A stretch of 64,000 nucleotides of DNA from Betaproteobacteria bacterium. GTDB lineage: Bacteria > Pseudomonadota > Gammaproteobacteria > Burkholderiales > WYBJ01. The notes below the pieces were generated by a model. It did no database searches. It saw only the letters and a list, made by a program, of their open reading frames with translations, and was not told where the DNA came from. Shown here in pieces: positions 1-64,000 of the stretch (position 1 is the stretch's first letter; each line of letters begins with the position of its first letter). The position numbers and the translations under genes were made by a program. The stretch is from positions 1 to 64,000 of the forward strand of contig WHTS01000022.1 in NCBI GenBank assembly GCA_009377585.1, in the 5' to 3' direction.

Positions 1-912
1 CTGCGCCCCGACGTGATCACCATGGATGTCCACATGCCGAAGATCGACGGCGTGGAGGCTACGCGCCGCATCATGCAGACCGATCCGCGCCCGATCGTGA
101 TCGTGAGCGGCAGCAGCGCGTTCGGCGAAGTGAGCCAGGCCTTTGCGGCCCTGGAGGCGGGTGCGCTCGCGGCGTTGCCCCGCCCCGAGGGTTTGGGCCA
201 CGAAGGCCACGAGCGCAGCGCCCGCGAGCTGGTGCAGACGGTCAAGGCGATGGCGGAGGTGAAGCTCGTGCGACGCTGGCCGCGACGCGAGCCCGGCGCG
301 GCCCCGGCACTCGCGCGCGAGCCGGGGGGCGGTCCGCCGGTGGTCGCGATCGGCGCCTCGACCGGCGGGCCGCCGGCGCTCCATGAGATTCTCGCCGCCC
401 TCCCGGCGGGCTTCCCGGCGGCGGTGCTCATCGTGCAGCACATCGCGCCCGGCTTCGTGCAGGGCTTCGCCGAGTGGCTGGCGCAATCGTGCAGCCTGCG
501 GGTCGGGGTCGCGCGCCACGGCGAGCCGATCGCAGGCGGCCGCGTCTATATCGCGCCGGACGGGCACCAGATGGCGGTCGCCGCGGGCGGCAAGATCGTG
601 CTCACCCCGTGTCCGGGCAACGCGGCGCTGTGCCCGTCGGTGTCGCATCTGTTCGCGTCGGTTGCGCGCGTCTACGGCCATCGCGCCGTGGCCGGGCTGC
701 TGAGCGGCATGGGGCGCGACGGCGCCGACGAACTGAGACTGATGAAGGACTGCGGCGCCGCGACGTTCGCGCAGGACAAGGAGAGCTCCACAGTGCACGG
801 CATGCCCGGCGAGGCGATCCGGCTCGGCGCCGCTCGCTACGTTCTGCCCCCCGAGGGCATCGCGCCGGTGCTGGTCGCCTTGATGGGTTCCGGAGCGCGC
901 GAGCAATCGTGA
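1..912 (+). CDS. cheB: Protein-glutamate methylesterase CheB, 5'-truncated by the window edge
   Basis: The frame is open from base 1, so the start of the receiver domain lies outside the window. The visible receiver part holds the phospho-acceptor Asp in ITMDVHMP. After a linker comes the CheB catalytic domain, with the Ser motif IGASTGGPP, the His in VQHIAPGF and the Asp in SGMGRDGADEL, which form the known Ser-His-Asp triad. CheB enzymes remove methyl groups from chemoreceptor glutamates. The genes that follow are receivers and cyclic-nucleotide enzymes rather than flagellar genes, so it may serve a chemosensory array with a non-motility output. That last point is inference. Confidence 0.95.
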   Translation: MRPDVITMDVHMPKIDGVEATRRIMQTDPRPIVIVSGSSAFGEVSQAFAALEAGALAALPRPEGLGHEGHERSARELVQTVKAMAEVKLVRRWPRREPGAAPALAREPGGGPPVVAIGASTGGPPALHEILAALPAGFPAAVLIVQHIAPGFVQGFAEWLAQSCSLRVGVARHGEPIAGGRVYIAPDGHQMAVAAGGKIVLTPCPGNAALCPSVSHLFASVARVYGHRAVAGLLSGMGRDGADELRLMKDCGAATFAQDKESSTVHGMPGEAIRLGAARYVLPPEGIAPVLVALMGSGAREQS

Positions 913-1052
913 ACGGTGCCTAGCATGCACGCAGCAGATCGCCGCCATGTTGGCCGCTGGGCGGACGCTACAATGATGCGTTCGACCGCTCGCATGGGGG
1001 CAGGATCGGCGGCGGCACGGATGAGCGCGCGCTCGCAGCGCTGGAGGACGCC

Positions 1053-4000
1053 ATGAGAACGCGAAACGGATCGGTCGAGATCCTGGTGGCCGAAGACAGT
1101 GCGACGCAGGCACAGCAGCTGCAGACGCTGCTCGAGGAGCACGGATTCAAGGTCGTCGTCGCGCCCGACGGAGAGGCGGCACTGGCGCGCATACGCGAGC
1201 GTGCGCCCACGATCGTCCTCAGCGACGTGATGATGCCGACTCTCACCGGCTACGAGCTCTGCAAGGCGATCAAGTCCGACGAGCGCCTGAAGCACATCCC
1301 GGTCATTCTCGTCACCTCGCTCGCCGATTCGAGCGACGTGATCCGCGGCTTGGAGTGCGGCGCGGACAACTTCGTGCGCAAGCCCTACGACGAGAAGTAC
1401 CTGTTGTCGCGCATCGCTCATCTGCTCATGAACCTCGATCTGCGCAGGAGCCAGCGCATGCAGATGGCGCTGGAGGTCGAGCTGGGCGGCAGGCGACACA
1501 TCATCACGGCCGAGCGCCAACAGATCCTCGACCTCCTGATCTCGACCTACGAGCAGGCCGTGAGCGTAAACGCCGCACTCACGCAGCGCGAGGCAGAGCT
1601 CGATCGCTCGAACTGGGTCCTGCGCGGACTCAACCGCATTGCCGAGGGCCTGAACGGCGCCGTGAGCGAGGTTGATGTGGTAAGCGCGGCGCTCAAAGGC
1701 GCGCTCGAGCTCCCCGGCGTGGAAGCGGGCTGGATGATTCTGGCCGCCGGAGAGGGCGAGTTTCGCCTTGCGGGCGGACGTGGTCTGCCGCCGGCGCTGA
1801 GCGGGCCAGGCGCCTTCGACGGGGAATGCGCTTGCCGGCGCAAGCTGCTCGCGGGAGAGCTGGATGGTGCGGTCAACGTCATCGCGTGTGAACACCTGGC
1901 TGCGGCCACGCGCGACAGCGGTGGCCTGCGCTGCCACGCGAGCGTGCCGTTGTGGCTCGGCAAAGGCCGTTGTCTTGGTCTGATAAATCTCGCGGGGCTG
2001 GGTGAGAAGCCGTTCAGCATGGACGAACTGGCGGTACTCCACGGTGTCGGCAACCAGGTCGCGGTCGCGCTCGAGCGCGCGCGCCTGCACGAGCATCTGG
2101 AACAATTGGTGCAGGAGCGCACGGCGAAGCTCTCCGCCGAGATCGAGCAGCGAAAACGCATCGAGCAGGAGCAGGAACAGCTCGCCGGCATCATCGCGGC
2201 CACCCCCGCTCTGGTGGCGATCGCTGCCCCCGACGGCCGCATGCGCTACTGCAACCCGGCGGGGTTGCGCATGCTCGGTTATGCGCCCGACCAGGATCCC
2301 GGCGGCATGAGCATCGCCGCGTCGCATCCCGCGTGGGCGGCGAAGCGTCTCTCCGAAGAGGCTATCCCGTACGCCATCGAACGCGGGTCCTGGAGCGGGG
2401 AAAGCGCGCTGCTTACTTGTGACGGGCGCGAGATCCCGGTGCTGCAGGCGATCGTCGCGCGGTGGAAGGCCGACGGAACGCTGCGCTCGCTGTCGATTGT
2501 CGGCCACGACATCAGCCAGCAGAAGGAAGCGGAGACCGCACTGCGGCGGCTCAACGAAGAGCTGGAGCAGCGCGTCACGCAGCGCACCGCCGATCTGGAG
2601 CAGGCGCGCCGCGACGCCGAGCAGGCTGATCGGGCCAAGTCCGCGTTTCTTGCCACGATGAGCCACGAGATCCGCACGCCGATGAACGGCGTCGTCGGCA
2701 TGGCCGAGATTCTGAACTACGAGCGCCTGACCGAGCGCCAGGCCGATATCGTGCGGACGATCCGCGATTCGGCCACTGCGCTGCTCCGCATCATCGACGA
2801 CATCCTGGACTTCTCCAAGATCGAGGCCGGCCGCCTGGAAATCGAGCGCGTCAAGGTACCCCTGGTCGACCTGGTCGAGGGGATCTGCGCCTCGTTCCTG
2901 CCCATCGCCGCGCGCCATGACGCCGACTTCGCGCTTTTCATCTCGCCCAGCATCCCCGAGCGCGTGCTCTCGGACGAGGTGCGCCTGCGCCAGGTGCTCT
3001 ACAACCTCCTGGGCAATGCCTTCAAGTTCTCGGGCGGCCGCCCGCAGGTGCGCGGTCGCGTGTCGCTGCGCGTGGAGGTCGTGACCCAGTCGCCGCTGCG
3101 AATCGACTTCCGCATCGCCGACAACGGCATCGGCATGTCGAGCGAGCTGGTGGCGATTCTGTTCACCCCGTTCACCCAGGGTGAGCTGTCGACCACGCGT
3201 CGTTTCGGCGGCACGGGGCTCGGGCTTGCAATCTGCAGGCGCCTGGTGAGCCTCATGCACGGCGACATCGCGGTGCAGAGCGCGCCCGACGCCGGATCGG
3301 CATTCACCGTGACGCTGCCATTCGATACCCCGGCCGAACAGCCGCTGCGGCCGAAACCCGATCTTTCCGGTCTGGAGTGTCTGCTTCTGGAAAGCCCGGA
3401 GCTCGACGCGCACGACCTCGCGGTTTACCTGGAAGACGCGGGCGCCCGCGCGCGCATCCTGACCGACGCCTCGGCCGTCATGCAGGCCACGGAGGAAATT
3501 GCCGCGCCCGTGGTCGTGATCCAGTATGTCGAACGCGGCAGCGAGCCCAGTGCCGCCGCGCGCCAGGGCTTGCCGATCGCTTCCAACGCGAGCCACGTGT
3601 TGCTCAGGCGCGGACAACGCCAGCGCTGCCGCGTCGAAGCGCTCGATGTGGTCACCCTGGATCGCGACGCGCTGCGCCGGGATGCCTTCCTGCGCGCCGT
3701 CGCCATTGCGGCCCGTCGTGCCCTGCCCGACGCCGAACAGCCTCCGGCCGACGAGCGCGCGGCCGACGGCATCGAGTCGGCACCGCCCAGCATTGCCGAA
3801 GCGCGCGCGCAAGGGCGGCTCATTCTGGTGGCGGAGGACGACCTGGTCAACCAGAAAGTGATCCTGCAGCAGCTCGCGCTGCTCGGTTATGCAGCCGAGA
3901 CGGTCGGCACCGGCGTCGAGGCGCTGCGGTTGTGGCGCAAAGGCGGCTACGCCCTGCTGCTCACCGATCTGCATATGCCCGATATGGACGGCTTCACGCT

Positions 4001-4574
4001 GGCCGAGACTATACGGCGAGAGGAGCTCGGGCGCGTACGCCTGCCGATCATCGCGCTCACCGCCAACGCCTTGCGCGGTGAAGCAAATCGAGCGATGGCG
4101 CTCGGTATCGACGAGTATCTGACCAAGCCGGTCCTGCTGCGGGTGCTGCGCGCGGCCTTGCGCCGGCGGCTCGTCCCGCAAGCGGCGACTCGCCTCGGGC
4201 CCGATGCCAGCGCTCGCAGCGACGGCAGCGAGCCCGCGCCAGCGCTGGACGTCGCGGTATTGGAGGGTCTGGTGGGAGACGACAGGGACGTGGTACGGGG
4301 ATTTCTCAGCGAGTATGTCGCAGGCGCGCGGGACCAGATGGACGGCCTGCGCGCGGCTGCCGCGGCCGGGGATGCGCCGCAGGCCGCCGCCATCGCGCAC
4401 AAATTGAAGTCGTCCTCCCGCTCGGTCGGGGCGCTTGCGCTCGGGGACCTGTGCGCCGAGCTCGAAAGCGCGGGCAAGGCCGGGGACAAGGCGCAGGTCA
4501 TGCAGATCCTGTCCCAGCTCGGAGCCATGTTTGCGCAGGTCGAGGACGCGATCGCCCGCGAGCTGCTCGATTGA
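1053..4574 (+). CDS. Large hybrid sensor histidine kinase (REC-GAF-PAS-HisKA-HATPase-REC-REC-Hpt)
   Basis: A cytoplasmic phosphorelay kinase of 1173 residues. An N-terminal receiver (acceptor Asp near residue 58 in VLSDVMMP) is followed by a GAF-like domain (about 205-345), a coiled coil and a PAS domain (about 375-490). The HisKA box [11 protein letters not shown] lies near 537 and the HATPase domain has its N box and GTGLGLAI box. Next come a degenerate receiver without a clear acceptor, a complete receiver (LLTDLHMPDMDG) and a C-terminal Hpt domain with AHKLKSSSRSVGA near 1115. No membrane segment is seen, so input probably comes through the N-terminal receiver or the GAF/PAS domains. It follows cheB by 140 bases and precedes the receiver-EAL gene by 23. 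Likely partners are the receivers encoded just downstream. Confidence 0.95.
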   Translation: MRTRNGSVEILVAEDSATQAQQLQTLLEEHGFKVVVAPDGEAALARIRERAPTIVLSDVMMPTLTGYELCKAIKSDERLKHIPVILVTSLADSSDVIRGLECGADNFVRKPYDEKYLLSRIAHLLMNLDLRRSQRMQMALEVELGGRRHIITAERQQILDLLISTYEQAVSVNAALTQREAELDRSNWVLRGLNRIAEGLNGAVSEVDVVSAALKGALELPGVEAGWMILAAGEGEFRLAGGRGLPPALSGPGAFDGECACRRKLLAGELDGAVNVIACEHLAAATRDSGGLRCHASVPLWLGKGRCLGLINLAGLGEKPFSMDELAVLHGVGNQVAVALERARLHEHLEQLVQERTAKLSAEIEQRKRIEQEQEQLAGIIAATPALVAIAAPDGRMRYCNPAGLRMLGYAPDQDPGGMSIAASHPAWAAKRLSEEAIPYAIERGSWSGESALLTCDGREIPVLQAIVARWKADGTLRSLSIVGHDISQQKEAETALRRLNEELEQRVTQRTADLEQARRDAEQADRAKSAFLATMSHEIRTPMNGVVGMAEILNYERLTERQADIVRTIRDSATALLRIIDDILDFSKIEAGRLEIERVKVPLVDLVEGICASFLPIAARHDADFALFISPSIPERVLSDEVRLRQVLYNLLGNAFKFSGGRPQVRGRVSLRVEVVTQSPLRIDFRIADNGIGMSSELVAILFTPFTQGELSTTRRFGGTGLGLAICRRLVSLMHGDIAVQSAPDAGSAFTVTLPFDTPAEQPLRPKPDLSGLECLLLESPELDAHDLAVYLEDAGARARILTDASAVMQATEEIAAPVVVIQYVERGSEPSAAARQGLPIASNASHVLLRRGQRQRCRVEALDVVTLDRDALRRDAFLRAVAIAARRALPDAEQPPADERAADGIESAPPSIAEARAQGRLILVAEDDLVNQKVILQQLALLGYAAETVGTGVEALRLWRKGGYALLLTDLHMPDMDGFTLAETIRREELGRVRLPIIALTANALRGEANRAMALGIDEYLTKPVLLRVLRAALRRRLVPQAATRLGPDASARSDGSEPAPALDVAVLEGLVGDDRDVVRGFLSEYVAGARDQMDGLRAAAAAGDAPQAAAIAHKLKSSSRSVGALALGDLCAELESAGKAGDKAQVMQILSQLGAMFAQVEDAIARELLD

Positions 4575-4597
4575 ATGGGCATGGAGAGAAGCAGGCG

Positions 4598-5800
4598 ATG
4601 AAAATTCTCGTGGTCGACGACGAAACCTTCGCGCTCAAAGTCCTGGTGCGCCAGCTGCAGAACCTCGGCTATGTCGATGTCTTGGCGTGCGAACGTGCAC
4701 AGCAGGCGCTCGACGTGCTCGAAGCCGAGGCCCAGGCGGTCGGGCTGGTCTTCTGCGATCTGCAGATGCCCGAGATGGACGGGGTCGAGTTCGTGCGCCA
4801 CCTGGTCCGCCTGAGCTACACCGGGGGGCTGGTGCTGGTGAGCGGCGAGGAGGAGCGTATCCTGCAATCGGCCGAGAAGCTTGCGCATGCGCATCGGCTC
4901 GACGTGCTGGGCGCGCTGCACAAGCCGGTATCGCCCGAGCACCTGCAGCAGGTGCTGGAAAGCAATCTGCTGCGATCGCCCCTGGCGCCGCGAACGCCCG
5001 CCAAGCCCTACGAGCCGGCGGCGTTGCGCCGTGCGATCGAGACCGGCGAGCTGGTCAATTTCTACCAGCCCAAGGTGTCGCTTGCCAACGGCGCGGCGAG
5101 CGGCGTGGAAGTGCTCGTACGCTGGCAGCATCCGCAGGACGGGCTGGTGTATCCCGACCAGTTCATCGCGGTGGCGGAGGAAACCGGGCTGATCGACGCG
5201 CTGTCGCGCAACGTGCTGAGCGCCGCCTTGCACCAGGCGCGCGCGTGGCGCGACATCGGACTCGATCTGCATGTGGCCGTCAACGTCTCGATGGACAATC
5301 TGCGCCCGCTCGAATTTCCCGAGGCGATCGTGGAGGAAGCCGGCAAGGCCGGAATCGCGGTGTCGCAGCTGGTGCTCGAAGTCACCGAGAGCCGTCTGAT
5401 GAGCGATGTGCGCACGACGTTGGACATCCTCACGCGCTTGCGGCTGAAGCGCGTCGGCCTGGCGATCGACGACTTCGGTACCGGGCACTCTTCGCTCACG
5501 CAGTTGCGCGACATGCCGTTCGCTGAGCTCAAAATCGATCGAGGATTCGTGCACGGCGCCTATTGCGACTCGTCGCGCCGGGCGATCGTCGAGGCGAGCC
5601 TCAACATGGCGCGAGAGCTGGGGATGAAAACCGTGGCCGAAGGCGTGGAGGATCGCGCCGATTGGGATTTTCTGCGCGCAGCGGGCTGCGGCATGGCGCA
5701 GGGCTATTTCATCGCCAAGCCGATGCGCGCGGCGGAGGTGCCGGGCTGGGTAGCGAGCTGGGAATCGCGCCGCGCGGAGCTGTTCGGAAGAAGCGCGTGA
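4598..5800 (+). CDS. Response regulator with c-di-GMP phosphodiesterase (REC-EAL) domain
   Basis: The 400-residue protein starts MKILVVDDE, and the receiver acceptor Asp is in FCDLQMPEMDG near residue 53. The EAL domain fills the C-terminal 250 residues. Its signature reads EVL instead of EAL but keeps the Glu. The other catalytic positions look intact: NVSMDN, LEVTES, IDDFGTG, ELKIDRGF, AEGVED and QGYF. It is therefore probably an active phosphodiesterase that breaks down c-di-GMP when its receiver is phosphorylated. The stop overlaps the GTG start of the next gene (GTGA), so the two are likely translationally coupled. Confidence 0.93.
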   Translation: MKILVVDDETFALKVLVRQLQNLGYVDVLACERAQQALDVLEAEAQAVGLVFCDLQMPEMDGVEFVRHLVRLSYTGGLVLVSGEEERILQSAEKLAHAHRLDVLGALHKPVSPEHLQQVLESNLLRSPLAPRTPAKPYEPAALRRAIETGELVNFYQPKVSLANGAASGVEVLVRWQHPQDGLVYPDQFIAVAEETGLIDALSRNVLSAALHQARAWRDIGLDLHVAVNVSMDNLRPLEFPEAIVEEAGKAGIAVSQLVLEVTESRLMSDVRTTLDILTRLRLKRVGLAIDDFGTGHSSLTQLRDMPFAELKIDRGFVHGAYCDSSRRAIVEASLNMARELGMKTVAEGVEDRADWDFLRAAGCGMAQGYFIAKPMRAAEVPGWVASWESRRAELFGRSA

Positions 5801-7008
5801 GCACCGAGCCGACTATCCTGGTCGTGACCGACGTGCTGGCGGACGCGGACATGATCCGCGAGCTGCTCGAGTGCGAGTTCGGCTCCGTGGTCGCGAGCAC
5901 CGATCCCGAGCGCGCGGTGGAGGATTTCGAAACCCACCGGCCGGATGTGCTGGTGCTGGCGGGCAATACCCTGGAGAAGGCCGAACGGTTCTATCTCGGG
6001 CTATTCCGGCGCAGCAGCATCATTCACGTGCTTCCGCACAAGACCGTGATCCTGTGCAACAAGGACGAGCTCGCGCGCGTCTACGAGCTTTGCAAGAAGC
6101 ACTACTTCGACGACTACGTGCTGTTCTGGCCGCTTGTCCAGGATACGCACCGTCTGGCGATGGCGGTGCATCATGCGATCTGGCAGTTGACGTCCGGACA
6201 GGGCGAGACGTATCCCGAGATCCTCGCCCATGCGAGCCGCCTCGCAGGGCTCGATCGATCGCTGGAACGCTACGCCGCCAGGGGCGGGCAGTCGATCGAG
6301 GCGGCTCAGCGCGCGCTGCAACAGGCGAGAAAGCAACTCGGCGGCGCCTCGTTCGCGCCGCATCAATCCGCCGCCGGGGAGTCGACGTCGGCCAGCTCGG
6401 CGGCGTCCGGCCCTGCTTCCGGGGGCGCCGCGCGGGCTGTGCAGCCCGAGGAGCTCGACCGGCAGTTCGCACAGCTCGCAGCCGCGCTTGTGCCGGTGCG
6501 CGACTGGGCCGGCGCGCTCACGCGCGAATTCCAGCCCCAGATCGAGGCCGCAGTGGCCCTGTGTGCGCTCGCCGAGGAGGTCCGTCCGCTGGTGCTGGTG
6601 GTCGACGACGACGAGCTGCAATTGAAGCTGCTGACGAAGGTTTTGAACGATGCCGGGCTCGCCGTCCAGACGGCGGCCTCGGGCGCACAGGCGCTCGCTG
6701 CGCTGGGGCAGCGCCAGCCGAATCTCATGCTCCTGGACATCAACCTGCCCGACATCGACGGCATCGAGCTGACGCGCCGCCTCAAAGCCGCCCCCGCCTG
6801 GGCGCGCATTCCCGTGATCATGATCACCGGCCAGAGCGAGCGAGACGTGGTCGTGGAGAGCATGCGCGCGGGCGCTTCCGACTTCCTGGTCAAACCGTTC
6901 GATCACGCCGTGGTGGTCGCGAAGGCGAGCCGCTTCCTGCATGTTGCGCAGCGTGCGCCGCTGGCGAGCTCCGCTACCGGCGGCAGGCATGCGGCAATGA
7001 CCGGGTGA
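5797..7008 (+). CDS. Two-receiver response regulator, N-terminal receiver degenerate
   Basis: Starts at GTG 5797, overlapping the stop of the REC-EAL gene, and gives 403 residues. The first 130 residues have a receiver-like fold (TILVVTDVLADADM) but the acceptor strand reads VLVLAGN without the Asp, so this half is probably not phosphorylated. An Ala/Ser-rich linker with helical segments follows. The C-terminal receiver is complete: VVDDDE, acceptor LLDINLPDIDG, a Thr in MITGQ and Lys in VKPF. There is no output domain, so it may act as a phosphate shuttle or sink, or bind a partner through the pseudo-receiver. The next gene begins 4 bases after its stop. Confidence 0.88.
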   Translation: MSTEPTILVVTDVLADADMIRELLECEFGSVVASTDPERAVEDFETHRPDVLVLAGNTLEKAERFYLGLFRRSSIIHVLPHKTVILCNKDELARVYELCKKHYFDDYVLFWPLVQDTHRLAMAVHHAIWQLTSGQGETYPEILAHASRLAGLDRSLERYAARGGQSIEAAQRALQQARKQLGGASFAPHQSAAGESTSASSAASGPASGGAARAVQPEELDRQFAQLAAALVPVRDWAGALTREFQPQIEAAVALCALAEEVRPLVLVVDDDELQLKLLTKVLNDAGLAVQTAASGAQALAALGQRQPNLMLLDINLPDIDGIELTRRLKAAPAWARIPVIMITGQSERDVVVESMRAGASDFLVKPFDHAVVVAKASRFLHVAQRAPLASSATGGRHAAMTG

Positions 7009-7012
7009 CAGC

Positions 7013-8095
7013 ATGGACGGCGGCGACGCGGCGGGCAACAGCGGTGGTGGATTCGACCGCATCCTGGTGGTCGAGGACGACCCTTTCAGCCGCGGCCTGC
7101 TCGTGCAGCTGCTGGCGAACCAGGGCCACCGGCGCGTGGAGGTCGCGGCGGACGGGCGCCAAGCGCTCGACAGGCTGCGCCACGGCGGCGTCGATCTGGT
7201 GCTGCTCGACATCGAGATGCCGCAGCTCGATGGCATCGAGGTGCTGCGCCGCCTCAAAGACGACCCCCGACTTTCCGCGATCCCCGTCATCGTGATTTCC
7301 GGCGTGGGGGAGGTCGCGAGCATCGTCCGGTGCATCGATCTCGGCGCCGAGGACTATCTGTCCAAGCCGTTCAACCCGGTGATCCTGCGCGCGCGAATCG
7401 GCGCAAGCCTGGAGAAGCATCGCCTGCGCAAGCTCGAAGCCGCGCGCCTCGCCCAGATCCTGCAGGAGCAGCAGAAGGCCGACCGGCTGCTGAACATGAT
7501 CCTGCCGGCGGCGGCGGCGCGGGAGCTTAAGACGAGCGGGGTCGTGGCTCCGCGCCGTCACGAGCGGGTGGCTGTGCTGTTTTGCGACATCGTCGGATTC
7601 ACCGCGTACTGCGACAGGCACCGGGCCGAGGACGTGGTCGCGCGACTGCAATTGCTGATCGAGTGCTTCGAGCGCATCACGGAGCGTCATCGGATGGAGA
7701 AGATCAAGACCATCGGCGATTCGTTCATGGCCACCGCCGGCATGTTGTGCTTCAACCCGGATCCGCTGCGCTCGGCCGTGCGCTGCGGCCTCGACATGAT
7801 CGCGGCAACTGCCGAGGTCGTGAACGACTGGCAAGTACGGGTCGGGATCGACTACGGCCCCATCGTGAGCGGTGTTCTGGGACGGCAGAAGTATCAGTTC
7901 GACGTCTGGGGCAGCGTGGTCAACATCGCTGCGCGCATGACGGAGCTCGCCTCGCCCGGCACCGTCGCCTTGTCGCGCGACACATGGACCGCTCTGGGAG
8001 GCGACTTCGCCGGACGGCTGTTGGGTCCCCGTGACGTCAAGGGCATCGGTCCGATCGAAGTCGCCGAGTGCGATGGTTGCGTACCGCAGCAGTAG
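7013..8095 (+). CDS. Response regulator with class III adenylate cyclase domain
   Basis: A 360-residue soluble protein. The receiver (residues about 15-140) has VVEDDPF, acceptor LLDIEMPQLDG and SKPFNP. A helical linker leads to a class III nucleotide cyclase domain. Both metal-binding Asp residues are present (FCDIVGFT and TIGDSFMA). The base-selecting pair is Lys in KIKTIG and Asp in FDVWGS, the combination known for ATP, and the transition-state Asn and Arg are in VNIAARM. It should therefore make cAMP under phosphorelay control. It is the last gene of the operon, and a hairpin follows about 40 bases after the stop. Confidence 0.93.
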   Translation: MDGGDAAGNSGGGFDRILVVEDDPFSRGLLVQLLANQGHRRVEVAADGRQALDRLRHGGVDLVLLDIEMPQLDGIEVLRRLKDDPRLSAIPVIVISGVGEVASIVRCIDLGAEDYLSKPFNPVILRARIGASLEKHRLRKLEAARLAQILQEQQKADRLLNMILPAAAARELKTSGVVAPRRHERVAVLFCDIVGFTAYCDRHRAEDVVARLQLLIECFERITERHRMEKIKTIGDSFMATAGMLCFNPDPLRSAVRCGLDMIAATAEVVNDWQVRVGIDYGPIVSGVLGRQKYQFDVWGSVVNIAARMTELASPGTVALSRDTWTALGGDFAGRLLGPRDVKGIGPIEVAECDGCVPQQ

Positions 8096-8133
8096 TGACA
8101 GTCTCATCCATGCAACATGGCGCAGGGTTATTT

Positions 8134-8153
8134 CGGCGGACCTATGTCCGCCG
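8134..8153 (+). terminator. Hairpin after the signalling operon
   Basis: CGGCGGAC and GTCCGCCG form a perfect 8-bp stem around the loop CTAT. It lies about 40 bases after the cyclase stop codon. No T-run follows, so it may be a weak terminator or an mRNA-stabilising hairpin. Confidence 0.5.
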
Positions 8154-8278
8154 GAGATCGGATCGAATGGAGTGCACAGTGGAAACAACGCCGGCCGGAG
8201 CTTATCCGTGTCGGCCAACTCCTGAGTGATTCTTCCGAGGCACGGGAGCGCCAGGCGCGTGGGAATGGTTGTCATACT

Positions 8279-8366
8279 TATCGAGCGTTCCCTATTTCAT
8301 GTCACGCTCGTCCCTCACCCCCAACCCCTCTCCCGGGGGGAGAGGGGAGCGTCGCGTCCGTATTGG
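8279..8366 (+). repeat. 88-bp palindromic repeat, copy 1
   Basis: This 88-base block recurs without a mismatch, in inverted orientation, at 12950-13037. Its core is a near-perfect palindrome: CCCCTCTCCC (8325-8334) pairs with GGGAGAGGGG (8338-8347) around a 3-base loop. The flanks differ on both sides of the two copies, so the edges are sharp. It resembles REP/MITE-like elements common in GC-rich proteobacteria. It lies at the 3' edge of an adhesin remnant. Confidence 0.9.
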
Positions 8367-8406
8367 ATGGCCTTCCGTTCCGCGACGACGGTATCGAGTG
8401 CTTCGC

Positions 8407-8929
8407 TTAACACCTGCCAGTTCCTGCGCCGGTCCGCGACCGAGCCGGTGCCGGCGTCGTTTGTCGAGCTCGCCGCACCGAAGGCGCCGGTGCTAGCGTT
8501 CCCGCCGCGGCGTTGCCGAGGGTCAGCGTCGCGGCGATGGTCTCGCCGCCGTCCACATCACTCACGACGATGTCGTCCAGGGCCACGTTGGCCGCGCCTT
8601 CGGTCACATCGGACGTGCCGCGCGCAGCCCCGTTGGTGGCCGTGCCGCTGGTGCCGTCCCAGGCGCGCAGGCTGAGGCTCGGCGCCGCTGCTCCAGCCTC
8701 GCCGTTCAGTGCGTCGGGCACATAACGCAGGCTCGCGCTCGCATCGAGCAGCAGCGCGCTCGCCTGGCTCACCGCACCCACGCGTGCCAGATAGCCCCGC
8801 CGTCGGTCGAGTACTGCCCGGCGCCATTGCCTGTGGTCCCCGTCAACGCGATGCCGGAGACGGCGCCCGCGTCGGCGTCAGTGTAGCCAAGAGCTGTGAG
8901 GATAGAGGCCAGAGATTCTGCTCTGCCCA
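8407..8929 (-). pseudogene. Remnant of a cadherin/Ig-like repeat adhesin gene
   Basis: Read on the minus strand from about 8929, one frame gives ALGYTDADAGAVSGIALTG and QYSTDGG, then stops. A second frame picks up directly with VGAVSQASALLLDASASL, RYVPDALNGE, RAWDGTSGTATNG and later DDIVVSDVDGGETIAATL. In intact large bacterial adhesins these phrases follow one another within one repeat unit, so at least one frameshift has broken the gene near 8785. A further frame change near 8480 is likely, where the expected GAFGA phrase continues in another frame. Neither end of the gene is present. The scrap stops about 40 bases from the 88-bp repeat. Confidence 0.7.
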
Positions 8930-9132
8930 CATGAGCGCGCGCCCAAAGGAATATTGCTTACGTGAGGTCCGCGTGCTGCTGGAATGGTTCAAGCGCACAC
9001 AACGAGCTCTCCTCTGGCGAAGTCGACCTGTCGAACCAGGACTATACTGGACGACTTCGGTGCTCAAAGGGGCGGTGTTCGGCCGTTTGCCTGATCTGGA
9101 TGCAGCCGCGCTGAGGCGAGGATAGAAGGTTG

Positions 9133-10614
9133 ATGGCCTGCCATCCGACGAATGCGCACAACGAGGCCAAGATGAAGATCAATCCATCCATCGAGCGTTT
9201 CCGGGTCGCCTTTGGGGATCTTATGCATCGGGCGACGCATCTCGATTCCGAAGCTGCCCATGATCGTGAGGGGCATGGCGAGCCAGAGGGGGGAGCGCGA
9301 ACCTTGCCAAGCGGAGGTGAAAACCGCTTGGCCGATCCGCACGGCCTCTTCGACCTCCTGGCGAACAGTCTCCCTCACTTGATCTTTTACATCGACGCGC
9401 GGGAAATCTGCTGCGCACACAATGTTGCGGTTCAACGCGTGCTGGGTCTGGCGCCTGCTCAAATCACCTCCCGTCCCCTACACGAGATCCTGGGCGCGGC
9501 CTCCTACGAATGCATCAAGAGCTGGGTGGAACGTGCGCTCGCAGGCGAGGAAGTGTTTCTTCGCCAAGTGCATCGCGACCCGAAGGGAAAGATTCTTGCT
9601 TTCGACGCCCGCTATGTCCCTCATCTTGGCGCCGACCGTCAGATACTTGGTTTTTGCGCGGTGTTGACGCCCTCGGCAAGTCTGGACAGTGTGAAGCCAC
9701 CTGCAGTGGAAGGGCAGGATGATCGAAACGACAGCGGCGCTTCGATCAATTCCTCGGATACCGATCGGTTCCAAGTCGTCGCCCGCGAGTCCGTTTCCCT
9801 GGACATGGCGGCACGCAACGACGCGCTGTTGCGGTTTACGGCTGCATTGCAAAGCGATGCGTTCTGCCTGTTTCAGCAGGCTATCGTGCCGATCGAGCCG
9901 TCGGCCAGTGCGCCGCGCTGCTATGAGGTTCTCATTCGGTTGAGAAACGAGGAGCAGCGCTTGGTACACCCCGCGGCGTTTTTCCGAATCGCCCAAGAAG
10001 TGGGCTTCATGCGGCAGCTCGATCGTTGGGTAGTGGAGCGGGTGCTGCGCTGGTGCAGCAAACAGTGCGCCGACGGTAAGCTTCTGCCAGCGAGTTTCCA
10101 TCTCAATCTCTCCAGCGATTCCATAGGCGACGAATCCTTTCTCGCCTTTCTCCGACTGATACTGGCAAAGCACGACCTGCCGGCGGATACGCTGTGCTTC
10201 GAGATCGGCGAGGCTGACCTGGTCGGGCATCGACTCGAAGTCATGTCGTGCGCGCACGCATTGCGAATGCTGGGCTGCCGCGTAGCTCTCGATCGTTTCA
10301 GAGGGGTTTCCGGGTCGTTTTCCGCTTTGCTGGATTTGCCGATCGATTGGGTGAAAATCGACGGCAGCATCGTCGGCGCGCTGTTGACCGATAGGCAATC
10401 CCAGATGAAGGCGAGGATTGTTTCGAAGCTTGCCCAGAGCGGCCGCGTACGCACGATCGCCGAGCATGTCGAGGACGCCGAAACGCTCGAAATGCTGCGT
10501 CGAATCGGCATCGACTACGTCCAGGGCTTTGGCATCGCGATGCCGGAGCCTCTCGAGGACCTCAAGATTCGAGCCGGCGAGAACGAAGAATGTTTGCGCC
10601 CGGCTTCCGGCTGA
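9133..10614 (+). CDS. PAS domain protein with degenerate EAL domain
   Basis: A 493-residue soluble protein (ATG 9133, with GAAGG just upstream; a later ATG at 9172 is also possible). A PAS domain spans about residues 75-180 (LPHLIFYIDAREICCAHN). The C-terminal 250 residues are EAL-like, but key positions have changed. EAL reads EVL, the usual DDFGTG reads DRFRGVSG with the second Asp lost, and QGY reads QGFG. Asn in HLNLS, Glu in FEIGE and Lys in WVKIDG remain. Loss of the second metal-binding Asp suggests it binds c-di-GMP, or acts as a scaffold, rather than hydrolysing it. It stands alone between accessory sequences. Confidence 0.85.
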   Translation: MACHPTNAHNEAKMKINPSIERFRVAFGDLMHRATHLDSEAAHDREGHGEPEGGARTLPSGGENRLADPHGLFDLLANSLPHLIFYIDAREICCAHNVAVQRVLGLAPAQITSRPLHEILGAASYECIKSWVERALAGEEVFLRQVHRDPKGKILAFDARYVPHLGADRQILGFCAVLTPSASLDSVKPPAVEGQDDRNDSGASINSSDTDRFQVVARESVSLDMAARNDALLRFTAALQSDAFCLFQQAIVPIEPSASAPRCYEVLIRLRNEEQRLVHPAAFFRIAQEVGFMRQLDRWVVERVLRWCSKQCADGKLLPASFHLNLSSDSIGDESFLAFLRLILAKHDLPADTLCFEIGEADLVGHRLEVMSCAHALRMLGCRVALDRFRGVSGSFSALLDLPIDWVKIDGSIVGALLTDRQSQMKARIVSKLAQSGRVRTIAEHVEDAETLEMLRRIGIDYVQGFGIAMPEPLEDLKIRAGENEECLRPASG

Positions 10615-10805
10615 GCCTTAACAAACGGGGCGATCAGGGGCTATTCCACTCGAACAGTGTTGCAGGACTATTACGTCCCGTTACCCCATAAGGCGTCCCA
10701 TGCATTACGACGAGTTCCGCAAGTAAAGGCTCTGTCGCAGCACCCCCGATGCTCGCACTTGCGCGGTAAACGAAACGTATAGCCGGCTGGCCTCGCGCGC
10801 CCATA

Positions 10806-11024
10806 TCATCTCGGCGTGGAGTGGATGGGGATTTTGCGGCGCAGAAGTCGCTTCAGTCGAGCTACGACCAGGTCCGGTACACGACCAGCCACGAAAGACA
10901 GGCAGATAAGTGTCTCCGCCCTCCGCGCAATCTGTCGTGCGCGTTCGTGGTCGAGCGCGCTCATTTGTATGCTGTCCAGCTTGGCGATTGTCTCGCTGCC
11001 GTCACAAAGAACTTTGGACTTCAT
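10806..11024 (-). CDS. Small orphan protein, family alpha (intact copy)
   Basis: A 72-residue basic protein beginning MKSKVLCDG, with the motif LDSIQM followed by a helical stretch ERARQIARRAETL and a hydrophobic patch ICLSFVAGRVPDLVV. I do not recognise the family. Support for it being real comes from a second, frameshifted version at 30040-30251, which shows the same order of motifs ([33 protein letters not shown]). It is transcribed convergently with the EAL gene upstream. Function unknown. Confidence 0.55.
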   Translation of the reverse strand: MKSKVLCDGSETIAKLDSIQMSALDHERARQIARRAETLICLSFVAGRVPDLVVARLKRLLRRKIPIHSTPR

Positions 11025-11168
11025 CACAAGATCGCCTAGTGGGAAACGCTCACGCCATTACAGTCGATCTCTGTGACGACCAGGCTACCGAATGGGCGCC
11101 AAATTCTCAGCGAATGCGCAAAGCGCGTTCAGCAATAGCGAGCGAACAGATGCCGGGAAAGGGGGCTA

Positions 11169-11953
11169 CTACGAGCCGCTCAGGCGCATCTTCAGCTTCG
11201 CCACGACTTCCGAGTGTATTTGCGAGACCCGGGATTCGCTGACACCCAGGTCGCCGCCGATGGTGCGGAGGGTGCGATGCTCATCGTAGATCGACTCCAT
11301 GACGTAGCGCTCCACCGCCTCCAACGTGTCGAACGCCGCCGAAAGTATCGCGTGACGCTGCCGTTGTTGCAGGGCACGCAACGGGTCGTGAAAATGTCCG
11401 CTCGTCAGATTTTCGTCTTCTCGCACGCACCCATAGTACGGTGGATCTTCGGGGTCCTCGAGCTCGTCATCCGCCGACCGTTTGCTACCAGCACCGGCTT
11501 CGACCATGCAGGCATGAAATCTATCCATGGCCATCCAAGCTCATTCGCGACTTCCTTGGCGCGCGGCGCCCTCCCGAGCCGATGCTCGAGTCGCTTGACT
11601 GCCGCACCGATTTCGCGAACAGACGAGCGTGCTTGGCGTGAAAGCGCGTCGTCCGAGCGGAGTGAATCGAGCATTGCACCTTCGATCCGTCTGGCCGCGT
11701 AACACTCGAAAGTCGATCCGGTTCGCTCTTCGAACCGGGTGAGGGCATCGTTCAGGCCGATCATGCCCGCCTGAATCAATTCATTCCGATGGACGTTCGC
11801 GGTCAGGCGGGCGCGGAGCCTACCGGCGATCTTTTTCACAAGCGGCAAATAGGTTGCAATCTCCGCACTGCGGTTGCATCGCTGCTTTGCATATTCCATA
11901 GGAGGCTTACTCTCCTCTGCGATCTCTCGCTGGGCACACGATCCTTCGATCAT
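11169..11953 (-). pseudogene. fliA: FliA-like sigma factor, frameshifted
   Basis: The first part (11953 to about 11536) encodes sigma region 2 and the start of region 3: YLPLVKKIAGRLRARL, ELIQAGMIGLNDAL, ARRIEGAMLDSLR and GRAPRAKEVANELG. The rest (from about 11534 to 11169) continues in another frame with DPLRALQQRQRHAIL, region 4 (VERYVMESIYDEHRTL) and the helix-turn-helix GVSESRVSQIHSEVV. Reading GGAATGG in place of GGATGG near 11531-11536 would join both into one normal-length sigma-28 family protein of about 260 residues. So it is either a recent one-base deletion or a sequencing error. No flagellar genes are nearby. Confidence 0.85.
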
Positions 11954-12214
11954 ACGTCAGCGCACGACAACACTCTGAATCCAGATCTAGAGAGAAACGG
12001 ATTGGGTTAAGGATCCGTGACTCGCGTCTGAAGGACCTCGATCCCGAGATCTTTCAGGCGCTTGCTCGCCATCGCGGTCTGGTCGCTGTGGGATGGGATG
12101 CGATGGCCGAGTGCGAGAGCCCGAAAATTAGCGGGTGAACTCGCCTGATACCTTCGCGATGTCGTTCGGCCTTGCCGTTTACAATTTCCTCGGTCTGTCG
12201 CCGTCGAGGAATTC

Positions 12215-12502
12215 ATGCGACTCTTCGCCATTGCGCTCGCCGCAGCATCGTTCGCGCTTCTAGCCGCCGTGCGGCTGCAGTACGGTCCGGAATGGAAGGT
12301 CGATGCCGCCGTGGAAGCCGCGATAGCGCGTGGGGACCTGAGGCACGCACGGGAACTCGCCGTCACTGCCGAGCAGTGGGCCTGGATAGTCGACGCGCGG
12401 CGCAGAAGCTCAGACACACATGATTCGCGACCAGCATCGGGGCGCTTGATGATAGTGCGAGATCGAGCCGCGGATCTTCAAAATGCATGGGGCGACCTCT
12501 GA
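12215..12502 (+). CDS. Small hypothetical protein with N-terminal membrane segment
   Basis: ATG 12215 follows GAGGAATTC, a usable ribosome binding site. The 95-residue product starts with a hydrophobic segment (MRLFAIALAAASFALLAAV) and then a helical stretch, AAVEAAIARGDLRHARELAV. The last 35 residues have a composition unlike the first 60, so the 3' part may be unrelated sequence fused by decay. I do not recognise it. Real but possibly truncated. Confidence 0.35.
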   Translation: MRLFAIALAAASFALLAAVRLQYGPEWKVDAAVEAAIARGDLRHARELAVTAEQWAWIVDARRRSSDTHDSRPASGRLMIVRDRAADLQNAWGDL

Positions 12503-12522
12503 CGAACAGCCGCCCGATCGCA

Positions 12523-12824
12523 TCACCCGCCCATCCCTCGTAGCTGTTGTTCGAAAGCAGACAGCTCGGCTGGCTGATAGCGACTCATATACCGCCACTC
12601 GGCGAACGCTTTCAGCAATGAACAAGCGTCGGGACCGAGCGATAGCAGCTCCATCTCCGTCATTCGTCCCTCACGGGTAACTACCGCGATGCAAGCCTTC
12701 TTCATCGCTTGGGCTTCGTAGCTTCCCGGATCAGTCGCCGGGCGATCGAGGATAGTCCGATCGGATCCTCCTCCGGGTTGGCGGCGACTTCGGCCAGCAA
12801 GCGGGCAAGAAGGAGCCTGGGCAC
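12523..12824 (-). pseudogene. Broken second copy of the 105-residue small protein (family gamma)
   Basis: Reading starts at GTG 12824, after GAGGGA, and gives PRLLLARLLAEVAANPEED down to EATKPKR and a stop. The homologous sequence continues one frame over with MKKACIAVVTREGRMTEMEL, SLGPDACSLLKAF and FEQQLRGMGG. It matches the intact gene at 13485-13802 (KKACIAVIARAGRMTEMEL, ALGPDASALLGTF, FERQLRRIGG). One frameshift near 12705 separates the halves. It lies 11 bases after the broken copy of its partner gene, in the same order as the intact pair. Confidence 0.75.
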
Positions 12825-12835
12825 GACAGATCCCT

Positions 12836-13089
12836 CTACATTTCGTCCGTATCCGGATGCTCCCCCCGCACCGTGGCTTGAAGCCGCATCCAGCTCACGT
12901 AACCTGTGACGGGTGCGCCATTATTGATCGTTCCGTATTGGACGACAGCCCAATACGGACGCGACGCTCCCCTCTCCCCCCGGGAGAGGGGTTGGGGGTG
13001 AGGGACGAGCGTGACATGAAATAGGGAACGCTCGATAGCTCCCGCTCCAGCATGTTGGCGATGACTCGGATTCGGGTGGATCGCTTCAT
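12836..13089 (-). pseudogene. Second copy of the family beta gene, interrupted by the 88-bp repeat
   Basis: The first 18 codons read MKRSTRIRVIANMLEREL, matching MKRSALIREIADMLEREL of the intact gene at 13802-14143. Homology stops exactly where the 88-bp repeat begins (13037). Beyond the repeat the sequence resumes in another frame with GYVSWMRLQATVRGEHPDTDE, matching GYVHWVRLQALVREEHQDTDE. About 60 codons of the middle are missing. The element thus replaced, rather than simply entered, the centre of the gene. Confidence 0.8.
12950..13037 (-). repeat. 88-bp palindromic repeat, copy 2 (inverted)
   Basis: Identical over 88 bases to the reverse complement of 8279-8366. Here it sits inside the broken family beta gene, with one edge exactly at the point where homology to the intact paralogue ends. 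Just outside the other edge, TCCGTATTGG (12932-12941) is an inverted copy of the repeat's own end CCAATACGGA (12950-12959). That points to a partial second element or a rearrangement at this site. Confidence 0.9.
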
Positions 13090-13484
13090 AGCAATGCAGC
13101 GCAATCGTACGATAGGCGCTCATAATGCTGGGAAGCGAATACAATGACATCCGGCATTCCCTTACGAGATAACCGAACGGCTCTAACACAACGTTTCTAC
13201 GGCGTGCTTCCGCTCGGGCACGCTTGCTACGCGGCAAGGAGTTGGGTTTCTACGTGAGACGAGCGCTCGATCAACGGGGCGGTAAAGTGGTTCCCAGGAT
13301 TCATAGCACAACCTCGCAGTTCAGGCGAGCCCAGTATCACCCTGATCGAGCCGACCCGAAATCGGAACAAGCCAACAATCTGCGTCCGGAATTTCCCTAC
13401 AACTTCTCTCACATAAATCCGCCGCGTTTGCGTTTAGCCCCTTGGATCACGACAAGTCGCTCGTCGCGATACCCGCTCAGCACA
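13090..13484 (-). other. Intergenic stretch between the two small-gene pairs
   Basis: No gene can be supported. On the minus strand there are two short sequences that resemble the block upstream of the intact gene pair: GTAGGGAAATTCCGGAC (13384-13400) and GTAAGGGAATGCCGGATG (13148-13165), against GTAGGGAAATCCCCGAC at 14183-14199. They may be conserved promoter or operator sequence carried along by the duplication. A 61-codon open frame (13227-13412, minus) has no convincing features. Confidence 0.4.
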
Positions 13485-13802
13485 TCAGCCGCCGATTCGC
13501 CGTAGCTGTCGTTCGAAAGCAAACAGCTCGGCCAGTGAATAGCGGCCCGCATTGCGGCACTCCACGAACGTCCCCAAGAGTGCGCTCGCATCTGGTCCCA
13601 ACGCCAAGAGCTCCATTTCAGTCATTCGCCCCGCACGAGCGATTACGGCGATACACGCCTTCTTCAGTGTCCGGGCCTCGCAAGAGGCGAGATCCTTCCC
13701 GACGCGCTCGAGGATGGGTTGCGTCACATCGGCATATGTTCGCGCGGATTTCTCTGCCTTGGCAGCGGCAGCCGCGAGAAATCGGTCAAGCGTGAGACGC
13801 AT
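13485..13802 (-). CDS. Small orphan protein, family gamma (intact)
   Basis: A 105-residue, largely helical protein starting MRLTLDRFLAAAAAKAEKSA and ending FERQLRRIGG, with no signal peptide or membrane segment. Its start codon overlaps the stop of the family beta gene by one base (TGATG), so the two are probably made in a fixed ratio. A frameshifted second copy exists at 12523-12824. Both members of the pair were duplicated together, which suggests they work as a unit. A toxin-antitoxin or other two-component role is possible, but no motif supports a specific function. Confidence 0.7.
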   Translation of the reverse strand: MRLTLDRFLAAAAAKAEKSARTYADVTQPILERVGKDLASCEARTLKKACIAVIARAGRMTEMELLALGPDASALLGTFVECRNAGRYSLAELFAFERQLRRIGG

Positions 13803-14143
13803 CAGGCTTGCACCTCGTCGGTGTCCTGGTGCTCTTCTCGTACCAGGGCTTGAAGCCGAACCCAGTGTACGTATCCCATCATCACCTCGAAGAGAGCATC
13901 CGGTCCATCGGGATATTTGCTCTCGACCTGGCCGCTGTAATAGACAGCCGCACGTTCCGCGAGGACTGTCACCTGATGGAAGGCGTACTCATCCACGCCG
14001 TTGAGCTTTTCCTTCAGGTACCGAAGGCGATCGAGAAGCGTGGCATTCGCGACGGGAAGCGGATTTCCCTTGAGTTCCCGCTCCAACATATCGGCGATTT
14101 CCCGGATTAGAGCTGACCGCTTCATGTCCGATGCGCCAGGCAT
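13802..14143 (-). CDS. Small orphan protein, family beta (intact), first gene of a coupled pair
   Basis: The 113-residue product begins MPGASDMKRSALIREIADML; the paralogue suggests the internal Met at 14125 could be the true start. A helical N-terminus is followed by EYAFHQVTVLAERAAVYYSG and GYVHWVRLQALVREEH. No known domain is recognised. Its stop overlaps the start of the family gamma gene. A second copy at 12836-13089 is destroyed by the 88-bp repeat. The block at 14183-14199 just upstream is repeated near the broken copy and may be a shared promoter element. Confidence 0.7.
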   Translation of the reverse strand: MPGASDMKRSALIREIADMLERELKGNPLPVANATLLDRLRYLKEKLNGVDEYAFHQVTVLAERAAVYYSGQVESKYPDGPDALFEVMMGYVHWVRLQALVREEHQDTDEVQA

Positions 14144-14514
14144 GCGTCAGCTCGATTATTCCCCGTCAGCGGGAGAAATGATGTCGGGGATTTCCCTACA
14201 CGCGCCCGTAAGGGGGCCAGTGAAGTGCCGATGTGCCGTTGGCATGCGCGCCTCGCTTAACTTCAAGGACGGCCTACTCAGATCGAGAGCAACGCAAGCG
14301 CCAACCATCCCGCGCCGAGCCACCAGCGTAGCCGTGGCGAAGCACAGCAAAGCATATAGCCGGCCCAATTACACCGTTGTTCACCTGCTGCCGCCCGTTC
14401 ACGATCGCTGGCGAGGATCCTCGTTCCGGCGAAGCGTCACAACGGCGCACGCACGATAGCGCTAATGAAGGCCAACCTTTATCCAGGCGATCGCCAATGG
14501 ATCGTAGACGTATC
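14144..14514. other. Intergenic stretch upstream of the small-gene pair
   Basis: No gene is supported. It contains the GTAGGGAAAT-type block (14183-14199, minus) that may serve the coupled pair. A 70-codon minus-strand frame (14156-14368) starts with a hydrophobic run but has no other support. Confidence 0.4.
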
Positions 14515-14763
14515 CTACCTGCTCGCCGGTGCGCCCCGAGGTCGTATCCGGACGACGTTTCCGCCTCGGAGGTAGGACTGAGCGAGAAGCTTTGCCCGCT
14601 CGAGCGTCTGCGTGCTCAATAGCGGCTTTCCATTGACCTCAACAACGAACATCGATTCCCCTGGCGCGCTTACTACAACCCTCAGCCCTCTAAATGGGGC
14701 GTCACCGAGGCACAGAGCAAAATCTCGGCCAAAGGTTATTAACTCTGCGTCCGTCGAATCGAT
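14515..14763 (-). pseudogene. Small hypothetical gene lacking a clear start (5'-broken)
   Basis: A minus-strand frame reads DAELITFGRDFALCLGDAPF, then GLRVVVSAPGESMFVVEVNG and KPLLSTQTLERAKLLAQSYL, ending RIRPRGAPASR at the stop (14515). The residue mix and regular strand/helix pattern look like a genuine small folded protein of about 82 residues. The frame is closed by TAA at 14764-14766 with no good start codon after it, and an ATG CGC precedes that stop directly. Either a small lesion removed the start or translation begins at the internal ATG (14652), giving 45 residues. Family not recognised. Confidence 0.45.
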
Positions 14764-14766
14764 TTA

Positions 14767-15145
14767 GCGCATAAGGGCCCGGCAGTTTTCTGTCGCAGGG
14801 CGGGCGATCCCCGAACGCTGTTCGTGCGCTTCGAGACGCGTTATGAGCGCACCGCGGGGACATTGCCAGCCTTATTCCCGGTAGTACACAATTCAGTACA
14901 TTGACGGCGCCGGAAGTCGAAGAAAGCCAATGCCGGCAAGGAGATGGCGCAGGAATTCACGTCTCGTTTCCCGCTCCATCGATTTCGTTGCCCGACAGGT
15001 CCAATTGTGGCCGTCGCGAGATTCGGACGGATCATGAATTGCTCAACCGGCAACTTCTGACCGGCCGCGAAGGTGACAGGCGCTTTCTCGCAAACCGCGA
15101 AAAGATTACCTCTACCGAACCTCAGCGAAGCGCGGCGTCTCGTCG
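14767..15145. other. Intergenic stretch with no supported gene
   Basis: Open frames on both strands here have composition unlike the real genes and no recognisable motif. Nothing else was seen. Confidence 0.4.
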
Positions 15146-16129
15146 TCAGTTGATCTGCATGCGGGCGTTCTCCGCCACCCGCGCCCATTTGGCGAGCTCG
15201 CCGGCTACATGCTTCGCGAAGTCATCGCGCGTGTTGCCCACCGGCTCGGAGCCGTCCTTGAGGAGCTGCGCTGCCACATCCGGGAGTTTCACGACGGCCA
15301 CTATCTCGCGCTGCAGCTGGTTGACGATCGCGACCGGCGTCCCGGCCGGCGCGAAAAAACCCTGCCACGAGTCGGACTCGAAGCCCGGAACCCCGGAATC
15401 CGCTACCGTCGGAAGCTCGGGGAGCGCGGACGAGCGCCTGGCGCCGGTTACCGCGACAGCGCGCAGCCGACCTTGTCTCGCGTGAGAAATTGCCGAGAGC
15501 ATGCTTGCGAAGCTTGCCTGGACCTGGCCACCGATGAGTCCTTGTATGGCCGGACCGGCGCCCTTGTAAGGAACGAGCTCGACGCCCGCCATCATGTTGA
15601 ACAAGGCGCCGGCAAAATGGGGCGATGTGCCGTTTCCGGGCGAGGCATAGTTGATAGCGCCCGGCCTTGCGCGTGCCAGCCCGATCAAGTCGCTCACCGT
15701 GCGGACCGGCACACCGGGATGCACGACGAGCAGGCCGGGGGAAGCGGATGCCTAGGTGATCGGGGTGAAGTCCCTGACCGGATCGTACGGCAGCTTGCGG
15801 CGCAGGCTGGGCGCGATGGCAAACGAGCTTCCCGCCAGCAACAGCGTGTAGCCGTCCCGCGGTGCCCTTGCTGCGATCTCCGTGCCGATGATGCTTCCGG
15901 CACCGGGGCGATTGTCGACGACGAATTGCTGCCCCATTCTTTCACTGAGTTTCTGCGTCAGCAGCCGGCCAACGATGTCTGCGCTGCCGCCGGCGGACAA
16001 GGGGATAATCAAACGAACGGGCCGCTCGGGATAGCTTTGCGCGGCTAGACTTGCCGTCTGACCCGTTAGGAGCAGAGGTAGCGCGGCAATCGCCGCTTTC
16101 TGCAATGGATGCGTTGCAGGTGGATTCAT
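15146..16129 (-). pseudogene. Bug/TctC-family solute receptor gene with one in-frame amber codon
   Basis: ATG 16129 is preceded by GGGAGGAACC. The product has a signal peptide (AAIAALPLLLTGQTASLAAQ), then YPERPVRLIIPLSAGGSADI, the Bug hallmark, and VVDNRPGAGSIIGTEIAA. At 15752-15754 a TAG interrupts PIT-ASASPGLLVV. The same frame continues without other faults through NYASPGNGTSPHFAG, ELVPYKGAGPAIQGLIGGQ and FAPAGTP to a normal end, giving the usual 325 or so residues. A single CAG-to-TAG change explains it. Bug receptors bind small carboxylates in the periplasm. No transporter genes lie beside it, which is common for this family. Confidence 0.88.
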
Positions 16130-16403
16130 GGTTCCTCCCGATGACGTTCGCTGCCTGTAGCGGCGGGCGGGCTTGTGGTTCGGATCTTGCACGAACGGGC
16201 CTTTCCTTCGGTACAGACCGCGCAGGTTCTATCTACCCGGCGTGAAGCCAGTACCGGAATCCTCGACGTATGCGCATCGATCACCAGATCCGGAGTCATG
16301 CGTACCTTCATTGGGGTGAGCCGACCTGCTTGCGCAGCCTCAATGCCAGCGGTTTGACGGTCACGAGTGCGCAATGGAAATTGCATCGACGCGCCGCACA
16401 TCC

Positions 16404-18125
16404 TCATGCATGGGGCTCCTGCACACTGCACGACCGGTGATAGCAGTTGCGGCCCGCCGCTTTGGCAGCGTACAGGGCCCGATCGGCGTGTTCGAGCAGC
16501 TGATCCAGGCCGTCGTCCTCCGACAGCAGGTAACCGCCGATGCTGACGCTCAGGCTTTCGAGGCGTTGTCCTGCGACATCGATCCCGTGGTTCCTCACCA
16601 CCGTGCAGATGCGTTCGGCAATGGCATCGAGCTGAGTCGCATCGATAGGTGTCAGCAAGAGCAGAAACTCATCGCCTCCCCAACGGGCGGCATGGTCGTA
16701 CGGGCGAATATGCAAGCGCATGAGCTGCGCAATGGCTCGCAGCGCAGCGTCTCCGGCGGCATGGCCGTGAGCGTCATTGATCTGCTTGAACAAGTCCACA
16801 TCCAGCCAAAGTATGCCCAGGCCTTGCCTCTCGCGGCGGGCACGCACGAGCGCCAGTTCGAGCTGGTCGTTCATGCCGCGTCGATTGAGCGCCCCGGTCA
16901 ACGCATCGATTTTGGTCATTTGATCTAGCGCGGCGGTGCGTTCGCGAACCTTCTCTTCCAACTCCAGGCGCGAGACGGAAACGTTGCGGGCCATGCGGGC
17001 GAAATGCTCCATGACCTCACGCATTTCACCGCTGACGGGCTGGGGCAATTGGACGGGAGCGGTATCGCCTGCGGCCACCCGGCCGATGGCAGCGTGCAGC
17101 GCTCCCAGAGGGTTGAGCACCAGGCGATTGAGCGCGATGGTCAGGCAAACCAGGGCAGCCAGCAGCGAAGCCAGAAAGGTCCCTGCAATGCCCGCGAAAC
17201 GGCTCATGGGCAGCAACTCATTCATGTCGAGCAGGGTGATTTCGTACCAGCCGATTTCCGGTAGGGCGGTTACGCCGGCAAGGTGAGGCTTGCCCGCGAA
17301 GTGCACATGGAGCATCACCGCGGATTGCTGCGCGCCGCGCAGCTCGTCCATGGCATTGCGGATGCTGATTCGATCGCCCGGCGAATCCAGCAACATGAAG
17401 AACGTCTTCCGTTCCTCCAGCGGCTTGGTCAGGGAAGCGTAGTCGATCAATGCCTTGTTGCGGTGTAACTGGATGGCGCCACTGTTGTCGACGAGCAGGC
17501 TGCTCACCCCCGGGATGTTGCCGTCGTCGAAGCTGCCGATGAAGCGGTCCAGATTCAGGCCGGTGCCGGTGATGCCCAGTATGCGCTTGCCGCTCTCGTC
17601 GCGGATCTGCACGTTGATCCACACATTGGTCACGCCGAGCGCACGATCCGGTCCGACGTTGATCTGCAGTTCGTCGCTCTGGCGCAACAAGGTATAGAAC
17701 CGTTGATCCTTTTGCACGGCAGGATCCAGGGTGTAGCGGAACTCGCGTCCGGCAAACTCATTCTTGGCATTGTTATAGAAATACTGCCCCGTCGCGGCCA
17801 AGGCCACGAAGTAGCTCCGATCCTGGAAATTCTGGCGGAAGGATTCCAACTCGCGCATTGCCCGGCGGTGCAGCGCCTGGTTACCGGGATCGGCCGCCCA
17901 ATCACGGATGGCCGAGCTGCGAGCCAACTGTTTGGCGAGCGCCACTTCCCGCAGAATCGGCTGCAGGGCCTTGCTCTTGTGGTAACGCACCTGCTGGTCG
18001 GCGAAGCGCCCGCCCCATTCGGCGATGACCCTTTCGATCAGTGCGCGCGCAGCCACGCCTGCGGCCAGTGCCGAGACGATGAAGATCAGGCTGGTCAGCA
18101 ACAAGATACGCAGCTTCAAATTCAT
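16404..18125 (-). CDS. Membrane-bound diguanylate cyclase with Cache-like sensor
   Basis: The 573-residue protein has a first membrane segment (residues about 8-30), a periplasmic sensor of roughly 270 residues in the Cache style, a second membrane segment (about 305-330), a HAMP-like linker and a GGDEF domain. The active site is canonical (RWGGDEF), and the product-inhibition site is present as RPYD at the expected distance upstream. Other signatures are DALTGALNRRG and DVDLFKQINDAHGH. It should make c-di-GMP in response to a periplasmic ligand. It opposes the phosphodiesterase encoded at 4598 and is not in an operon. Confidence 0.93.
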   Translation of the reverse strand: MNLKLRILLLTSLIFIVSALAAGVAARALIERVIAEWGGRFADQQVRYHKSKALQPILREVALAKQLARSSAIRDWAADPGNQALHRRAMRELESFRQNFQDRSYFVALAATGQYFYNNAKNEFAGREFRYTLDPAVQKDQRFYTLLRQSDELQINVGPDRALGVTNVWINVQIRDESGKRILGITGTGLNLDRFIGSFDDGNIPGVSSLLVDNSGAIQLHRNKALIDYASLTKPLEERKTFFMLLDSPGDRISIRNAMDELRGAQQSAVMLHVHFAGKPHLAGVTALPEIGWYEITLLDMNELLPMSRFAGIAGTFLASLLAALVCLTIALNRLVLNPLGALHAAIGRVAAGDTAPVQLPQPVSGEMREVMEHFARMARNVSVSRLELEEKVRERTAALDQMTKIDALTGALNRRGMNDQLELALVRARRERQGLGILWLDVDLFKQINDAHGHAAGDAALRAIAQLMRLHIRPYDHAARWGGDEFLLLLTPIDATQLDAIAERICTVVRNHGIDVAGQRLESLSVSIGGYLLSEDDGLDQLLEHADRALYAAKAAGRNCYHRSCSVQEPHA

Positions 18126-18348
18126 TGCCGGTCCGCCGCCAAGATGAGTTCGGGTGAACGGAATTCCAGTTGGGGTACCCTCATCGGGAAGGGCAAGATC
18201 GAACTGCTCGACAACGAAGACGTCGATGCAGCGCGCGCTGCTATCGGCAGCACGTCGCTGTCAGACGTCATCTCCAGCAGGGCCCGGCACGGGCCTCGAA
18301 GGAGAAATGGGTTGCGCGTGCGAACCTTTGCGGCGAGACCCGTACCGG

Positions 18349-18446
18349 CCTGCTCATTGATTCGCAGTCCGTCAATTCTGTACGTCGCAGTGCAAGGCCG
18401 CAAGTGGCGCGGTTTGCCCAAACGATTCGGCAATTGGACGTGCTGA
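18349..18446 (+). mobile_element. Scrap of an IS5-like transposase
   Basis: Two short matches in different frames sit side by side: LLIDSQSVNS (18349-18378), a phrase typical of the IS5-family catalytic region, and GRKWRGLPKRFGNW (about 18396-18437), typical of the N-terminal region of the same transposases. In an intact gene they are far apart and in the opposite order, so this is a deleted and rearranged fragment. No terminal repeats are seen. Confidence 0.4.
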
Positions 18447-18526
18447 GCAGGACGGCACCGAAGGTGCGCATCGGATCTGGTGTCTGAGCAGCGTCCCGGG
18501 CTTGGTCGCACCGCGCCTGCACAAAG

Positions 18527-18676
18527 TCAGCCGCACTCTTGCTCGGGGCGCAGCAACCGCTCGACGCAGAGTTCCATGGAAGTCTGCAAGTCATTGAGAA
18601 GAGAGGACTTGGGCTTCTCTTCTCGTCCGGTGAGTTCCACTGCAAACCACCACCAGTCAAGATTTTTTAGTGGCAA
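18527..18676 (-). CDS. Possible 49-residue ORF
   Basis: From TTG 18676 a frame reads LDWWWFAVELTGREEKPKSS followed by LLNDLQTSMELCVERLLRPE and stops at 18527. The residue mix is protein-like, unlike the neighbouring frames. The same DNA holds a GAGAAGAG/CTCTTCTC inverted repeat, so it could instead be an RNA structure. There is no good ribosome binding site. Weak call. Confidence 0.22.
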   Translation of the reverse strand: MPLKNLDWWWFAVELTGREEKPKSSLLNDLQTSMELCVERLLRPEQECG

Positions 18677-18890
18677 TTAGAAACCCACGTCCTACGGACG
18701 CGGCCATCGTCTAACTGGCTTTGCCTATTAGAGCGTCTGCTCATGCGGGTACCGAAGGCAACCGCGGGCATCGCATGCTCGGTTACGTCGAATTCGTGCG
18801 TCCAGTAACGCACTTCGTAGTACTGCTCGTGCGGACCCGGAAACGATCGCCAGGCAACTGCGCGTGCGCGCGACGATGGGCGCGAAACCT

Positions 18891-19205
18891 CTAACCGTAG
18901 GCGAAACCGATAGGCGTGTGCGGTTCTACCGTGAGAATCTCCACCCCCACCCCCGCGAATCGCTGGCGACGAATCGTACGGAGCGAATGCTTGCGAGCTT
19001 GGGTATCAATCCAACCTTGTGCCGCTCGCGTAGCCTGCGCCTCAGCAACGGCCGGAGTGTCGTAGTCGGGTGAAGCGATCACCCCTTGATACACGACTTC
19101 ATGGGCGCCGCCTGAAGTTGTCGCGTACACGGCGTACCTGGCCTTATAGTGGCCGGCCGGGAGTTGGCTTGCTCGCGCAATTACCGCGTAACCCTTGTAT
19201 TCCAC
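18891..19205 (-). CDS. Small conserved-type hypothetical protein
   Basis: A 104-residue protein starting MEYKGYAVIARASQLPAG. It has alternating strands (HYKARYAVYATTSGG, VVYQGVIASP) and a helix with AEAQATRAAQGWIDTQARK. The architecture resembles short soluble proteins common as orphans in betaproteobacteria, but I cannot name the family. A purine-rich patch precedes the ATG. It has no partner genes within 100 bases. Confidence 0.6.
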   Translation of the reverse strand: MEYKGYAVIARASQLPAGHYKARYAVYATTSGGAHEVVYQGVIASPDYDTPAVAEAQATRAAQGWIDTQARKHSLRTIRRQRFAGVGVEILTVEPHTPIGFAYG

Positions 19206-19315
19206 GCTGATCCCTCCTGTATCACTACCAACGAACTAGGCTGCGAGTGGTCGGCGTCCAGTCAGCCCTCAATCGCTGATGTCAGGTATTCGACCTGAAG
19301 CTTGTTGCGGAGCTA

Positions 19316-19936
19316 TTACGGCGCCCCTCCAGAGACGCCGAGCAATTGCCGCTTGAGATTTGCATCCGCCGGATTGTGGCCGAGCCAAATCTTGAGCAGC
19401 GCCCGATACAGCTCCGGTCCCGGGACCGGTGAGCCGATCTTCCGCCCGTTCACGCTCACCTGCGCGCCGCACCCCGGAATGTAGTCGAGCGCAAGGAGGT
19501 CTCCCTTGCGGGCCTCCTGAAGGGGCAGCATGACGGCTGCAAGAGCGTCCGCGGATGACTTGAGGCGCTCGTATTCCGGCTCGCTGCTGTTATCACGCAA
19601 CCCCTCGTAGAGCGCATCGACCAGCGACTGCGCGGAGATGCCCCGCATCATGGTGAGCGCGATCCGTTTCGGTCCGTCCAAGGCGAGCGCAAGCTCGGAA
19701 GAGCGCTGCGGCGCGCGAAGATAGAGTCCGATGACGTAAACGTTGACGCCGTAGCGCTTCCTCAGACCAGCGCCGTTCAGCACCAGCTCGATGCCGTCTA
19801 CCTTGGCAAACGGCTCCGTTTGGACGTCGCCGATCTGCATGGCTTCTGCCGATGCCATGATCATGCAGCCGAGCCACGCGCCGATCGCTGCGTACAGCGC
19901 TCTTCGCCGGCCGCGCCCGTTGTCCTGGCTTCTCAT
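19316..19936 (-). CDS. Secreted chalcone-isomerase-fold protein
   Basis: Starting at ATG 19936, the 206-residue product has a signal peptide (LYAAIGAWLGCMIMASAEA) followed by VDGIELVLNGAGLRKRYGVN, VYVIGLYL and LDGPKRIALTMMRGISAQ, the pattern of the bacterial chalcone isomerase-like family. In plants this fold isomerises chalcones or binds fatty acids. In bacteria the role is unknown, and a periplasmic lipid-binding role is a reasonable guess. Ending WLGHNPADANLKRQLLG is typical. It lies 174 bases after the LpxH-like gene in the same direction. A decayed relative lies at 26687-26858. Confidence 0.85.
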   Translation of the reverse strand: MRSQDNGRGRRRALYAAIGAWLGCMIMASAEAMQIGDVQTEPFAKVDGIELVLNGAGLRKRYGVNVYVIGLYLRAPQRSSELALALDGPKRIALTMMRGISAQSLVDALYEGLRDNSSEPEYERLKSSADALAAVMLPLQEARKGDLLALDYIPGCGAQVSVNGRKIGSPVPGPELYRALLKIWLGHNPADANLKRQLLGVSGGAP

Positions 19937-20110
19937 CCCGGCGCTCCTCGGAATGGTCCCGGCTGGCTGCGCGGGAATGATCCAGGCCGGCAGATCTTCC
20001 TTGCACAGATGTGAAGACAAGGTTCTCGGCCTGCCTCGGTGGCCGAGTGGGTGCACTCACAGCGGGCAAGCTGAATCCCAGTTCAATCAGTGTCGATTTC
20101 GAGCCTGTCG

Positions 20111-20926
20111 TTAGCGCCCGCCGCGCGACCGACGGTCGGCCAAGCGCCCTGGAATCGAATCCAGGTAAATCAGGTTCGCAGCGCGCTCGACGTCTTTCCA
20201 GTGAATAATCTCGAGGCGTCCGTCGAGGCGCTCGACGATGCCTGTGCAGCTGTCGACCCAATCTCCGCAGTTCACATACTCGACGCCATCGACCATGCGC
20301 TGCGCGGCGCTGTGCACGTGGCCGCAGATCACGCCATCGAATCCATGCTGTTTTGCATAGCGAACGACCGAGGCCTCGAACTCGAAAATGAAGTCCACGG
20401 CAGTCTTGACCTTGGACTTGGCGTAGCCGGAGAGCGACCAATAGCCCGGAATTCTCATCGTGCGGCGGGCGCTCGAGAGCAGAGCGTTGACGCTCAACAG
20501 GGCCTCGTAGCCGACGTCGCCCAGCCTGGCGACCCAGCGGTGATAGCGCGTCACCTGATCGAACTCGTCGCCGTGAACAACGAGATAGCGCCGACCGTTG
20601 GCGGTCCTGTGCACGGCCCGTATGGCGACTTCGATACCGCCGAACGAGGTGTCGACGTACTCGCGCAGGGCTTCGTCGTGATTGCCGGGAATCAGGATCA
20701 CTTTCTCGCCGTGACGCGCCCGTTTCAGGATCTTCTGAACGACCGTATTCTGCGCCGGCGACCAGACAATGCCGCGGTTCATCGCCCAGAAGTCGATGAT
20801 GTCGCCCACGAGATAGACGTACTCGGCGTCGTACCGGCGCAGGAAGCTCAACAGACGCTCGGCCTGGCAGGCGCGGGTGCCAAGGTGTACGTCGGAGATA
20901 AGGACCGAGCGCACCTTCTCGATCAT
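20111..20926 (-). CDS. LpxH-like metallophosphoesterase (UDP-2,3-diacylglucosamine hydrolase family)
   Basis: The 271-residue protein shows the metallophosphoesterase motifs in order: ISDVHLG, VGDIIDFW, PGNHDE, VVHGDEFD and CGHVHSA, which bind two metal ions. Related enzymes cut a phosphoanhydride in lipid A synthesis, but relatives like this one also occur beside glycosyltransferases outside the lipid A pathway. The start ATG overlaps the stop of the glycosyltransferase gene (ATGA), so they form one operon. A role in making a glycolipid is likely; the exact substrate is not shown. Confidence 0.9.
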   Translation of the reverse strand: MIEKVRSVLISDVHLGTRACQAERLLSFLRRYDAEYVYLVGDIIDFWAMNRGIVWSPAQNTVVQKILKRARHGEKVILIPGNHDEALREYVDTSFGGIEVAIRAVHRTANGRRYLVVHGDEFDQVTRYHRWVARLGDVGYEALLSVNALLSSARRTMRIPGYWSLSGYAKSKVKTAVDFIFEFEASVVRYAKQHGFDGVICGHVHSAAQRMVDGVEYVNCGDWVDSCTGIVERLDGRLEIIHWKDVERAANLIYLDSIPGRLADRRSRGGR

Positions 20927-22194
20927 GTCGCGACTCCGGATTCGCGCAGGCCACGCGCGGCGGGTCCCTCCGGTCGATATTCGCGCGCTGCGAAGAGAGC
21001 ATCTTCCAAGGCATCGAACACCCGCTTCCAATCGGCGGACTGCGCGACCATCCGGGCAGCCTGCCGAAGCCGGCTGATCGATTCCCAGGAGTCAGCGAGC
21101 GTGGCCGCGTGGCGCACGAACGCGGCCGCATCGCCGAACGGGGACAGCAGGCCGCTCACGTCGTGCACGATGTGCTGGCGCGCCGCGGCGTAATCGAAAG
21201 CGACGACGGCCAATCCGCTCGCCATGGCCTCCAACGTCACGTTGCCGAAGGTTTCGGTGAGGCTGGGATAGAGGAAGATGTCCGCCGAGGCATAGTGAGT
21301 GGCGAGCGCTTCGCCGCGTCGCATTCCGGCGAAGTAGTGGCCGGGATATCGTTGCGCCAGCCGGCTACGCTCGGGTCCGTCGCCGACAACGACCAGCCGC
21401 GCCCGCGGGCAGCGCGCGCGCATCGCATCGAACGCAGCAAATAGCAGATCGAGGTTCTTTTCTGGCGCGAGCCGTCCGACGTGCAGTACAACCGGAGCAT
21501 CGTCCGTCACGCCCCAAGCTTCGCGCAGGCTCGCGCTGCGCCGGCGCGGATCGAACAACGCCGTGTCTATGCCGCGGCCGACCACCGTGACGCGCTCGAA
21601 CCCTCTCTGCGAAAGCGACTCCGCGAGCTCGCGCGTGGGCACCATCGTGAGTGCAGCCGCGTTGTGCAGATTGCGCAGGTAACGCGCGATCACGCCGTGC
21701 AGCCATCCGGCGCCGTAATGCTTGCTGTACGCATGAAAATTGGTGTGAAACTCGCTCGCGACCGGAACCCCGACCTGCCGTGCGGCACGTGTTGCCGACC
21801 AACCGAGCGGCCCCTCGGTGGCGACCTGCACCACGTCGGGTCGCAGCGTGCGCCAGCGCTTCTTGAGGAGCCGCGTTGCGGGCAAGCCCATGCGTAAGCT
21901 GCCGTAACCCGGAATAGGCACTCCGCGCACCAGAACCTCGGCATGCGGCGCGCGAGTGCTCCCACTTCTATCGGAACGCTGCGAAGGTCGAATGACTTCG
22001 ACGCTGTGGCCGCGCGCGATCATGCCGTGCACCATCACTCCCAACGTGGCGGCGACGCCGTTGATCTCCGGGGGATAGGTTTCCGTGACGACCGCGATGC
22101 GCAGCCGCTCTTGCTGACGTGTCTTCTGTTTCTCTGCCTTGTCCACGAAGCGCGAGCATGCACGCAATGGAAGACAACCTGGTGACCCATTCAT
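20923..22194 (-). CDS. GT4-family glycosyltransferase
   Basis: The 423-residue protein has a GT-B fold. The N-terminal half has RIAVVTETYPPEINGVA and SEFHTNFHAYSKHYGAG; the C-terminal half has VVLHVGRLAPEKNLDLLFAA, VVVGDGPER and the nucleotide-sugar motif YPSLTETFGNVTLEAM (E-x7-E). It resembles bacterial alpha-glycosyltransferases that modify diacylglycerol or mannolipids. The first 25 residues before RLRIAVV may be an over-long start. It is translationally coupled to the LpxH-like phosphoesterase, which supports a membrane-glycolipid role. Confidence 0.92.
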   Translation of the reverse strand: MNGSPGCLPLRACSRFVDKAEKQKTRQQERLRIAVVTETYPPEINGVAATLGVMVHGMIARGHSVEVIRPSQRSDRSGSTRAPHAEVLVRGVPIPGYGSLRMGLPATRLLKKRWRTLRPDVVQVATEGPLGWSATRAARQVGVPVASEFHTNFHAYSKHYGAGWLHGVIARYLRNLHNAAALTMVPTRELAESLSQRGFERVTVVGRGIDTALFDPRRRSASLREAWGVTDDAPVVLHVGRLAPEKNLDLLFAAFDAMRARCPRARLVVVGDGPERSRLAQRYPGHYFAGMRRGEALATHYASADIFLYPSLTETFGNVTLEAMASGLAVVAFDYAAARQHIVHDVSGLLSPFGDAAAFVRHAATLADSWESISRLRQAARMVAQSADWKRVFDALEDALFAAREYRPEGPAARGLRESGVAT

Positions 22195-22335
22195 GACGCT
22201 CCGATGTCAGCGCGTCTGGCCCCTTTGCATCGCGGCCGATGCTCGCAACGGCAAGGTGCCTGCCGTCCCGGATTGTCATGAGATCTTCACCTGAACCACG
22301 TAATTGGTCGCCTTGACTTCTACGAGGGCTCGACT

Positions 22336-22944
22336 ATGAAACCCTTCCTCGAGGCGCTCCACGCGCAACGACTGGACGACCATCGTTACTATCACCATAG
22401 CCGCATCAACCAGTCGCTGCACCTGGTGAGCGCCGTCAGCTTCCTGTGCGCATACGCTCTGCTCTTTACTCACCCTGCGGAGGCGGCCCTCGTCGGTTGG
22501 CTGGTGGCGATGCTGAGCCGGCAGGCCGGGCATTTCTTCTTCGAGCCGAAAACCTACGACGTCGTCAATCAGGCGACCCACGAGTACAAGGAGGCGATCA
22601 AGGTCGGCTACAACCTGCGTCGCAAGGTGGTGTTGATGACAATCTGGGCACTATCGCCGGTGCTGCTGGCGTTCGATCCGACGCTGCTCGGCAGCGTTGC
22701 TGCACCGCGGGGGACAGAGGACTATATTCGGCGCATCGGCGAGGTCTGGCTCGTGATCGGAGCAGGTGGGTTGCTGTTTCGGATGGGGCAACTCTGCTAC
22801 CTGAAAGACCTCACGACCGGCCTGGTATGGGTTGCGAAGATCGTCACCGATCCATTCCACGACATCAAGCTCTACTATAAGTCACCGCTGTACTTGCTGC
22901 GCGGCGAGCTGATCGATCCCATGGCAGCGCCGAAGCGCGGCTGA
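22336..22944 (+). CDS. Multi-pass membrane protein of unknown function
   Basis: A 202-residue protein beginning MKPFLEALHAQRLDDHRYYH. Hydrophobic segments include LVSAVSFLCAYALLF, AALVGWLVAMLS, VLMTIWALSPVLLAF and WLVIGAGGLLF. His-rich, conserved-looking polar stretches (RYYHHSRINQSLH, HEYKEAIKVGYN) sit at the membrane edge and could form an active site. The final 70 bases overlap the 3' end of the aminotransferase gene on the other strand. Placed among lipid genes, it may act on membrane lipids, but no family is recognised. Confidence 0.8.
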   Translation: MKPFLEALHAQRLDDHRYYHHSRINQSLHLVSAVSFLCAYALLFTHPAEAALVGWLVAMLSRQAGHFFFEPKTYDVVNQATHEYKEAIKVGYNLRRKVVLMTIWALSPVLLAFDPTLLGSVAAPRGTEDYIRRIGEVWLVIGAGGLLFRMGQLCYLKDLTTGLVWVAKIVTDPFHDIKLYYKSPLYLLRGELIDPMAAPKRG

Positions 22945-24647
22945 ACGGGCGTCTCCACCGGTACGGGATCGGCGGCGTGCGCATGACGAGTTACTCGGCG
23001 TGCGAGCACGCCGAGCATCTCCTTCAACACGCCGCGGCGAATGGATTCGTTGGTGATGTCCGGGCCGGACCACCACCAACCATCGCGCGCCATCGCCTGC
23101 GCCGCCGCAAGGAAGCGCTCGGCGACCGCGCGGAACTGCGCATCGCTGTAGTTCAAGCTGAAGATCAAACGTCCGGTCCCGATCCAGCTCAGCGCCAAGC
23201 CTTCGACCCGCAAGTAATATTGGAACATCCAGTTGTAGCGCGAGGGCGCGGTGTAGTACACAGTCCAGATCGAAGAGAGATTGGCAACCCGCACGGGAAG
23301 CCCAGCCGTACGCAGCGCCGCGTTGAGGGCATCGGCGCGCTTATCCCAGACCTCGTCGGCATGCGCGTAGCATTCGAGGATCCGAGGACTCTCGATGCGC
23401 CGCAGGAACTCCGCCATCGCTGCGATCACGTAGGGATGGGCGTTGAACGTGCCGCGAGCGAAGCAGATATCGGCGGGACGCTCGTCGCGATAGCGCTTCA
23501 TGAGCGCGGCGCGGCCGCACAGCACGCCGACCGGGAGCCCACCGCCCAAGGTCTTGCCGTAGGTAACCATATCGGCACGCACGCCGAAATACTCCTGCGC
23601 ACCCCCAAGCGCAATCCTGAATCCGACGAAGACCTCGTCGAAGATCAGGACGATGTTCCGGCGGCTGCAAACCGTCCGCAGCGCATGCAGCCACGCGCCG
23701 TAGGTCGTGCGCTCGAATCCTGCGCGGCGCGTGCTGTCCACGAGCGACGAATCCGATGGCGCGTTCTGATTGGGATGCAGGGCTTGCAGCGGATTGACCA
23801 GCACGCAGGCGATGTCTGTGCGCGTTTCGAGCACACGCAGAGAAGCCTCGTGCATGTCGCGCAGCGTGTAGGTTTCGTGCGCCGGCGCCGGATTTCCGAT
23901 GCCAGGCTGCACGTCGCCCCACCAGCCATGGTAGGCGCCGCAGAAGCGAACCAGGTACTTGCGCCCGGTATGGTAGCGCGCAAGCCGTACGGCCTGCATG
24001 ACTGCTTCCGTGCCGGACATGTGAAACGACACCTCGTCGAGCCCCGAGATGGCGCGCAGACGGAAGACCACATAGGGGATGGCGGGAGAATACGCGCCGA
24101 GCACAGGCCCCAGGTCTCGAGCCTGCTCGACGCCGCGCTCGATGCACGCCTTGTAGAAGTCGTAGCCGAACACGTTCATGCCGTACGATCCGGTCAGATC
24201 GTAGAAGACGTTGCCGTCGAGATCGGTGAGCGTGACCCCCGACGAGGCCTCGACGAACGCGCCTGCGCCGAGGTGGCGGCGCGTGTAGCTGCTGAACTGG
24301 AACGGAACGCGGTAGGCCGCGGTGAATTGCATGTCGGAGATTGCGTTCTGCACTTCTTGCGTGAGCCGCATGGTGCGGGCGAAACGCTGCGCGTACAGGA
24401 TACTCAGCCGGTCAAACGCCGCGCGCCGGGTTGCGTCAACGTCTTCGGGCGCGCCGTCTGCGCTGAAGAAGTTGCGCTCATCGTACGCGTAGTGCGGCAC
24501 CACGCGAGCAAGGAGCCGCGCGATGCGAGCGTGGCCGGCAAGCGAAGGATGTTTTGCCCGCGAAAGCAGCCAGCGCCGGCGTATGGCGACAGCGAGAACC
24601 GAGACGCCCAGAAAAGCCGCGGCCAAGGCAGCGAAAGTACTCGTCAT
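22875..24647 (-). CDS. Membrane-anchored class III PLP aminotransferase (glutamate-1-semialdehyde mutase-like)
   Basis: Start ATG 24647 follows GGAGGCGCA. The 590-residue protein is longer than the usual 430. An N-terminal membrane segment (FAALAAAFLGVSVLAVAI) and about 120 further residues precede the catalytic domain. Class III signatures are GAYHGWWGD, VLIFDEVFVGFR (cofactor Asp) and TYGKTLGGGLPVG (Schiff-base Lys). It could transfer an amino group to, or move it within, a lipid-linked or envelope substrate; this is inferred from the anchor and the neighbours. It converges on, and overlaps, the membrane protein gene. The psd gene starts 45 bases away in the other direction, so the two probably share a divergent promoter. 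Confidence 0.88.
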   Translation of the reverse strand: MTSTFAALAAAFLGVSVLAVAIRRRWLLSRAKHPSLAGHARIARLLARVVPHYAYDERNFFSADGAPEDVDATRRAAFDRLSILYAQRFARTMRLTQEVQNAISDMQFTAAYRVPFQFSSYTRRHLGAGAFVEASSGVTLTDLDGNVFYDLTGSYGMNVFGYDFYKACIERGVEQARDLGPVLGAYSPAIPYVVFRLRAISGLDEVSFHMSGTEAVMQAVRLARYHTGRKYLVRFCGAYHGWWGDVQPGIGNPAPAHETYTLRDMHEASLRVLETRTDIACVLVNPLQALHPNQNAPSDSSLVDSTRRAGFERTTYGAWLHALRTVCSRRNIVLIFDEVFVGFRIALGGAQEYFGVRADMVTYGKTLGGGLPVGVLCGRAALMKRYRDERPADICFARGTFNAHPYVIAAMAEFLRRIESPRILECYAHADEVWDKRADALNAALRTAGLPVRVANLSSIWTVYYTAPSRYNWMFQYYLRVEGLALSWIGTGRLIFSLNYSDAQFRAVAERFLAAAQAMARDGWWWSGPDITNESIRRGVLKEMLGVLARRVTRHAHAADPVPVETPVQPRFGAAMGSISSPRSKYSGDL

Positions 24648-24692
24648 TGCGCCTCCCATGGCGAGACCCTACTCGCCGCACGTTAAACGTCC

Positions 24693-25559
24693 ATGACGAT
24701 ACGCTCGCTCCTTCGACAGCTGGCTGCACAGGAGGACCTCAATTTTCTGCTCACGAACCGGATTCCGCGTCTGCTCGCTACCCGCTTCGTGGGCAGGGTG
24801 AGCAGGATCGAGCATCCGTTGGTTCGCATCCCGTCATTGTGGCTCTGGCGGCTATTCACGGACCTCGACCTGAGCGAGGCCAAGGCAACGCGCTTCCCAA
24901 GCATGCATGCGTGCTTCACGCGCGAGCTCAAGGCCGGCGCGCGACCCATCGATCCGCGTCCGGATATCATTGTCAGTCCCTGCGACGCGATCATCGGCAG
25001 TTTTGGCCAGGTCGAGGGCGAGACTCTCGTACAGGCAAAGGGATTCACCTATACGCTGAGCGATCTGTTCGGCGATGCGCAGCCGGCCGCCCCCTACCGG
25101 AACGGCGTCTACGTGACGCTTCGCCTCACCGCCGGTATGTATCACCGCTTTCACGCGCCTTCCCTGTGCCGCGTCAAGCGCGTGACCTACATCAGCGGAG
25201 ACACCTGGAACGTGAATCCGATTGCGCTCGAGCGCATCGAGAAGCTCTTTTGCAAGAACGAGCGCGCGGCGATCGAGGCCGTGATGGAGCCAAGCGCACA
25301 GCCCCTCGCCCTGGTGGCCGTGGCAGCCATCCTCGTGGGCAGCATACGGCTGCATTTTCTCGATTTGTTGCTGTACCTCGGGTATCGCGGACCTCGGCAT
25401 ATCGACTGCGACCAGGTGCTCGACAAGGGCGCGGAGATGGGATGGTTCGAGCACGGCTCCACCATCATCGTATTCGGCGCTCAGGGCGTTCGGCCATGCG
25501 AGAGCCTGCGCGAGGGGAACCGCGTGCGGATGGGGGAGCCGTTGCTGCGGCTGTGCTAG
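24693..25559 (+). CDS. psd: Phosphatidylserine decarboxylase proenzyme
   Basis: The 288-residue protein makes phosphatidylethanolamine from phosphatidylserine. The self-cleavage motif is FEHGSTIIVF near residue 258: cleavage before Ser would create the pyruvoyl cofactor. The Asp (SPCDAIIGSFG) and His (MYHRFHAP) of the maturation triad are in place. The first Met at 24693 fits the family's N-terminus. It is divergent from the aminotransferase gene. It may be a second, specialised copy; no phosphatidylserine synthase lies nearby in this window. Confidence 0.93.
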   Translation: MTIRSLLRQLAAQEDLNFLLTNRIPRLLATRFVGRVSRIEHPLVRIPSLWLWRLFTDLDLSEAKATRFPSMHACFTRELKAGARPIDPRPDIIVSPCDAIIGSFGQVEGETLVQAKGFTYTLSDLFGDAQPAAPYRNGVYVTLRLTAGMYHRFHAPSLCRVKRVTYISGDTWNVNPIALERIEKLFCKNERAAIEAVMEPSAQPLALVAVAAILVGSIRLHFLDLLLYLGYRGPRHIDCDQVLDKGAEMGWFEHGSTIIVFGAQGVRPCESLREGNRVRMGEPLLRLC

Positions 25560-25675
25560 GGGGATTTGGCAGGTGCCCATGATACACAGTGCACTCCGAT
25601 GTTTTCGACCGTTAGCGCATCCGTGTCTGGTTTCTCCTCGCTTGCACCGCGGCCGCCTGCATGCAACCGATAACC

Positions 25676-26044
25676 TCAATGCTCCTCGGGCAGCACATGC
25701 TGCGGCACTTCAGGTGCGCGCGTCTTCCTGACTTGCGTTGCTCCTTCTAGCCCGATCGGAAGCACACCCTGCAGGTGTTGAAGCCGCTGCAACGCCGACC
25801 CAAACACGTCGACGGCCTCTTGAATCAATGACGGCGACTGGCGCTGTGCGGAGCGATCGATTGCACCGTCCAGTACGCACACGCGGTGCGAAATGTCCGG
25901 CATTCCCCGTATCGGCAATCGCTTGACCTCGGCGGAAAGCAGGCATTGCTCGGAATCGTAGTATTCGAGCGTCTCGACATACGCCGTGAGCAAAAAGGAA
26001 ACCACGTGCTCCGTGTCCGCGGTACTGATCGCTTCGATGATCAT
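25676..26044 (-). CDS. Small orphan protein, family delta, copy 1
   Basis: A 122-residue protein starting MIIEAISTADTEHVVSFLLT. The shared core is EHVVxFLLxAYVETLE, CLL, VKRLPI and DIS. It is clearly paralogous to the gene at 34763-35146, and the similarity continues upstream of the start (GTCCTCATTTGTGCG and AAGTTCGAATG near 26076-26115). The C-terminus differs between copies and is rich in polar residues here. No known domain is recognised. Helical N-terminus, no membrane segment. Confidence 0.65.
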   Translation of the reverse strand: MIIEAISTADTEHVVSFLLTAYVETLEYYDSEQCLLSAEVKRLPIRGMPDISHRVCVLDGAIDRSAQRQSPSLIQEAVDVFGSALQRLQHLQGVLPIGLEGATQVRKTRAPEVPQHVLPEEH

Positions 26045-26295
26045 CAAACTCTTTCCCTCCGTTCGCGTGACAACGAGTCCTCATTTGTGCGACGGAAAAG
26101 CGAGAAGTTCGAATGGCACGCAAAAATTCCAGAGGCAATGGCGACGGCGCAGAGCCGAACTGCCAGGCAGACAGGAACGGCATGTTGTCGCCGCAATGGC
26201 GCTCCGGCCGTGGCGTGGTCCTCCCGTTTCAGCGTACCGTCACAAATGGAGGATATAACGCACGCACGAGACGCAGGTTGGACGGGAGGATCTTC

Positions 26296-26544
26296 ATGGC
26301 TAACGTCTACCGAATCGTAAAACGGAGCGAGAGATGGCACGTTATGCTGCCCGGCTCCGAGGTTCCAATAGTCACGGCCGACGACTGCTCCATGCTTGTC
26401 CGATGGCTTTGTGGGATTGGGCAGAATTACGAAGTCCACGCGCATGATCATGCCGGGGCGGGTTCGCGCATCGACAGGTGCGCGGATTACACAGAGCAGC
26501 AGCGCACGCTTTCCAGCGCATCGGCGCCATCTGACGTTGTTTGA
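26296..26544 (+). CDS. Small hypothetical protein
   Basis: ATG 26296 follows GGGAGGA at a good distance, which is why this start was chosen over upstream ones. The 82-residue product begins MANVYRIVKRSERWHVMLPG and continues SEVPIVTADDCSMLVRWL, a compact strand-helix pattern. It resembles short orphan proteins that carry one DUF2188-like unit, but this is not certain. Its 5' neighbour is the divergent family delta gene. Confidence 0.5.
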   Translation: MANVYRIVKRSERWHVMLPGSEVPIVTADDCSMLVRWLCGIGQNYEVHAHDHAGAGSRIDRCADYTEQQRTLSSASAPSDVV

Positions 26545-26686
26545 CACGTAACGTAATGCTTGAAAATGTGAGAAAAGCGTGCCGTGGCGACGTGCTGTTT
26601 CCTGGATCGTAGTAGCCGCTAGCGTCGCTGCTCTGGTGGTGACCGTAGCAGTGATCTGATGCGGTTCGGAAGAATGGCTTTGTCTC

Positions 26687-26858
26687 ATGGCCAAGCGCGC
26701 GCTTTGTGTGCTCGCACGCATGGTTGGGCAGCATGGCCATAGCATCGGCCGAAGCCGTGCAGGTTGGCGAGCAGGTTGCGCTCGCCGCGGACGAGCCGAA
26801 AAGGATCGTTCTCACCCTACCCATGCCAGTGGTCTGCCGCGTGATGTCGTCCGAATAG
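26687..26858 (+). pseudogene. Remnant of a chalcone-isomerase-like gene
   Basis: ATG 26687 opens MAKRALCVLARM. One frame over comes AWLGSMAIASAEAVQVGE, almost the same as AWLGCMIMASAEAMQIGD in the intact gene at 19316-19936. The text then jumps to QVALAADEPKRIVLTL, matching ELALALDGPKRIALTM, which lies about 50 codons further on in the intact protein. TAG at 26856 ends it. So it has one frameshift in the signal-peptide region, one internal deletion and a lost C-terminus. Confidence 0.7.
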
Positions 26859-26977
26859 GCGGACCGAACGGCGCTATCCATTCGGACTATCTATATGGCC
26901 AGCCGCGACTCTTCGTGGTCACAGTGCGCTCTTAACATGGCTGCGGGAATTTCCCCAGACAACCCGCTGAGAGAACC

Positions 26978-27871
26978 ATGCCCTTCACCTCTTTCAAACG
27001 CGTGGCTACCACGGCCGCGGTCGTGGCCTCGGCGCTCGCGCCGCTAGCCTCCCATGCTGCCGGCTTGGACCTGTCGCGCTACTCACTTACCAGCAGCTTC
27101 GCCTTGCCCTCCACGGCTTCCGAGTCGTCGGCCATCACCTGGAACTGGAATACCGGCACGCTGTTCGTCGTTGGCGATGAGGGCGAGTACATCACCGAAG
27201 TCACGCGCAGCGGCACGCTGGTGGGCAGCATGCGCCTTTCCGGCTTCGCCGACACCGAGGCGCTGACCTACATCGGCAACGGTGAGTTCGTCATCGGCGA
27301 AGAGCGCATCCAGGATGTCTACAAGCTGAGCTACCAGGCGGGCACCACCGTCTCGCGCAACTCGCTGCAGAGCGTGTCGCTGGGAGCCACTGTCGGCAAC
27401 ATCGGGCTCGAAGGCATCTCCTTGGACCGACGCAACGGCCAGTTCGTCACCGTCAAGGAGTCGAGCCCGCAAGCCGTGCAGATCGGGACCATTGATTTCG
27501 CCGGCGGCACCCACACGATGACCAACCTGTTCACGCCCAACCTCGGTGTGTCGGATCTGTCGGACGTGCAGTTGCTCGGCGGTTTCGCAGGCGCCAGCTT
27601 CGCCGACAACATGCTGATCTACAGCCAGGAATCGCAACGCCTGCTGGAGGTTTCGCGCACCGGAGAACTCATCAGCTCCTTCAGCTTCACCACCGTCAGC
27701 GGCATTGCCGAAGGTGTGACGATCGCCAGCGACGGCACGATCTTCATCACCGACGAATCTCCGTTCGTCTACGCGCTCACGGCCACGCCCGTACCCGAGC
27801 CCGAGACTTACGCGATGATGCTGGCCGGCCTGGCCGCCATCGCCGGCGTGACCCGACGCCGCCGTGCCTGA
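26978..27871 (+). CDS. PEP-CTERM protein with SdiA-regulated-type beta-propeller
   Basis: The 297-residue exported protein has a signal peptide (TTAAVVASALAPLASHAAG), then repeats typical of the SdiA-regulated family: SAITWNWNTGTLFVVGDEGE, DTEALTYIGNGEFVIGEERI and EGISLDRRNGQFVTVKE. It ends with a full PEP-CTERM sorting tail: VPEPETYAMMLAGL, hydrophobic segment, RRRRA. Such tails are cut by exosortase and the protein is released or attached at the cell surface. It is followed 48 bases later by another PEP-CTERM gene with an almost identical tail. Confidence 0.92.
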   Translation: MPFTSFKRVATTAAVVASALAPLASHAAGLDLSRYSLTSSFALPSTASESSAITWNWNTGTLFVVGDEGEYITEVTRSGTLVGSMRLSGFADTEALTYIGNGEFVIGEERIQDVYKLSYQAGTTVSRNSLQSVSLGATVGNIGLEGISLDRRNGQFVTVKESSPQAVQIGTIDFAGGTHTMTNLFTPNLGVSDLSDVQLLGGFAGASFADNMLIYSQESQRLLEVSRTGELISSFSFTTVSGIAEGVTIASDGTIFITDESPFVYALTATPVPEPETYAMMLAGLAAIAGVTRRRRA

Positions 27872-27919
27872 TCCATCTTCGTTTCGCCCACACCAACTTC
27901 TCTGCAAGGGAGCTCAACC

Positions 27920-28591
27920 ATGAAGAAGCAACTCGCCGCCATCGGCCTGGCGCTCGCCGCCAGCAGTTCGTTCGCCGCTACCAGCGGCGTCGTGATCACG
28001 GAATGGATGTACCAGGGTGCAGGCAGCACCAACCGTGAATTCGTCGAATTCACGAACCTCGGCCCGACGGCCATTGATTTCACCGGCTGGAGCTATGACG
28101 ACGATTCGCGCGCGGCCGGCACCTTCCCGCTATCCGCGTTCGGCGTCGTCGCATCGGGCGAGTCAGTGGTCATCACCGAGATGAACCCCAATACCTTCCG
28201 CGTAAACTGGGGTCTGGGTGCCACTGTCAAGGTCTGGGGACCGTTCACCAACAACCTCGGCAACGGCGACGAGATCAACATCTTCGACGCCGGCGGGAGT
28301 CTGGTGGACCGCCTCACCTACGGCAGCAACCCGCGCACCCGTGGCATCAGCGGACGCGCCCTCAGCGCGGACGCACTCGGAGCCAATGATGTATCGCAGT
28401 GGGTCTTCTCCTCGGTGGGCGACGTCGAAGGATCGTGGATGTCGAGTGTCGGCGACATCGGCAGCCCCGGCTTCACCTCTTTCGCCACGCCGGTACCCGA
28501 GCCCGAGACTTACGCGATGATGCTGGCCGGCCTGGCTGGAGTGGGTGCATTCGTCCGCCGTCGTCGCGGCCAGGGAAGGAGACCTGGCTGA
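27920..28591 (+). CDS. PEP-CTERM protein with lamin-tail domain
   Basis: AAGGGAG precedes ATG 27920. After a signal peptide (AAIGLALAASSSFAA) the 223-residue protein has a lamin-tail (LTD) fold: SGVVITEWMYQGAGSTNREF, VEFTNLGPTAIDFTGW and NLGNGDEINIFDAGGSLVDR. The C-terminal PEP-CTERM signal is VPEPETYAMMLAGLAGVG plus an Arg cluster. Bacterial LTD proteins are usually surface-exposed and often sit near nucleases or calcium-binding proteins. Likely co-transcribed with the gene before it. Confidence 0.92.
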   Translation: MKKQLAAIGLALAASSSFAATSGVVITEWMYQGAGSTNREFVEFTNLGPTAIDFTGWSYDDDSRAAGTFPLSAFGVVASGESVVITEMNPNTFRVNWGLGATVKVWGPFTNNLGNGDEINIFDAGGSLVDRLTYGSNPRTRGISGRALSADALGANDVSQWVFSSVGDVEGSWMSSVGDIGSPGFTSFATPVPEPETYAMMLAGLAGVGAFVRRRRGQGRRPG

Positions 28592-29307
28592 AATCGACCG
28601 AGTAGGCTTCGTCGACCGGATGCGCCGTGAGGAACGGCGCACGGCGCTCGATGTAGGCGAGCTGGGTCGCACAGTGGGCGAGCAGCTCACACATGGTTGA
28701 TGCCCGGCGCTGCGCAGCTCTTATAGGCCAGGACTGCGCCGGGCGCTAAGTTTACGGCGGCCGAGTGCCGAATGACTCGTGTCGTCGCTGGCCGCGTCGA
28801 TCAGGATGTGTCTGCCGATGGCGGAACACGTTCACGCTGGCCGAGTCCATGCTCCGTATCGGCGTCAAGCACTCGCGCGCGTCGGCGCGGTACTACTTCT
28901 CCGGCGATCCGCAAAACACCCAGATCGAACTGACATGCGGCGCGGGTCCAACCGCTCGTGAAGGGCGTCCGGTGGACGCTGGATCAGATCGCACCGACTG
29001 CTTGACCCTCTCGCAGCGACTTTCTCCGTAAGAGCTGCAACAGTCCGGCGCGTGACGCGAGCACGTAACAAGCAATGTGCTGAGTTTTTCTCACGCTCGT
29101 ACGTTCATGCGCGCGACCGGGAGCGTTCTTACTTAACACCACTTGCCGTTATGGCTCCGGGCGTTAGAAGTCGTTTCTAATGGGACTTTCGCTGTTGCGT
29201 CCCATGAATTGCTGCCGCCGGAGGTCATTTCGGCACAACTCCGGATGCGCCAAGTACGTTAGACTTCGTTTCCGCAACGCCCACGTCAACCAACGGAGGT
29301 AGCGCCG
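28592..29307. other. Gene-poor stretch after the PEP-CTERM pair
   Basis: The minus strand from 28694 to about 28592 reads MCELLAHCATQLAYIERRAP and on into AYSVDFSQVSF, which looks like a coding scrap of unknown origin running into the PEP-CTERM gene. An inverted repeat at 28702-28744 follows. Further on, no frame is convincing. A short inverted repeat TTAGAA/TTCTAA lies at 29164-29180. Confidence 0.4.
28702..28744. terminator. Inverted repeat downstream of the PEP-CTERM pair
   Basis: GCCCGGCGC (28702-28710) and GCGCCGGGC (28736-28744) form a perfect 9-bp stem with a 25-base loop, which holds a second possible pairing (GCGCAG/CTGCGC). No T-run follows. Terminator, or trace of a mobile element end. 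Confidence 0.35.
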
Positions 29308-29505
29308 TTGACCGCCAAGGCCCCTGACGACGAACGTAACTGGCTCGAATTGGGCGCTGCCCTGGAACGAGAGAACTTCTACGCACGCACGGATTCGGCC
29401 CCGCAGGGCGAGCGGTCAGAGCAGAGAACGTCGCCCCAGTTCGACGAAGGCCATACACGGCTCAACCGCATCAAACGGATGGCGAGATTTCGCAATCGCA
29501 AATAG
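29308..29505 (+). CDS. Small hydrophilic orphan protein
   Basis: TTG 29308 sits 7 bases after a strong GGAGGT site, which sets the start. The 65-residue product begins MTAKAPDDERNWLELGAALE and ends with a basic tail (LNRIKRMARFRNRK). Acidic first half, basic end, no membrane segment. Family not recognised. The DUF3606-type gene follows 113 bases later in the same direction. Confidence 0.45.
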   Translation: MTAKAPDDERNWLELGAALERENFYARTDSAPQGERSEQRTSPQFDEGHTRLNRIKRMARFRNRK

Positions 29506-29618
29506 GCATCGGGCCCGCGGAGCAGTGCGGGTACGCAGACGTTCGAGATTTCTGCGACGAACCTCGGACTCAGGACACTAGCAACCTCGCGCGATAACCC
29601 CTGACCAGAGAGGACAAG

Positions 29619-29813
29619 ATGGATCATCGAAGCATTCATGGACCGGAAAAGCGCGATCTCATCGATCTGCAACACGAGCAAGACGTGCGCTACTGGTCCG
29701 AAAGGTTGCGGGCGTCGCCCGCAGAACTGCGCGAAGCGGTTCACATCATAGGCGCCACGCCGGACAGGGTTCGTGACTTCATCAGCCGTGAGCGAGTGCT
29801 TCAAGGCCGATGA
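29619..29813 (+). CDS. DUF3606-like small protein
   Basis: GAGAGGAC precedes ATG 29619. The 64-residue product reads RDLIDLQHEQDVRYWSERL and AELREAVHIIGATPDRVRDF, matching the DUF3606 pattern: a short strand, then a helix with VRYW and REAV, then a glycine turn and helix. These small proteins are widespread in proteobacteria and their function is unknown. Confidence 0.7.
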   Translation: MDHRSIHGPEKRDLIDLQHEQDVRYWSERLRASPAELREAVHIIGATPDRVRDFISRERVLQGR

Positions 29814-30039
29814 CGTCCGCGGCCCACGCGAAGTAACGTTGCGCCGGAAGACTCTTCGAATCGCTTTGCGGTAATCAGGCGTCGAGCCGATGCGCTGAAG
29901 CCGGCCCTGAATTCTGGTCCAGGCATTTGCCTGGGCAGTTCCGACTGTCCGCTCCGGGCGGGTAGCAATGCATCCGTCATGTGCTCGTTGCAATCCGAGC
30001 AGGTTCACTCTCGAAGCCTGCTGAGATGCAACTGCTGAT

Positions 30040-30251
30040 CGAGAGCGCGGGCTGCCATGCGATTGCCTCGCGTGCTGAGGGCGGCTCGTAACTCGCGATA
30101 GCCACAACATGAGCACCCGCGGTGCGCGAGCGACCGCGAAAGCCAGGCATGCGAGTGCTTGCGCTCTCTGCGCAAGCTTCCGCGCTCGCCCTCGAGTTCA
30201 TTCATCTGTATGCCGTCGAGCGCGGGAATCGTATCCGCGCCGCAACTTCAT
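30040..30251 (-). pseudogene. Frameshifted second copy of orphan family alpha
   Basis: The copy starts at ATG 30251 (MKLR). One frame over it reads [15 protein letters not shown], then in a third frame [20 protein letters not shown] and [17 protein letters not shown]. The intact gene at 10806-11024 has ETIAKLDSIQMSALD, ERARQIARRAETLICLSFVA and GRVPDLVV in the same order. Two frameshifts separate the blocks, and the original stop is lost. The downstream edge is approximate. Confidence 0.6.
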
Positions 30252-30377
30252 CCTTCGGCTGATCCGAACGGACTACGACCGATTGTTTCTCCGGGCAACC
30301 GCTTCAGAACTTGCGTTGGCGGCCGATGTTTGCATACCGCAATGCAGTGCCGGCGCGCTCGGTTTTACGCTGTCAGC

Positions 30378-32534
30378 ATGAGCACGTCAGAGAACGAAAC
30401 ATTTGGCAGGATGGGTATCGACATGCCGCGGATGAATGAGTCACGTACGACGGCCGCACGAGAATCGCAGGGAAGCAAGGCGCCTGCGCTGTCCGACAGC
30501 AATGCCGGCGCCGCCCTCGACCGCTCGACCAGGTGCGCGTCTGACGTCGTCGGCGAAGAAGGGCAATTCGTCGAGTTCTTCAACCGGCCGTACACACGGG
30601 AGCTGTTTAACCGCCGAAACGTTCTGGCTCTGCTTGCGAGCGAGTTCTATGGTAGCCGGGAGCCTATCGTCGCAGATTTCAGCTGCAGCATCGACGACGC
30701 GGCACAGGCCGTGCTGAATGTCGGTGCGAACCGCGTGATCGCTCATGTCCAGGTAACCCGCGAAGGCCGCTACGCCGGTGTCGTCAACGGCTACGACCTG
30801 CTCAACGTCATAACCTTGCGCGACAAGGAGAACGCGCTGCGCCTGCGCAGCAGGATCGAGGCAGCCGAGGCGGCGAACACGGCCAAGTCCCAGTTTCTCG
30901 CGAACATGAGCCACGAGATCCGCACGCCGATGAACGGGGTGCTGGGAATGACCGAGCTGCTGTTCGATTCGGGTTTGAACGACGTGCAGCACCGCTACGC
31001 CGACGCGATTCAAAAGTCGGCCGAGGCGCTGCTGGATGTCATCAACGATATCCTGGATTTCTCCAAGATCGAGGCCGGCCGTATGGAGCTCGATCCGGTC
31101 GAAACCGACGTGAGAATCTTGAGCGAGGAGGCATTGCAGATCCTGGCTGCGCGGGCCCATAAGAAGGGCCTGGAGCTCAGTTGTCGGATTGGATCCGATG
31201 TGCCCCAGCGCGTGCTGGCAGACCCGGCGCGGGTGCGCCAGATACTGCTCAACCTCGTCGGCAACGCGATCAAGTTCACCGAGCGCGGCGAGGTGACTCT
31301 CGCCATCGACCGCGCCCCCGGGCCGGTGGGCAAGCTCGAACGGCCCGGGTGCCATCTTCGCTTCAGCATCAGCGATACGGGTATCGGGATCAGTGCCGAA
31401 GCGCAGGCGCGGCTGTTTCAACCCTTCACCCAGGCCGATGCATCGACGACAAGGCGCTACGGTGGGACCGGCCTTGGACTCGCAGTCAGCAAACAGCTGG
31501 CCGAGCTGATGGGTGGCTCTATTGGCGTCCAGAGTGAACCAGGTTGTGGCTCAACTTTCTGGTTCAGCATTCAGGCACAGGTCCTCGCGGGAAGCGCACT
31601 TACATTGCGGCGCCCGGATCTGAACGGAGTCCGAATTCTGGTCGTCGAGGACAATGCGACCAATCGCGCGATTCTCCGGCACCAGGTCACGTCGCTGGGT
31701 GCGTGCTGCGACCTGGCAGAAGATGGCATGGCCGGCCTGAAAGCGCTGCGCGCCGAGCATATGCGCGGCGCACCGTATGATCTCGCCCTGGTCGACATGA
31801 AGATGCCCGGTATGGATGGCCTCGAGCTCATCCGTGCAGTGCGCCGGGAACCTTCGTTGGCAGTCACTCGGCTGGTGCTGCTCACTTCGCTGTCGGGCCC
31901 CGGCGAAGCAGCGGCGAGCCGTGCCGCGGGCGCCGATTGCTACCTCACCAAGCCGGTCCGCCGCGAAGATCTGTTCAACGCCCTGGCCGATCTCACGGGC
32001 AAGAGGGCGGCATCCACCGCCTCGGCGCCGACCCAGGACGGCAGCCATCCATTCGACGCTCTCGGCGCGCACGTCCTGCTGGCGGAAGACAACGCAGTCA
32101 ACCAGGAAGTGGCCCGCGCGATGCTGGAGAGCGCGGGATGTCGCGTCACGATTGCGCAAAATGGGCGCGAGGCGGTGGAGCAGCGCGTTCGACACAGGTT
32201 CGCGCTGGTGCTCATGGATTGCCAGATGCCCGAGCTGGACGGCTTCGAGGCCGTGCGCAGGATTCGCGCGCAGGAAGCGGGCAAGCGCGAGGAACGTACC
32301 CCGATCGTCGCGCTCACTGCGAACGCCATCGAGGGCGATCGGGAGCGCTGTATCGCCGCAGGCATGGACGACTATCTCGCAAAGCCTTTCAAGCGAGACG
32401 ACCTCGTGGCGATGCTGAGGCGCTGGGTCGTTCTCTCACCGGCGGAACGCGGTGCATCAGGGTCGGGGGAAGGGGTCGCTTCGGCCCGGCGCGAAAGACA
32501 CATTGACCGTATTCGATCCGATAGCGTTTCGTAG
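30378..32534 (+). CDS. Hybrid histidine kinase with two receivers
   Basis: Start chosen at ATG 30378 ([10 protein letters not shown]), giving 718 residues; a later ATG at 30423 is possible. The N-terminal part (about 60-150) has [20 protein letters not shown] and [10 protein letters not shown], a half-CBS-like region seen in some c-di-GMP and kinase proteins. Then come a coiled coil, HisKA ([11 protein letters not shown]), HATPase ([19 protein letters not shown]) and two full receivers with acceptors [11 protein letters not shown] and [11 protein letters not shown]. There is no Hpt domain and no membrane segment. It likely passes phosphate to a separate Hpt, possibly the one of the kinase at 1053-4574. 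Confidence 0.92.
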
Positions 32535-32877
32535 TGTTCTTCCTCCCGGAACGGGGATGGAATCAGCCTTGCCACGAAAGCTGATGCGCCTCTTCGCGTC
32601 CGAGACTGGATGCCGCTGCGGCGTGCATCCAAGCCGCGCCGGGCTGGCATCGGCGCAGGATCTTCCTGCAGAGCTACGCGATGGCCCGCGGATCATCGAC
32701 ACGGCTACTGCCGAGCCGACAACGTCCGTCCCTCCGCCAGCACCGCCGTTGGAACTAGGCCGAATCGCTCACCCCGTCACGCAGCCTTCACCATCGCGTC
32801 ATGATGACGTAGCGCCGGCTTCGTAAGTTCCCTCGGCGTGCGCGTCCTTGCGCCGTGTCGCTACTTCGGAGGGAGTC
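32535..32877. other. Intergenic region before the GDPD gene
   Basis: No supported gene. A short palindrome CGTCATGATGACG (about 32798-32810) lies in it, roughly 70 bases before the GDPD start, and could be an operator. Confidence 0.3.
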
Positions 32878-34218
32878 ATGCAAAACGTCCTGCGCTCGGC
32901 CGCGATCGCGACCGCGCTTGCTGTGTTGTCCGAAATCTCACCTGTGGCCAGCGCCGATGACGATCGCGATCGAGGCCGCGATCACCATCACGATCGTGAC
33001 CGCGCCCGCAATCACAACGCCATCGAGCTCGGGGCGCGCCCGTTCTATCTGGTCGACGGGATGGAGGAAGGGCGGCTGAAGGACAGGCTACTGCAGTGCA
33101 AGAACGGTCCTTTCCGCGCTACCGATTTCTCGATCGGGCACCGCGGCGCTCCGTTGCAGTTTCCCGAGCACACCAAGGAGTCGTACCAGGCGGCCGCGCG
33201 GATGGGCGCGGGCATCGTCGAGTGCGACGTGACCTTCACCCGGGACGGCGAACTGGTCTGCCGCCATGCTCAGAACGACTTGCACACGACCACCAACATC
33301 CTGCTGACGCCGCTCGCCTCGACCTGCATCAAGCCGTTTACGCCGGCAACGCTCGATCCCGGCGGTAAAGTGATTACCCCTGCCAGTGCGGAATGCCGGG
33401 TCTCCGAGCTCACCCTGAATGAATTCAAGAGCCTGCGCGGGAAGATGGATGCATTCGATCCGGCCGCGCGCACGGTCGAGGAATATGTGGGCGGCACGGC
33501 ATCCTGGCGCACCGATCTCTACACCGGGCGCGGCACCCTGATGACGCTTCGCGAGAGCCTCCAGCTGAACGAGAGATTTGGCGTGAAGCACACCCCGGAG
33601 TTGAAGGCCGGGGACACTGTCTCCGTCGCCAATGTATTCGGCGGTCAGGACAAATACGCCCAGAAGCTCGCCGACGAGATGCAGGCCGCAGGTGTCAGAC
33701 CTCGTGATACGTGGCCCCAGTCGTTCAACGTGAACGACGTGCTGTACTGGATCAATCACACGCCGTACGGCAGGCAAGCCGTCTTTCTGGTCGACTACGA
33801 TGCGGCCAAAGACAACATCCTTCTCTTCGATACCAACGGCAAGCAGATCGAGAAGCGGGAAGATCAGCTGAAGTTCTTCGCCCAGCTTCGCAAGACGAAG
33901 GTGCAGATCATCGCCCCGCCGATCCCGGCCCTGCTGGCGGTCAACGGCAGCCGCGTCGTCCCTTCACAGCTTGCGAAGGATCTCGAGGCGATGGGCTTCG
34001 ACCTCATCACCTGGAGCTTCGAGCGCGCCGACCTGCGCCAAGGCGCTTCCAAGGCCGGCTTCTACTACGACTTCGATCCCACGGGCGCCGCGCTCAAGAC
34101 GGACAGCGACATGTACAAGGCGCTGGACGTGCTGGCACGCGAGGTCAGGGTACTCGGAATATTCTCCGACTGGCCGGCGACCGTCACATACTACGCCAAC
34201 TGCATGGGGTTGAAGTAG
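32878..34218 (+). CDS. Secreted glycerophosphodiester phosphodiesterase
   Basis: ATG 32878 follows CGGAGGGAG. The 446-residue protein has a signal peptide (LRSAAIATALAVLSEISPVA), then a His/Asp/Arg-rich stretch (DRGRDHHHDRDRARNHN) that may bind metal. The GDPD catalytic core follows: GHRGAPLQFPEHT, GIVECDVTFTRDGELVCRH and HTPELK. These give the two His and the Glu/Asp metal ligands. It breaks glycerophosphodiesters into an alcohol and glycerol-3-phosphate in the periplasm or outside the cell, supplying phosphate or carbon. At 446 residues it belongs to the long GDPD class. It stands alone. Confidence 0.92.
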   Translation: MQNVLRSAAIATALAVLSEISPVASADDDRDRGRDHHHDRDRARNHNAIELGARPFYLVDGMEEGRLKDRLLQCKNGPFRATDFSIGHRGAPLQFPEHTKESYQAAARMGAGIVECDVTFTRDGELVCRHAQNDLHTTTNILLTPLASTCIKPFTPATLDPGGKVITPASAECRVSELTLNEFKSLRGKMDAFDPAARTVEEYVGGTASWRTDLYTGRGTLMTLRESLQLNERFGVKHTPELKAGDTVSVANVFGGQDKYAQKLADEMQAAGVRPRDTWPQSFNVNDVLYWINHTPYGRQAVFLVDYDAAKDNILLFDTNGKQIEKREDQLKFFAQLRKTKVQIIAPPIPALLAVNGSRVVPSQLAKDLEAMGFDLITWSFERADLRQGASKAGFYYDFDPTGAALKTDSDMYKALDVLAREVRVLGIFSDWPATVTYYANCMGLK

Positions 34219-34362
34219 CAATGTCGACACGGGGGCGGGCGCCGCGTGCGCTCGGCCCCCCGGTCCGCAGATGGCAACGACGTGCCAATTGGTCGAGACT
34301 GCGAACTTGCGGCCGTAGCGTCCAACGAGCACTTGCTCCACCAGGCATGGATCGATTCGTGA

Positions 34363-34497
34363 TGCGATCTGCCAAGGGAGTCCCTGCGTCATCATGGAGA
34401 ATTCCGACATGCCGCCGATGCCGGCAATGATGCTTATCGGGACGAAGACGACCGACACGGTGGTCAATTTCGACACGCGCCTGTTCTGATTGATGTT
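34363..34497 (-). pseudogene. Fragment of a CorA-type magnesium transporter gene
   Basis: The minus strand reads NINQNRRVSKLTTVSVVFVP then ISIIAGIGGMSEFSMMTQGL, the end of the stalk helix and first membrane helix of a CorA relative. The usual GMN loop is replaced by GMS, as in one CorA subgroup. Nothing of the large cytoplasmic domain or second membrane helix is present. A gene scrap. Confidence 0.65.
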
Positions 34498-34593
34498 GGA
34501 TGAATCCGATCGCGCATGACGAACTGTCATCCGGGCGACACATACGCGCGCGTAGACTAACAGTCAGTCGAGCGCGGCAAGAGGCCGAAGGGT

Positions 34594-34785
34594 TTGCACG
34601 ATCTTAGACAAATGAACGAGGAGCGGCTTGCGCACCACGCGGCGACATGGCAGCCGGGTACTTGGCACCGTGCGATAGCCAATGAAGAATTGAGAAGAAG
34701 GCACGCGCGCCCGCGGTTCGCCGTGCCGTGGGCCGCAATCGCAGCTTGCGCCGTCGGCCTGATCATCGCTGTGGCGGCGATTTAA
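34594..34785 (+). CDS. Small tail-anchored membrane protein
   Basis: TTG 34594 or ATG 34612 could start it (63 or 57 residues). A helical, charged N-terminus (MNEERLAHHAATWQPGTWHR) leads to one C-terminal membrane helix (WAAIAACAVGLIIAVAAI) at the very end of the protein. The last 23 bases overlap the end of the opposing family delta gene. Function unknown. Confidence 0.45.
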   Translation: MHDLRQMNEERLAHHAATWQPGTWHRAIANEELRRRHARPRFAVPWAAIAACAVGLIIAVAAI

Positions 34786-35146
34786 CCCTTTGCTTCTGGG
34801 CGCTTGTCTCGGCGACACCACGTGACCTGATCCGCAATTCAGTGCCGTGTGCGAACTGGCGCACTCCGATCAAGTGTTCGAGGCGCTGCAGCGTCGCTAC
34901 AAAAATATCGCCGACTTCTTCGACGAATGATCGCGATTGGCCATGTGAGCATTCATTGATCGCACCGGCAAGTAGGCCCGCACGTTGAGAAATGTCTGCC
35001 ACTCCCGCTATCGGCAATCGCTTGACCCCGGCGGGCAACAAACATTCTGGGGTATCGGAATGCTCGAGAGTCTCCACATACGCCGCGAGCAAGAAATAAA
35101 CAACGTGCTCGGTTTCTGCCGTTCGGATCGCTTCGGTTATCTTCAA
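34763..35146 (-). CDS. Small orphan protein, family delta, copy 2
   Basis: The 127-residue product starts MKITEAIRTAETEHVVYFLL, then AAYVETLEHSDTPECLLPAG and VKRLPIAGVADISQRAGLL. It matches the gene at 25676-26044 along most of its length, including blocks upstream of the start (GTCCTCATTGGTGCG, AAGTTCGAATG near 35177-35215). Both copies are intact. The C-terminal 30 residues diverge and are basic here. Function unknown; two intact copies with conserved upstream sequence suggest shared regulation. Confidence 0.68.
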   Translation of the reverse strand: MKITEAIRTAETEHVVYFLLAAYVETLEHSDTPECLLPAGVKRLPIAGVADISQRAGLLAGAINECSHGQSRSFVEEVGDIFVATLQRLEHLIGVRQFAHGTELRIRSRGVAETSAQKQRVKSPPQR

Positions 35147-35318
35147 TATTCGCCCCTTTCGAGTCTAGCGTCTGTCGGTCCTCATTGGTGCGGCGCCGAC
35201 GTGATAAGTTCGAATGTCGCCTGCATTCTTAAAGTCATTTCTGGGAATGCCGGAGTCGGAACAACAGAGCCCCCGACGGCGCACGCCATCGCTCGACCAT
35301 TTTTTGCGGATGCTGCGT

Positions 35319-35618
35319 CTATGCGTTCGGTAGCCGTTCTACTGGAACCATGCGGGACCGCATCACGAAGTGAATGGATTCATCCCAGTCTTCGTCTTCC
35401 GCGTCGGGGTCATCGTCGTAGTCCAGATCGCCGTCCGGCTCATCGAACTCCAAGGCCTCGAATCGGCTCTGTTCTCGCATCAGCTCATCATCGGTGAGGC
35501 GGGCATGGCCCGGAAAACCGTCGACCAGCATAACGCGAAGCAGCGCGAGGTCGGACTGCTTCGCACAGGCGTCCAGCATTGCATCGACTAGCGTACGAAT
35601 CGTATCGGAGCGCTCCAT
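35319..35618 (-). CDS. Small acidic orphan protein
   Basis: A 99-residue protein starting MERSDTIRTLVDAMLDACAK, with a very acidic stretch (DEPDGDLDYDDDPDAEDEDW) in the second half and a basic end. The N-terminus (MxRSxxIR) recalls the family beta start MKRSALIR. The acidic patch could mimic DNA or bind calcium or a basic partner; this is speculation. A GGGGGAACGACG patch precedes the ATG. Confidence 0.55.
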   Translation of the reverse strand: MERSDTIRTLVDAMLDACAKQSDLALLRVMLVDGFPGHARLTDDELMREQSRFEALEFDEPDGDLDYDDDPDAEDEDWDESIHFVMRSRMVPVERLPNA

Positions 35619-36018
35619 CGTCGTTCCCCCCTTTCACGGTGGTGCGGCAATGATTGCGCAGAAGCGTTACATGAATCCGTATGCGCTGCGATCGGAGTTG
35701 CGCGTGCCCCCTGTGACAATGGGCGATCGCTCAGCGTGTTCGAGCGCGAAGGGCAGGCGGCACAGCGAAGCGGCCAAATGTGGCGTCGCTGTCGTCCGCA
35801 CAGAGTGTGTGCATCGGAAACGGCATTTCGCACGTTGCGCGTGTACGCACGGACACTGGGGACGCGCGTCCCGGGTATCTGCCGTTGCGGCGATCCGTAT
35901 GAAGAGTCGATTCGGCCGCCGATTTTGACGTGCCACGAAAGAGCGTCACGCAACTGACATGGTTGGCCCGCATAGTGCCGTCTGAAGCGCAGCACAAAAC
36001 GAATCAGGAGGCAGAACC
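35619..36018. other. Intergenic stretch with no supported gene
   Basis: Open frames on both strands overlap one another and lack motifs. The only clear signal is the AGGAGGCAGAACC ribosome binding site at the right end, which belongs to the Bug remnant. Confidence 0.4.
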
Positions 36019-36312
36019 ATGAATCATAGACGGCTATGTTCCGCAGCGCTTGCTGCATTGGGCTTGATTTATGCGGGCGCTCTTCGCGCGCAGGCCGATT
36101 CGACAGCGTACCCAGCGAAACCCGTCCGAATGATCATTCCACTGCAGACGTCCACCGCACGCGCACTCGCGATGCCTGCGCTGATCAAGCGCCTTGATGC
36201 TCGAGGACTGCAGGCACACGGCTCGACATCGTCGAATTTCGATCGGTACTTGAAGCAAGAGATGATCAGATGGGCCGGTGTCGTGAAGTCGGTCGATATC
36301 CGTGGTGACTGA
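36019..36312 (+). pseudogene. Internally deleted Bug/TctC receptor gene
   Basis: A strong AGGAGG site precedes ATG 36019. The 97-residue frame has a Bug signal peptide (LAALGLIYAGALRAQAD) and the mature start TAYPAKPVRMIIPL. It then jumps straight to QTSTARALAMPALIKRLDAR, GLQAHGSTSSNFDRYLKQEM and IRWAGVVKSVDIRGD, the last helices of the same family. About 220 residues of the binding domain are missing, with the frame kept. It cannot bind substrate as a normal Bug protein. It might still be exported. Confidence 0.8.
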
Positions 36313-36462
36313 CGTCCGAGTCGCTCCTGATACGAGGCGGCTGGATATCGATGCGATGAAATTGGCTGCGCAGCAGGAGATGATCACCGAGTAATTGTTC
36401 TGTCATCAAGAGCATCTAAAGTCGCTCGCAAGACCTAGGCCGTTCCCTCGGATTCTCATGCC

Positions 36463-36888
36463 ATGTTTCGATCCGCCAAGCGCGCCGCCGTGCGCGGTTT
36501 CACCCTGCTCGAGCTGCTGGTGGTCATGGTGATCATCGGCCTCCTCGCAGGGTTCGTGGCGCCGAGGTATTTCGGCCAGATCGGCAAGTCGGAGGTGAAG
36601 GTCGCGCGCGCCCAGGTCGATGCCCTGGAAAAGGCTCTGGACCAGTATCGCCTGGATACCGGCCGCTATCCTTCCACCGAGCAGGGTCTGAGCGCGCTGG
36701 TCGAGCGCCCCGGAGACGAATCGAAATGGGCGGGTCCGTACCTGCGAAAGCGCGTGCCCCTCGATCCCTGGGGCAAGCCTTATGTCTACCGCTTCCCCGG
36801 CGAGCGAAGTGAGTTCGATCTGGTCTCACTCGGGCGCGATGGGCAACCCGGCGGGTCGGGCGCGGACGAGGATATCGTCAACTGGTGA
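36463..36888 (+). CDS. gspG: Major pseudopilin GspG
   Basis: The 141-residue protein has a short basic leader and the prepilin-peptidase motif G-FTLLELLVVMVIIGLLAG, with the conserved Glu at +5. The globular part is typical: LDQYRLDTGRYPSTEQGL, GPYLRKRVPLDPWGKPY and DLVSLGRDGQPGG. It polymerises into the type II secretion pseudopilus. It is the first gene of a run of tightly packed genes; the GspF start is 10 bases past its stop. A CTGTCAT half-site lies about 60 bases upstream (36400-36406). Confidence 0.95.
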   Translation: MFRSAKRAAVRGFTLLELLVVMVIIGLLAGFVAPRYFGQIGKSEVKVARAQVDALEKALDQYRLDTGRYPSTEQGLSALVERPGDESKWAGPYLRKRVPLDPWGKPYVYRFPGERSEFDLVSLGRDGQPGGSGADEDIVNW

Positions 36889-36898
36889 GCAGCCAATC

Positions 36899-38071
36899 GT
36901 GCACTTCGAGGTGAGAATGCTTGCGCCCGAGGGCGTCGTGGCGCTCCAGCTGGAAGCGATCGACCGCGATGCGGCCGCACGGCAGGCGAACGCGCGCGGG
37001 CTGCCGGTACTGTCCGTCATGCCGCGCCGGTCGCTTGCTCTTCGCGCCGAGCGATTCTCGCTCGTTCTGTTCACGCAGGAGCTGCTCGCGCTGCTGCGCG
37101 CCGGCCTGGGCCTGATCGGGTCGATCCGCGCGCTGGCCGAGCGGCGCGCGGGCATCGGAAGCGTCACCTTGCGCGGCGTTCTGGAGCAATTGAGCGACGG
37201 CAAGCCGCTGTCCATGGCGCTGTCGCGGTTTCCGCGGGCGTTTCCGCTCGTTTACGTCGAATCGGTCCGCGCGTCCGAGAGAACCGGCGCGCTGGCCGAG
37301 GCGTTGTCGCGGTTCGTGCAATACCAGGGACAGGTCGAGCAGATCCGGCAGAAGCTCGTCTCGGCGCTGATCTACCCCGCGTTGCTGCTGATTGTCGGAG
37401 CGGCGGTGTCGCTCTTTCTGATCGGCTACGTCGTGCCGCGCTTTGGCGGTGTATACCTGGAGCTCAACAAGGAGCTGCCGTGGGCATCGCGCCTGTTGTT
37501 CGAGCTCGGCGGCTTCATCGATCGGCATGTGCTGGAGGGAGCGTTGCTCTGCGCGGCGCTGGTTGCCGGAATCACATGGGCCCTTCGCGCCGGTGAGTTG
37601 CAGACCCGCCTGGCTCGCCTGCTGCCCCGCGTTCCGTTCGTGGGCGAGCGGCTCGTGATCTACCGGTTGACGCGCCTGTACCGGACCGTCGCCATGCTGC
37701 TGCACGGTGGTGTCCCGCTGGTGTCTGCGCTGCGCATGGCCTCCGGCCTGCTGGATTCGGCGTCGCGCCAGCAGTTGGAGCAAGCCACCGCCGAGGTCCG
37801 TGACGGCGGCTCGCTGTCGGCCGCACTGGAACGGCACGCGCTCACCACGCCGATCGCCGGTCGCATGCTCCAGGTCGGCGAGCGCAGCGGCGACCTGGCG
37901 GGGCTCATGGAACAGGCGGCGGCCTTTCACGAAGAAGAGCTCGGGCGCTGGGTCGAGCGCGCCACCCGCATGCTCGAGCCCTGTCTGATGCTCTTGATTG
38001 GCACACTGATCGGCGGGATCGTGGTGCTGATGTACATGCCCATCTTCGATCTCGCGGGAACGCTGCAATGA
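36899..38071 (+). CDS. gspF: Type II secretion inner-membrane platform protein GspF
   Basis: GTG 36899 was chosen because the product then opens VHFEVRMLAPEG, the family's usual start. The 390-residue protein has two GspF repeats, each with an FTQELLALLRAGLGL or RTVAMLLHGGVPLVSAL block, and three membrane segments (SALIYPALLLIVGAAVSLFL, ALLCAALVAGITWAL, LMLLIGTLIGGIVVLMY). It forms the inner-membrane platform contacted by the GspE ATPase. Its stop overlaps the GspE start by 4 bases (ATGA). Confidence 0.94.
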   Translation: MHFEVRMLAPEGVVALQLEAIDRDAAARQANARGLPVLSVMPRRSLALRAERFSLVLFTQELLALLRAGLGLIGSIRALAERRAGIGSVTLRGVLEQLSDGKPLSMALSRFPRAFPLVYVESVRASERTGALAEALSRFVQYQGQVEQIRQKLVSALIYPALLLIVGAAVSLFLIGYVVPRFGGVYLELNKELPWASRLLFELGGFIDRHVLEGALLCAALVAGITWALRAGELQTRLARLLPRVPFVGERLVIYRLTRLYRTVAMLLHGGVPLVSALRMASGLLDSASRQQLEQATAEVRDGGSLSAALERHALTTPIAGRMLQVGERSGDLAGLMEQAAAFHEEELGRWVERATRMLEPCLMLLIGTLIGGIVVLMYMPIFDLAGTLQ

Positions 38072-39765
38072 ACGATCGCCTCGATTCCCGCGCAGCGAAC
38101 GAGACGGCACTGGCCCCCGACGTACTCGAGCGCGCGCGACTGGTGGCGGCAGAGCGCGGTGGCCGGGTGATGGAGGCACTGGAGGAGTGCACGGCGCTTC
38201 CGCCCGACCGGTTCGTCGCCGAGTTGGCGCGCCAGTTCGGGATGCGCGCACTCACCATGCCGGCCATGCAGGCCATGACGCCGAGATTCGATCTGATTCC
38301 GTTCCCCGAATCGCTGCGGCGCGAATGCGTGCTTCTCGACGGGCAGGACCAGGGTCTTACCCTTGCGACCAGCGATCCGTTCGATCTTGCGCTGCGCGCC
38401 TGGGCCGAGGAGCGGGTGCCCGCAGCGTTCGCCATCGCCATCGCGCACCGCGACGATCTCGACGCGTTCCTGCACCGCTACGAGGACGGCATGCGGGCGA
38501 TGGATTCGCTCGCCGGCCTGACCGAAACGGCCGGGCCGGCGAAGTCGGTCGAGGATCTTTCGATCCGCAGCATCAGCGACGACGCGAACCCGGTGGTGAA
38601 ACTGGTCAACTCGACGCTCTACGACGCGCTCAAGCTGGGCGCGAGCGATGTCCACCTGGAAACGAGCGCCGAGGCGCTCAACATCAAGTACCGGCTCGAC
38701 GGGGTGTTGTCGATCGCCGGCCGATCGCCCGGCGGCACGTTCGCCGAGCAGGTCATCTCGCGCGTCAAGGTGATGGCCGAGCTCGATATCGCCGAGCGGC
38801 GCGTGCCGCAGGACGGGCGCTTCAAGATCGCGGCGCGCGGACGCGAGATCGACGTGCGCGTCTCGATCATGCCGAGCATTCACGGCGAGGATGCGGTGCT
38901 GCGCATCCTCGACAAGCAGGCCCTGGCCGACCAGGTGCTCGGCTTGCGGCTGGAGGCGCTCGGATTCGCCCCGGCGGTGCTCGCCGCCATCCGCGAGCTT
39001 GCCGTCCAGCCCTACGGCATGCTGCTCGTGACCGGACCGACCGGCAGCGGCAAGACGACCACGCTCTATGCGGCCCTGAGCGAGATCAACCGCGGCATCG
39101 ACAAGATCGTCACGATCGAGGACCCGGTCGAATACCAGCTTCCCGGGGTATTGCAGATCCCGGTGAACGAGAAGAAGGGGCTCACGTTCGCACGCGGCCT
39201 GCGCTCGATCCTGCGCCACGACCCCGACAAGATCATGGTGGGCGAGATCCGCGATCCCGAAACAGCGCAGATCGCGGTCCAGGCGGCGCTGACTGGGCAC
39301 CTGGTGTTCACCACCGTGCACGCGAACAACGTGTTCGACGTGATCGGCCGCTTCACGCACATGGCGGTCGAGCCGCAGAGCTTCATGTCGGCGTTGAACG
39401 GCATCGTCGCGCAACGCCTGATGCGCGTGAACTGTCCGCATTGCTCGATACCGGTCGAGTCGAGCTGCGCCGAGCTGCAACGCTACGGTCTGGAGCCCGC
39501 ACGGCAGGCGAGCCTCGCTCTGCGGGCAGGCAGCGGCTGCGGCCAGTGCCGCGGCAGCGGGTATCGGGGCCGGCGCGCCATCGCCGAAGTGCTGCTCGTC
39601 GACGACGAGCTGCGCGAGCTGATCGCGGCGCGCGAGCCGCCGCGCCGGATCAAGTCCGTGGCGCAGGCGCGGGGCTTTCGCTCGCTGCGCACGGCGGCAC
39701 TCGATCTGGTGATCAACGGCGAGAGCACCTTCGAGGAGCTGAATCGTGTCACCCTGGCCGCGTGA
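38068..39765 (+). CDS. gspE: Type II secretion/pilus assembly ATPase GspE
   Basis: The 565-residue ATPase has an N-terminal domain and an N2 domain (KLGASDVHLETSAEAL, RVPQDGRFKI). Walker A is GPTGSGKTTT near residue 322, followed by the Asp box (VTIEDPVEYQLPG), Walker B (KIMVGEIRDPETA) and the His box (GHLVFTTVHANN). Two CxxC pairs (NCPHCS and GCGQCRGSGYRGR) form the zinc site typical of GspE/PilB. It powers pseudopilus assembly. The next gene begins 20 bases before its stop. Confidence 0.95.
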   Translation: MNDRLDSRAANETALAPDVLERARLVAAERGGRVMEALEECTALPPDRFVAELARQFGMRALTMPAMQAMTPRFDLIPFPESLRRECVLLDGQDQGLTLATSDPFDLALRAWAEERVPAAFAIAIAHRDDLDAFLHRYEDGMRAMDSLAGLTETAGPAKSVEDLSIRSISDDANPVVKLVNSTLYDALKLGASDVHLETSAEALNIKYRLDGVLSIAGRSPGGTFAEQVISRVKVMAELDIAERRVPQDGRFKIAARGREIDVRVSIMPSIHGEDAVLRILDKQALADQVLGLRLEALGFAPAVLAAIRELAVQPYGMLLVTGPTGSGKTTTLYAALSEINRGIDKIVTIEDPVEYQLPGVLQIPVNEKKGLTFARGLRSILRHDPDKIMVGEIRDPETAQIAVQAALTGHLVFTTVHANNVFDVIGRFTHMAVEPQSFMSALNGIVAQRLMRVNCPHCSIPVESSCAELQRYGLEPARQASLALRAGSGCGQCRGSGYRGRRAIAEVLLVDDELRELIAAREPPRRIKSVAQARGFRSLRTAALDLVINGESTFEELNRVTLAA

Positions 39766-40543
39766 CCGGATTCTCGCATGGCTCTGTCCGCGCGCCGTCG
39801 TCATCGCGCGGCAGCGCTTCGGCCTGGGCAATGCCCGGATCGTGGCGCACAGGGAACGGGCGCTGCCGCGGGCGCAGCCCGCCCGCGACGGATTGGCGTG
39901 CGTGGCCGCGCTGGAGGCCGAGCTCGAGGAAAGCGGCTGGAGCGGCGCCGCGCTTTCGGTGTGCATCTCGGATCATTTCGTGCGCTACGCCGTGCTCGCA
40001 TGGCGGCCGGGTCTGCGCGCGCGCGCCGATTGGGAGGCCTACGCGGCCCACGAGCTCGAAGCGCGCTACCAATGGAAGCGTCACAACGAGATTCGCATCG
40101 CACACGCGCCCAACGGCGCCGCTCGGCTGGCCGCGGCGGTCGACGAGGAGCTGCCGCAACTGTTGCTCGATATGGCGGAAAGAAGGCGCCTGCGCATGGC
40201 CGCCCTGGAGCCGAATGCATGCCGCGTCGCGAACCGCTATCGGCGCAAGCTCGGACGTCGCGGGCACCTGCTCGTCGCCGAGCCCGGGCGGGTGACCTGG
40301 CTCAGTGTGGCGGACGATCGCTGGAGCGGCGCCATCAGTGTGCGCAACGACGATTGCAATGGCCTTGGCGCGTTGGTCATGCACGCCCGCCTGCACGGCG
40401 GCTACGATCCCGAGGTCGACACGGTATGGGCTTGGGGGACGCTGGATGACGCTGCGATCGCACTTGCCCGGCTTGCGGGCGTCTCGCGGCTGGAGCCCCC
40501 GAGCGCCACGCCGCCCTCGTGCAGCGCGCTGGGCCTCATCTGA
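39746..40543 (+). CDS. PilM/GspL-like assembly protein
   Basis: A 265-residue protein starting at GTG 39746 within the end of gspE. Similarity is weak, but position (after GspE, before PilN-like) and features fit the cytoplasmic actin-like half of GspL or a divergent PilM. It has SVCISDHFVRYAVLAW, EAYAAHELEARYQW and LLVAEPGRVTWLSVADDRW, matching the ATPase-fold layout of MshI-type proteins. No membrane segment. Its stop overlaps the next start by one base (TGATG). Confidence 0.65.
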   Translation: MSPWPRDRILAWLCPRAVVIARQRFGLGNARIVAHRERALPRAQPARDGLACVAALEAELEESGWSGAALSVCISDHFVRYAVLAWRPGLRARADWEAYAAHELEARYQWKRHNEIRIAHAPNGAARLAAAVDEELPQLLLDMAERRRLRMAALEPNACRVANRYRRKLGRRGHLLVAEPGRVTWLSVADDRWSGAISVRNDDCNGLGALVMHARLHGGYDPEVDTVWAWGTLDDAAIALARLAGVSRLEPPSATPPSCSALGLI

Positions 40544-41085
40544 TGCCGTCCGCATTGCAGATCGACTTCGCGGGTGCACCGCGCGGCGGGAGCCAGGGCG
40601 GCGCGATCCTTCTCGTCGCCGGCCTCGCGGTCGCGGCGGGTATCCTCGGCAGCTACCTGCACCTGCGGCAGGAAACCGATGCCGTTCAGGCGCGCATCGA
40701 AGCCCTGTCCCGGAGCATGCGCGCAAACGGCGCTGAAACCCTGGAGCGCGATCCCCGCAAACTGCGCGTGCTGCGGGCGCGCATCGAAGCGTCGAACCGC
40801 ATTCTGAGCGCCCTCGACCAGCCGTGGATCCGTCTGTTCGACGAGCTCGAGTCGGCCACCGTCGACGGCGTCACCTTGCTCGCGATGGAGCCGGACGGCT
40901 CGAAGGCGCTCGTGCGCCTGGTCGGCGAAGCGCGTGACCGGGACACGCTGTCGCGCTATCTCGAGCGCCTGGGAAGGCTCGCCTCCTTGCGCGAGGTGCG
41001 GCTGAACCAGCACGAGCTGCGCGACGCCCAGGGCGGCAGCAGCTTGCGCTTCGTCGTTTCCGCGCGCTGGGTCCGCCCGGCATGA
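40543..41085 (+). CDS. PilN-like (GspL C-terminal type) membrane protein
   Basis: The 180-residue protein has one membrane helix near residues 20-40 (GGAILLVAGLAVAAGILGSY), a coiled coil (LRQETDAVQARIEALSRSM) and a small ferredoxin-like domain ending VVSARW. This is the architecture of PilN or the periplasmic half of GspL. It probably pairs with the PilO-like protein next to it in the inner membrane. It overlaps the genes on both sides. Confidence 0.75.
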   Translation: MPSALQIDFAGAPRGGSQGGAILLVAGLAVAAGILGSYLHLRQETDAVQARIEALSRSMRANGAETLERDPRKLRVLRARIEASNRILSALDQPWIRLFDELESATVDGVTLLAMEPDGSKALVRLVGEARDRDTLSRYLERLGRLASLREVRLNQHELRDAQGGSSLRFVVSARWVRPA

Positions 41086-41630
41086 ACGGGCTGGTAGAGG
41101 CGCTCAGCCGGTTCGTCGACGACATCGGCAAGCCCGGCGTCATCGGCCTCGGTTTGCTCGTGTTCGCGTCGAGCCTGGCCGCCGGCATGGTGCTCCCCGC
41201 ATACGAGGCGCTGCAGGCGGCGCGCGCGCAGCACGAGCGCATCGCGCAGCGAATGGACGCGACGTCGAGCCGTCGCGACGGGCGCAAGGCCGACATCCAA
41301 ACGGAGCTCGCGACATTCATGCGCCATTTCCCGCCGGCCGACGAGGCGCGGCAGGATATCCTGCGGTTGCAGGCCTTCGCCGCCAATCACGGCATCCAGC
41401 TGCGCAGCGGCGAATACCGCCTGGCGCCGGAGCGCGGCATCGAGCTGGTCCGCCACCAGATCGCCTTTCCGGTCACCGGCCCGTATCAAAGCATCCGCGC
41501 GTTCATTGCCGAAGCGCTCGCAGAGCTGCCTTCGGCCGCGCTCGAGTCGGTGTCGTTCAAGCGCGATTCGGTCGTCGCGCGCGAGATCGAAGCCCGTCTT
41601 CAGTTCGCGCTCTACACCGCGGGCACATGA
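41082..41630 (+). CDS. PilO/GspM-like membrane protein
   Basis: A 182-residue protein with one membrane helix (PGVIGLGLLVFASSLAAGMV) followed by a coiled coil (LQAARAQHERIAQRM) and a periplasmic domain with FMRHFPPADEARQDILRLQ and HQIAFPVTGPYQSIRAFIAE. This is the PilO/GspM pattern. It overlaps the previous gene by 4 bases (ATGA) and the next by 4. Confidence 0.75.
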   Translation: MNGLVEALSRFVDDIGKPGVIGLGLLVFASSLAAGMVLPAYEALQAARAQHERIAQRMDATSSRRDGRKADIQTELATFMRHFPPADEARQDILRLQAFAANHGIQLRSGEYRLAPERGIELVRHQIAFPVTGPYQSIRAFIAEALAELPSAALESVSFKRDSVVAREIEARLQFALYTAGT

Positions 41631-42175
41631 AGATCGCACCCAGGACCCGTCGCTGGGCGCTGTTCGCTGCCCTGCCGCTGGCGGCAGCGGCTGCGCTGCG
41701 CGCCAACAACGACGATGAAGCCGCCTCGCGGGAACGCAGTGCGGATGCGCGTCCACGCGACGCGGTGAGCGCCGCAACCGCCGCCACGCGCGAACGCGAG
41801 GCCCTGCCCCACGTCGATATGGAGCGGCTTCAGGCGCTCCCGCGGCGTCACGTATCGGAGCAGCCGTTCGTGGATCCATTCTTCGCCGGGCCGGCAGCCG
41901 CGCCGGACAGCGCGCAGACGGCAGAGACAGCAGCGCCCCCGCCGCCGCCTCCGCCGCCCGAGGCTCCTGCGCTTCCCTTCCGGTTCATCGGACGCCAGGA
42001 CGCCGACGGCGTGCCGCTCATCTTTCTGGAACAACAGGAACAGATCCATATCGTGCGTATCGGCGAGACCGTCGCGGACGCCTGGCGCCTGGACAAGGCC
42101 GACGACCAGGCGCTCGTCTTCACCTACGTCCCGCTCGGACAGCAGCGAAAGCTCGCGACGGGGAGCTCGGGTTGA
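41627..42175 (+). CDS. GspC/PilP-like periplasmic connector
   Basis: The 182-residue protein has an N-terminal anchor (RRWALFAALPLAAAAAL), a long linker ending in a run of nine prolines (APPPPPPPPP), and a small beta domain: PFRFIGRQDADGVPLIFLE and IVRIGETVADAWRLDKAD. This matches the homology-region domain of GspC and PilP, which links the inner-membrane complex to the secretin. The secretin start overlaps its stop (TTGA). Confidence 0.72.
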   Translation: MKIAPRTRRWALFAALPLAAAAALRANNDDEAASRERSADARPRDAVSAATAATREREALPHVDMERLQALPRRHVSEQPFVDPFFAGPAAAPDSAQTAETAAPPPPPPPPEAPALPFRFIGRQDADGVPLIFLEQQEQIHIVRIGETVADAWRLDKADDQALVFTYVPLGQQRKLATGSSG

Positions 42176-44397
42176 GGCGCCTCGGCGCCTTGCTGGTTGC
42201 GGCTGCGCTGGCTGGCTGCGCGACGACATCGGAGCTCGATCAGGCGCGGCAGCTGACAGACGCGGGCCGTCTCGAAGAGGCGCTTGCCCGTTTCGAAAAG
42301 CTCACCGTCGAGCATCCCGGAAATGCGCAGTATCGCGCCGCGTTCGCGAGCCAGCGCGAGCTGGTGGTCAATCGCTGGCTTGCCGAGGCCGAAACGCTGC
42401 GTGCGAGCGGCGCCTACACGCAGGCGCAGGCGAAGTATCAGCGCGTGCTCGATCTGCTTCCGGGCAATGCGCGCGCGACGGCCGGCCTTTCTCAGATCGA
42501 GGCCGAACGCAACGCCGACGCCCTGGTGGAACGCGCGCAGGCGGAACTGAAGCGCGGCGATACGGCTGCTGCCGAGGCTCGGCTGCGCGAGGCGCTGGCG
42601 CAGGCGCCTCAGCACCGGGCGGCCCGGACGCTGGCGCATCGATTGGAGGAGCGCCGCGCCATCGAGGCCGGGCCGAAGCAACCCCGTCTGGGCGAGCAGT
42701 TCTCGAAGACCATAAGCCTGCAGTTTCGCGACGCGAACCTGCGCCAGGTGTTCGAAATCATCTCGCGGGCGCACGGCATCAATTTCGTGTTCGACAAGGA
42801 CGTGCGCCCGGATATGCGCGTCACGATATTCGTTCGGGACACCGCGATCGAGGACATCGTCAAGCTCGTGCTGGCGACCAATCAGCTCGAGCGCAAGGTT
42901 CTCAACGAGAACTCGATACTGATCTATCCCAATACGCCGGCCAAGGCGCGGGAGTACCAGGATCTGGTGACGCGCAGCTTCTATCTCGGCAATGCGGACG
43001 CCAAGCAGACGCTCAACCTGGTGCGCGCGCTGGTGAAGACACGCGACGTGTACATCGACGAGAAGCTGAACCTGCTGGTGATGCGCGACACGCCCGCGGC
43101 CGTGCACTACGCGGAGAAGCTCATCCTCAACCAGGATCTGGCCGAGCCGGAGGTCATGCTCGAAGTGGAAGTGCTCGAGGTGAGCCGGACGCGGCTGCAG
43201 GAGCTCGGCGTGCGCTTCCCGGACCGGATCAATTTCGGCCCGCTCGGGATCGACGGCGGGGCGCCGCCCTCGGAGTTCGAGCTCTCCAGCTCGGCGCTGC
43301 GCGCGACGGTGGCGAATCCGGCGCTCATCCTCAACATGAAGCTGCAGGACGGAAGCACCAACGTGCTCGCGAATCCGCGCATCCGCGTGCGCAATCGGGA
43401 GAAGGCGCGCATCCATATCGGCGAGAAAGTGCCGGTGGTCACGACCACCAGCACGGCGAATGTCGGCGTGTCGGCGTCGGTGAACTACCTCGAGGTCGGA
43501 TTGAAGCTCGACGTCGAGCCGAACGTCTACCTGGACGACGAGATCGCGATCAAGGTCGAGCTCGAGGTGAGCAACATCATCGAGACGCTGGATCTTTTCA
43601 ACACCCGGGCATACCGACTGGGCTCGCGCAACGCCACCACCACGCTGCGCCTGCGCGACGGCGAGACGCAGGTCCTGGCGGGCCTGATCCAGGACGAAGA
43701 CCGGCGCACCGCCAACAAGGTTCCGGTTCTCGGCGACATTCCGATTCTCGGGCGACTGTTCTCGAGCAACAACGATACCACGACCAAGAACGAGATCGTG
43801 CTGCTCATCACGCCACACGTCATCCGCAACATCCTGCGCCCCGAATCGCGCTTCGCCGAGATCGCCTCGGGAACGGACGCGGCCATCGGCGCCGAGCCGC
43901 TGAAGCTCCGGACCTCGGCCCCCTCGCAAATGAGCATCTCGTCCGGGCAGTCCGGCGCCGGGCCTGCGCGCCCCGCGCCGCAGGCGGGTGGAAAGACTTC
44001 GCCCGTGCGAACGGCGGCTCCGGTCGATCTGGTGCTGTCGGCGCCGGCGCAAGCGGCGATCGGATCCGAGTTCAGCGTGCAGGTGGGATTGTCGAGCGCG
44101 ACCGGCGTCGCGCGCCGGACGAGCTTCGAGCTCGCCTACGAACCGGCTCTGCTGCAACCCGTGGGCGACCCGCAGGTCGCCAAGCCGGGGCAGACCGGGG
44201 CCGGCCGAATTCCCGTGACGATCGACCTGGTGGCCGATTCCGGGATTCCGACCCGTGAAGTGCGCTTCCGGGTGATCGCCAAGGAGCCAGGCGAGGCGCG
44301 ACTTTCGGTGGAGGGCGCTGCGGTGCTCGGCAACGACGACCAGCCCATCCCGGGCAACGTCCCCCCGGCGCACACGCTCCGGATCGTGCCGAAATGA
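42172..44397 (+). CDS. gspD: Secretin GspD-type lipoprotein with TPR-like start and cohesin-like end
   Basis: Start TTG 42172 overlaps the previous stop. The 741-residue protein has a lipobox (LVAAALAGCAT). Next comes a helical repeat region (residues about 25-170) with LTDAGRLEEALARFEKL and AQAKYQRVLDLLPGNARATA, resembling tetratricopeptide repeats. N-domains follow (ISLQFRDANLRQVFEIISR), then the secretin channel (LANPRIRVRNREKARIHIGE, TTLRLRDGETQVLAGLIQDE, VPVLGDIPILGRLFSS). After the channel, about 130 residues (DLVLSAPAQAAIGSEFSVQV, FELAYEPALLQPVGD) resemble a cohesin fold. The TPR and cohesin parts set it apart from classic GspD. Confidence 0.92.
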   Translation: MRRLGALLVAAALAGCATTSELDQARQLTDAGRLEEALARFEKLTVEHPGNAQYRAAFASQRELVVNRWLAEAETLRASGAYTQAQAKYQRVLDLLPGNARATAGLSQIEAERNADALVERAQAELKRGDTAAAEARLREALAQAPQHRAARTLAHRLEERRAIEAGPKQPRLGEQFSKTISLQFRDANLRQVFEIISRAHGINFVFDKDVRPDMRVTIFVRDTAIEDIVKLVLATNQLERKVLNENSILIYPNTPAKAREYQDLVTRSFYLGNADAKQTLNLVRALVKTRDVYIDEKLNLLVMRDTPAAVHYAEKLILNQDLAEPEVMLEVEVLEVSRTRLQELGVRFPDRINFGPLGIDGGAPPSEFELSSSALRATVANPALILNMKLQDGSTNVLANPRIRVRNREKARIHIGEKVPVVTTTSTANVGVSASVNYLEVGLKLDVEPNVYLDDEIAIKVELEVSNIIETLDLFNTRAYRLGSRNATTTLRLRDGETQVLAGLIQDEDRRTANKVPVLGDIPILGRLFSSNNDTTTKNEIVLLITPHVIRNILRPESRFAEIASGTDAAIGAEPLKLRTSAPSQMSISSGQSGAGPARPAPQAGGKTSPVRTAAPVDLVLSAPAQAAIGSEFSVQVGLSSATGVARRTSFELAYEPALLQPVGDPQVAKPGQTGAGRIPVTIDLVADSGIPTREVRFRVIAKEPGEARLSVEGAAVLGNDDQPIPGNVPPAHTLRIVPK

Positions 44398-44870
44398 ATG
44401 CCAAACGCACAGGGTTCACGCTGATCGAGCTGATCGCGACGGTCGCGATTGTCGCCATCCTGGCGGCCGCTGCCGCGCCGATGCTCGAAGTTTCGGCGCG
44501 GCGGGCCAAGGAATCGGAGCTGCGTTCGGCGCTGCGTAGCATCCGCGGCGCCATCGACGCGTACAAGACCGCGGTCGACGAAGGTCACGTCACCCGCAAG
44601 GCGGACGAATCGGGCTACCCGCCGACCCTGGCGGTCCTGGCCGAAGGCGTAGCCGACGCCAAGGACCCGCAAAAGCGGCGCATCTATTTCCTGCGCCGCA
44701 TTCCGCGCGATCCGTTCTCCCCCGATCCTTCCCTGGCCGTGGCCCAGACCTGGGGGTTGCGCAGCTACGCTAGCCCTCCCGAGGCTCCGATCGCCGGCGA
44801 CGACGTGTTCGACGTCCATTCGTTGTCGGCGGGGACCGGCCTGAACGGCATACCGTATCGCGAGTGGTGA
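44394..44870 (+). CDS. GspG-like pseudopilin
   Basis: The 158-residue protein has a leader cut at G-FTLIELIATVAIVAILAA, the conserved Glu at +5, and a globular part with ALRSIRGAIDAYKTAVDEG, SGYPPTLAVLAEGV and RIYFLRRIPRDPF. It is longer than GspG and may be a minor pseudopilin or a substrate-facing tip. Start overlaps the secretin stop (ATGA). Confidence 0.9.
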   Translation: MNAKRTGFTLIELIATVAIVAILAAAAAPMLEVSARRAKESELRSALRSIRGAIDAYKTAVDEGHVTRKADESGYPPTLAVLAEGVADAKDPQKRRIYFLRRIPRDPFSPDPSLAVAQTWGLRSYASPPEAPIAGDDVFDVHSLSAGTGLNGIPYREW

Positions 44871-44873
44871 CCG

Positions 44874-45257
44874 ATGGGCAACGCCCGCACCTCGGGATTC
44901 ACGCTGATTGAGCTAATCGTGGTGCTCGCGATCATCGGCTTGCTGCTGAGCATCGCGGCGCCCCGGTTCTCGAGCGGAGTCGACCGGTCCCGGGAGGCGG
45001 TGCTGCGCCAGAACCTGAAAGCGATTCGCAGCGCGCTCGACCAGTACCACGCCGATACCGGCAAGTACGCCGACGACCTGCAGGCGCTGGTGAGCGCGCG
45101 CTACCTGCGGGAGGTGCCGCTGGATCCAATCGTCGATTCACGCACCGAGTGGACGATCGTCTCGCCTCCGGCGGATTCGCAGAGCACCGGCGTGTACGAC
45201 GTGCGCAGCAGCGCCCAGGACAAGGCAAGTGACGGCAGTGCATATGCCGATTGGTAG
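44874..45257 (+). CDS. GspG/GspH-like pseudopilin
   Basis: A 127-residue protein. The prepilin motif is G-FTLIELIVVLAIIGLLLS, with the mature part LKAIRSALDQYHADTGKYAD and YLREVPLDPI, then YDVRSSAQDKASDG. It resembles the preceding pseudopilin and GspG at 36463, so the operon encodes three type G-like subunits. It starts 3 bases after the stop of the previous gene. Confidence 0.9.
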   Translation: MGNARTSGFTLIELIVVLAIIGLLLSIAAPRFSSGVDRSREAVLRQNLKAIRSALDQYHADTGKYADDLQALVSARYLREVPLDPIVDSRTEWTIVSPPADSQSTGVYDVRSSAQDKASDGSAYADW

Positions 45258-45295
45258 CGAGCTCGGCTCCGAACGAACATGAAGAACGTACCGTG

Positions 45296-46075
45296 ATGAA
45301 CATTGCTGCGATGAGCGAGCAATACGGCCTGGATGTCGCGCGGCGCGATTGCCTGTTTCTCGCGATCGAGCGATCGATCCGGGTGCGTGTCGAAACCGAT
45401 TTCTTCTCCTGGGCACAGGGAAGCCTGCAGGCGGCTATCCCTCACGACGTGCTGCTGTGCGCATGCTTCGACCCCCAGGGCCGCCTGCTCGATTCGCACG
45501 TCTGCTCGCCCATTCCGATGCTGGACGGCTCGGCCTCGGCGCTGGTCCGGACCGAGGACGGACTCCTGCATCTCCTGCTGAGCCTGTGGGACGGCAACGG
45601 GAGAAGTCCGCTGCTGATCGATGCGACTGCCCCGACAGGAGCGCCGAATCCCGCCCTGGCTGCCTCGCTGCAGGCGCTCGCGTTCTCGAAGCTGCTGGCG
45701 CATGGATCCTGGGCGCCCTGCGGGTCGGTCGATACGTTCTTCGTCTTCGCGGGAATACGCTGCGCGCTCGACGCCAAGGTGTCCGACGTGGTGGAAATCG
45801 TCGTTCCGCATCTGCGCGCGGCCTTCGTGCGGCTGCAGCCGCGGAAAATGAAGCCACGCACGCCCAATCGCGCGCGCGCGCTGACGAATCGGGAGCGCGA
45901 GATTCTTCTGCAGTTGCAGCATGGCCGCAGCAACGCCGAGATCGGTGGTGCGCTCGCGATCAGCCCGTTGACGGTGAAGAACCACGTGCAGAAGATTCTG
46001 CGCAAGCTGGGCGTGCGCAATCGAACCCAGGCCGTCGCGCTCGACATGAGCCAGCGGTGGCATCGTCCGGACTGA
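45296..46075 (+). CDS. epsA: EpsA-type LuxR-family transcriptional regulator (PEP-CTERM/XrtB associated)
   Basis: ATG 45296 (or GTG 45293) gives 259 residues. An N-terminal domain (YGLDVARRDCLFLAIERSIR, FFSWAQGSLQAAIPHDVLLC) precedes a C-terminal LuxR helix-turn-helix: LTNREREILLQLQHGRSNAE, IGGALAISPLTVKNHVQKIL, RKLGVRNRTQAVAL. This matches the EpsA regulators found with XrtB exosortase and exopolysaccharide genes. Here it is embedded among pseudopilin genes and next to a PEP-CTERM substrate. It may control the whole region. The signal it senses is unknown. Confidence 0.85.
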   Translation: MNIAAMSEQYGLDVARRDCLFLAIERSIRVRVETDFFSWAQGSLQAAIPHDVLLCACFDPQGRLLDSHVCSPIPMLDGSASALVRTEDGLLHLLLSLWDGNGRSPLLIDATAPTGAPNPALAASLQALAFSKLLAHGSWAPCGSVDTFFVFAGIRCALDAKVSDVVEIVVPHLRAAFVRLQPRKMKPRTPNRARALTNREREILLQLQHGRSNAEIGGALAISPLTVKNHVQKILRKLGVRNRTQAVALDMSQRWHRPD

Positions 46076-46092
46076 CCGGCTCACCCGATGGG

Positions 46093-46884
46093 ATGCGCCG
46101 GATCGCCGGCGTCACCTACCTCTGGGTGCTGTTGATGATCGCGGTTCTGGGTGCCGGCGCGGCCGCAGCCGCCCAGGTGTGGGTCACCCACGCACAACGC
46201 GAGCGCGAAGCCGAGCTGCTGTTCGTCGGCGAAGAGATTCGGCGGGCGATCGGCGCCTACTTCGAAGCCACGCCCGGCGGCGCACGGCAGTATCCGCGCA
46301 GCCTCGAGGATCTGCTGCGCGACCGGCGCTATCCGGTCGTGCGCCGATATCTGCGGCGCGTCTACCGCGACCCGATGACCGGAGCGCCCGACTGGGTCAT
46401 TGTGCGAGCGCCCGACGGCGGCATCGCGGGCGTGCACAGCCGATCGCGCGAGGCAACCTTCAAGAGGAAGGGCTTCAGGCCCGAGCATGCGGCATTCGAG
46501 AATGCCGCCACGCATGCCGACTGGAAGTTCATCTACGCGGCGGGCAGCGCCGGAACACCGGGCGGTGCGCCGGCCGCGAAAGTCGAGCAGCCCGCGCCCG
46601 AACTGCAGCCGACCGCGAACGTCGCGTCCGGTGCGGCAGTGAATCCGGCTCCTGCGGCGCTGCCCAAGCCCGCCCCGGCCAAGCCTCCGCCCGATCCGGA
46701 GGAGGAGCGCAAGCGCCGCGAGCGCGAGTGCCGCACGCTTGCGCGTGGCGATGCAGTGAGCTGCGCCGCGCTGCGGCGCGAGCGGGTGGAAGTCGCTTCG
46801 CGCTGCGAAGCCTCGGCAGCGGAGCGCCAGGCTCTGTGCCTGGATACGGGGACGATAGGCCTACCCGCCCTGGTCACTCGCTAA
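46093..46884 (+). CDS. Pseudopilin-like protein with proline-rich and basic C-terminus
   Basis: The 263-residue protein starts MRRIAGVTYLWVLLMIAVLG, a type III/IV pilin-like helix without the usual FTLIE motif. The region after it (AYFEATPGGARQYPRSLEDL, RRYLRRVYRDPMTGAPDWVI, GVHSRSREATFKRKGF) matches a family of type II secretion pseudopilins. A Pro/Ala linker then leads to a charged tail with paired Cys (RECRTLARGDAVSCAALRRE). It probably docks to the pseudopilus tip or base. Downstream of EpsA, 17 bases away. Confidence 0.8.
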   Translation: MRRIAGVTYLWVLLMIAVLGAGAAAAAQVWVTHAQREREAELLFVGEEIRRAIGAYFEATPGGARQYPRSLEDLLRDRRYPVVRRYLRRVYRDPMTGAPDWVIVRAPDGGIAGVHSRSREATFKRKGFRPEHAAFENAATHADWKFIYAAGSAGTPGGAPAAKVEQPAPELQPTANVASGAAVNPAPAALPKPAPAKPPPDPEEERKRRERECRTLARGDAVSCAALRRERVEVASRCEASAAERQALCLDTGTIGLPALVTR

Positions 46885-47072
46885 GAGCCTTTGCTTCCCA
46901 TCGACCGCTCTGCGTCGGGTCATAGTCCGCTCGGACCATGCCGGCCGCATGCGACTCCTCCATGCCGGAGACATACACGCGCCCCCATCGGGCGCGGACG
47001 TGCGTCCAACGGACTATCGACGCTGGAAACGGTGCGCGTTCCAATGTCATAGCGAGGCGTTACCTTGCCGGC

Positions 47073-47095
47073 ATCTGATGCATATCACATCAGAT
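47073..47095. promoter_or_regulatory. Perfect inverted repeat upstream of the PEP-CTERM gene
   Basis: ATCTGATG (47073-47080) and CATCAGAT (47088-47095) form a perfect 8-bp dyad with a 7-base AT-rich spacer. It sits 68 bases before the PEP-CTERM start. A homodimeric regulator such as EpsA could bind it; this is inference. Confidence 0.5.
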
Positions 47096-47163
47096 CCGTC
47101 GCCGCTGGCCTGCGGGCCTGGTGAACTCTCGGTACCCATACGAAAAAATCAAGGAGTGTTGCT

Positions 47164-48027
47164 ATGAAGAGATACTTTCGTCGACCGCTGCCGACCCTGG
47201 TAGGCGCCGCCCTCGCCGCCGGGCTCGCAGTGCCTGCTGGTGCAGTTGTCAGCAGGACTGGTGAGACCGCGACTGGGAATCAAACAGAGCTCACGCTCTG
47301 GGTGTTCAACGTCGAGGCACAGAAATCCTACACCCGTGACCTGGGCATAGCGCTGGACAACTTCCGGACGACGTCCACGCAGATTCCTCTGGCCGGGCCC
47401 CACGCGTTCAATCCGAGCGCTCCGGTAGCCCTCGGTGCCGCGAGCGGCGCAGGGGTCAATCAAATCGGATATTCCCTGAACTTCGGTGCAGATTCGCTGC
47501 TCACCTCTTTCTTCACCCCGACTGAGCTTGCGAGTGCGACCTACCAGGTGATCGCGGCCAAGGCCACGGCGCAATACGCGGCGCTCTCCACCAACAATAA
47601 CGGCGCGGCCGCGGTCGAGGCAACCATCAACAGCCAGCTGAACCAGTTCCGGAACATCGACAACGCGATCTCCGGGGTGAACCTCCTAGGCACGCATCCC
47701 GGCAACCTCAACGGCTCGGGCGCAACCGCGGATCCGGACAACATCGCCTATGTCGGCAAGTCGCTGGACAACAACTTCGCGGCCAACGCGCCCTTCACCA
47801 CGGACGCGCAGGTCGACACGCCGCTGAGCTTCTTTCAGCTGACCCGCAACGGCACGCTCGCGTTCAACCCGGTCAATGTCACCGAATTCGGCGGCGATTG
47901 GCTGCTGACCTCGGATGGAATGCTTTCCTACACCGTGCCAGTCCCCGAGCCCGAAACCTATGCCCTGATGGTCGCGGGCATCGCCCTGGTTGCAGCGGCG
48001 GTGCGGCGCCAGCGCAAGGCGCAATGA
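47164..48027 (+). CDS. PEP-CTERM surface protein
   Basis: AAGGAG precedes ATG 47164. The 287-residue protein has a signal peptide (LVGAALAAGLAVPAGAV) and a Asn/Thr-rich beta-type body (GNQTELTLWVFNVEAQKSYT, ISGVNLLGTHPGNLNGSG). It ends with VPEPETYALMVAGIALVAAA and RRQRKAQ, a complete exosortase sorting signal. No known catalytic domain. It lies between the secretion operon with EpsA and the binding-protein gene, so it is a good candidate substrate of the local machinery. Confidence 0.9.
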   Translation: MKRYFRRPLPTLVGAALAAGLAVPAGAVVSRTGETATGNQTELTLWVFNVEAQKSYTRDLGIALDNFRTTSTQIPLAGPHAFNPSAPVALGAASGAGVNQIGYSLNFGADSLLTSFFTPTELASATYQVIAAKATAQYAALSTNNNGAAAVEATINSQLNQFRNIDNAISGVNLLGTHPGNLNGSGATADPDNIAYVGKSLDNNFAANAPFTTDAQVDTPLSFFQLTRNGTLAFNPVNVTEFGGDWLLTSDGMLSYTVPVPEPETYALMVAGIALVAAAVRRQRKAQ

Positions 48028-48076
48028 TCCTTCAGTCGGTACACGCTGCGTTTACGCAAACCAAGGAGAAGACGCG

Positions 48077-49597
48077 ATGAAAGCAAAGAAGACTGCTCTT
48101 ACCTGCGCCTGCACGCTGGCGGCCTTGTCGGGGCAGGCACTCGCCGTGGCGCCCGGCAACTGCGACCCCGCGGTCGGCGGACCGTTCGCCATCGACATTT
48201 ACCTGTCCGGCGCATCGGCCCCGCAGAACATCCTCGGTCAGATCATGACCGAGATCCTGAACCCCGGGTTCACGACCGTGTACGACACGGCTACCGGCGG
48301 GTCCGATTACCGCGCCTACTGCGGGACGCTCAATGGGACTACCGGAGCGCTCAACGGCAAGAAGGTCCGCTTCCTGAATCGCGCCCGGGGGGGATCGGTG
48401 TGGGGCGTCAATCCCGTAGCTCGCGATCGCCCGATCGCGAACATGATCTTCGCTGCGGCAAGTTGCGTGGCGGCCGGCGGACCGGGGCGTCAATTCGACT
48501 GCGCCGAGGTCGGCGACGATCTCAACGCTGCTAACCCGAACAACCGCCAACCGGATTTCGGTGTGTCCGACGTCGAGCCGGCGATGTTCAAGGAACCGCT
48601 CAACGTCGAGTTCGGACAAGATGCGCTGAGCGCTGCCGAGATCGCGAAGTTTGCCGGTACGCAGCGTGCGACCAACCAGGTCATCTTCGGTATCGGCTTG
48701 AGCCAGAGCCTTGTGAACGCGGGCCTCACTAACATATCTCGGGCGCAGGTCGCAGCCGTGCTGACGGGCAACTACGGTGACTGGAACCAGGTCAACCCGG
48801 CGATTCCGGCCGGAACCAACGTGACGGTGTGCCGGCGCGTGCAAGGGTCAGGCACGCAGGCCACCTTCAACAGCTACTTCAACGACTTCCCCTGCTCGGT
48901 CGGCAACGTCGCTCAGGACGGCAACACGGCGCCGCTGCGCATGTCGGACAGCTTCGGCTTCAACGCCCCCGGCAGCGGCGACGGCGGCACGCCGGCCACC
49001 GCGATCCTGATCGATCCGACGCAAGGTCCCACCTACGTTGAGAATCCTTCTTCGGGCAACGTACGCACGTGCGTGAACAACGCCAACGCCGGAATCGACT
49101 GGGCGTTCCGGGGCGACGACTTGAAGTTCTACCGTGTGCAGTTCAGCCTGCCGGCGGCCACGCTGGGCGGCAAGCACGCCGCGCTCGCCAATCTATCGCT
49201 GGATAGCTACAACTCGACCAACTACGGCACGAACTGGAGTTTCATCAACCTGGACGGTCTGAGCCCGGTGTCCAACATCGCGGGCGGCGACTATACGGGG
49301 TTGCGCAACGTGATCACCGGTGCCTACGACTTCGTCGTCGAGCAATCGATCCAATGGAAGAACGACAAGGTCTTTCCAAGCGGTGATTACCTTGCCTTCA
49401 TCAACCTGTTCGTGACGAAGTCGCGCCAGGAACCGATCCTGCGCGCCATCCCGAACGTCAGCGTCCGTGCGGCGGTCGTGGCCCTTCCGGGCGTAGCCGG
49501 CAATACGCCGACAATACCTGCCAACCCGGCAGCGAACCAGACGTCGCAATGGACCCGTAGCGGCAACAGCTGCAGGCCGGCGTCGCTCCTGTTCTAA
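48077..49597 (+). CDS. Secreted PstS/DING-like substrate-binding protein
   Basis: AAGGAGAAG precedes ATG 48077. The 506-residue protein has a signal peptide (TALTCACTLAALSGQALAVA) and opens IDIYLSGASAPQNILGQIM, comparable to the phosphate-binding loop region of PstS/DING proteins. Later it has VIFGIGLSQSLVNAGLTNIS, AAVLTGNYGDWNQVNP and CRRVQGSGTQATFNSYFNDF, which follow the family order (a GxxxDW turn, then the SGT segment). No ABC transporter genes accompany it. It resembles the DING-type LapA proteins next to the Hxc secretion genes of Pseudomonas. It might bind or hydrolyse phosphate esters outside the cell. Confidence 0.8.
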   Translation: MKAKKTALTCACTLAALSGQALAVAPGNCDPAVGGPFAIDIYLSGASAPQNILGQIMTEILNPGFTTVYDTATGGSDYRAYCGTLNGTTGALNGKKVRFLNRARGGSVWGVNPVARDRPIANMIFAAASCVAAGGPGRQFDCAEVGDDLNAANPNNRQPDFGVSDVEPAMFKEPLNVEFGQDALSAAEIAKFAGTQRATNQVIFGIGLSQSLVNAGLTNISRAQVAAVLTGNYGDWNQVNPAIPAGTNVTVCRRVQGSGTQATFNSYFNDFPCSVGNVAQDGNTAPLRMSDSFGFNAPGSGDGGTPATAILIDPTQGPTYVENPSSGNVRTCVNNANAGIDWAFRGDDLKFYRVQFSLPAATLGGKHAALANLSLDSYNSTNYGTNWSFINLDGLSPVSNIAGGDYTGLRNVITGAYDFVVEQSIQWKNDKVFPSGDYLAFINLFVTKSRQEPILRAIPNVSVRAAVVALPGVAGNTPTIPANPAANQTSQWTRSGNSCRPASLLF

Positions 49598-49655
49598 GGC
49601 GCGCCATCGCTGTTGGTGTCGCTGCCGCGGCATGCTGCGGCCAAGCGAGGAAGCA

Positions 49656-49689
49656 CTGCATCGGGTGCCCACCAGGGCGCCCGATGCAG
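49656..49689 (+). terminator. Stable hairpin between the binding-protein gene and the TPS operon
   Basis: CTGCATCGGG (49656-49665) pairs perfectly with CCCGATGCAG (49680-49689), and inside it GCCC pairs with GGGC around ACCA. It lies 59 bases after the stop codon. No T-run follows, but the hairpin is strong and probably ends or stabilises the upstream transcript. Confidence 0.6.
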
Positions 49690-49783
49690 CATCGTGCATA
49701 TCGAAGCATTGGGGTTCGTGGTCCGTCCGGCTCATACGGCCGTCAAGAGCGCGCAATGCCAACATCACAAGCTCGGCCACTCC

Positions 49784-51379
49784 ATGATCATGAGGCGTTC
49801 GGCCACGCGCAGGGTGCTCCTGCTGTGCTTCACTCTCTACACGGCGTACGCCGGCGTGCAAGGTCCGGCTGCCGGCGTCGAGACCGAGGAAGCACCCCGC
49901 TTCGATATCCTGGAATACCGCGTCGAAGGCAACACGGTGCTGACGACTCTGGAGGTCGAGCGTGCGGTCTATGGGTATCTGGGACCGGAGCGAACGATCA
50001 AGGATGTCGAGGCCGCCCGCAGTGCCCTCGAGCAGTCGTATCACAAGGCGAGCTACTTGACGGTTTTCGTGGACATTCCGGAGCAGACCGTTGCCCAGGG
50101 CATCATCCGCCTGCGCGTCACCGAAGGCCGCGTGGAGCGAAGCCGGGTGACCGGCTCGCGTTACTACAGCCTGGGTGAGATCCGCCGTCGCACCCCATCG
50201 CTGGCCGAAGGCAGCGTGCCGCACTTTTCTACCGTGCAGCAGGAGCTCGCCCAGCTCAACAAGAGTCCCGATCGGCGCGTGACGCCAGTCCTCAAGCCCG
50301 GCCGTACGCCGGGACGGGTCGAGGTGGACCTGAAGGTCGACGACAAGCTTCCTCTGCACGGGGGCGTCGAGCTGAACGACCGCTACAGCGGCGAGACTTC
50401 GCGCCTGCGGCTCGGCGCGAGCCTGCGCTACGACAACCTCTGGCAGCGCGAGCACAGCATCGCCGTGCAGGCGCAGACGTCGCCGCAGGACACCGACGAG
50501 GTACGCGTGCTGTCGGGCACGTACCTGTTTCCGGCCTGGGGCGATACCCTGATCGCCGCCTACGCGGTGCGCTCGCGCAGCAACGCCGCGGCCGTCGGCG
50601 CGCTCAACGTCATCGGCAGCGGCACCATTTACGGCATCCGCTCGATCATCCCGTTGCGCAGCTTCGACGGCTGGTACCACAGCGTCACGCTCGGGCTCGA
50701 CTACAAGGACTTCTCCGAGACCGTTAGCCTGATCGGCGCCGACAGCTTCGACACGCCGATCAGCTACGCGCCGCTGATCGCGCAGTACAACGCGACCGCA
50801 ATTGCGCCCGGCTCGCTCACGCAGCTCGATGCCAGCGCCACCGCCGGCGTGCGCGGCCTGCTCGGAAACAACGACGCCGAGTTCGAGAACAAGCGCTTCA
50901 AGGCGAGCGCGAGCTACCTGGCGCTGAAGGCCGGTGCAGGCTGGACGCGCAATGTCGCGGGGCCGTTCGACGTGCACGCGCGCTTCGAGGCGCAAGGGGC
51001 GAGCGGCCCGCTCGTGAGCAACGAGCAGTTCGGCATCGGCGGCGCAGAGAGCGTGCGCGGCTATCGCGAGCTGGAAGCGCTGGGCGACGATGGCGCGCGC
51101 ATGACTGTGGAAGTCCGGCGGGCGTTCGGCGAGCGCAAGCCCGGCGGGATTGCCGAGACCTACGTGGCCGGATTCGTCGATGCGGGCTGGGCCCGGATCG
51201 AGGATCCGCTGCCGGGACAACGCAGCCGCTTCACGCTTGCCTCGGCCGGCATCGGCCTGCGTCTGAAGGACACGCGCGGACTGGCCCTGGCGCTCGATCT
51301 TGCGCAAGCGCTGCGTGCCGGACCGTCGACCCGCGACGGCGACTCACGCATTCACTTCCGCCTGTCGTACGAGTTCTGA
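49784..51379 (+). CDS. TpsB outer-membrane transporter (ShlB/FhaC family)
   Basis: ATG 49784 or 49790 gives about 530 residues. After a signal peptide (RRVLLLCFTLYTAYAG) come POTRA domains (FDILEYRVEGNTVLTTLEVE, LSYHKAS-type linker, IIRLRVTEGRVERSRVTGSR), then a 16-strand barrel region. Hallmarks are LPLHGGVELNDRYSGETSRL, the VRGY motif in GGAESVRGYRE, and a terminal Phe (LSYEF) for barrel insertion. It moves its TpsA partner across the outer membrane. Its stop overlaps the tpsA start (TGATG). Confidence 0.94.
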   Translation: MIMRRSATRRVLLLCFTLYTAYAGVQGPAAGVETEEAPRFDILEYRVEGNTVLTTLEVERAVYGYLGPERTIKDVEAARSALEQSYHKASYLTVFVDIPEQTVAQGIIRLRVTEGRVERSRVTGSRYYSLGEIRRRTPSLAEGSVPHFSTVQQELAQLNKSPDRRVTPVLKPGRTPGRVEVDLKVDDKLPLHGGVELNDRYSGETSRLRLGASLRYDNLWQREHSIAVQAQTSPQDTDEVRVLSGTYLFPAWGDTLIAAYAVRSRSNAAAVGALNVIGSGTIYGIRSIIPLRSFDGWYHSVTLGLDYKDFSETVSLIGADSFDTPISYAPLIAQYNATAIAPGSLTQLDASATAGVRGLLGNNDAEFENKRFKASASYLALKAGAGWTRNVAGPFDVHARFEAQGASGPLVSNEQFGIGGAESVRGYRELEALGDDGARMTVEVRRAFGERKPGGIAETYVAGFVDAGWARIEDPLPGQRSRFTLASAGIGLRLKDTRGLALALDLAQALRAGPSTRDGDSRIHFRLSYEF

Positions 51380-54300
51380 TGCGCGCCGAGCGAGACCGAA
51401 TGACAATCGATGCCGCGCGGCCCGCCGAGCCCGTCTGGAAGCGACTTCGCATGAGTGCTGCCGTGCTTGCGGCATGCGCCGCGCTCGGCGCGCGCAGCTC
51501 GGATGCCGCCCAGCCCGCGGGCCTCGTCCCGCAGCCCGGCAAGGCGTGGAGCAACGCCGCCATCGATGCCGCGCGCACCAACGCCGCCAGGCTGACGATC
51601 CAGCAATCGCAGCCGAAGGCGATCCTGCACTGGAACCGGTTCAACGTCGCACCGGGGCAGGCCGTCGTGTTCGAGCAGCAGGCGGCCACGTGGGCCGCGC
51701 TCAATCGCATCCACGACGCCGATCCGAGCCGCATCCAGGGCAGCATCAGCGCACGCGGGCAGGTGTATCTCATCAACCAGAACGGGATCGTGTTCGCCAA
51801 CGGCGCGCAGGTCGACGTCGGCGGCCTGGTCGCCTCCACGCTCGACATCACGGACGACCTGTTCGAGCAGGGGCTGCTCAGCAATCTCCTGCCAGCGCAG
51901 AATCCCGCATTCGGCCCGTTCGCCAACGGCGCGCCGAGCGGGACGGTGGTAGTGGAAAACGGCGCCGAGATTCGCACCGCGCGCGAGGGCCGCGTCATCC
52001 TGCTGGGGAGCGACGTCAGCAACAACGGCATCATCTCCACCCCCGACGGGCAGGCGATCCTGGCGGCAGGCAGCAAGGCGTACCTGGCGGCGAGCAACGA
52101 CCCGGCATTGCGCGGCCTGCTGATCGAGGTGGACAACGGCGGCCGGGTCGAAAATCTGCCGCTCAGCAAGATCGTCGCCGAGCGCGGCAATGTCACGCTG
52201 GCCGGGCTCGCGGTCAACCAGTCGGGGCGGGTGTCGGCGACCACCAGCGTCAATCAGAACGGGTCGATACGCCTGCTGGCCCGCGATACGGTCGTCGACA
52301 AGGATCTGGGCGGCGGTGTGCACGTGCCGCTGGGCAGCCGCGGCGGAGAGCTTCGCTTCGGCAAGGCGAGCGTCACCGAGGTGCGGCCGGAGCTGAGCGA
52401 CCCTCAGACCATCAAGGACGACCAGGCCTTCAACCGCTCCAGCATCGAAGGCATCGGCCGCACGGTGCGCCTGGAAGCCGATGCCGTGGTGGCGGCGCCA
52501 GCGGGGAACGTCACGCTGACGGCGCAGGCCGGCCTCGAGTTCCAGCCCCCGGGGGCTGCTGCGAACGCGCAGGCACGCATCTACCTCGAGCAGGGCAGCC
52601 GGATCGATGTCGCCGGAACGGCCGACGTCGTCCTGCCGATGGAGCGCAACGTCGTCGAAGTCGAGCTGCGCGGCAACGAGCTGCGCGATGCACCGCTGCA
52701 GCGCGACGGTCCCCTGCGCGGCAAGACGGTGCAGGTGGACGTGCGCAAAGGCACGGGACTCGCGGACGCGTCCGGCAGCGTCGCGCAGATCGGCCGCACC
52801 GTCGAGGAGCGCACCACGACCGGAGGCGACGTGAGCCTGCAATCCGAGGGCGACATCGTCGTGCGGCAGGGCGCGTCGATCGACGCCTCCGGAGGGAGCG
52901 TCCGCTACCTCGACGGCTTCGTTCGAACCAGCAAGCTGCTGGCGACCTCGGGCCGGGTCGTCGACATCGGCGACGCGCGTCCGGACGAGATCTACCGGGG
53001 CGTCGTGGACACCGTGACGATCGACCACGTCAAATGGGGCGTAAGCGAGACGTTCTCGGCCCGGTACGGTTTCGAGCGCGGCTACGTCGAGGGAATGAGC
53101 GCCGGAACCATCGCCCTGCTGGGCCATGCCGTCGTGCTCGATGGCGAGCTGGTTGCGCGGACTCGCGCAGGCGAACGGCAGCGCGCTGCCGGAACGCTTC
53201 CGGTCGGCGGCGGCCTGATCCTCGGCGACGCCAGCGCGGCGGCCGCGTCGGTGCGTTCGTTCAAGCTTCCCGACGTCCACTTCGTCGAGGCGGCGACGGC
53301 GCTTCCGTCCGGCTTTCGCTTCGCAACCGGGGAGGCGCCGGGATCGCCGCTCGACCCATTGCCGGAGCCCAACCGCGCCGCGGTGCAGGTACCGGTCGCG
53401 ATGCTGCGAAACGGCGGCTTCGGCCGCGTCACCGTCCTCAGCAACGGCCGCATCCAGCTCGGCGAGGGCGTGCGGCTCGATCTCGCCCCGGGCAGTCAGC
53501 GCGCGCCGGACGGCAGCGTGCGCCAAAGCGCGCTTGCGCTCACCGGCCGCGAGATCGAGGTCCTGGGATCGATCAACATACCGAGTGGGGCCGTAAGCCT
53601 CACCACCGTGCAGCCGTTGGGGTCGTTTCTTCCCGCCGCTGCCTATGCCATCCGGCTGGGCGAGGAAGGCACGATCTGCGCCGCGGGCGGCTGGATCAAC
53701 GATCTGCCCACGGCGGGCGGCAGCGCGGGCAGCGGTCCGGCCCTGATCGCGGGCGGCTCGGTCTCGCTCGTATCCGCCGCCGACGTCGTCCTGGCCGCGG
53801 GTAGCGTCATCGATGTGTCGGGCGGCGCGTGGCTCGATGCGAGCGGCGCGCTGCAGGCAGGCGCCGGGGGCAGCATTCGCCTGAAGAGCGGCCGCGTCAA
53901 CCTGGGTGACTTCGATCCACAGCAATCCACGCTCGTGCTCGGCGGCGAGCTGCGAGGTCACGGCCTGCAGCGCGGAGGCGCGCTCACGCTCGATACGTCG
54001 CGCGTGCACATCGGACCCGACGCCCCGGAAGGTACGCTGAGTCTCGCGGCAGCGTTCTTCCAGCGCGGCGGGTTCAGCGCCTATGCCGTCAACGGGCAGG
54101 ACGGGCTCACCGTGGCGGCCGAAACAACGATCGGTCCGCACGCAGAAAACCGCGTGCTCGATCCGGCCTACGTCACGGCTCCGTCCGCGACCGACATCGC
54201 GCGCTTCTCGTCGCTCGCGCTGCTGCCCGAAGCGCTGCGCACGCCCACCGCGCTGACGCTCACCGCCGCCGGCACCGTCTTCGGCGATCTTCTGATCGAC

Positions 54301-57300
54301 CGCAGCGCCGAGCTGCGGGTCGAAGCGGCTTCGCAGATCACGCTGTCGGCGGGCAATCAGCTCACCATGCTGGGCAGTCTGGCCGCACCGGCCGGACGCA
54401 TCACGCTTTCGACCGCCGATCCGGTCGATCCGACGCGGGGCGGTCCGCGCGACTACGGTGCCGCGCAATCGATCTGGCTGGGTGCCAAAAGCCGTATCGA
54501 CGCGCGCGGCGTGGCGCGCGTCGTGACCGGTCTCGACGGCCTGCGCCGGGGCGAAGTCCTGGACGGCGGCAATGTGACCATCGATGCGCGCACGGGTTAC
54601 GTCGTGCAGCAGCCGGGCTCGCACGTCGACGTCTCGGCGGTCGCGGCCGAGCTGGACATCGTGCCGCGTGCCTACGCGACGCCGGTCGCGACGATCGTTG
54701 CAGGAAGCGCGGGCGCGATCGACATCCGTGCCCAGGAGGGTGTGCTGCTGGGCGGGAGCCTGCGTGCAGCGCGGGCCGCGCCGTGGTCCGAAGGCGGAAC
54801 GCTGTCGGTCACGCTGCACCCGGCGGTCGCCGGCAATCCCAGCTACCCCACGCTCCCGCGGCGGGTGATCGTGAGCAACGCTGCGATCGCCGCTTTCCCA
54901 GCGCTCGCCCCGGGCGAGGTCATCGATCCGAACGCACGAACCCGCCCGGGCGAGGCGCAGCTCAATCATCGCGCCTTGCTCGATGCCGCCACGCTCAACG
55001 GCGGCGGTTTCGACAGCATCACGCTGCGCAGCCCGGACAGCATCGAGCTCGAGGGCGACGTCACCCTTGCGGCGCGCCGCAGCATCTCGCTTGCTGCGCT
55101 GAGCGTCGCGGCGGCAGGCGAGAGCCGGGCGGCGTTCGATGCCGCCTATGTTTCCCTGTCCAATACGACCGGCTTCGCGGCACCCGCGCCCGTGGCAGGC
55201 GAGGGGAGCCTGGTCGTCAGCGCCGGGCTGATCGATTTCGAAGGCAACGTGACGCTGAGCGGATTCGAGCGGGCGCAATTCGTGGCGGACGGCGACATCC
55301 GCTTCAAGGGCAGCTACTTCCCCGGCGGCGCGAGCGTGCTCTCGGGACAGTTGCGCACGGCCGGTGCGCTGGCCTTCGATGCCGCCCAGCTCTATCCCAC
55401 GACGATGAGCCGCTTCGTGGTCGAAGCGGTGGGCGAGGGCGCACGCATCGACGTCACGGGGCGCGACGCGGGCGCCTCGGCCCTCTCGGCCGGCGGCGAT
55501 CTCACGTTGCGGGCGCCGGCGATACGCCAGGGCGGCGTCATCCGTGCGCCCGCCGGATCGGTCACGCTGGACGCGGCGCAGACGCTGACGCTCGCGCCCG
55601 GCAGCCTTACGTCCGTGGCGGCGAGCGGCCTCGTCATGCCGTTCGGGCGCACCGAGCTTTCCGGACGCGCCTACGTGTACGCGCTGGACGAGTCGACCAA
55701 CGTCCTGATCGAAGCCGTGCCGCAGAAGCGCGTCGAGCTGAGGGGCGCGGAGGTGCGGATCGAATCCGGCGCGCTGGTCGATCTCTCCGGCGGGGGCGAT
55801 CTGCGCGCGTACGAGTTCGTGCCGGGCCCCGGTGGGTCGCGCGACCTGCTCGACGCGGCCAACGCGCCCGGCACGTTCGCGATCCTGCCCGCTGCGGCGG
55901 CTGCCTTCGCACCCTACGACCATCAGATCCAGGCCGCGGGCGCCGCGTCGGCGCTGGCCGTGGGCGATGCCGTCGCGCTGGCCGGGGCGGACGGGGTTGC
56001 GGCGGGCGTCTACATCCTGCTGCCCACGCGCTACGCGCTGCTGCCCGGCGCGTACCTGGTGAGCGCGGTAAACGGGACGCGCGATTTCCCCGCCGGCAAG
56101 GCGACGCGGCGCAGCGACGGCGCGCAGATCGTCGCGGGCTATCGCACCTGGACCGCGCGCGATGGGAGCCAGGTCCGCGACGGGCGCAGTACGGGCTTCC
56201 TGGTGCAGCCGGGCGCGACGGCGCGCAGCCGGTCGGAGTATCTGGAGACGGCGCTCGGCTCGGCATTCGCAGCCGACTCCGGCCGGCAGACCTTGGCCGA
56301 CGCCGGCGCGGCGGCGATTCGCGCCACCGAAGTGCTCGACCTGCAGGGCAGCTTCCGCGCCAACCACGCTCCCGGCAGTGCGGGCGCCACGCTCGACATC
56401 GCCGCACCGAAGCTCGCGGTCGCGACCGCCGATGCCGCAGGCATCCGCGACGATTTCGTTCGGCTCGATCCGCTCGCGCTCTCGCGCCTCGACGTGGCGA
56501 GCATGGTGCTGGGCGCAACACGCTCGGCCGATGACGATCGGACGCGCCTGTCGGTGGTGAGCAGCGACATCGTGGTGGCCAACGACGCGGGCAATGCGCT
56601 GCGCGCGCCGGAGATCATCCTGGCCGCCAACCGGAATGTGACCATCCGAGACGGCTCGCTGATCATCGGCGAGGGTGTGTACGCCTCGCCGGCGCGCACG
56701 CTCGTCGTAGGTGGCGATGGCGTGAGCGGCGACGGCGCCCTGGTGCGCGTCGCCTCCGGTCCCGAAGTCGGCATCGTGCGGGAGAATGCCGCCCGCACCG
56801 AGGGCACGCTGAAAGTGGAGACCGGGGCTCGCCTGCAGGCGCAGGGTGCGGTGGCACTCGATGCCACGCGCGACCACGTCATGCGCGGCGCGCTCGAGCT
56901 TGCCGCGGGTGCGGCGCTGGCGCTCGGCGCCGGGCGCATCAGCCTGGGCGACACCGGCGCGGTGGTTTCGGGTCTCGCCCTGAGCCGCGAGCAGGTGGAT
57001 GCGCTCGGCGCGCTTTCCTCGCTCACGCTGCGCAGCTACTCGACGCTCGACACCTACGGCGCGCTCAGCCTCGGTTCGCCTGCGCTCGGGCATCTTTCCG
57101 TCGACAGCGGCGGGCTCAACAACTACCGCGGCGCCGATGGTTCGGCGCAGGTGCGGCTCAGCGCCGCGCAGGTCACGTTCACCAATACCCGGGGCAGCCC
57201 ACACGCCGGCGCGCCCGCGCTGGGCGACGGCGCGCTGCCCGTATTCGGCAACGGCAATCTCGACGTGCACGCCGACCGGATCGTCCTGGGCGAAGGCAAC

Positions 57301-60300
57301 GGGGCACCCGGCTCGCCCGCGGCCGTGCAGCTCGAGGGCTTCGCGCAGGTGAGGCTCGACGCGCGCGACGCCGTGATCGCCGAGGGCGCAGGCAGTCTAC
57401 ACGTGCACGGCGATCTGTCGGTCCAGACCGGCCGCCTGGAGGCCGCCACGGCGGCGCGCTATGCGCTGGGCGCTTCCGGGCAGCTCGATGTCCTGCCGGG
57501 CCGCGCGGGAATCGCCGCGACCGAGGCCGATTCGCTCGGCGGCAGCCTCGCGCTCACGGGGCGCTCCGCGTCGATCGGCAGCGCCATCTCGGCGCCGGCC
57601 GGCCGCATTGCGATCGCAGCCGTCGGCCCGACCGCAGACGACGGCGTGACGCTGCATGCCGGCGCACGCGTCGCCGCGCCCGGCGCGAGCGTCGTCTTCG
57701 ACGGCGTGCCCGCGCATGCCGCGGCCGGCGTGATCGACATCCGTTCGGCCGCCGGCAGCCTCGTGCTCGAAAGCGGCTCGGTCGTCGACGTGTCGAGCGC
57801 ATCCGGCGCGGACGCCGGCGAGATCCGGCTGTCGGCCCCGCAAGGCAGCGCGAGCCTGCAGGGGATGCTCAAGGGCGGCGCGATGACACAGGCCGGCCTG
57901 CTCGCGCCCGCGCAGGGCAGCTTCGTGCTCGACGCCGGCACGCTGGCGGATTTCTCCGCGCTCAATTCAGCGCTCGACGCGCGCCTGGATGCCGCCGGGG
58001 CGTTCGTCTCCGGCGGATTCGGCGCGAAGCGCGATGTGCGCGTGCGCTCCGGATCGATCGTCGTCGCGGCCGGCGATCGCGTGGTCGCCCACGAAGTGGC
58101 GCTCGCTGCCGATGACGGAGACATAACGGTCGATGGAACGATCGACGCCTCCGGGGCGAAGGGCGGGCGCATCATGCTGGCGGCGAACGAAGCTGGCGCC
58201 GGCACGGGTTCCATCCGGATCGCGGGGCGGCTCGAGGCGTCGGCCGAGGGCGCGGGTACGCAGGGCCGCGGCGGCGAGGTCGCGCTGTCGATCGCGAGCA
58301 GCGCCAACGGAGCCGCGACCGCGGCAACCATCGCGATCGAGCACGGCGCGGTCGTCGACGTGTCCGGCGCGGGCGGGCGGATCTCGTTGCGGGCGCCGCG
58401 ACTCGGCTCCGGGGCCGGCACCGGCGTCGCGGTCGAGCGTCTGGACGGCGAGCTGCGCGGCGCGGGCGAGATCGTGCTGGAGGCGTACAAGGTCTACAAC
58501 GCGACCACGGTGAGCGGCGACGGCGCGACCACCGACGGCGGCGTGTTCAACGTGGCGACCACCGGTCCGTTCGCCAACACGGTGGGATTTCGCGAGGCCG
58601 GAGATTTCATTGCCGGGGCCAAGGACACGATCCTGGCGGCGCTCGGCCGCGCCGGCGATCCGTCGTTCCACCTGCGGCCGGGCATCGAGATCCGCAGTCC
58701 CGGTTCGCTGACGGTCGCCGTGAACGAGACGGCGCCGCAGCAGCATCTGCGCGGCTGGAACCTGTCGGCGTGGCGCTTCGACGGCGAGCCGGGCGTGCTG
58801 ACCTTGCGCGCCCAAGGCGATCTCATCCTCGACAGCTCGCTCGGCGACGGATTCACGGCGACGGCCAACCAGGCGATGGCGAACTGGACGGCGCTGCGCA
58901 CGGACGATTCATGGTCGTACCGGCTGGTCGCCGGCGCCGCCGCGGCCGCCGCGAATCCGCTCGCGACGATCGCCGGCAGCGGCGACATCGTGCTGGCCGC
59001 CGGCAAGCTGGTGCGCACCGGCAGCGGCTGGATCGAGCTGGCCGCCGGGCGCGATCTGACGCTCTCCGATCCCTCATCGGTGATCTATACGGCCGGAAAG
59101 CCGGGCGCTGCGATCCCGGGCTATACCCCGCCGACGTTCCGCGACGAAAGCAACCGGGCGTTGCGCGCCATCAACCCGGAAGGCGGCGGAGACATTCGCA
59201 TCACGGTCGGGCGCGACATCTCGGCCATCGCCGGCAGTCAGCTCATCAGCGACTGGCTCATGCAGCGCGCGGCGCGGCGCACGACTTCCGGCGCGATTCT
59301 CGTACCGAACGCGCAAACCACCTGGTGGCCCCGTTACACGAGCTTCCAGCAGGGCGTCGGAACGCTTGGGGGCGGCGATGTCAGCGTCGTTGCGGGCCGG
59401 CATATCGAGAATCTGAGCGTGGTCGCGCCGACCAACGGCGTCATGGGCGGCAGCACGAGCGCGGCGCCTGACCCAGCGAACCTCGTGGTCCGGGGTGGGG
59501 GCGATGTGCTCGTGCGCGCGGGCGAGAATCTGAAGGGCGGGGCGTACCTCGTCATGAAAGGCGCGGGGCGTATCGATGCGGGCGGCGACATCGGCAGCGG
59601 TGTGCGCAACACCGCCGAAGGCGCGTACGCGGTCGGTCCGATACTCGCTGCGGGCGATGCGCGCTTCGACGTGCGCGCGGGCGGCGATCTCACGCTGGGC
59701 ACCGTGCTCGATCCGACGCTGCTGCCGCAGGCCCACAACATCGGCGCCTCGCTCGTCGCGGGCAGCCAGAACGCGTTTTCGAGCTACACGGCCACGACAG
59801 GTGTGGCGTTGACGGCGGTCAGCGGCGATCTTCGGCTGTTGAACGATACCGCCACGCTGGACCAGTCGGCGCCCCAGATCTACGGCCCGGGTGTCATCGG
59901 CGACGGTTTCAGCGCCACGCTCTACCCCGGAACGCTGCGGGCCGCGGCGTTGCGCGGCGACGTCGAGGTGTCGCGGCCGTTCACGCTGTTCCCCGCAGCC
60001 GCAGGCAATCTGGATCTCCTCGCCGGGGGCGACGTCGTCGTGGGCGGGCACATCCGGATGTCGGATCTCGATCCCCGCGTTCTGCCGAGCGTGGCTGCAC
60101 CCTCGCTCGGCTTCTTCGGCACGATCTTCGACGGCCAGGGTCGCTATGACGCCGGACCCACGGTGCACTCGAACCCGCCGCTGCACGCGGCCGACACGAA
60201 TCCCGTCCGGGTCGTCGCCGCAACCGGCGACCTGCTTTTCCGCAGCGGCGCGCAGCTGATCGTCGCCGAGGCCGCCCGCCTCGTCGCCGGGCGCGACATC

Positions 60301-61659
60301 CGCGATCCGGACTTCGGCGGACAGAACCTGCGCGGCACGGATGCCACCGTGCTGATGGCGGGCCGCGACATCGTCTCCACCAGCCCCATCGGGACGAGCG
60401 GCGTGCCCGGCATCAACGATCGCACCATTCAGATCGGTGGTCCCGGGAGAATCGAGGTCATTGCCGGCCGCGACATCGATCTCGGCACCTCCTCGGGCAT
60501 CGTCACCCGCGGCCCGCTCGACAATCCATTCCTGCCCGAGTCCGGCGCGAGCATCCTCGTGCTCGCCGGCGCGCCGAGCGCACCCGACTATGCGGCGTTC
60601 GTCGCCCGCTACATCGATCCGCCCGATCCGGCCGCCCGCCGTTTCGGCACGGAGCTGGCGGCCTACATCGGCACGCTGACAGGATCGGCGCCGCCGACCG
60701 AGGCCGAAGCTCTTACCGTCTTTCGCGCGCTGCCGGCTTCGCAGCAGGCTGCATTCGTGCGCCGGGTCTTCTACGCCGAGCTGAAAGAGACCGGACGCGA
60801 CGTCACGGCAAGCGGTGCTCGCGGCGTCGAGGCCTACCGGCGCGGCTACGAGGCGATCGAGACCTTGTTCCCCGTCCGGGGCGGCGACGCCGAGGCGCGC
60901 GGCGACATCAATCTCTTCTTCAGCCAGGTGAAGACCGAGCAGGGGGGCGAGATCGAGTTGATGGCACCCCGCGGGCTCATCAACGCGGGCCTCGCAAACC
61001 AGGGGCGCTTCAGCAAGCCGGCGTCGCAGCTCGGCATCGTCACCGTCGACAGCGGCTCCATTCTCGCATTCACGCGCGACGACTTCCTCGTCAACCAGTC
61101 GCGCGTCTTCACGGTCGCCGGCGGCAACATCCTGATCTGGTCCTCGGAGGGCAATATCGACGCCGGCCGCGGCGCGAAGACGACGTCGGCCACGCCGCCG
61201 CCGCAGTTCCGCATCGACGCCGACGGCGTGATCTCGCTCGACATCACCCAGTCGATCGCCGGCAGCGGCATCGGCGTATTGCTCGGCCGGCCGGGCGTCA
61301 CGCCGGGCGATGTCGATCTGATCGCGCCGAAGGGCGAAGTCAACGCGGGAGACGCCGGGATACGATCCGCGGGCAACCTGAACATCGCCGCCGTGCGCGT
61401 GGTCGGCGCCGACAACATCCAGGTGGGCGGGCGTTCCACCGGCGTGCCCACGGCGGATACGTCCGCGCTCGGCGCCTCACTGGCGGCGAGCAGCGCGACC
61501 GGCAGCGATGCCACGCGCTCGGGCGAGCAGGCGACACGCGGGCTCGCCGAAGCCGCACAGGCGGCGCAGGCGCTCAAGGAGAGCTTCCGGCCCTCGTTCC
61601 TGACGGTCGAAGTGCTCGGCGTGGGTGAGGACGAACCTGCGGAGCGCAAGAAGCCATGA
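51379..61659 (+). CDS. Giant TpsA exoprotein (filamentous haemagglutinin type, 3426 residues)
   Basis: ATG 51379 overlaps the tpsB stop. An extended N-terminus of about 24 residues precedes the signal peptide (MSAAVLAACAALGA). The TPS secretion domain follows, with LINQNGIVFANGAQVDVGGL at residues 131-150. More than 2500 residues of irregular beta-helix repeats come next (for example SGGDLTLRAP, AGRDLTL). The C-terminal part has ASGARGVEAYRRGYEAIETL and EGGEIELMAPRG-like text, the DUF3739 domain of this branch. It should be exported by the TpsB next door and stay on, or leave, the surface. No toxin domain is seen at the C-terminus. Confidence 0.93.
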   Translation: MRAERDRMTIDAARPAEPVWKRLRMSAAVLAACAALGARSSDAAQPAGLVPQPGKAWSNAAIDAARTNAARLTIQQSQPKAILHWNRFNVAPGQAVVFEQQAATWAALNRIHDADPSRIQGSISARGQVYLINQNGIVFANGAQVDVGGLVASTLDITDDLFEQGLLSNLLPAQNPAFGPFANGAPSGTVVVENGAEIRTAREGRVILLGSDVSNNGIISTPDGQAILAAGSKAYLAASNDPALRGLLIEVDNGGRVENLPLSKIVAERGNVTLAGLAVNQSGRVSATTSVNQNGSIRLLARDTVVDKDLGGGVHVPLGSRGGELRFGKASVTEVRPELSDPQTIKDDQAFNRSSIEGIGRTVRLEADAVVAAPAGNVTLTAQAGLEFQPPGAAANAQARIYLEQGSRIDVAGTADVVLPMERNVVEVELRGNELRDAPLQRDGPLRGKTVQVDVRKGTGLADASGSVAQIGRTVEERTTTGGDVSLQSEGDIVVRQGASIDASGGSVRYLDGFVRTSKLLATSGRVVDIGDARPDEIYRGVVDTVTIDHVKWGVSETFSARYGFERGYVEGMSAGTIALLGHAVVLDGELVARTRAGERQRAAGTLPVGGGLILGDASAAAASVRSFKLPDVHFVEAATALPSGFRFATGEAPGSPLDPLPEPNRAAVQVPVAMLRNGGFGRVTVLSNGRIQLGEGVRLDLAPGSQRAPDGSVRQSALALTGREIEVLGSINIPSGAVSLTTVQPLGSFLPAAAYAIRLGEEGTICAAGGWINDLPTAGGSAGSGPALIAGGSVSLVSAADVVLAAGSVIDVSGGAWLDASGALQAGAGGSIRLKSGRVNLGDFDPQQSTLVLGGELRGHGLQRGGALTLDTSRVHIGPDAPEGTLSLAAAFFQRGGFSAYAVNGQDGLTVAAETTIGPHAENRVLDPAYVTAPSATDIARFSSLALLPEALRTPTALTLTAAGTVFGDLLIDRSAELRVEAASQITLSAGNQLTMLGSLAAPAGRITLSTADPVDPTRGGPRDYGAAQSIWLGAKSRIDARGVARVVTGLDGLRRGEVLDGGNVTIDARTGYVVQQPGSHVDVSAVAAELDIVPRAYATPVATIVAGSAGAIDIRAQEGVLLGGSLRAARAAPWSEGGTLSVTLHPAVAGNPSYPTLPRRVIVSNAAIAAFPALAPGEVIDPNARTRPGEAQLNHRALLDAATLNGGGFDSITLRSPDSIELEGDVTLAARRSISLAALSVAAAGESRAAFDAAYVSLSNTTGFAAPAPVAGEGSLVVSAGLIDFEGNVTLSGFERAQFVADGDIRFKGSYFPGGASVLSGQLRTAGALAFDAAQLYPTTMSRFVVEAVGEGARIDVTGRDAGASALSAGGDLTLRAPAIRQGGVIRAPAGSVTLDAAQTLTLAPGSLTSVAASGLVMPFGRTELSGRAYVYALDESTNVLIEAVPQKRVELRGAEVRIESGALVDLSGGGDLRAYEFVPGPGGSRDLLDAANAPGTFAILPAAAAAFAPYDHQIQAAGAASALAVGDAVALAGADGVAAGVYILLPTRYALLPGAYLVSAVNGTRDFPAGKATRRSDGAQIVAGYRTWTARDGSQVRDGRSTGFLVQPGATARSRSEYLETALGSAFAADSGRQTLADAGAAAIRATEVLDLQGSFRANHAPGSAGATLDIAAPKLAVATADAAGIRDDFVRLDPLALSRLDVASMVLGATRSADDDRTRLSVVSSDIVVANDAGNALRAPEIILAANRNVTIRDGSLIIGEGVYASPARTLVVGGDGVSGDGALVRVASGPEVGIVRENAARTEGTLKVETGARLQAQGAVALDATRDHVMRGALELAAGAALALGAGRISLGDTGAVVSGLALSREQVDALGALSSLTLRSYSTLDTYGALSLGSPALGHLSVDSGGLNNYRGADGSAQVRLSAAQVTFTNTRGSPHAGAPALGDGALPVFGNGNLDVHADRIVLGEGNGAPGSPAAVQLEGFAQVRLDARDAVIAEGAGSLHVHGDLSVQTGRLEAATAARYALGASGQLDVLPGRAGIAATEADSLGGSLALTGRSASIGSAISAPAGRIAIAAVGPTADDGVTLHAGARVAAPGASVVFDGVPAHAAAGVIDIRSAAGSLVLESGSVVDVSSASGADAGEIRLSAPQGSASLQGMLKGGAMTQAGLLAPAQGSFVLDAGTLADFSALNSALDARLDAAGAFVSGGFGAKRDVRVRSGSIVVAAGDRVVAHEVALAADDGDITVDGTIDASGAKGGRIMLAANEAGAGTGSIRIAGRLEASAEGAGTQGRGGEVALSIASSANGAATAATIAIEHGAVVDVSGAGGRISLRAPRLGSGAGTGVAVERLDGELRGAGEIVLEAYKVYNATTVSGDGATTDGGVFNVATTGPFANTVGFREAGDFIAGAKDTILAALGRAGDPSFHLRPGIEIRSPGSLTVAVNETAPQQHLRGWNLSAWRFDGEPGVLTLRAQGDLILDSSLGDGFTATANQAMANWTALRTDDSWSYRLVAGAAAAAANPLATIAGSGDIVLAAGKLVRTGSGWIELAAGRDLTLSDPSSVIYTAGKPGAAIPGYTPPTFRDESNRALRAINPEGGGDIRITVGRDISAIAGSQLISDWLMQRAARRTTSGAILVPNAQTTWWPRYTSFQQGVGTLGGGDVSVVAGRHIENLSVVAPTNGVMGGSTSAAPDPANLVVRGGGDVLVRAGENLKGGAYLVMKGAGRIDAGGDIGSGVRNTAEGAYAVGPILAAGDARFDVRAGGDLTLGTVLDPTLLPQAHNIGASLVAGSQNAFSSYTATTGVALTAVSGDLRLLNDTATLDQSAPQIYGPGVIGDGFSATLYPGTLRAAALRGDVEVSRPFTLFPAAAGNLDLLAGGDVVVGGHIRMSDLDPRVLPSVAAPSLGFFGTIFDGQGRYDAGPTVHSNPPLHAADTNPVRVVAATGDLLFRSGAQLIVAEAARLVAGRDIRDPDFGGQNLRGTDATVLMAGRDIVSTSPIGTSGVPGINDRTIQIGGPGRIEVIAGRDIDLGTSSGIVTRGPLDNPFLPESGASILVLAGAPSAPDYAAFVARYIDPPDPAARRFGTELAAYIGTLTGSAPPTEAEALTVFRALPASQQAAFVRRVFYAELKETGRDVTASGARGVEAYRRGYEAIETLFPVRGGDAEARGDINLFFSQVKTEQGGEIELMAPRGLINAGLANQGRFSKPASQLGIVTVDSGSILAFTRDDFLVNQSRVFTVAGGNILIWSSEGNIDAGRGAKTTSATPPPQFRIDADGVISLDITQSIAGSGIGVLLGRPGVTPGDVDLIAPKGEVNAGDAGIRSAGNLNIAAVRVVGADNIQVGGRSTGVPTADTSALGASLAASSATGSDATRSGEQATRGLAEAAQAAQALKESFRPSFLTVEVLGVGEDEPAERKKP

Positions 61660-61676
61660 CGCTCGGCGCCGCAAGG

Positions 61677-61698
61677 CCGTGTCACGGATATGACACGG
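61677..61698. promoter_or_regulatory. Perfect inverted repeat between tpsA and the DUF2341-ExbB gene
   Basis: CCGTGTCA (61677-61684) and TGACACGG (61691-61698) form an 8-bp dyad with a 6-base spacer, 18 bases after the tpsA stop and 44 before the next start. It could be an operator for the energy genes or a terminator hairpin for tpsA. Confidence 0.5.
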
Positions 61699-61741
61699 TG
61701 GTTACGCAAAATGCCGCTCATCCCCTGCGCAATTCGAGCCC

Positions 61742-63457
61742 ATGAAATACATCGTCCTGATGCTCGTTGCATTGCTAGCCGTCTCGCCGGCCAGCGCTTG
61801 GGCCTGGTGGAACGCGGAGTGGGCGCAACGCCGGCCGATCGTGCTCGATACCTCCGCAGGCGGGGCCGACGTCAAGGAGACGCTGTCGAACGTGGTCGTT
61901 CCCGTTCGCCTCCACACCGGGAACTTCGATTTCCTGGCCGCGAAGGAGGACGGATCGGATCTGCGCTTCGTTTCCGCCGACGACAAGCTGGTGCTGAAGC
62001 ACCACGTCGAAAGCTTCGACTCGCTCAACGAGCTGGCGATCGTGTGGGTGCAGGTTCCGCGGCTGGCGGGCGCGTCCAACGCCGAGTCGATCTGGCTCTA
62101 CTACGGCAATTTCAAAGCCCCGAGCGTCGCGGATGCCAAGGGCACGTACGACCCGAGCCAGTTGGCCGTGCTGCACTTCGCGGAGGGCGTGGGGCTGCTG
62201 CAGGACGCGGCCGCCTACGGACAGGCGGCGAAGGGAAGCGCGAGCCCTGCGGCGATCGGTCTGATCGGCGGCGCTGCGGCCCTGGACGGCTCCGCGCCGC
62301 TCGTCCTCCCGGCCTGGCCCGCACTCAAGCTCGGTTCGCCGGGCGGGTTCACTTTCAGCGCGTGGGTCAAGCCGGAGAACGCCGAGGCCGACGCGACGCT
62401 GTTCGCCATGCGCGATGCCGAGCGATCGTTCACGATCGGTCTCGAGCGCGGGCGGCTGTTTGCGCGCTTCGTGGCCAAGGACAAGTTCGAAACGCGTCCG
62501 CTCGAGAACGCGTTGCCGCCCGCGGCGTGGAGCCACATCGCAGTGACGTTGTCCGATCGTCTCGTGGTCTACGTCAATGGCGAGCAACGCGCGGCGGTGG
62601 CGGCCAATGCGCCCCATTTCAGCGCGGACGGCGTAATCGGCGAGAACTTCGCCGGCGAGCTGGACGAAGTCCAGATTGCCGCTCAGGCACGTTCCGCCGA
62701 CTGGGTCAAGCTCTCGCACGCTGCACAGGCGGCGGACGGCCGGCTGATCCGCTATGGCCAGCCCGAGGCGGGGGAAAGCGGCAGCGCGTCGTACCTCGGC
62801 ATTCTGCTCGGCGCCGTCACGCTCGACGGCTGGGTCGTGATCGCGATCCTGGCGCTGATGATGCTGGTGAGCTTCGCCGTCATGATCGCAAAGGCGATCG
62901 CCGTGTTCCGCACCGCAAACGCGAATCTGCGCTTCCGGCAGAAGTTCGGCGCAGCGGAAGGCGAAGAGCTTGCGCGCGAGCACGGCTTCGACGGCTCGTC
63001 GCTGTTCCGCGTCTATCGGCTGGGCATCGAGGAGCTGCGGCATCGCTTCGAGCGCTACGACCGGGACGGACTGGCGCGCAGCCTCTCGCCGCAGGCACTC
63101 GGGGCAATCAAGGCGAGTATCGACGCCGGCCTGGTGCGGGAGAACGAGCGGCTCAACAGCCAGATGGTGCTGCTCACGATCGCCATCAGCGGAGGCCCGT
63201 TCCTCGGGCTGCTCGGCACCGTGGTCGGCGTGATGATCACCTTCGCGGCGATCGCGGCGGCAGGCGACGTCAACGTCAACGCCATCGCGCCGGGGATCGC
63301 GGCCGCGCTGGTGGCCACCGTGGCCGGCTTGGGCGTCGCGATCCCGGCCCTGTTCGGCTACAACTACCTCGCGAGCCGCATCCGCGGCATCAGCAACGAC
63401 ACGGCGGTATTCGCCGACGAGCTGATCACGCGCCTTGCCGAGAAGTACGCACCCTGA
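61742..63457 (+). CDS. DUF2341-LamG-ExbB/TolQ fusion protein
   Basis: The 571-residue protein has a signal peptide (IVLMLVALLAVSPASAWA), then a DUF2341 domain (WWNAEWAQRRPIVLDT, SIWLYYGNFKAPS). A LamG/concanavalin-like domain follows (GFTFSAWVKPENAEADATLF, AAWSHIAVTLSDRLVVYVNG, ELDEVQIAAQARS). After a membrane segment near residue 360 (WVVIAILALMMLVSFAVMI) comes a MotA/TolQ/ExbB proton-channel domain: GGPFLGLLGTVVGVMITFAA and PGIAAALVATVAGLGVAIPA. The periplasmic part could bind sugar or protein while the channel uses proton flow. ExbD follows 2 bases later. Confidence 0.93.
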   Translation: MKYIVLMLVALLAVSPASAWAWWNAEWAQRRPIVLDTSAGGADVKETLSNVVVPVRLHTGNFDFLAAKEDGSDLRFVSADDKLVLKHHVESFDSLNELAIVWVQVPRLAGASNAESIWLYYGNFKAPSVADAKGTYDPSQLAVLHFAEGVGLLQDAAAYGQAAKGSASPAAIGLIGGAAALDGSAPLVLPAWPALKLGSPGGFTFSAWVKPENAEADATLFAMRDAERSFTIGLERGRLFARFVAKDKFETRPLENALPPAAWSHIAVTLSDRLVVYVNGEQRAAVAANAPHFSADGVIGENFAGELDEVQIAAQARSADWVKLSHAAQAADGRLIRYGQPEAGESGSASYLGILLGAVTLDGWVVIAILALMMLVSFAVMIAKAIAVFRTANANLRFRQKFGAAEGEELAREHGFDGSSLFRVYRLGIEELRHRFERYDRDGLARSLSPQALGAIKASIDAGLVRENERLNSQMVLLTIAISGGPFLGLLGTVVGVMITFAAIAAAGDVNVNAIAPGIAAALVATVAGLGVAIPALFGYNYLASRIRGISNDTAVFADELITRLAEKYAP

Positions 63458-63459
63458 CG

Positions 63460-63864
63460 ATGCAGGTCAACAGCGACAACAAGCCCTACGACGACATCAA
63501 CGTCACGCCGATGCTCGACCTGGCGTACGTGCTGCTCGTGATCTTCATCATCATGACCACGGCCTCGGTGCAGGGAATCAAGGTGAACCTGCCCAAGGCG
63601 AGCGCCACGCCGAGCCTCGCCAAGCCGACGACCAAGGCGGTGACGATCACGCAGGACGGCCGCCTGTTCCTCGACGCCTATCCGGTCACTATGGACGAGC
63701 TGGAATCGCGCCTGCGCGCGCACAAGGCGGCCAGCGCGGACTTCCCGGTCGTCATCAAGGGCGATGCCAAGATCCAGTACGAGCGCGTGATCGAAGTGCT
63801 CGACCTGATGGGCCGTCTGGACATCACGCAGATCGGCCTCGTGACTCAGCGGCTCGTGAAATGA
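63460..63864 (+). CDS. exbD: ExbD/TolR-family energy transducer
   Basis: The 134-residue protein has one N-terminal membrane helix with the key Asp (INVTPMLDLAYVLLVIFIIM), then KVNLPKASATPS and a periplasmic domain (VTITQDGRLFLDAYPV, PVVIKGDAKIQYERVIEVLD). With ExbB it turns proton flow into motion of a TonB-like partner. Its stop overlaps the start of the next gene by 4 bases (ATGA). Confidence 0.95.
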   Translation: MQVNSDNKPYDDINVTPMLDLAYVLLVIFIIMTTASVQGIKVNLPKASATPSLAKPTTKAVTITQDGRLFLDAYPVTMDELESRLRAHKAASADFPVVIKGDAKIQYERVIEVLDLMGRLDITQIGLVTQRLVK

Positions 63865-64000
63865 CGGATGCCTTGCTCGCAAAGCGCGCCCGCGCGCTCG
63901 CGCTGATCACACTGCTGATCGTGGCCGCGGCCGCGCTCGTGGCCGCGGTCATCCACGGCTTCCTTCAGCAGGCCGCCAAACCGAGGAAATCATCGGTGCA
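63861..64000 (+). CDS. Probable TonB-like energy transducer, 3'-truncated by the window edge
   Basis: ATG 63861 overlaps the ExbD stop. Only 46 codons are visible: a short basic start (MTDALLAKRARA), one membrane helix (LITLLIVAAAALVAAVI) and a basic region (QQAAKPRKSS). The order ExbB, ExbD, then a single-helix protein with a Lys/Pro-leaning region fits TonB. The C-terminal TonB domain is outside the window, so the call rests on context. Confidence 0.65.
   Translation, partial: MTDALLAKRARALALITLLIVAAAALVAAVIHGFLQQAAKPRKSSV

Follow-up and report, generated by a model that had tools for sequence, protein, structure and literature searches.

A small overlapping gene pair joins two unnamed protein families in a Burkholderiales draft genome

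The minus-strand genes gamma and beta form a cassette that joins two small-protein families, both unnamed, of which one is phage-borne and the other Burkholderiales-wide, and in this cassette the two genes overlap and are under selection. We tentatively favor, at somewhat below even confidence, a model whereby the cassette is an accessory operon in which two genes, drawn from mobile or accessory families unrelated to each other, encode small, soluble and helical proteins that would be co-translated and would probably act together, perhaps in phage exclusion. The pair lies in the window, by which we mean the whole stretch of 64,000 nucleotides analysed (positions 1-64000 of contig C22 of genome G000, which has 6.76 Mb in 242 contigs, 99.4% completeness and 4.85% contamination).

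The intact pair, its copies and its surroundings

Gamma, the first gene of the pair (13802-14125, minus strand), encodes an all-helical protein of 107 aa, and beta, the second (13485-13802, minus strand), a mostly helical protein of 105 aa. One base is common to both genes and lies within a TGATG stop/start overlap (13800-13804, running 13804-13800 on the minus strand), so that the coupled pair of the preliminary description stands as overlap geometry. The gamma ORF can be extended to an ATG at 14143; the preferred start is the ATG at 14125, which is the same Met at which the phage relatives of gamma begin (MK.S), and the start at 14143 is not conserved, being replaced by TTG in the copy on contig C141. 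The assignments draw on the ORFs, on AlphaFold (AF2) models, on purifying selection (for gamma, against the C141 copy) and on relatives (for gamma, the start of those in prophages); because the relatives lie in the same frames and both genes are under purifying selection, we take gamma and beta as real genes.

The C141 copy, which was absent from the preliminary description, is a third pair and intact (G000:C141:13103-13758). It keeps the same TGATG, is 89% identical to the window copy in gamma and 85% in beta at the amino acid level, and its similarity to the window copy ends just beyond the beta stop codon. Between the two copies, 32 base differences in gamma cause 12 amino acid changes, where 22.1 +- 2.3 were expected from 5000 shuffles of the base differences without stops and none of the 5000 was as low; in beta, 37 base differences cause 16 changes (expected 24.2 +- 2.5, P 0.0014). 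Jointly this amounts to 28 changes against 46.5 expected (0/5000 shuffles), and the dN/dS ratio comes to 0.24-0.28 in gamma and 0.37 in beta. Both genes have thus been under purifying selection since the window/C141 duplication. A PHROGs search found no recognisable phage gene among the C141 neighbours, although gamma's relatives do sit in prophages and phages. Two further genes of C141 (locus L020) lie about 4 kb away from its intact pair: one belongs to the TIGR04255 family (3159-3896, 2.1e-36), and the other matches PDC-M32A weakly in PADLOC (3893-4387).

A broken pair, gamma'/beta', lies downstream of the intact pair at 12523-13089, in the same gene order and on the minus strand. Gamma' survives as an N-terminal remnant (13028-13089, minus strand; MKRSTRIRVIANMLERELSS) that keeps residues 1-~20 and is 53% identical to gamma over 30 aa, and as a C-terminal remnant (12836-12904, minus strand; GYVSWMRLQATVRGEHPDTDEM followed by a stop) that corresponds to residues 84-105 and is 73% identical over 22 aa. 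In place of residues ~21-83 stands a dispersed hairpin repeat of ~117 bp (about 12921-13038, minus strand; fold z -3.8), which looks like a REP/MITE-type element: about 40 other places in G000 are listed for it, it also occurs in the window around 8310-8334, and its 25-bp core is found at 116 genomic places at <=2 mismatches (control 0). The beta' pseudogene (12523-12821, minus strand) is frameshifted, with its N-terminal third in one frame (12818-12714) and the remainder in another (12753-12526), the latter 62% identical to beta over residues 30-105. The TGATG overlap is absent from the broken pair, and, as read from these frames, both of its genes are dead. In blastn of the intact against the broken pair, beta matches at E 2e-24 and the two gamma ends at 1e-7 and 5e-7, a likeness that by these scores is beyond chance. 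Blastn and the frame analysis thus confirm the broken second pair in the same order that had been described, and duplication as a unit holds at least twice, in the tandem copy and in the C141 copy.

The palindrome GTAGGGAAATCCCCGAC lies 58-74 bp upstream of the gamma ATG (14183-14199) and is a candidate operator, with a second copy, GTAGGGAAATTCCGGAC, in the stretch that separates beta from the broken pair (13384-13400). These are the only two matches of the pattern TAGGGAAATNCCNGAC in the window, with 0.17 expected at <=2 mismatches. Across G000 the pattern has ten strand matches versus 0 in the control, among them a pair of neighbouring sites that lie upstream of a response-regulator-like gene on C125, and one site on C62; at <=1 mismatch it has five sites plus one intragenic site (control 0). 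Because the pattern was derived from the sites themselves, we regard both copies as leads only and an operator upstream of gamma as possible. A genus-wide palindrome regulon was not supported, the inspected matches in G001 and G003 falling inside ORFs. A sigma-70 promoter scan around the locus found none, and Rfam gave no gathering-level matches in the window. Elsewhere in the window, a sigma-factor-like gene (11169-11953, minus strand) appears split over the overlapping frames 11405-11953 and 11169-11534 and is perhaps a frameshifted pseudogene, and two paralogous small ORFs (34766-35164 and 25679-26080, both minus strand; 58% identity over 99 aa; no Pfam match above cut-off) are possibly the family alpha of the preliminary description.

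Two families with separate distributions

Relatives of gamma are few and 27-33% identical to it. The first, Carl1_28 of Burkholderia phage Carl1 (ON642070.1; annotated as a hypothetical protein), matches gamma at 3e-3 by tblastn in the phage collection and at 8e-11 by pairwise BLASTP (24/79 identical, the 79 covering most of 101-107 aa), and the two have in common an MK.S..IREIA start, YS, a P.G.D motif and similar length. From this similarity over most of its length, gamma is judged to belong with the Carl1_28 phage-cargo family. Carl1_28 sits between the genes for tail-fibre assembly G and sheath FI, adjoins a DNA methylase gene and lies on the strand opposite its neighbours; a gene 96% identical to it occupies the same genomic place in a near-identical prophage on IMG/VR contig L046. 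A third relative, recovered in G203 (7.6e-10) with a profile of gamma and Carl1_28, lies in a lambdoid prophage beside cro and a gene for a CI-like repressor, in the orientation opposite to that of cro (roles read from translations), and this prophage gene is also present in IMG/VR (L050). In the fetched DNA around the relatives in Carl1, L046 and the G203 prophage, no beta gene was found. In a sample of 399 genomes from the order, gamma was present in two (G000 and G203), and in one of 369 from the class (G000). A related-locus search with gamma among genome contigs returned none, and searches with gamma and with beta returned none in viral contigs and none in plasmids.

Beta has a different distribution. 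G003 carries two apparently intact copies (C19, C21) without gamma, and profile-profile comparison (hhalign) aligns beta with the wider Burkholderiales family A4 at a probability of 97% and E 5.6e-11, a value to be read with caution because the A4 seeds had initially been picked up by the beta profile. Common to beta and its A4-type relatives is a helical core of ~90 aa at 14-25% identity to beta, and by this shared core beta is assigned to a superfamily of small helical Burkholderiales proteins. Among named genomes, a scan recovered 12 loci (L051-L062, for example JAURHM010000011.1), all MAGs titled Betaproteobacteria or Burkholderiales, with two of the 12 titled Bordetella parapertussis; profile A2 recovers most of these genes at 1e-5 to 1e-2. 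Directly upstream of the beta-like gene, 11 of the 12 loci have a gene for a protein of ~89 aa that resembles a membrane protein with two helices (it is absent at L061), separated from it by a gap of 3-22 bp, most commonly 6 bp, or overlapping it by 8-11 bp. In an A4-type copy on C73 of G000, these two genes overlap as TGATG. The profile of the ~89-aa protein has no match in the window or on C141, and gamma occupies that place. Since the upstream gene encodes a membrane protein in most loci and gamma here, the beta family is habitually a tightly spaced second gene, with a partner that varies by lineage. Downstream of the pair, several loci among L051-L056 and L061 have a conserved gene of ~114 aa without a Pfam match, which by eye looks like a GIY-YIG domain gene. 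Weak beta-profile matches inside long frames (L032, L033, L035-L037) were set aside as chance.

Neither gamma, beta nor their relatives belong to a family in Pfam, NCBIfam, PHROGs or PADLOC; PDB sequence profiles gave no match for gamma or beta, and no PADLOC model of a known anti-phage defence system matched. AF2 models are confident for both proteins (pLDDT 88.4 for gamma, a helical bundle, and 92.6 for beta). Foldseek against the PDB found nothing at E<=0.001 (best 3.4 for beta and 0.48 for gamma), and against viral models it found nothing significant for gamma. The top VIA-align 2 scores were Z 5.0 for beta, against 6rqj (75 aligned at rmsd 3.2), and Z 10.6 for gamma, against 4llc (104 aligned at rmsd 3.0); among helical bundles such scores may reflect only a common arrangement. 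The two proteins are not mutual paralogs (hhalign probability 0.1%). In agreement with the preliminary description, neither shows a known motif in any library searched, and the profile searches and structure prediction proposed there yielded no family and confident helical models without an informative match.

Possible roles of the cassette

In the model that we tentatively favor, gamma would derive from a rare family whose other members are carried singly, as cargo, by temperate phages of Burkholderiales, and beta from a family of Burkholderiales whose gene usually comes second, behind that of another small protein. Beta would have become the coupled second gene of gamma in this lineage, and the cassette would then have been copied as a unit, giving the tandem and C141 copies, one copy having decayed. 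Ribosomes ending gamma may restart on beta at the TGATG, which would give a fixed ratio of the two products. Because of the overlap and the joint duplication it is plausible that gamma and beta act jointly, probably as a complex or on the same target. Gamma's role could be to interfere with incoming phages or to confer some other lysogenic-conversion trait, phage exclusion being the most economical guess because of where its relatives lie. Small genes may be coupled without their products interacting. Against the model, we count the lack of any functional sequence or fold match, with PADLOC and PHROGs blank, the small number and low identity (27-33%) of gamma's relatives, and that the gamma-beta pair is known from one draft genome only (4.85% contamination), so that the case for a working partnership depends on three copies within one lineage.

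A possible but rather doubtful alternative is an accessory operon unconnected with phages that serves host stress or housekeeping, in which beta would act as adaptor to any small first-gene protein coupled to it, mostly the membrane protein and here gamma. The beta relatives of Burkholderiales MAGs are chromosomal, lie mostly downstream of the ~89-aa membrane-protein gene and in some cases precede the small GIY-YIG-like gene, all of which agrees with this, as does the use of TGATG by the C73 copy in the same genome; however, it leaves unexplained that the only other relatives of gamma are phage cargo. That gamma and beta are selfish or passing genes without joint function, two orphans joined by chance and now decaying, we consider unlikely: one of the three pairs is dead, as are two further beta copies in G000 (frameshifted on C156; truncated and beside a transposase on C217), but purifying selection has acted on both genes since the window/C141 duplication, and the TGATG has been kept.

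Going beyond the favored operon model, and as something of a long shot, we speculate that beta is a modular, conserved cytosolic "second gene" coupled behind interchangeable small first genes, a membrane protein in most Burkholderiales and a phage-derived helical protein here, such that the first gene would set the input or target and beta would be the common partner, possibly in a phage-exclusion or membrane-stress system. If the first-gene partner of beta is indeed interchangeable, the cassette would be a tractable case of coupled small-protein operons rebuilt by recombination and would offer the first testable function for both families; at present it is an uncharacterised accessory operon.

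The preliminary description had suggested that the pair works as a toxin-antitoxin or small immunity system. Co-occurrence across genomes, proposed there as a check, showed beta without gamma in G003 and at A4-type loci and gamma without beta in Carl1, L046 and the G203 prophage; as each family is thus found alone, an obligate two-protein unit is not borne out. A type II toxin-antitoxin system, with gamma as antitoxin and beta as toxin or the reverse, autoregulated via the upstream palindrome, is improbable. In its favor are the two small overlapping genes, the palindrome upstream of gamma, the duplication as a unit and the loss of both genes in one copy; against it, no toxin or antitoxin family and no informative fold was matched, and it would need a toxin lacking its antitoxin in G003 (intact beta) or in the phages (intact gamma), barring an unrecognised alternative antitoxin. 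Gamma and beta may yet be a small immunity system, because gamma's relatives are phage cargo.

Comparison with known systems

Like type II toxin-antitoxin operons, gamma and beta are two small overlapping genes with a palindrome upstream; unlike them, they match no toxin or antitoxin family in Pfam, NCBIfam, PADLOC or PDB sequences, their fold matches are uninformative, and each gene also occurs alone. The beta-superfamily loci (L051-L062) resemble the window pair in the helical core and in the tightly spaced second gene, with TGATG in one case, whereas their first gene encodes a membrane protein rather than gamma and identity to beta is low. Carl1_28 can be aligned along most of gamma and is similar in size, but it is a single gene without beta, carried as phage cargo between G and FI. 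The exclusion genes old and tin of P2 are likewise accessory genes in P2-like prophages, where a hotspot lies between gpA and gpQ (PMC9122126). One gamma relative, Carl1_28, is an accessory gene in a P2-like phage too, but it has no known sequence relation to old and tin and lies between G and FI rather than between gpA and gpQ.

What the first reader, a model, noticed from the sequence alone, without database searches (positions are those of the whole stretch)
36463..64000. Linked secretion, binding-protein, TPS and ExbB/ExbD/TonB locus: candidate undescribed system
In P. aeruginosa the Hxc type II system lies beside DING-type LapA genes, the PdtA/PdtB two-partner pair and ExbB/ExbD genes, with phosphate control. 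Here the same functional parts appear in a betaproteobacterial setting, with a different secretion operon and PEP-CTERM/EpsA parts added. Recurrence of the theme in different backgrounds suggests the modules work together: a giant surface fibre, an extracellular binding protein and a proton-driven outer-membrane device.
Basis: partly seen in the sequence, partly recalled or inferred. Interest (0 to 1): 0.8.

Follow-up and report, generated by a model that had tools for sequence, protein, structure and literature searches.

The report
Two-partner secretion with its own TonB motor
A widespread, little-studied gene set pairs a giant bacterial surface fibre and its export pore with a private proton-driven motor, and the fibre ends in a short conserved tag that the motor may grip, which would challenge the view that this export route needs no outside energy.

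Summary
The linked genes are real. The core is TpsB, a 3,426-residue TpsA with a DUF3739 domain, an ExbB with a periplasmic DUF2341+LamG head, ExbD, TonB (mostly just outside the window) and, beyond it, a Porin_5 protein and a coiled-coil protein. In 300 genomes of the order, DUF3739-TpsA, DUF2341-ExbB and Porin_5 occur one-to-one (31, 31 and 32 genomes; ExbB shares 30 with DUF3739 and 31 with Porin_5). The core recurs in Pseudomonas, Geobacter and Nitrospirae. A PstS-like protein is nearly confined to these genomes; the type II secretion operon is often adjacent but also common without them (78 of 269 other genomes). New here: DUF3739-TpsA proteins end in a conserved motif, PSF[LI][ST]V[ED]V[LI]GFG[DE], not found in 20 TpsA without DUF3739 (18 with their end in view). 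I propose that TonB engages this tail in the periplasm to power, latch or release the fibre. In Pseudomonas the tail has two such motifs, and VreA, a regulator with a TonB-like domain, is present. The gene association in P. aeruginosa and relatives was published in 2009; energy coupling and the tail motif I did not find in my searches. TonB-tail binding is inferred, not shown.

The parts
36463..45257 (+). T2SS operon of the PilMNOP type: GspG 36463-36888, GspF 36917-38071, GspE 38068-39765, PilM/GspL-like 39746-40543, PilN 40543-41085, PilO/GspM-like 41082-41630, GspC/PilP-like 41627-42175, lipoprotein-like TPR secretin 42172-44397, pseudopilins 44394-44870 and 44874-45257
   Evidence: Pfam/NCBIfam; PilM- and GspC-like genes have no family match and are named by place and conservation; beside the core in 17 of 32 neighbourhoods (13 whole, 3 partly; G253); separable module
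45296..46075 (+). LuxR-type regulator EpsA (XrtB/PEP-CTERM-associated)
   Evidence: TIGR03020 above cut-off; found in 20 of 32 neighbourhoods
46093..46884 (+). pseudopilin-like protein without a family match, conserved in the locus
   Evidence: no match; 16 of 32 neighbourhoods
47164..48027 (+). PEP-CTERM protein
   Evidence: PF07589 E 1.2e-6
48077..49597 (+). secreted PstS/PBP-like protein, nearly confined to genomes with this system
   Evidence: PF12849 E 2e-7; 23 of 300 genomes, 21 of them ExbB-positive
49784..51379 (+). TpsB (POTRA_2 + ShlB barrel); POTRA1 begins 38 residues after the start Met
51379..61659 (+). TpsA, 3,426 aa: TPS domain (55-299), DUF3739 (3248-3358), low-complexity tail with the motif FLTVEVLGVGE near the C-terminus
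61742..63457 (+). ExbB with periplasmic DUF2341 (70-136) and LamG (195-322) head, MotA_ExbB domain (452-552)
   Evidence: alignment of 22 heads
63460..63864 (+). ExbD with the membrane aspartate
   Evidence: PF02472; Asp in the TM pattern in 34 of 34 ExbD ORFs of 29 neighbourhoods, a few of them paralogues
63861..64000 (+). first part of tonB; the gene runs to 64547 on the contig, followed by Porin_5 (64544-66115) and a coiled-coil protein (66118-66828)

Best explanation
It is a TonB-coupled two-partner secretion system for a giant surface fibre. Shown: the parts, their strict co-occurrence and the conserved tail. Inferred: TpsA is exported through TpsB, and its C-terminal tail stays in the periplasm, as in some other TpsA proteins. 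[quoted passage not shown] The ExbB-ExbD motor then transmits proton-motive force to hold, pull or release the last part of the fibre. The periplasmic DUF2341-LamG head of ExbB and the Porin_5 barrel with its N-terminal helices position the machine at the outer membrane. In this lineage the T2SS probably exports the PstS-like protein, and perhaps other matrix proteins that work with the fibre, under EpsA, a regulator associated with PEP-CTERM/exopolysaccharide genes.
For: One-to-one co-occurrence in 300 order genomes: DUF2341-ExbB 31, DUF3739 31, overlap 30 (Fisher 6e-39); Porin_5 in all 31 ExbB genomes plus one fragment. Same core in 80 named relatives: ExbD 77, TonB 75, Porin_5 69, DUF3739 tail or TpsB 78 of 80. 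Tail motif: strict pattern in 34 of 48 and loose pattern in 44 of 48 DUF3739 tails, against 0.000 and 0.050 of shuffled tails and 0 of 20 TpsA without DUF3739, 18 of them with the C-terminus in view. Flanking residues outside the pattern are conserved too (P 22, S 26, F 26, D/E 32 of 44). TonB_2 domain in 14 of 16 TonB proteins; ExbD Asp in 34 of 34 ORFs. VreA, whose C-terminal domain is TonB-like (Llamas 2009), goes with tails that carry two motif copies. Precedent for a periplasmic TpsA tail: CdrA and the FHA precursor, in the TPS review PMC5422565 (passages).
Against: No complex was modelled or measured; 'TonB-box-like' rests on sequence shape and context, and the TonB-box consensus is recalled. 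TPS export works in vitro without added energy (PMC5422565 passages). The motif is weak in Nitrospirae, Geobacter, Deltaproteobacteria and Syntrophorhabdus relatives (WLDVKVIDL type). Four of the 48 tails miss even the loose pattern; two of these keep TVEV, one SLEV, one (G054) neither. In named relatives 9 of 55 miss it. In P. aeruginosa single tpsA, tpsB, tonB4 or PA0696 mutants were as virulent as wild type in zebrafish (PMC2729926 section 10), and vreA is dispensable for the regulon under phosphate starvation (PMC4971064 passages). The VreA/two-motif link is partly one of shared ancestry.
Confidence: 0.4

Rival explanations
1. Nutrient capture: the fibre and the PstS-like protein catch a ligand outside, and TonB opens or drives Porin_5, through its conserved N-terminal segment VRV[PQ]Y[VI]PE, to take it in. 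This is like HxuA/HxuB/HxuC haem capture.
For: Porin_5 is one-to-one with ExbB; the segment, as a pattern, is found in 61 of 68 Porin_5 relatives; the barrel resembles OmpM1 first, then the phosphate porins OprP/OprO (Z 25.9 and 21); the PstS-like partner is nearly confined to these genomes; HxuC precedent in PMC5422565.
Against: Porin_5 is predicted as a barrel of about 16 strands without a plug, while TonB-dependent transporters have barrels closed by plugs (PMC11658791, start of abstract in the listing). This does not explain the conserved TpsA tail or the one-to-one link to DUF3739. Phosphate control not seen.
Confidence: 0.25
2. Static latch and anchor: the tail binds the periplasmic DUF2341-LamG head of ExbB, or the Porin_5 helices, and TonB/ExbBD serves as an envelope tether; no work is done on the fibre.
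For: The ExbB head is the most unusual part and is conserved; Porin_5's best structural match is the outer-membrane attachment porin OmpM1; N-terminal domains such as DUF2341 on ExbB-type proteins are flagged as of unknown function in PMC12505986 (passages).
Against: The ExbD membrane aspartate is kept in 34 of 34 ORFs, which points to a working proton path; a bare tether would not need it.
Confidence: 0.2
3. The motor and fibre share only regulation or a history of joint transfer and act separately.
For: In P. aeruginosa they lie in one regulon (PMC2729926, PMC7035377, passages); T2SS parts are separable.
Against: One-to-one presence over 17-18 genera of 139, order changes that keep the pairing (G131, G150, G265, Pseudomonas), and the motif specific to DUF3739-TpsA.
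Confidence: 0.1

Closest known systems
P. aeruginosa PUMA3/Pdt locus (vreAIR, hxc, lapA, pdtA, pdtB, exbB2-exbD2-tonB4, PA0696-PA0701)
   Same: Same core: TpsA, TpsB, ExbB, ExbD, TonB, putative porin; T2SS and an alkaline phosphatase LapA nearby (PMC2729926, PMC7035377, passages; LapA as a DING protein is recalled). Pseudomonas relatives have DUF2341-ExbB and Porin_5; P. aeruginosa itself was not fetched.
   Different: Here TpsB-TpsA-ExbB in one run, PilMNOP-type T2SS, EpsA beside it, PEP-CTERM protein; one tail motif instead of two; no clear Pho box.
Classical two-partner secretion (FHA/FhaC, HMW1)
   Same: TPS domain, POTRA_2 + ShlB/FhaC-type TpsB
   Different: DUF3739, conserved C-terminal tail motif, dedicated ExbB/ExbD/TonB. 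[quoted passage not shown]
HxuA/HxuB/HxuC haem capture
   Same: TPS pair linked to a TonB-dependent function (PMC5422565 passage)
   Different: HxuC is a TonB-dependent transporter; none was found among the genes of this locus, which has its own motor genes.
Oar/PopC TonB-dependent secretion in Myxococcus
   Same: TonB-type energy used for export (PMC6434023, title and start of abstract in the listing)
   Different: Oar is a TonB-dependent transporter; cargo is a protease, not a fibre.
OmpM1 of Veillonella
   Same: Barrel fold (Z 25.9, 304 residues, 3.4 A)
   Different: OmpM1's peptidoglycan-binding SLH domain is recalled; none was reported for Porin_5 here, and attachment is untested.

Membership tests
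Two-partner secretion (type Vb) | TpsA with N-terminal TPS domain | tested here: met
   PF05860 E 5.5e-31
Two-partner secretion (type Vb) | TpsB with POTRA and ShlB/FhaC barrel | tested here: met
   PF08479, PF03865
Two-partner secretion (type Vb) | N-terminal plug helix before POTRA1, as in FhaC (seen in the solved structure, not defining for all) | tested here: inconclusive
   window: 38 residues from start Met to POTRA1, signal peptide included. In 57 TpsB sequences (23 order, 34 named) the stretch after the apparent signal peptide looks low-complexity and mostly under about 30 residues by eye, but about 50 in G018; the pattern missed POTRA1 in at least three (G051, G237, L204). FhaC's lead length is recalled
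Two-partner secretion (type Vb) | Export of TpsA by TpsB | not testable with these tools
   needs a mutant
TonB/ExbB/ExbD system | ExbB channel domain, ExbD with membrane Asp, TonB with C-terminal domain | tested here: met
TonB-dependent transporters | Porin_5 as plug plus 22-strand barrel | tested here: not met
   Porin_5 matches its own family at 9e-168 with no plug or TonB-dependent receptor family listed at E up to 1; model with about 16 strands and no plug
TonB box | Short strand that binds TonB C-terminal domain | tested here: inconclusive
   conserved strand-like motif in 44 of 48 tails; binding not testable here
PUMA3 cell-surface signalling | vreA, vreI, vreR | not tested
   the window genome was not searched for them; its relative L149 gave only a short, interrupted match to VreA's C-terminal part
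PstS/DING phosphate-binding proteins | PBP fold with phosphate site | tested here: inconclusive
   PF12849 match over part of the profile and TIGR02136 far below its cut-off; PstS-type chains at E 3e-5 to 0.5 over part of the protein; D-x-G-[VI]-S-D-V-E-P and R-R-x-x-G-S-G-T-Q kept in 4 of 4; model too poor to use (pLDDT 36)
Type II secretion system | secretin, ATPase, GspF, major pseudopilin, assembly proteins | tested here: met
   GspG above its NCBIfam cut-off, GspE, GspF and GspD below theirs
Pho regulon | Pho box upstream | tested here: inconclusive
   mean best match near the shuffled level in seven gene groups; slight excess upstream of GspG (10.0 against 9.0 of 14) and TpsB (9.5 against 8.9); 12 or more of 14 in 1 of 12 GspG, 1 of 23 TpsB and 2 of 32 ExbB stretches

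The most novel reading that the evidence does not exclude
A proton-driven branch of type V secretion: TonB-ExbB-ExbD pulls on the fibre itself through a C-terminal TonB-box-like tail. In the Pseudomonas form a second copy of the tail motif is read by VreA, a regulator with its own TonB-like domain, so that the sigma factor VreI pathway monitors whether the fibre is still in transit. That would name the missing partner of VreA's TonB-like domain.
Probability: 0.28. Interest if true: 0.9.

Novelty: new variant of a known kind. Interest (0 to 1): 0.74.

Why it matters
How two-partner secretion is driven is an open question, and the standard answer is folding energy alone. A large family in which the exoprotein, a proton-driven motor and an outer-membrane porin hardly ever occur apart, with a specific tag on the exoprotein, makes an energised variant directly testable by small deletions. 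It also suggests a role for exbB2-exbD2-tonB4, described as uncharacterised in P. aeruginosa, for DUF2341, DUF3739 and Porin_5, and a candidate partner for VreA.

Tried and rejected
The 724-aa 'fusion' ORF: a wrong-frame reading. Phosphate control by Pho boxes: no clear signal. T2SS as an obligate part: rejected, since it is in 78 of 269 genomes without ExbB. PBP structure: model too poor, not searched. The first genome-contig scan with the single ExbB sequence found no relative; a profile of 22 N-terminal heads did. Families recurring near the locus (F13 ankyrin-like in 15, F18 in 12 and F20 in 10 of 32 neighbourhoods) were not assigned to the system; their names are by eye. No plugged transporter was among the 50 entries listed by VIA-align, which by the tool's own note excludes nothing.

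Errors of mine: TonB was given one base out of frame (no hit), put right; one search had the same wrong first row and was replaced; the coiled-coil query was out of frame and was replaced; one search failed on a file name and was rerun. The starts used for ExbD, PilN, EpsA and the pseudopilin-like gene were one or two codons off (corrected), which does not touch the matches. In one search the loose pattern selects its own positions, so only the flanking residues are independent of it. The 48 tails are 27 of the 31 order genomes with DUF3739 and 21 of the class (G387 left out, its contig ends inside the gene; G662 gives two); G150 was read apart. Nine of 55 named tails miss the loose pattern: L154 reads N, L218 ends without it, four are Nitrospirae or Thermodesulfovibrionia, and L156, L170 and L182 have changed forms. 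L226 scored 55 and was not read. The Fisher values ignore kinship of the genomes. The 10 ExbB genomes without a PstS-like match include 6 with a match at the looser cut-off (G027, G051, G054, G073, G156, G287).
Full report
WHAT IS THERE. The window is bases 1-64000 of a 67,395-base contig of a 6.76 Mb genome. From 36463 the genes run in one direction: a T2SS operon of the PilMNOP type with a lipoprotein-like, TPR-bearing secretin; the LuxR-type regulator EpsA; a pseudopilin-like gene; a PEP-CTERM protein; a secreted PstS-like protein; TpsB; a 3,426-residue TpsA with TPS and DUF3739 domains; ExbB; ExbD; TonB; and, outside the window, Porin_5 and a coiled-coil protein. ExbB is unusual: a signal peptide, DUF2341 (E 1e-16) and a LamG-like domain (E 2e-16) precede the channel domain (E 4e-26). 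Genes from the PEP-CTERM protein to Porin_5 are close together or overlap, the largest gap being 186 bases between the PstS-like gene and the TpsB ATG, so one long operon is likely; this was not tested.

DOES IT RECUR. In 41 genomes (the window's own and 40 relatives) 8 have a full-length DUF2341-ExbB, and all 7 others carry PBP, TpsB, TpsA, ExbB, ExbD, TonB and porin together. In 300 genomes of the order, 32 have a match to the ExbB head, one of them weak and not taken as a member (G096). I fetched the neighbourhoods of all 32. For the T2SS, 9 are uninformative because the contig breaks or the gene is not a member (G096, G116, G156, G162, G180, G220, G247, G264, G266); 13 carry the whole set and 3 part of it; G018, G016, G253 and G192 show none in the stretch fetched, though the secretin of G253 lies about 18 kb beyond ExbB; three (G131, G150, G265) are of the Pseudomonas type with TpsB-ExbB-ExbD-TonB-porin and TpsA apart or before TpsB. 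In G039 and G226 the T2SS lies on the other side of the core, which argues for a kept linkage.

STRICT PAIRING. In the same 300 genomes: DUF2341-ExbB 31, DUF3739 31, overlap 30; the odd ones are G264, with ExbB on a 4.5 kb contig, and G130, with DUF3739 near a contig end. Porin_5 with strong score: 32 genomes, all 31 ExbB genomes plus a fragment in G082; five weaker matches at E 1e-18 to 1e-23 are another subgroup. The PstS-like protein: 23 genomes, 21 with ExbB (the others G130, which has DUF3739, and G096). The secretin of this T2SS: 105 genomes, 27 of 31 with ExbB and 78 of 269 without. So the fibre, its pore, the motor and the porin are the core; the PstS-like protein is a frequent part; the T2SS is a frequent but independent neighbour. 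Fisher values (6e-39, 2e-41, 1e-22, 4e-10) ignore kinship, but the pairs span 17-18 genera of 139.

BREADTH. ExbD is found in 77, TonB in 75, Porin_5 in 69, the coiled-coil protein in 66, and the DUF3739 tail or TpsB in 78 of 80; most contigs without the porin stop close by, but L177 has TonB and the coiled-coil gene without the porin. In 370 genomes of the class 23 have DUF3739.

THE TAIL. After DUF3739 TpsA has a low-complexity stretch and then a short motif at or near the C-terminus: consensus PSF[LI][ST]V[ED]V[LI]GFG[DE]. Of 48 tails (27 order, 21 class), 34 fit a strict and 44 a loose pattern; shuffled tails fit in 0.000 and 0.050; of 20 TpsA without DUF3739 from the same relatives, none fits either (18 with the C-terminus in view, two run off the fetched stretch). 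In named relatives 31 of 55 fit the strict and 46 the loose pattern; the Geobacter, Nitrospirae and Syntrophorhabdus tails have variants such as FLDIKVLNF, WLDVKVIDL and WVDVKVIGY. Two DUF3739-less TpsA of the same genus (L238, L239) have FRPGRIDQ[AV]ILFGFQGD near the end, a faint echo I cannot interpret. The motif is not always at the very end, so it is not read as a C-terminus; it has no transmembrane stretch, so it is not a PEP-CTERM-like sorting signal. Its shape (hydrophobic, T/S, V, acidic, V) and its link to a private TonB make a TonB box the most economical reading. That is inference.

TpsB AND PORIN. In the window POTRA1 of TpsB begins 38 residues after the start Met, signal peptide included; in the 57 TpsB sequences compared the lead is low-complexity and mostly short by eye, but about 50 residues in G018, so whether a plug helix like FhaC's is missing stays open. 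Porin_5 was modelled from a Sulfuriferula relative with 28 others (mean pLDDT 77, most of the first 57 residues below 50): N-terminal helices, then about 16 strands without a plug. A segment VRV[PQ]Y[VI]PE (searched as a looser pattern) lies in the N-terminal part in 61 of 68 relatives. Best matches are OmpM1, an outer-membrane attachment porin (Z 25.9), then OprP/OprO (Z 21). A role as anchor, or as uptake pore, is open.

THE PSEUDOMONAS FORM AND VreA. Llamas 2009 (PMC2729926; passages, section 10, first part of the discussion) described VreA as a signalling domain joined to a TolA/TonB-like domain of unknown partner, and noted the association of PUMA3 with TPS, ExbBD and PA0696. Here, VreA-like proteins match the profile of this system's TonB C-terminal domains and Pfam STN + TonB_2 in two of three tested (the third, G542, only TonB_2, just below cut-off). 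A match across both VreA domains is in 13 of 13 Pseudomonas genomes tested and 0 of 25 other genomes with the system, four of which show a short match. All 11 Pseudomonas tails read carry two motif copies, for example VTVEVLGFG then SPVQVLGAG, and so do G131, G150 and G265, which also have VreA-like genes near the core; G542 has a VreA-like gene and a degenerate second copy. This fits a second reader of the tail, but shared ancestry could explain it, and vreA deletion did not change the regulon under phosphate starvation (PMC4971064, passages).

WHAT IS KNOWN. exbB2-exbD2-tonB4 is called a still uncharacterised putative TonB system (PMC7035377 passages). [quoted passage not shown] TonB occurs once in it, for HxuC (PMC5422565 passages). 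DUF2341 on ExbB-type proteins is mentioned as a domain of unknown function (PMC12505986 passages). Searches for PdtA/TPS/ExbB/Hxc (44 papers, 20 listed), DUF2341 with ExbB (2), PEP-CTERM/EpsA/T2SS/FHA/ExbD (11), DUF3739 (0), TPS with TonB box (4), PdtA/PdtB/TonB4 (8), T2SS/PEP-CTERM/pseudopilin/exosortase (7), PA0693/PA0695/PA0696 (3) and TPS/ExbD/proton motive force (61, 20 listed) showed no report of energy coupling or of the tail in their listings. Only open-licence papers are held, so a subscription paper (for example Faure 2014 on PdtA, not read) could say more.

VERDICT. A real, conserved system whose core reaches far beyond the window's lineage; a new variant of a known kind, with a specific, cheap test. 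Shown: parts, pairing, tail conservation. Likely (about 0.9): the core genes work together. Open (about 0.4): the motor acts on the fibre through its tail.

Noticed in passing
window 30159-34218: Just upstream of the T2SS lie a hybrid sensor kinase (30159-32534) and a glycerophosphodiester phosphodiesterase (32848-34218), a phosphorus-related enzyme.
   Followed up: no
window 1053-10614 and 16404-18125: Large signalling cluster: hybrid histidine kinase with Hpt, response regulator with guanylate/adenylate cyclase domain, EAL and GGDEF proteins.
   Followed up: no
L238 and L239 (own genome C24 and G003 C49): Other giant TpsA proteins without DUF3739 have FRPGRIDQ[AV]ILFGFQGD near the end, faintly like the tail motif.
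   Followed up: no
G156 contigs C27 and C67; L177: Variant in which ExbB-ExbD-TonB-coiled-coil lies without the porin; in G156 DUF3739 and Porin_5 are on another contig.
   Followed up: no
neighbourhoods of 15 of 32 loci (family F13): A secreted-looking ankyrin-repeat-like protein recurs after the coiled-coil gene or among the T2SS genes (named by eye).
   Followed up: partly
families F18, F20 and F24 in 12, 10 and 9 of 32 neighbourhoods: Exopolysaccharide-type genes (CAAX-like membrane protein, outer-membrane protein, PpiC-like lipoprotein) recur nearby, suggesting a matrix context shared with EpsA (named by eye).
   Followed up: partly
G265 neighbourhood: Further small proteins with a TonB-like C-terminal domain near the core.
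   Followed up: no
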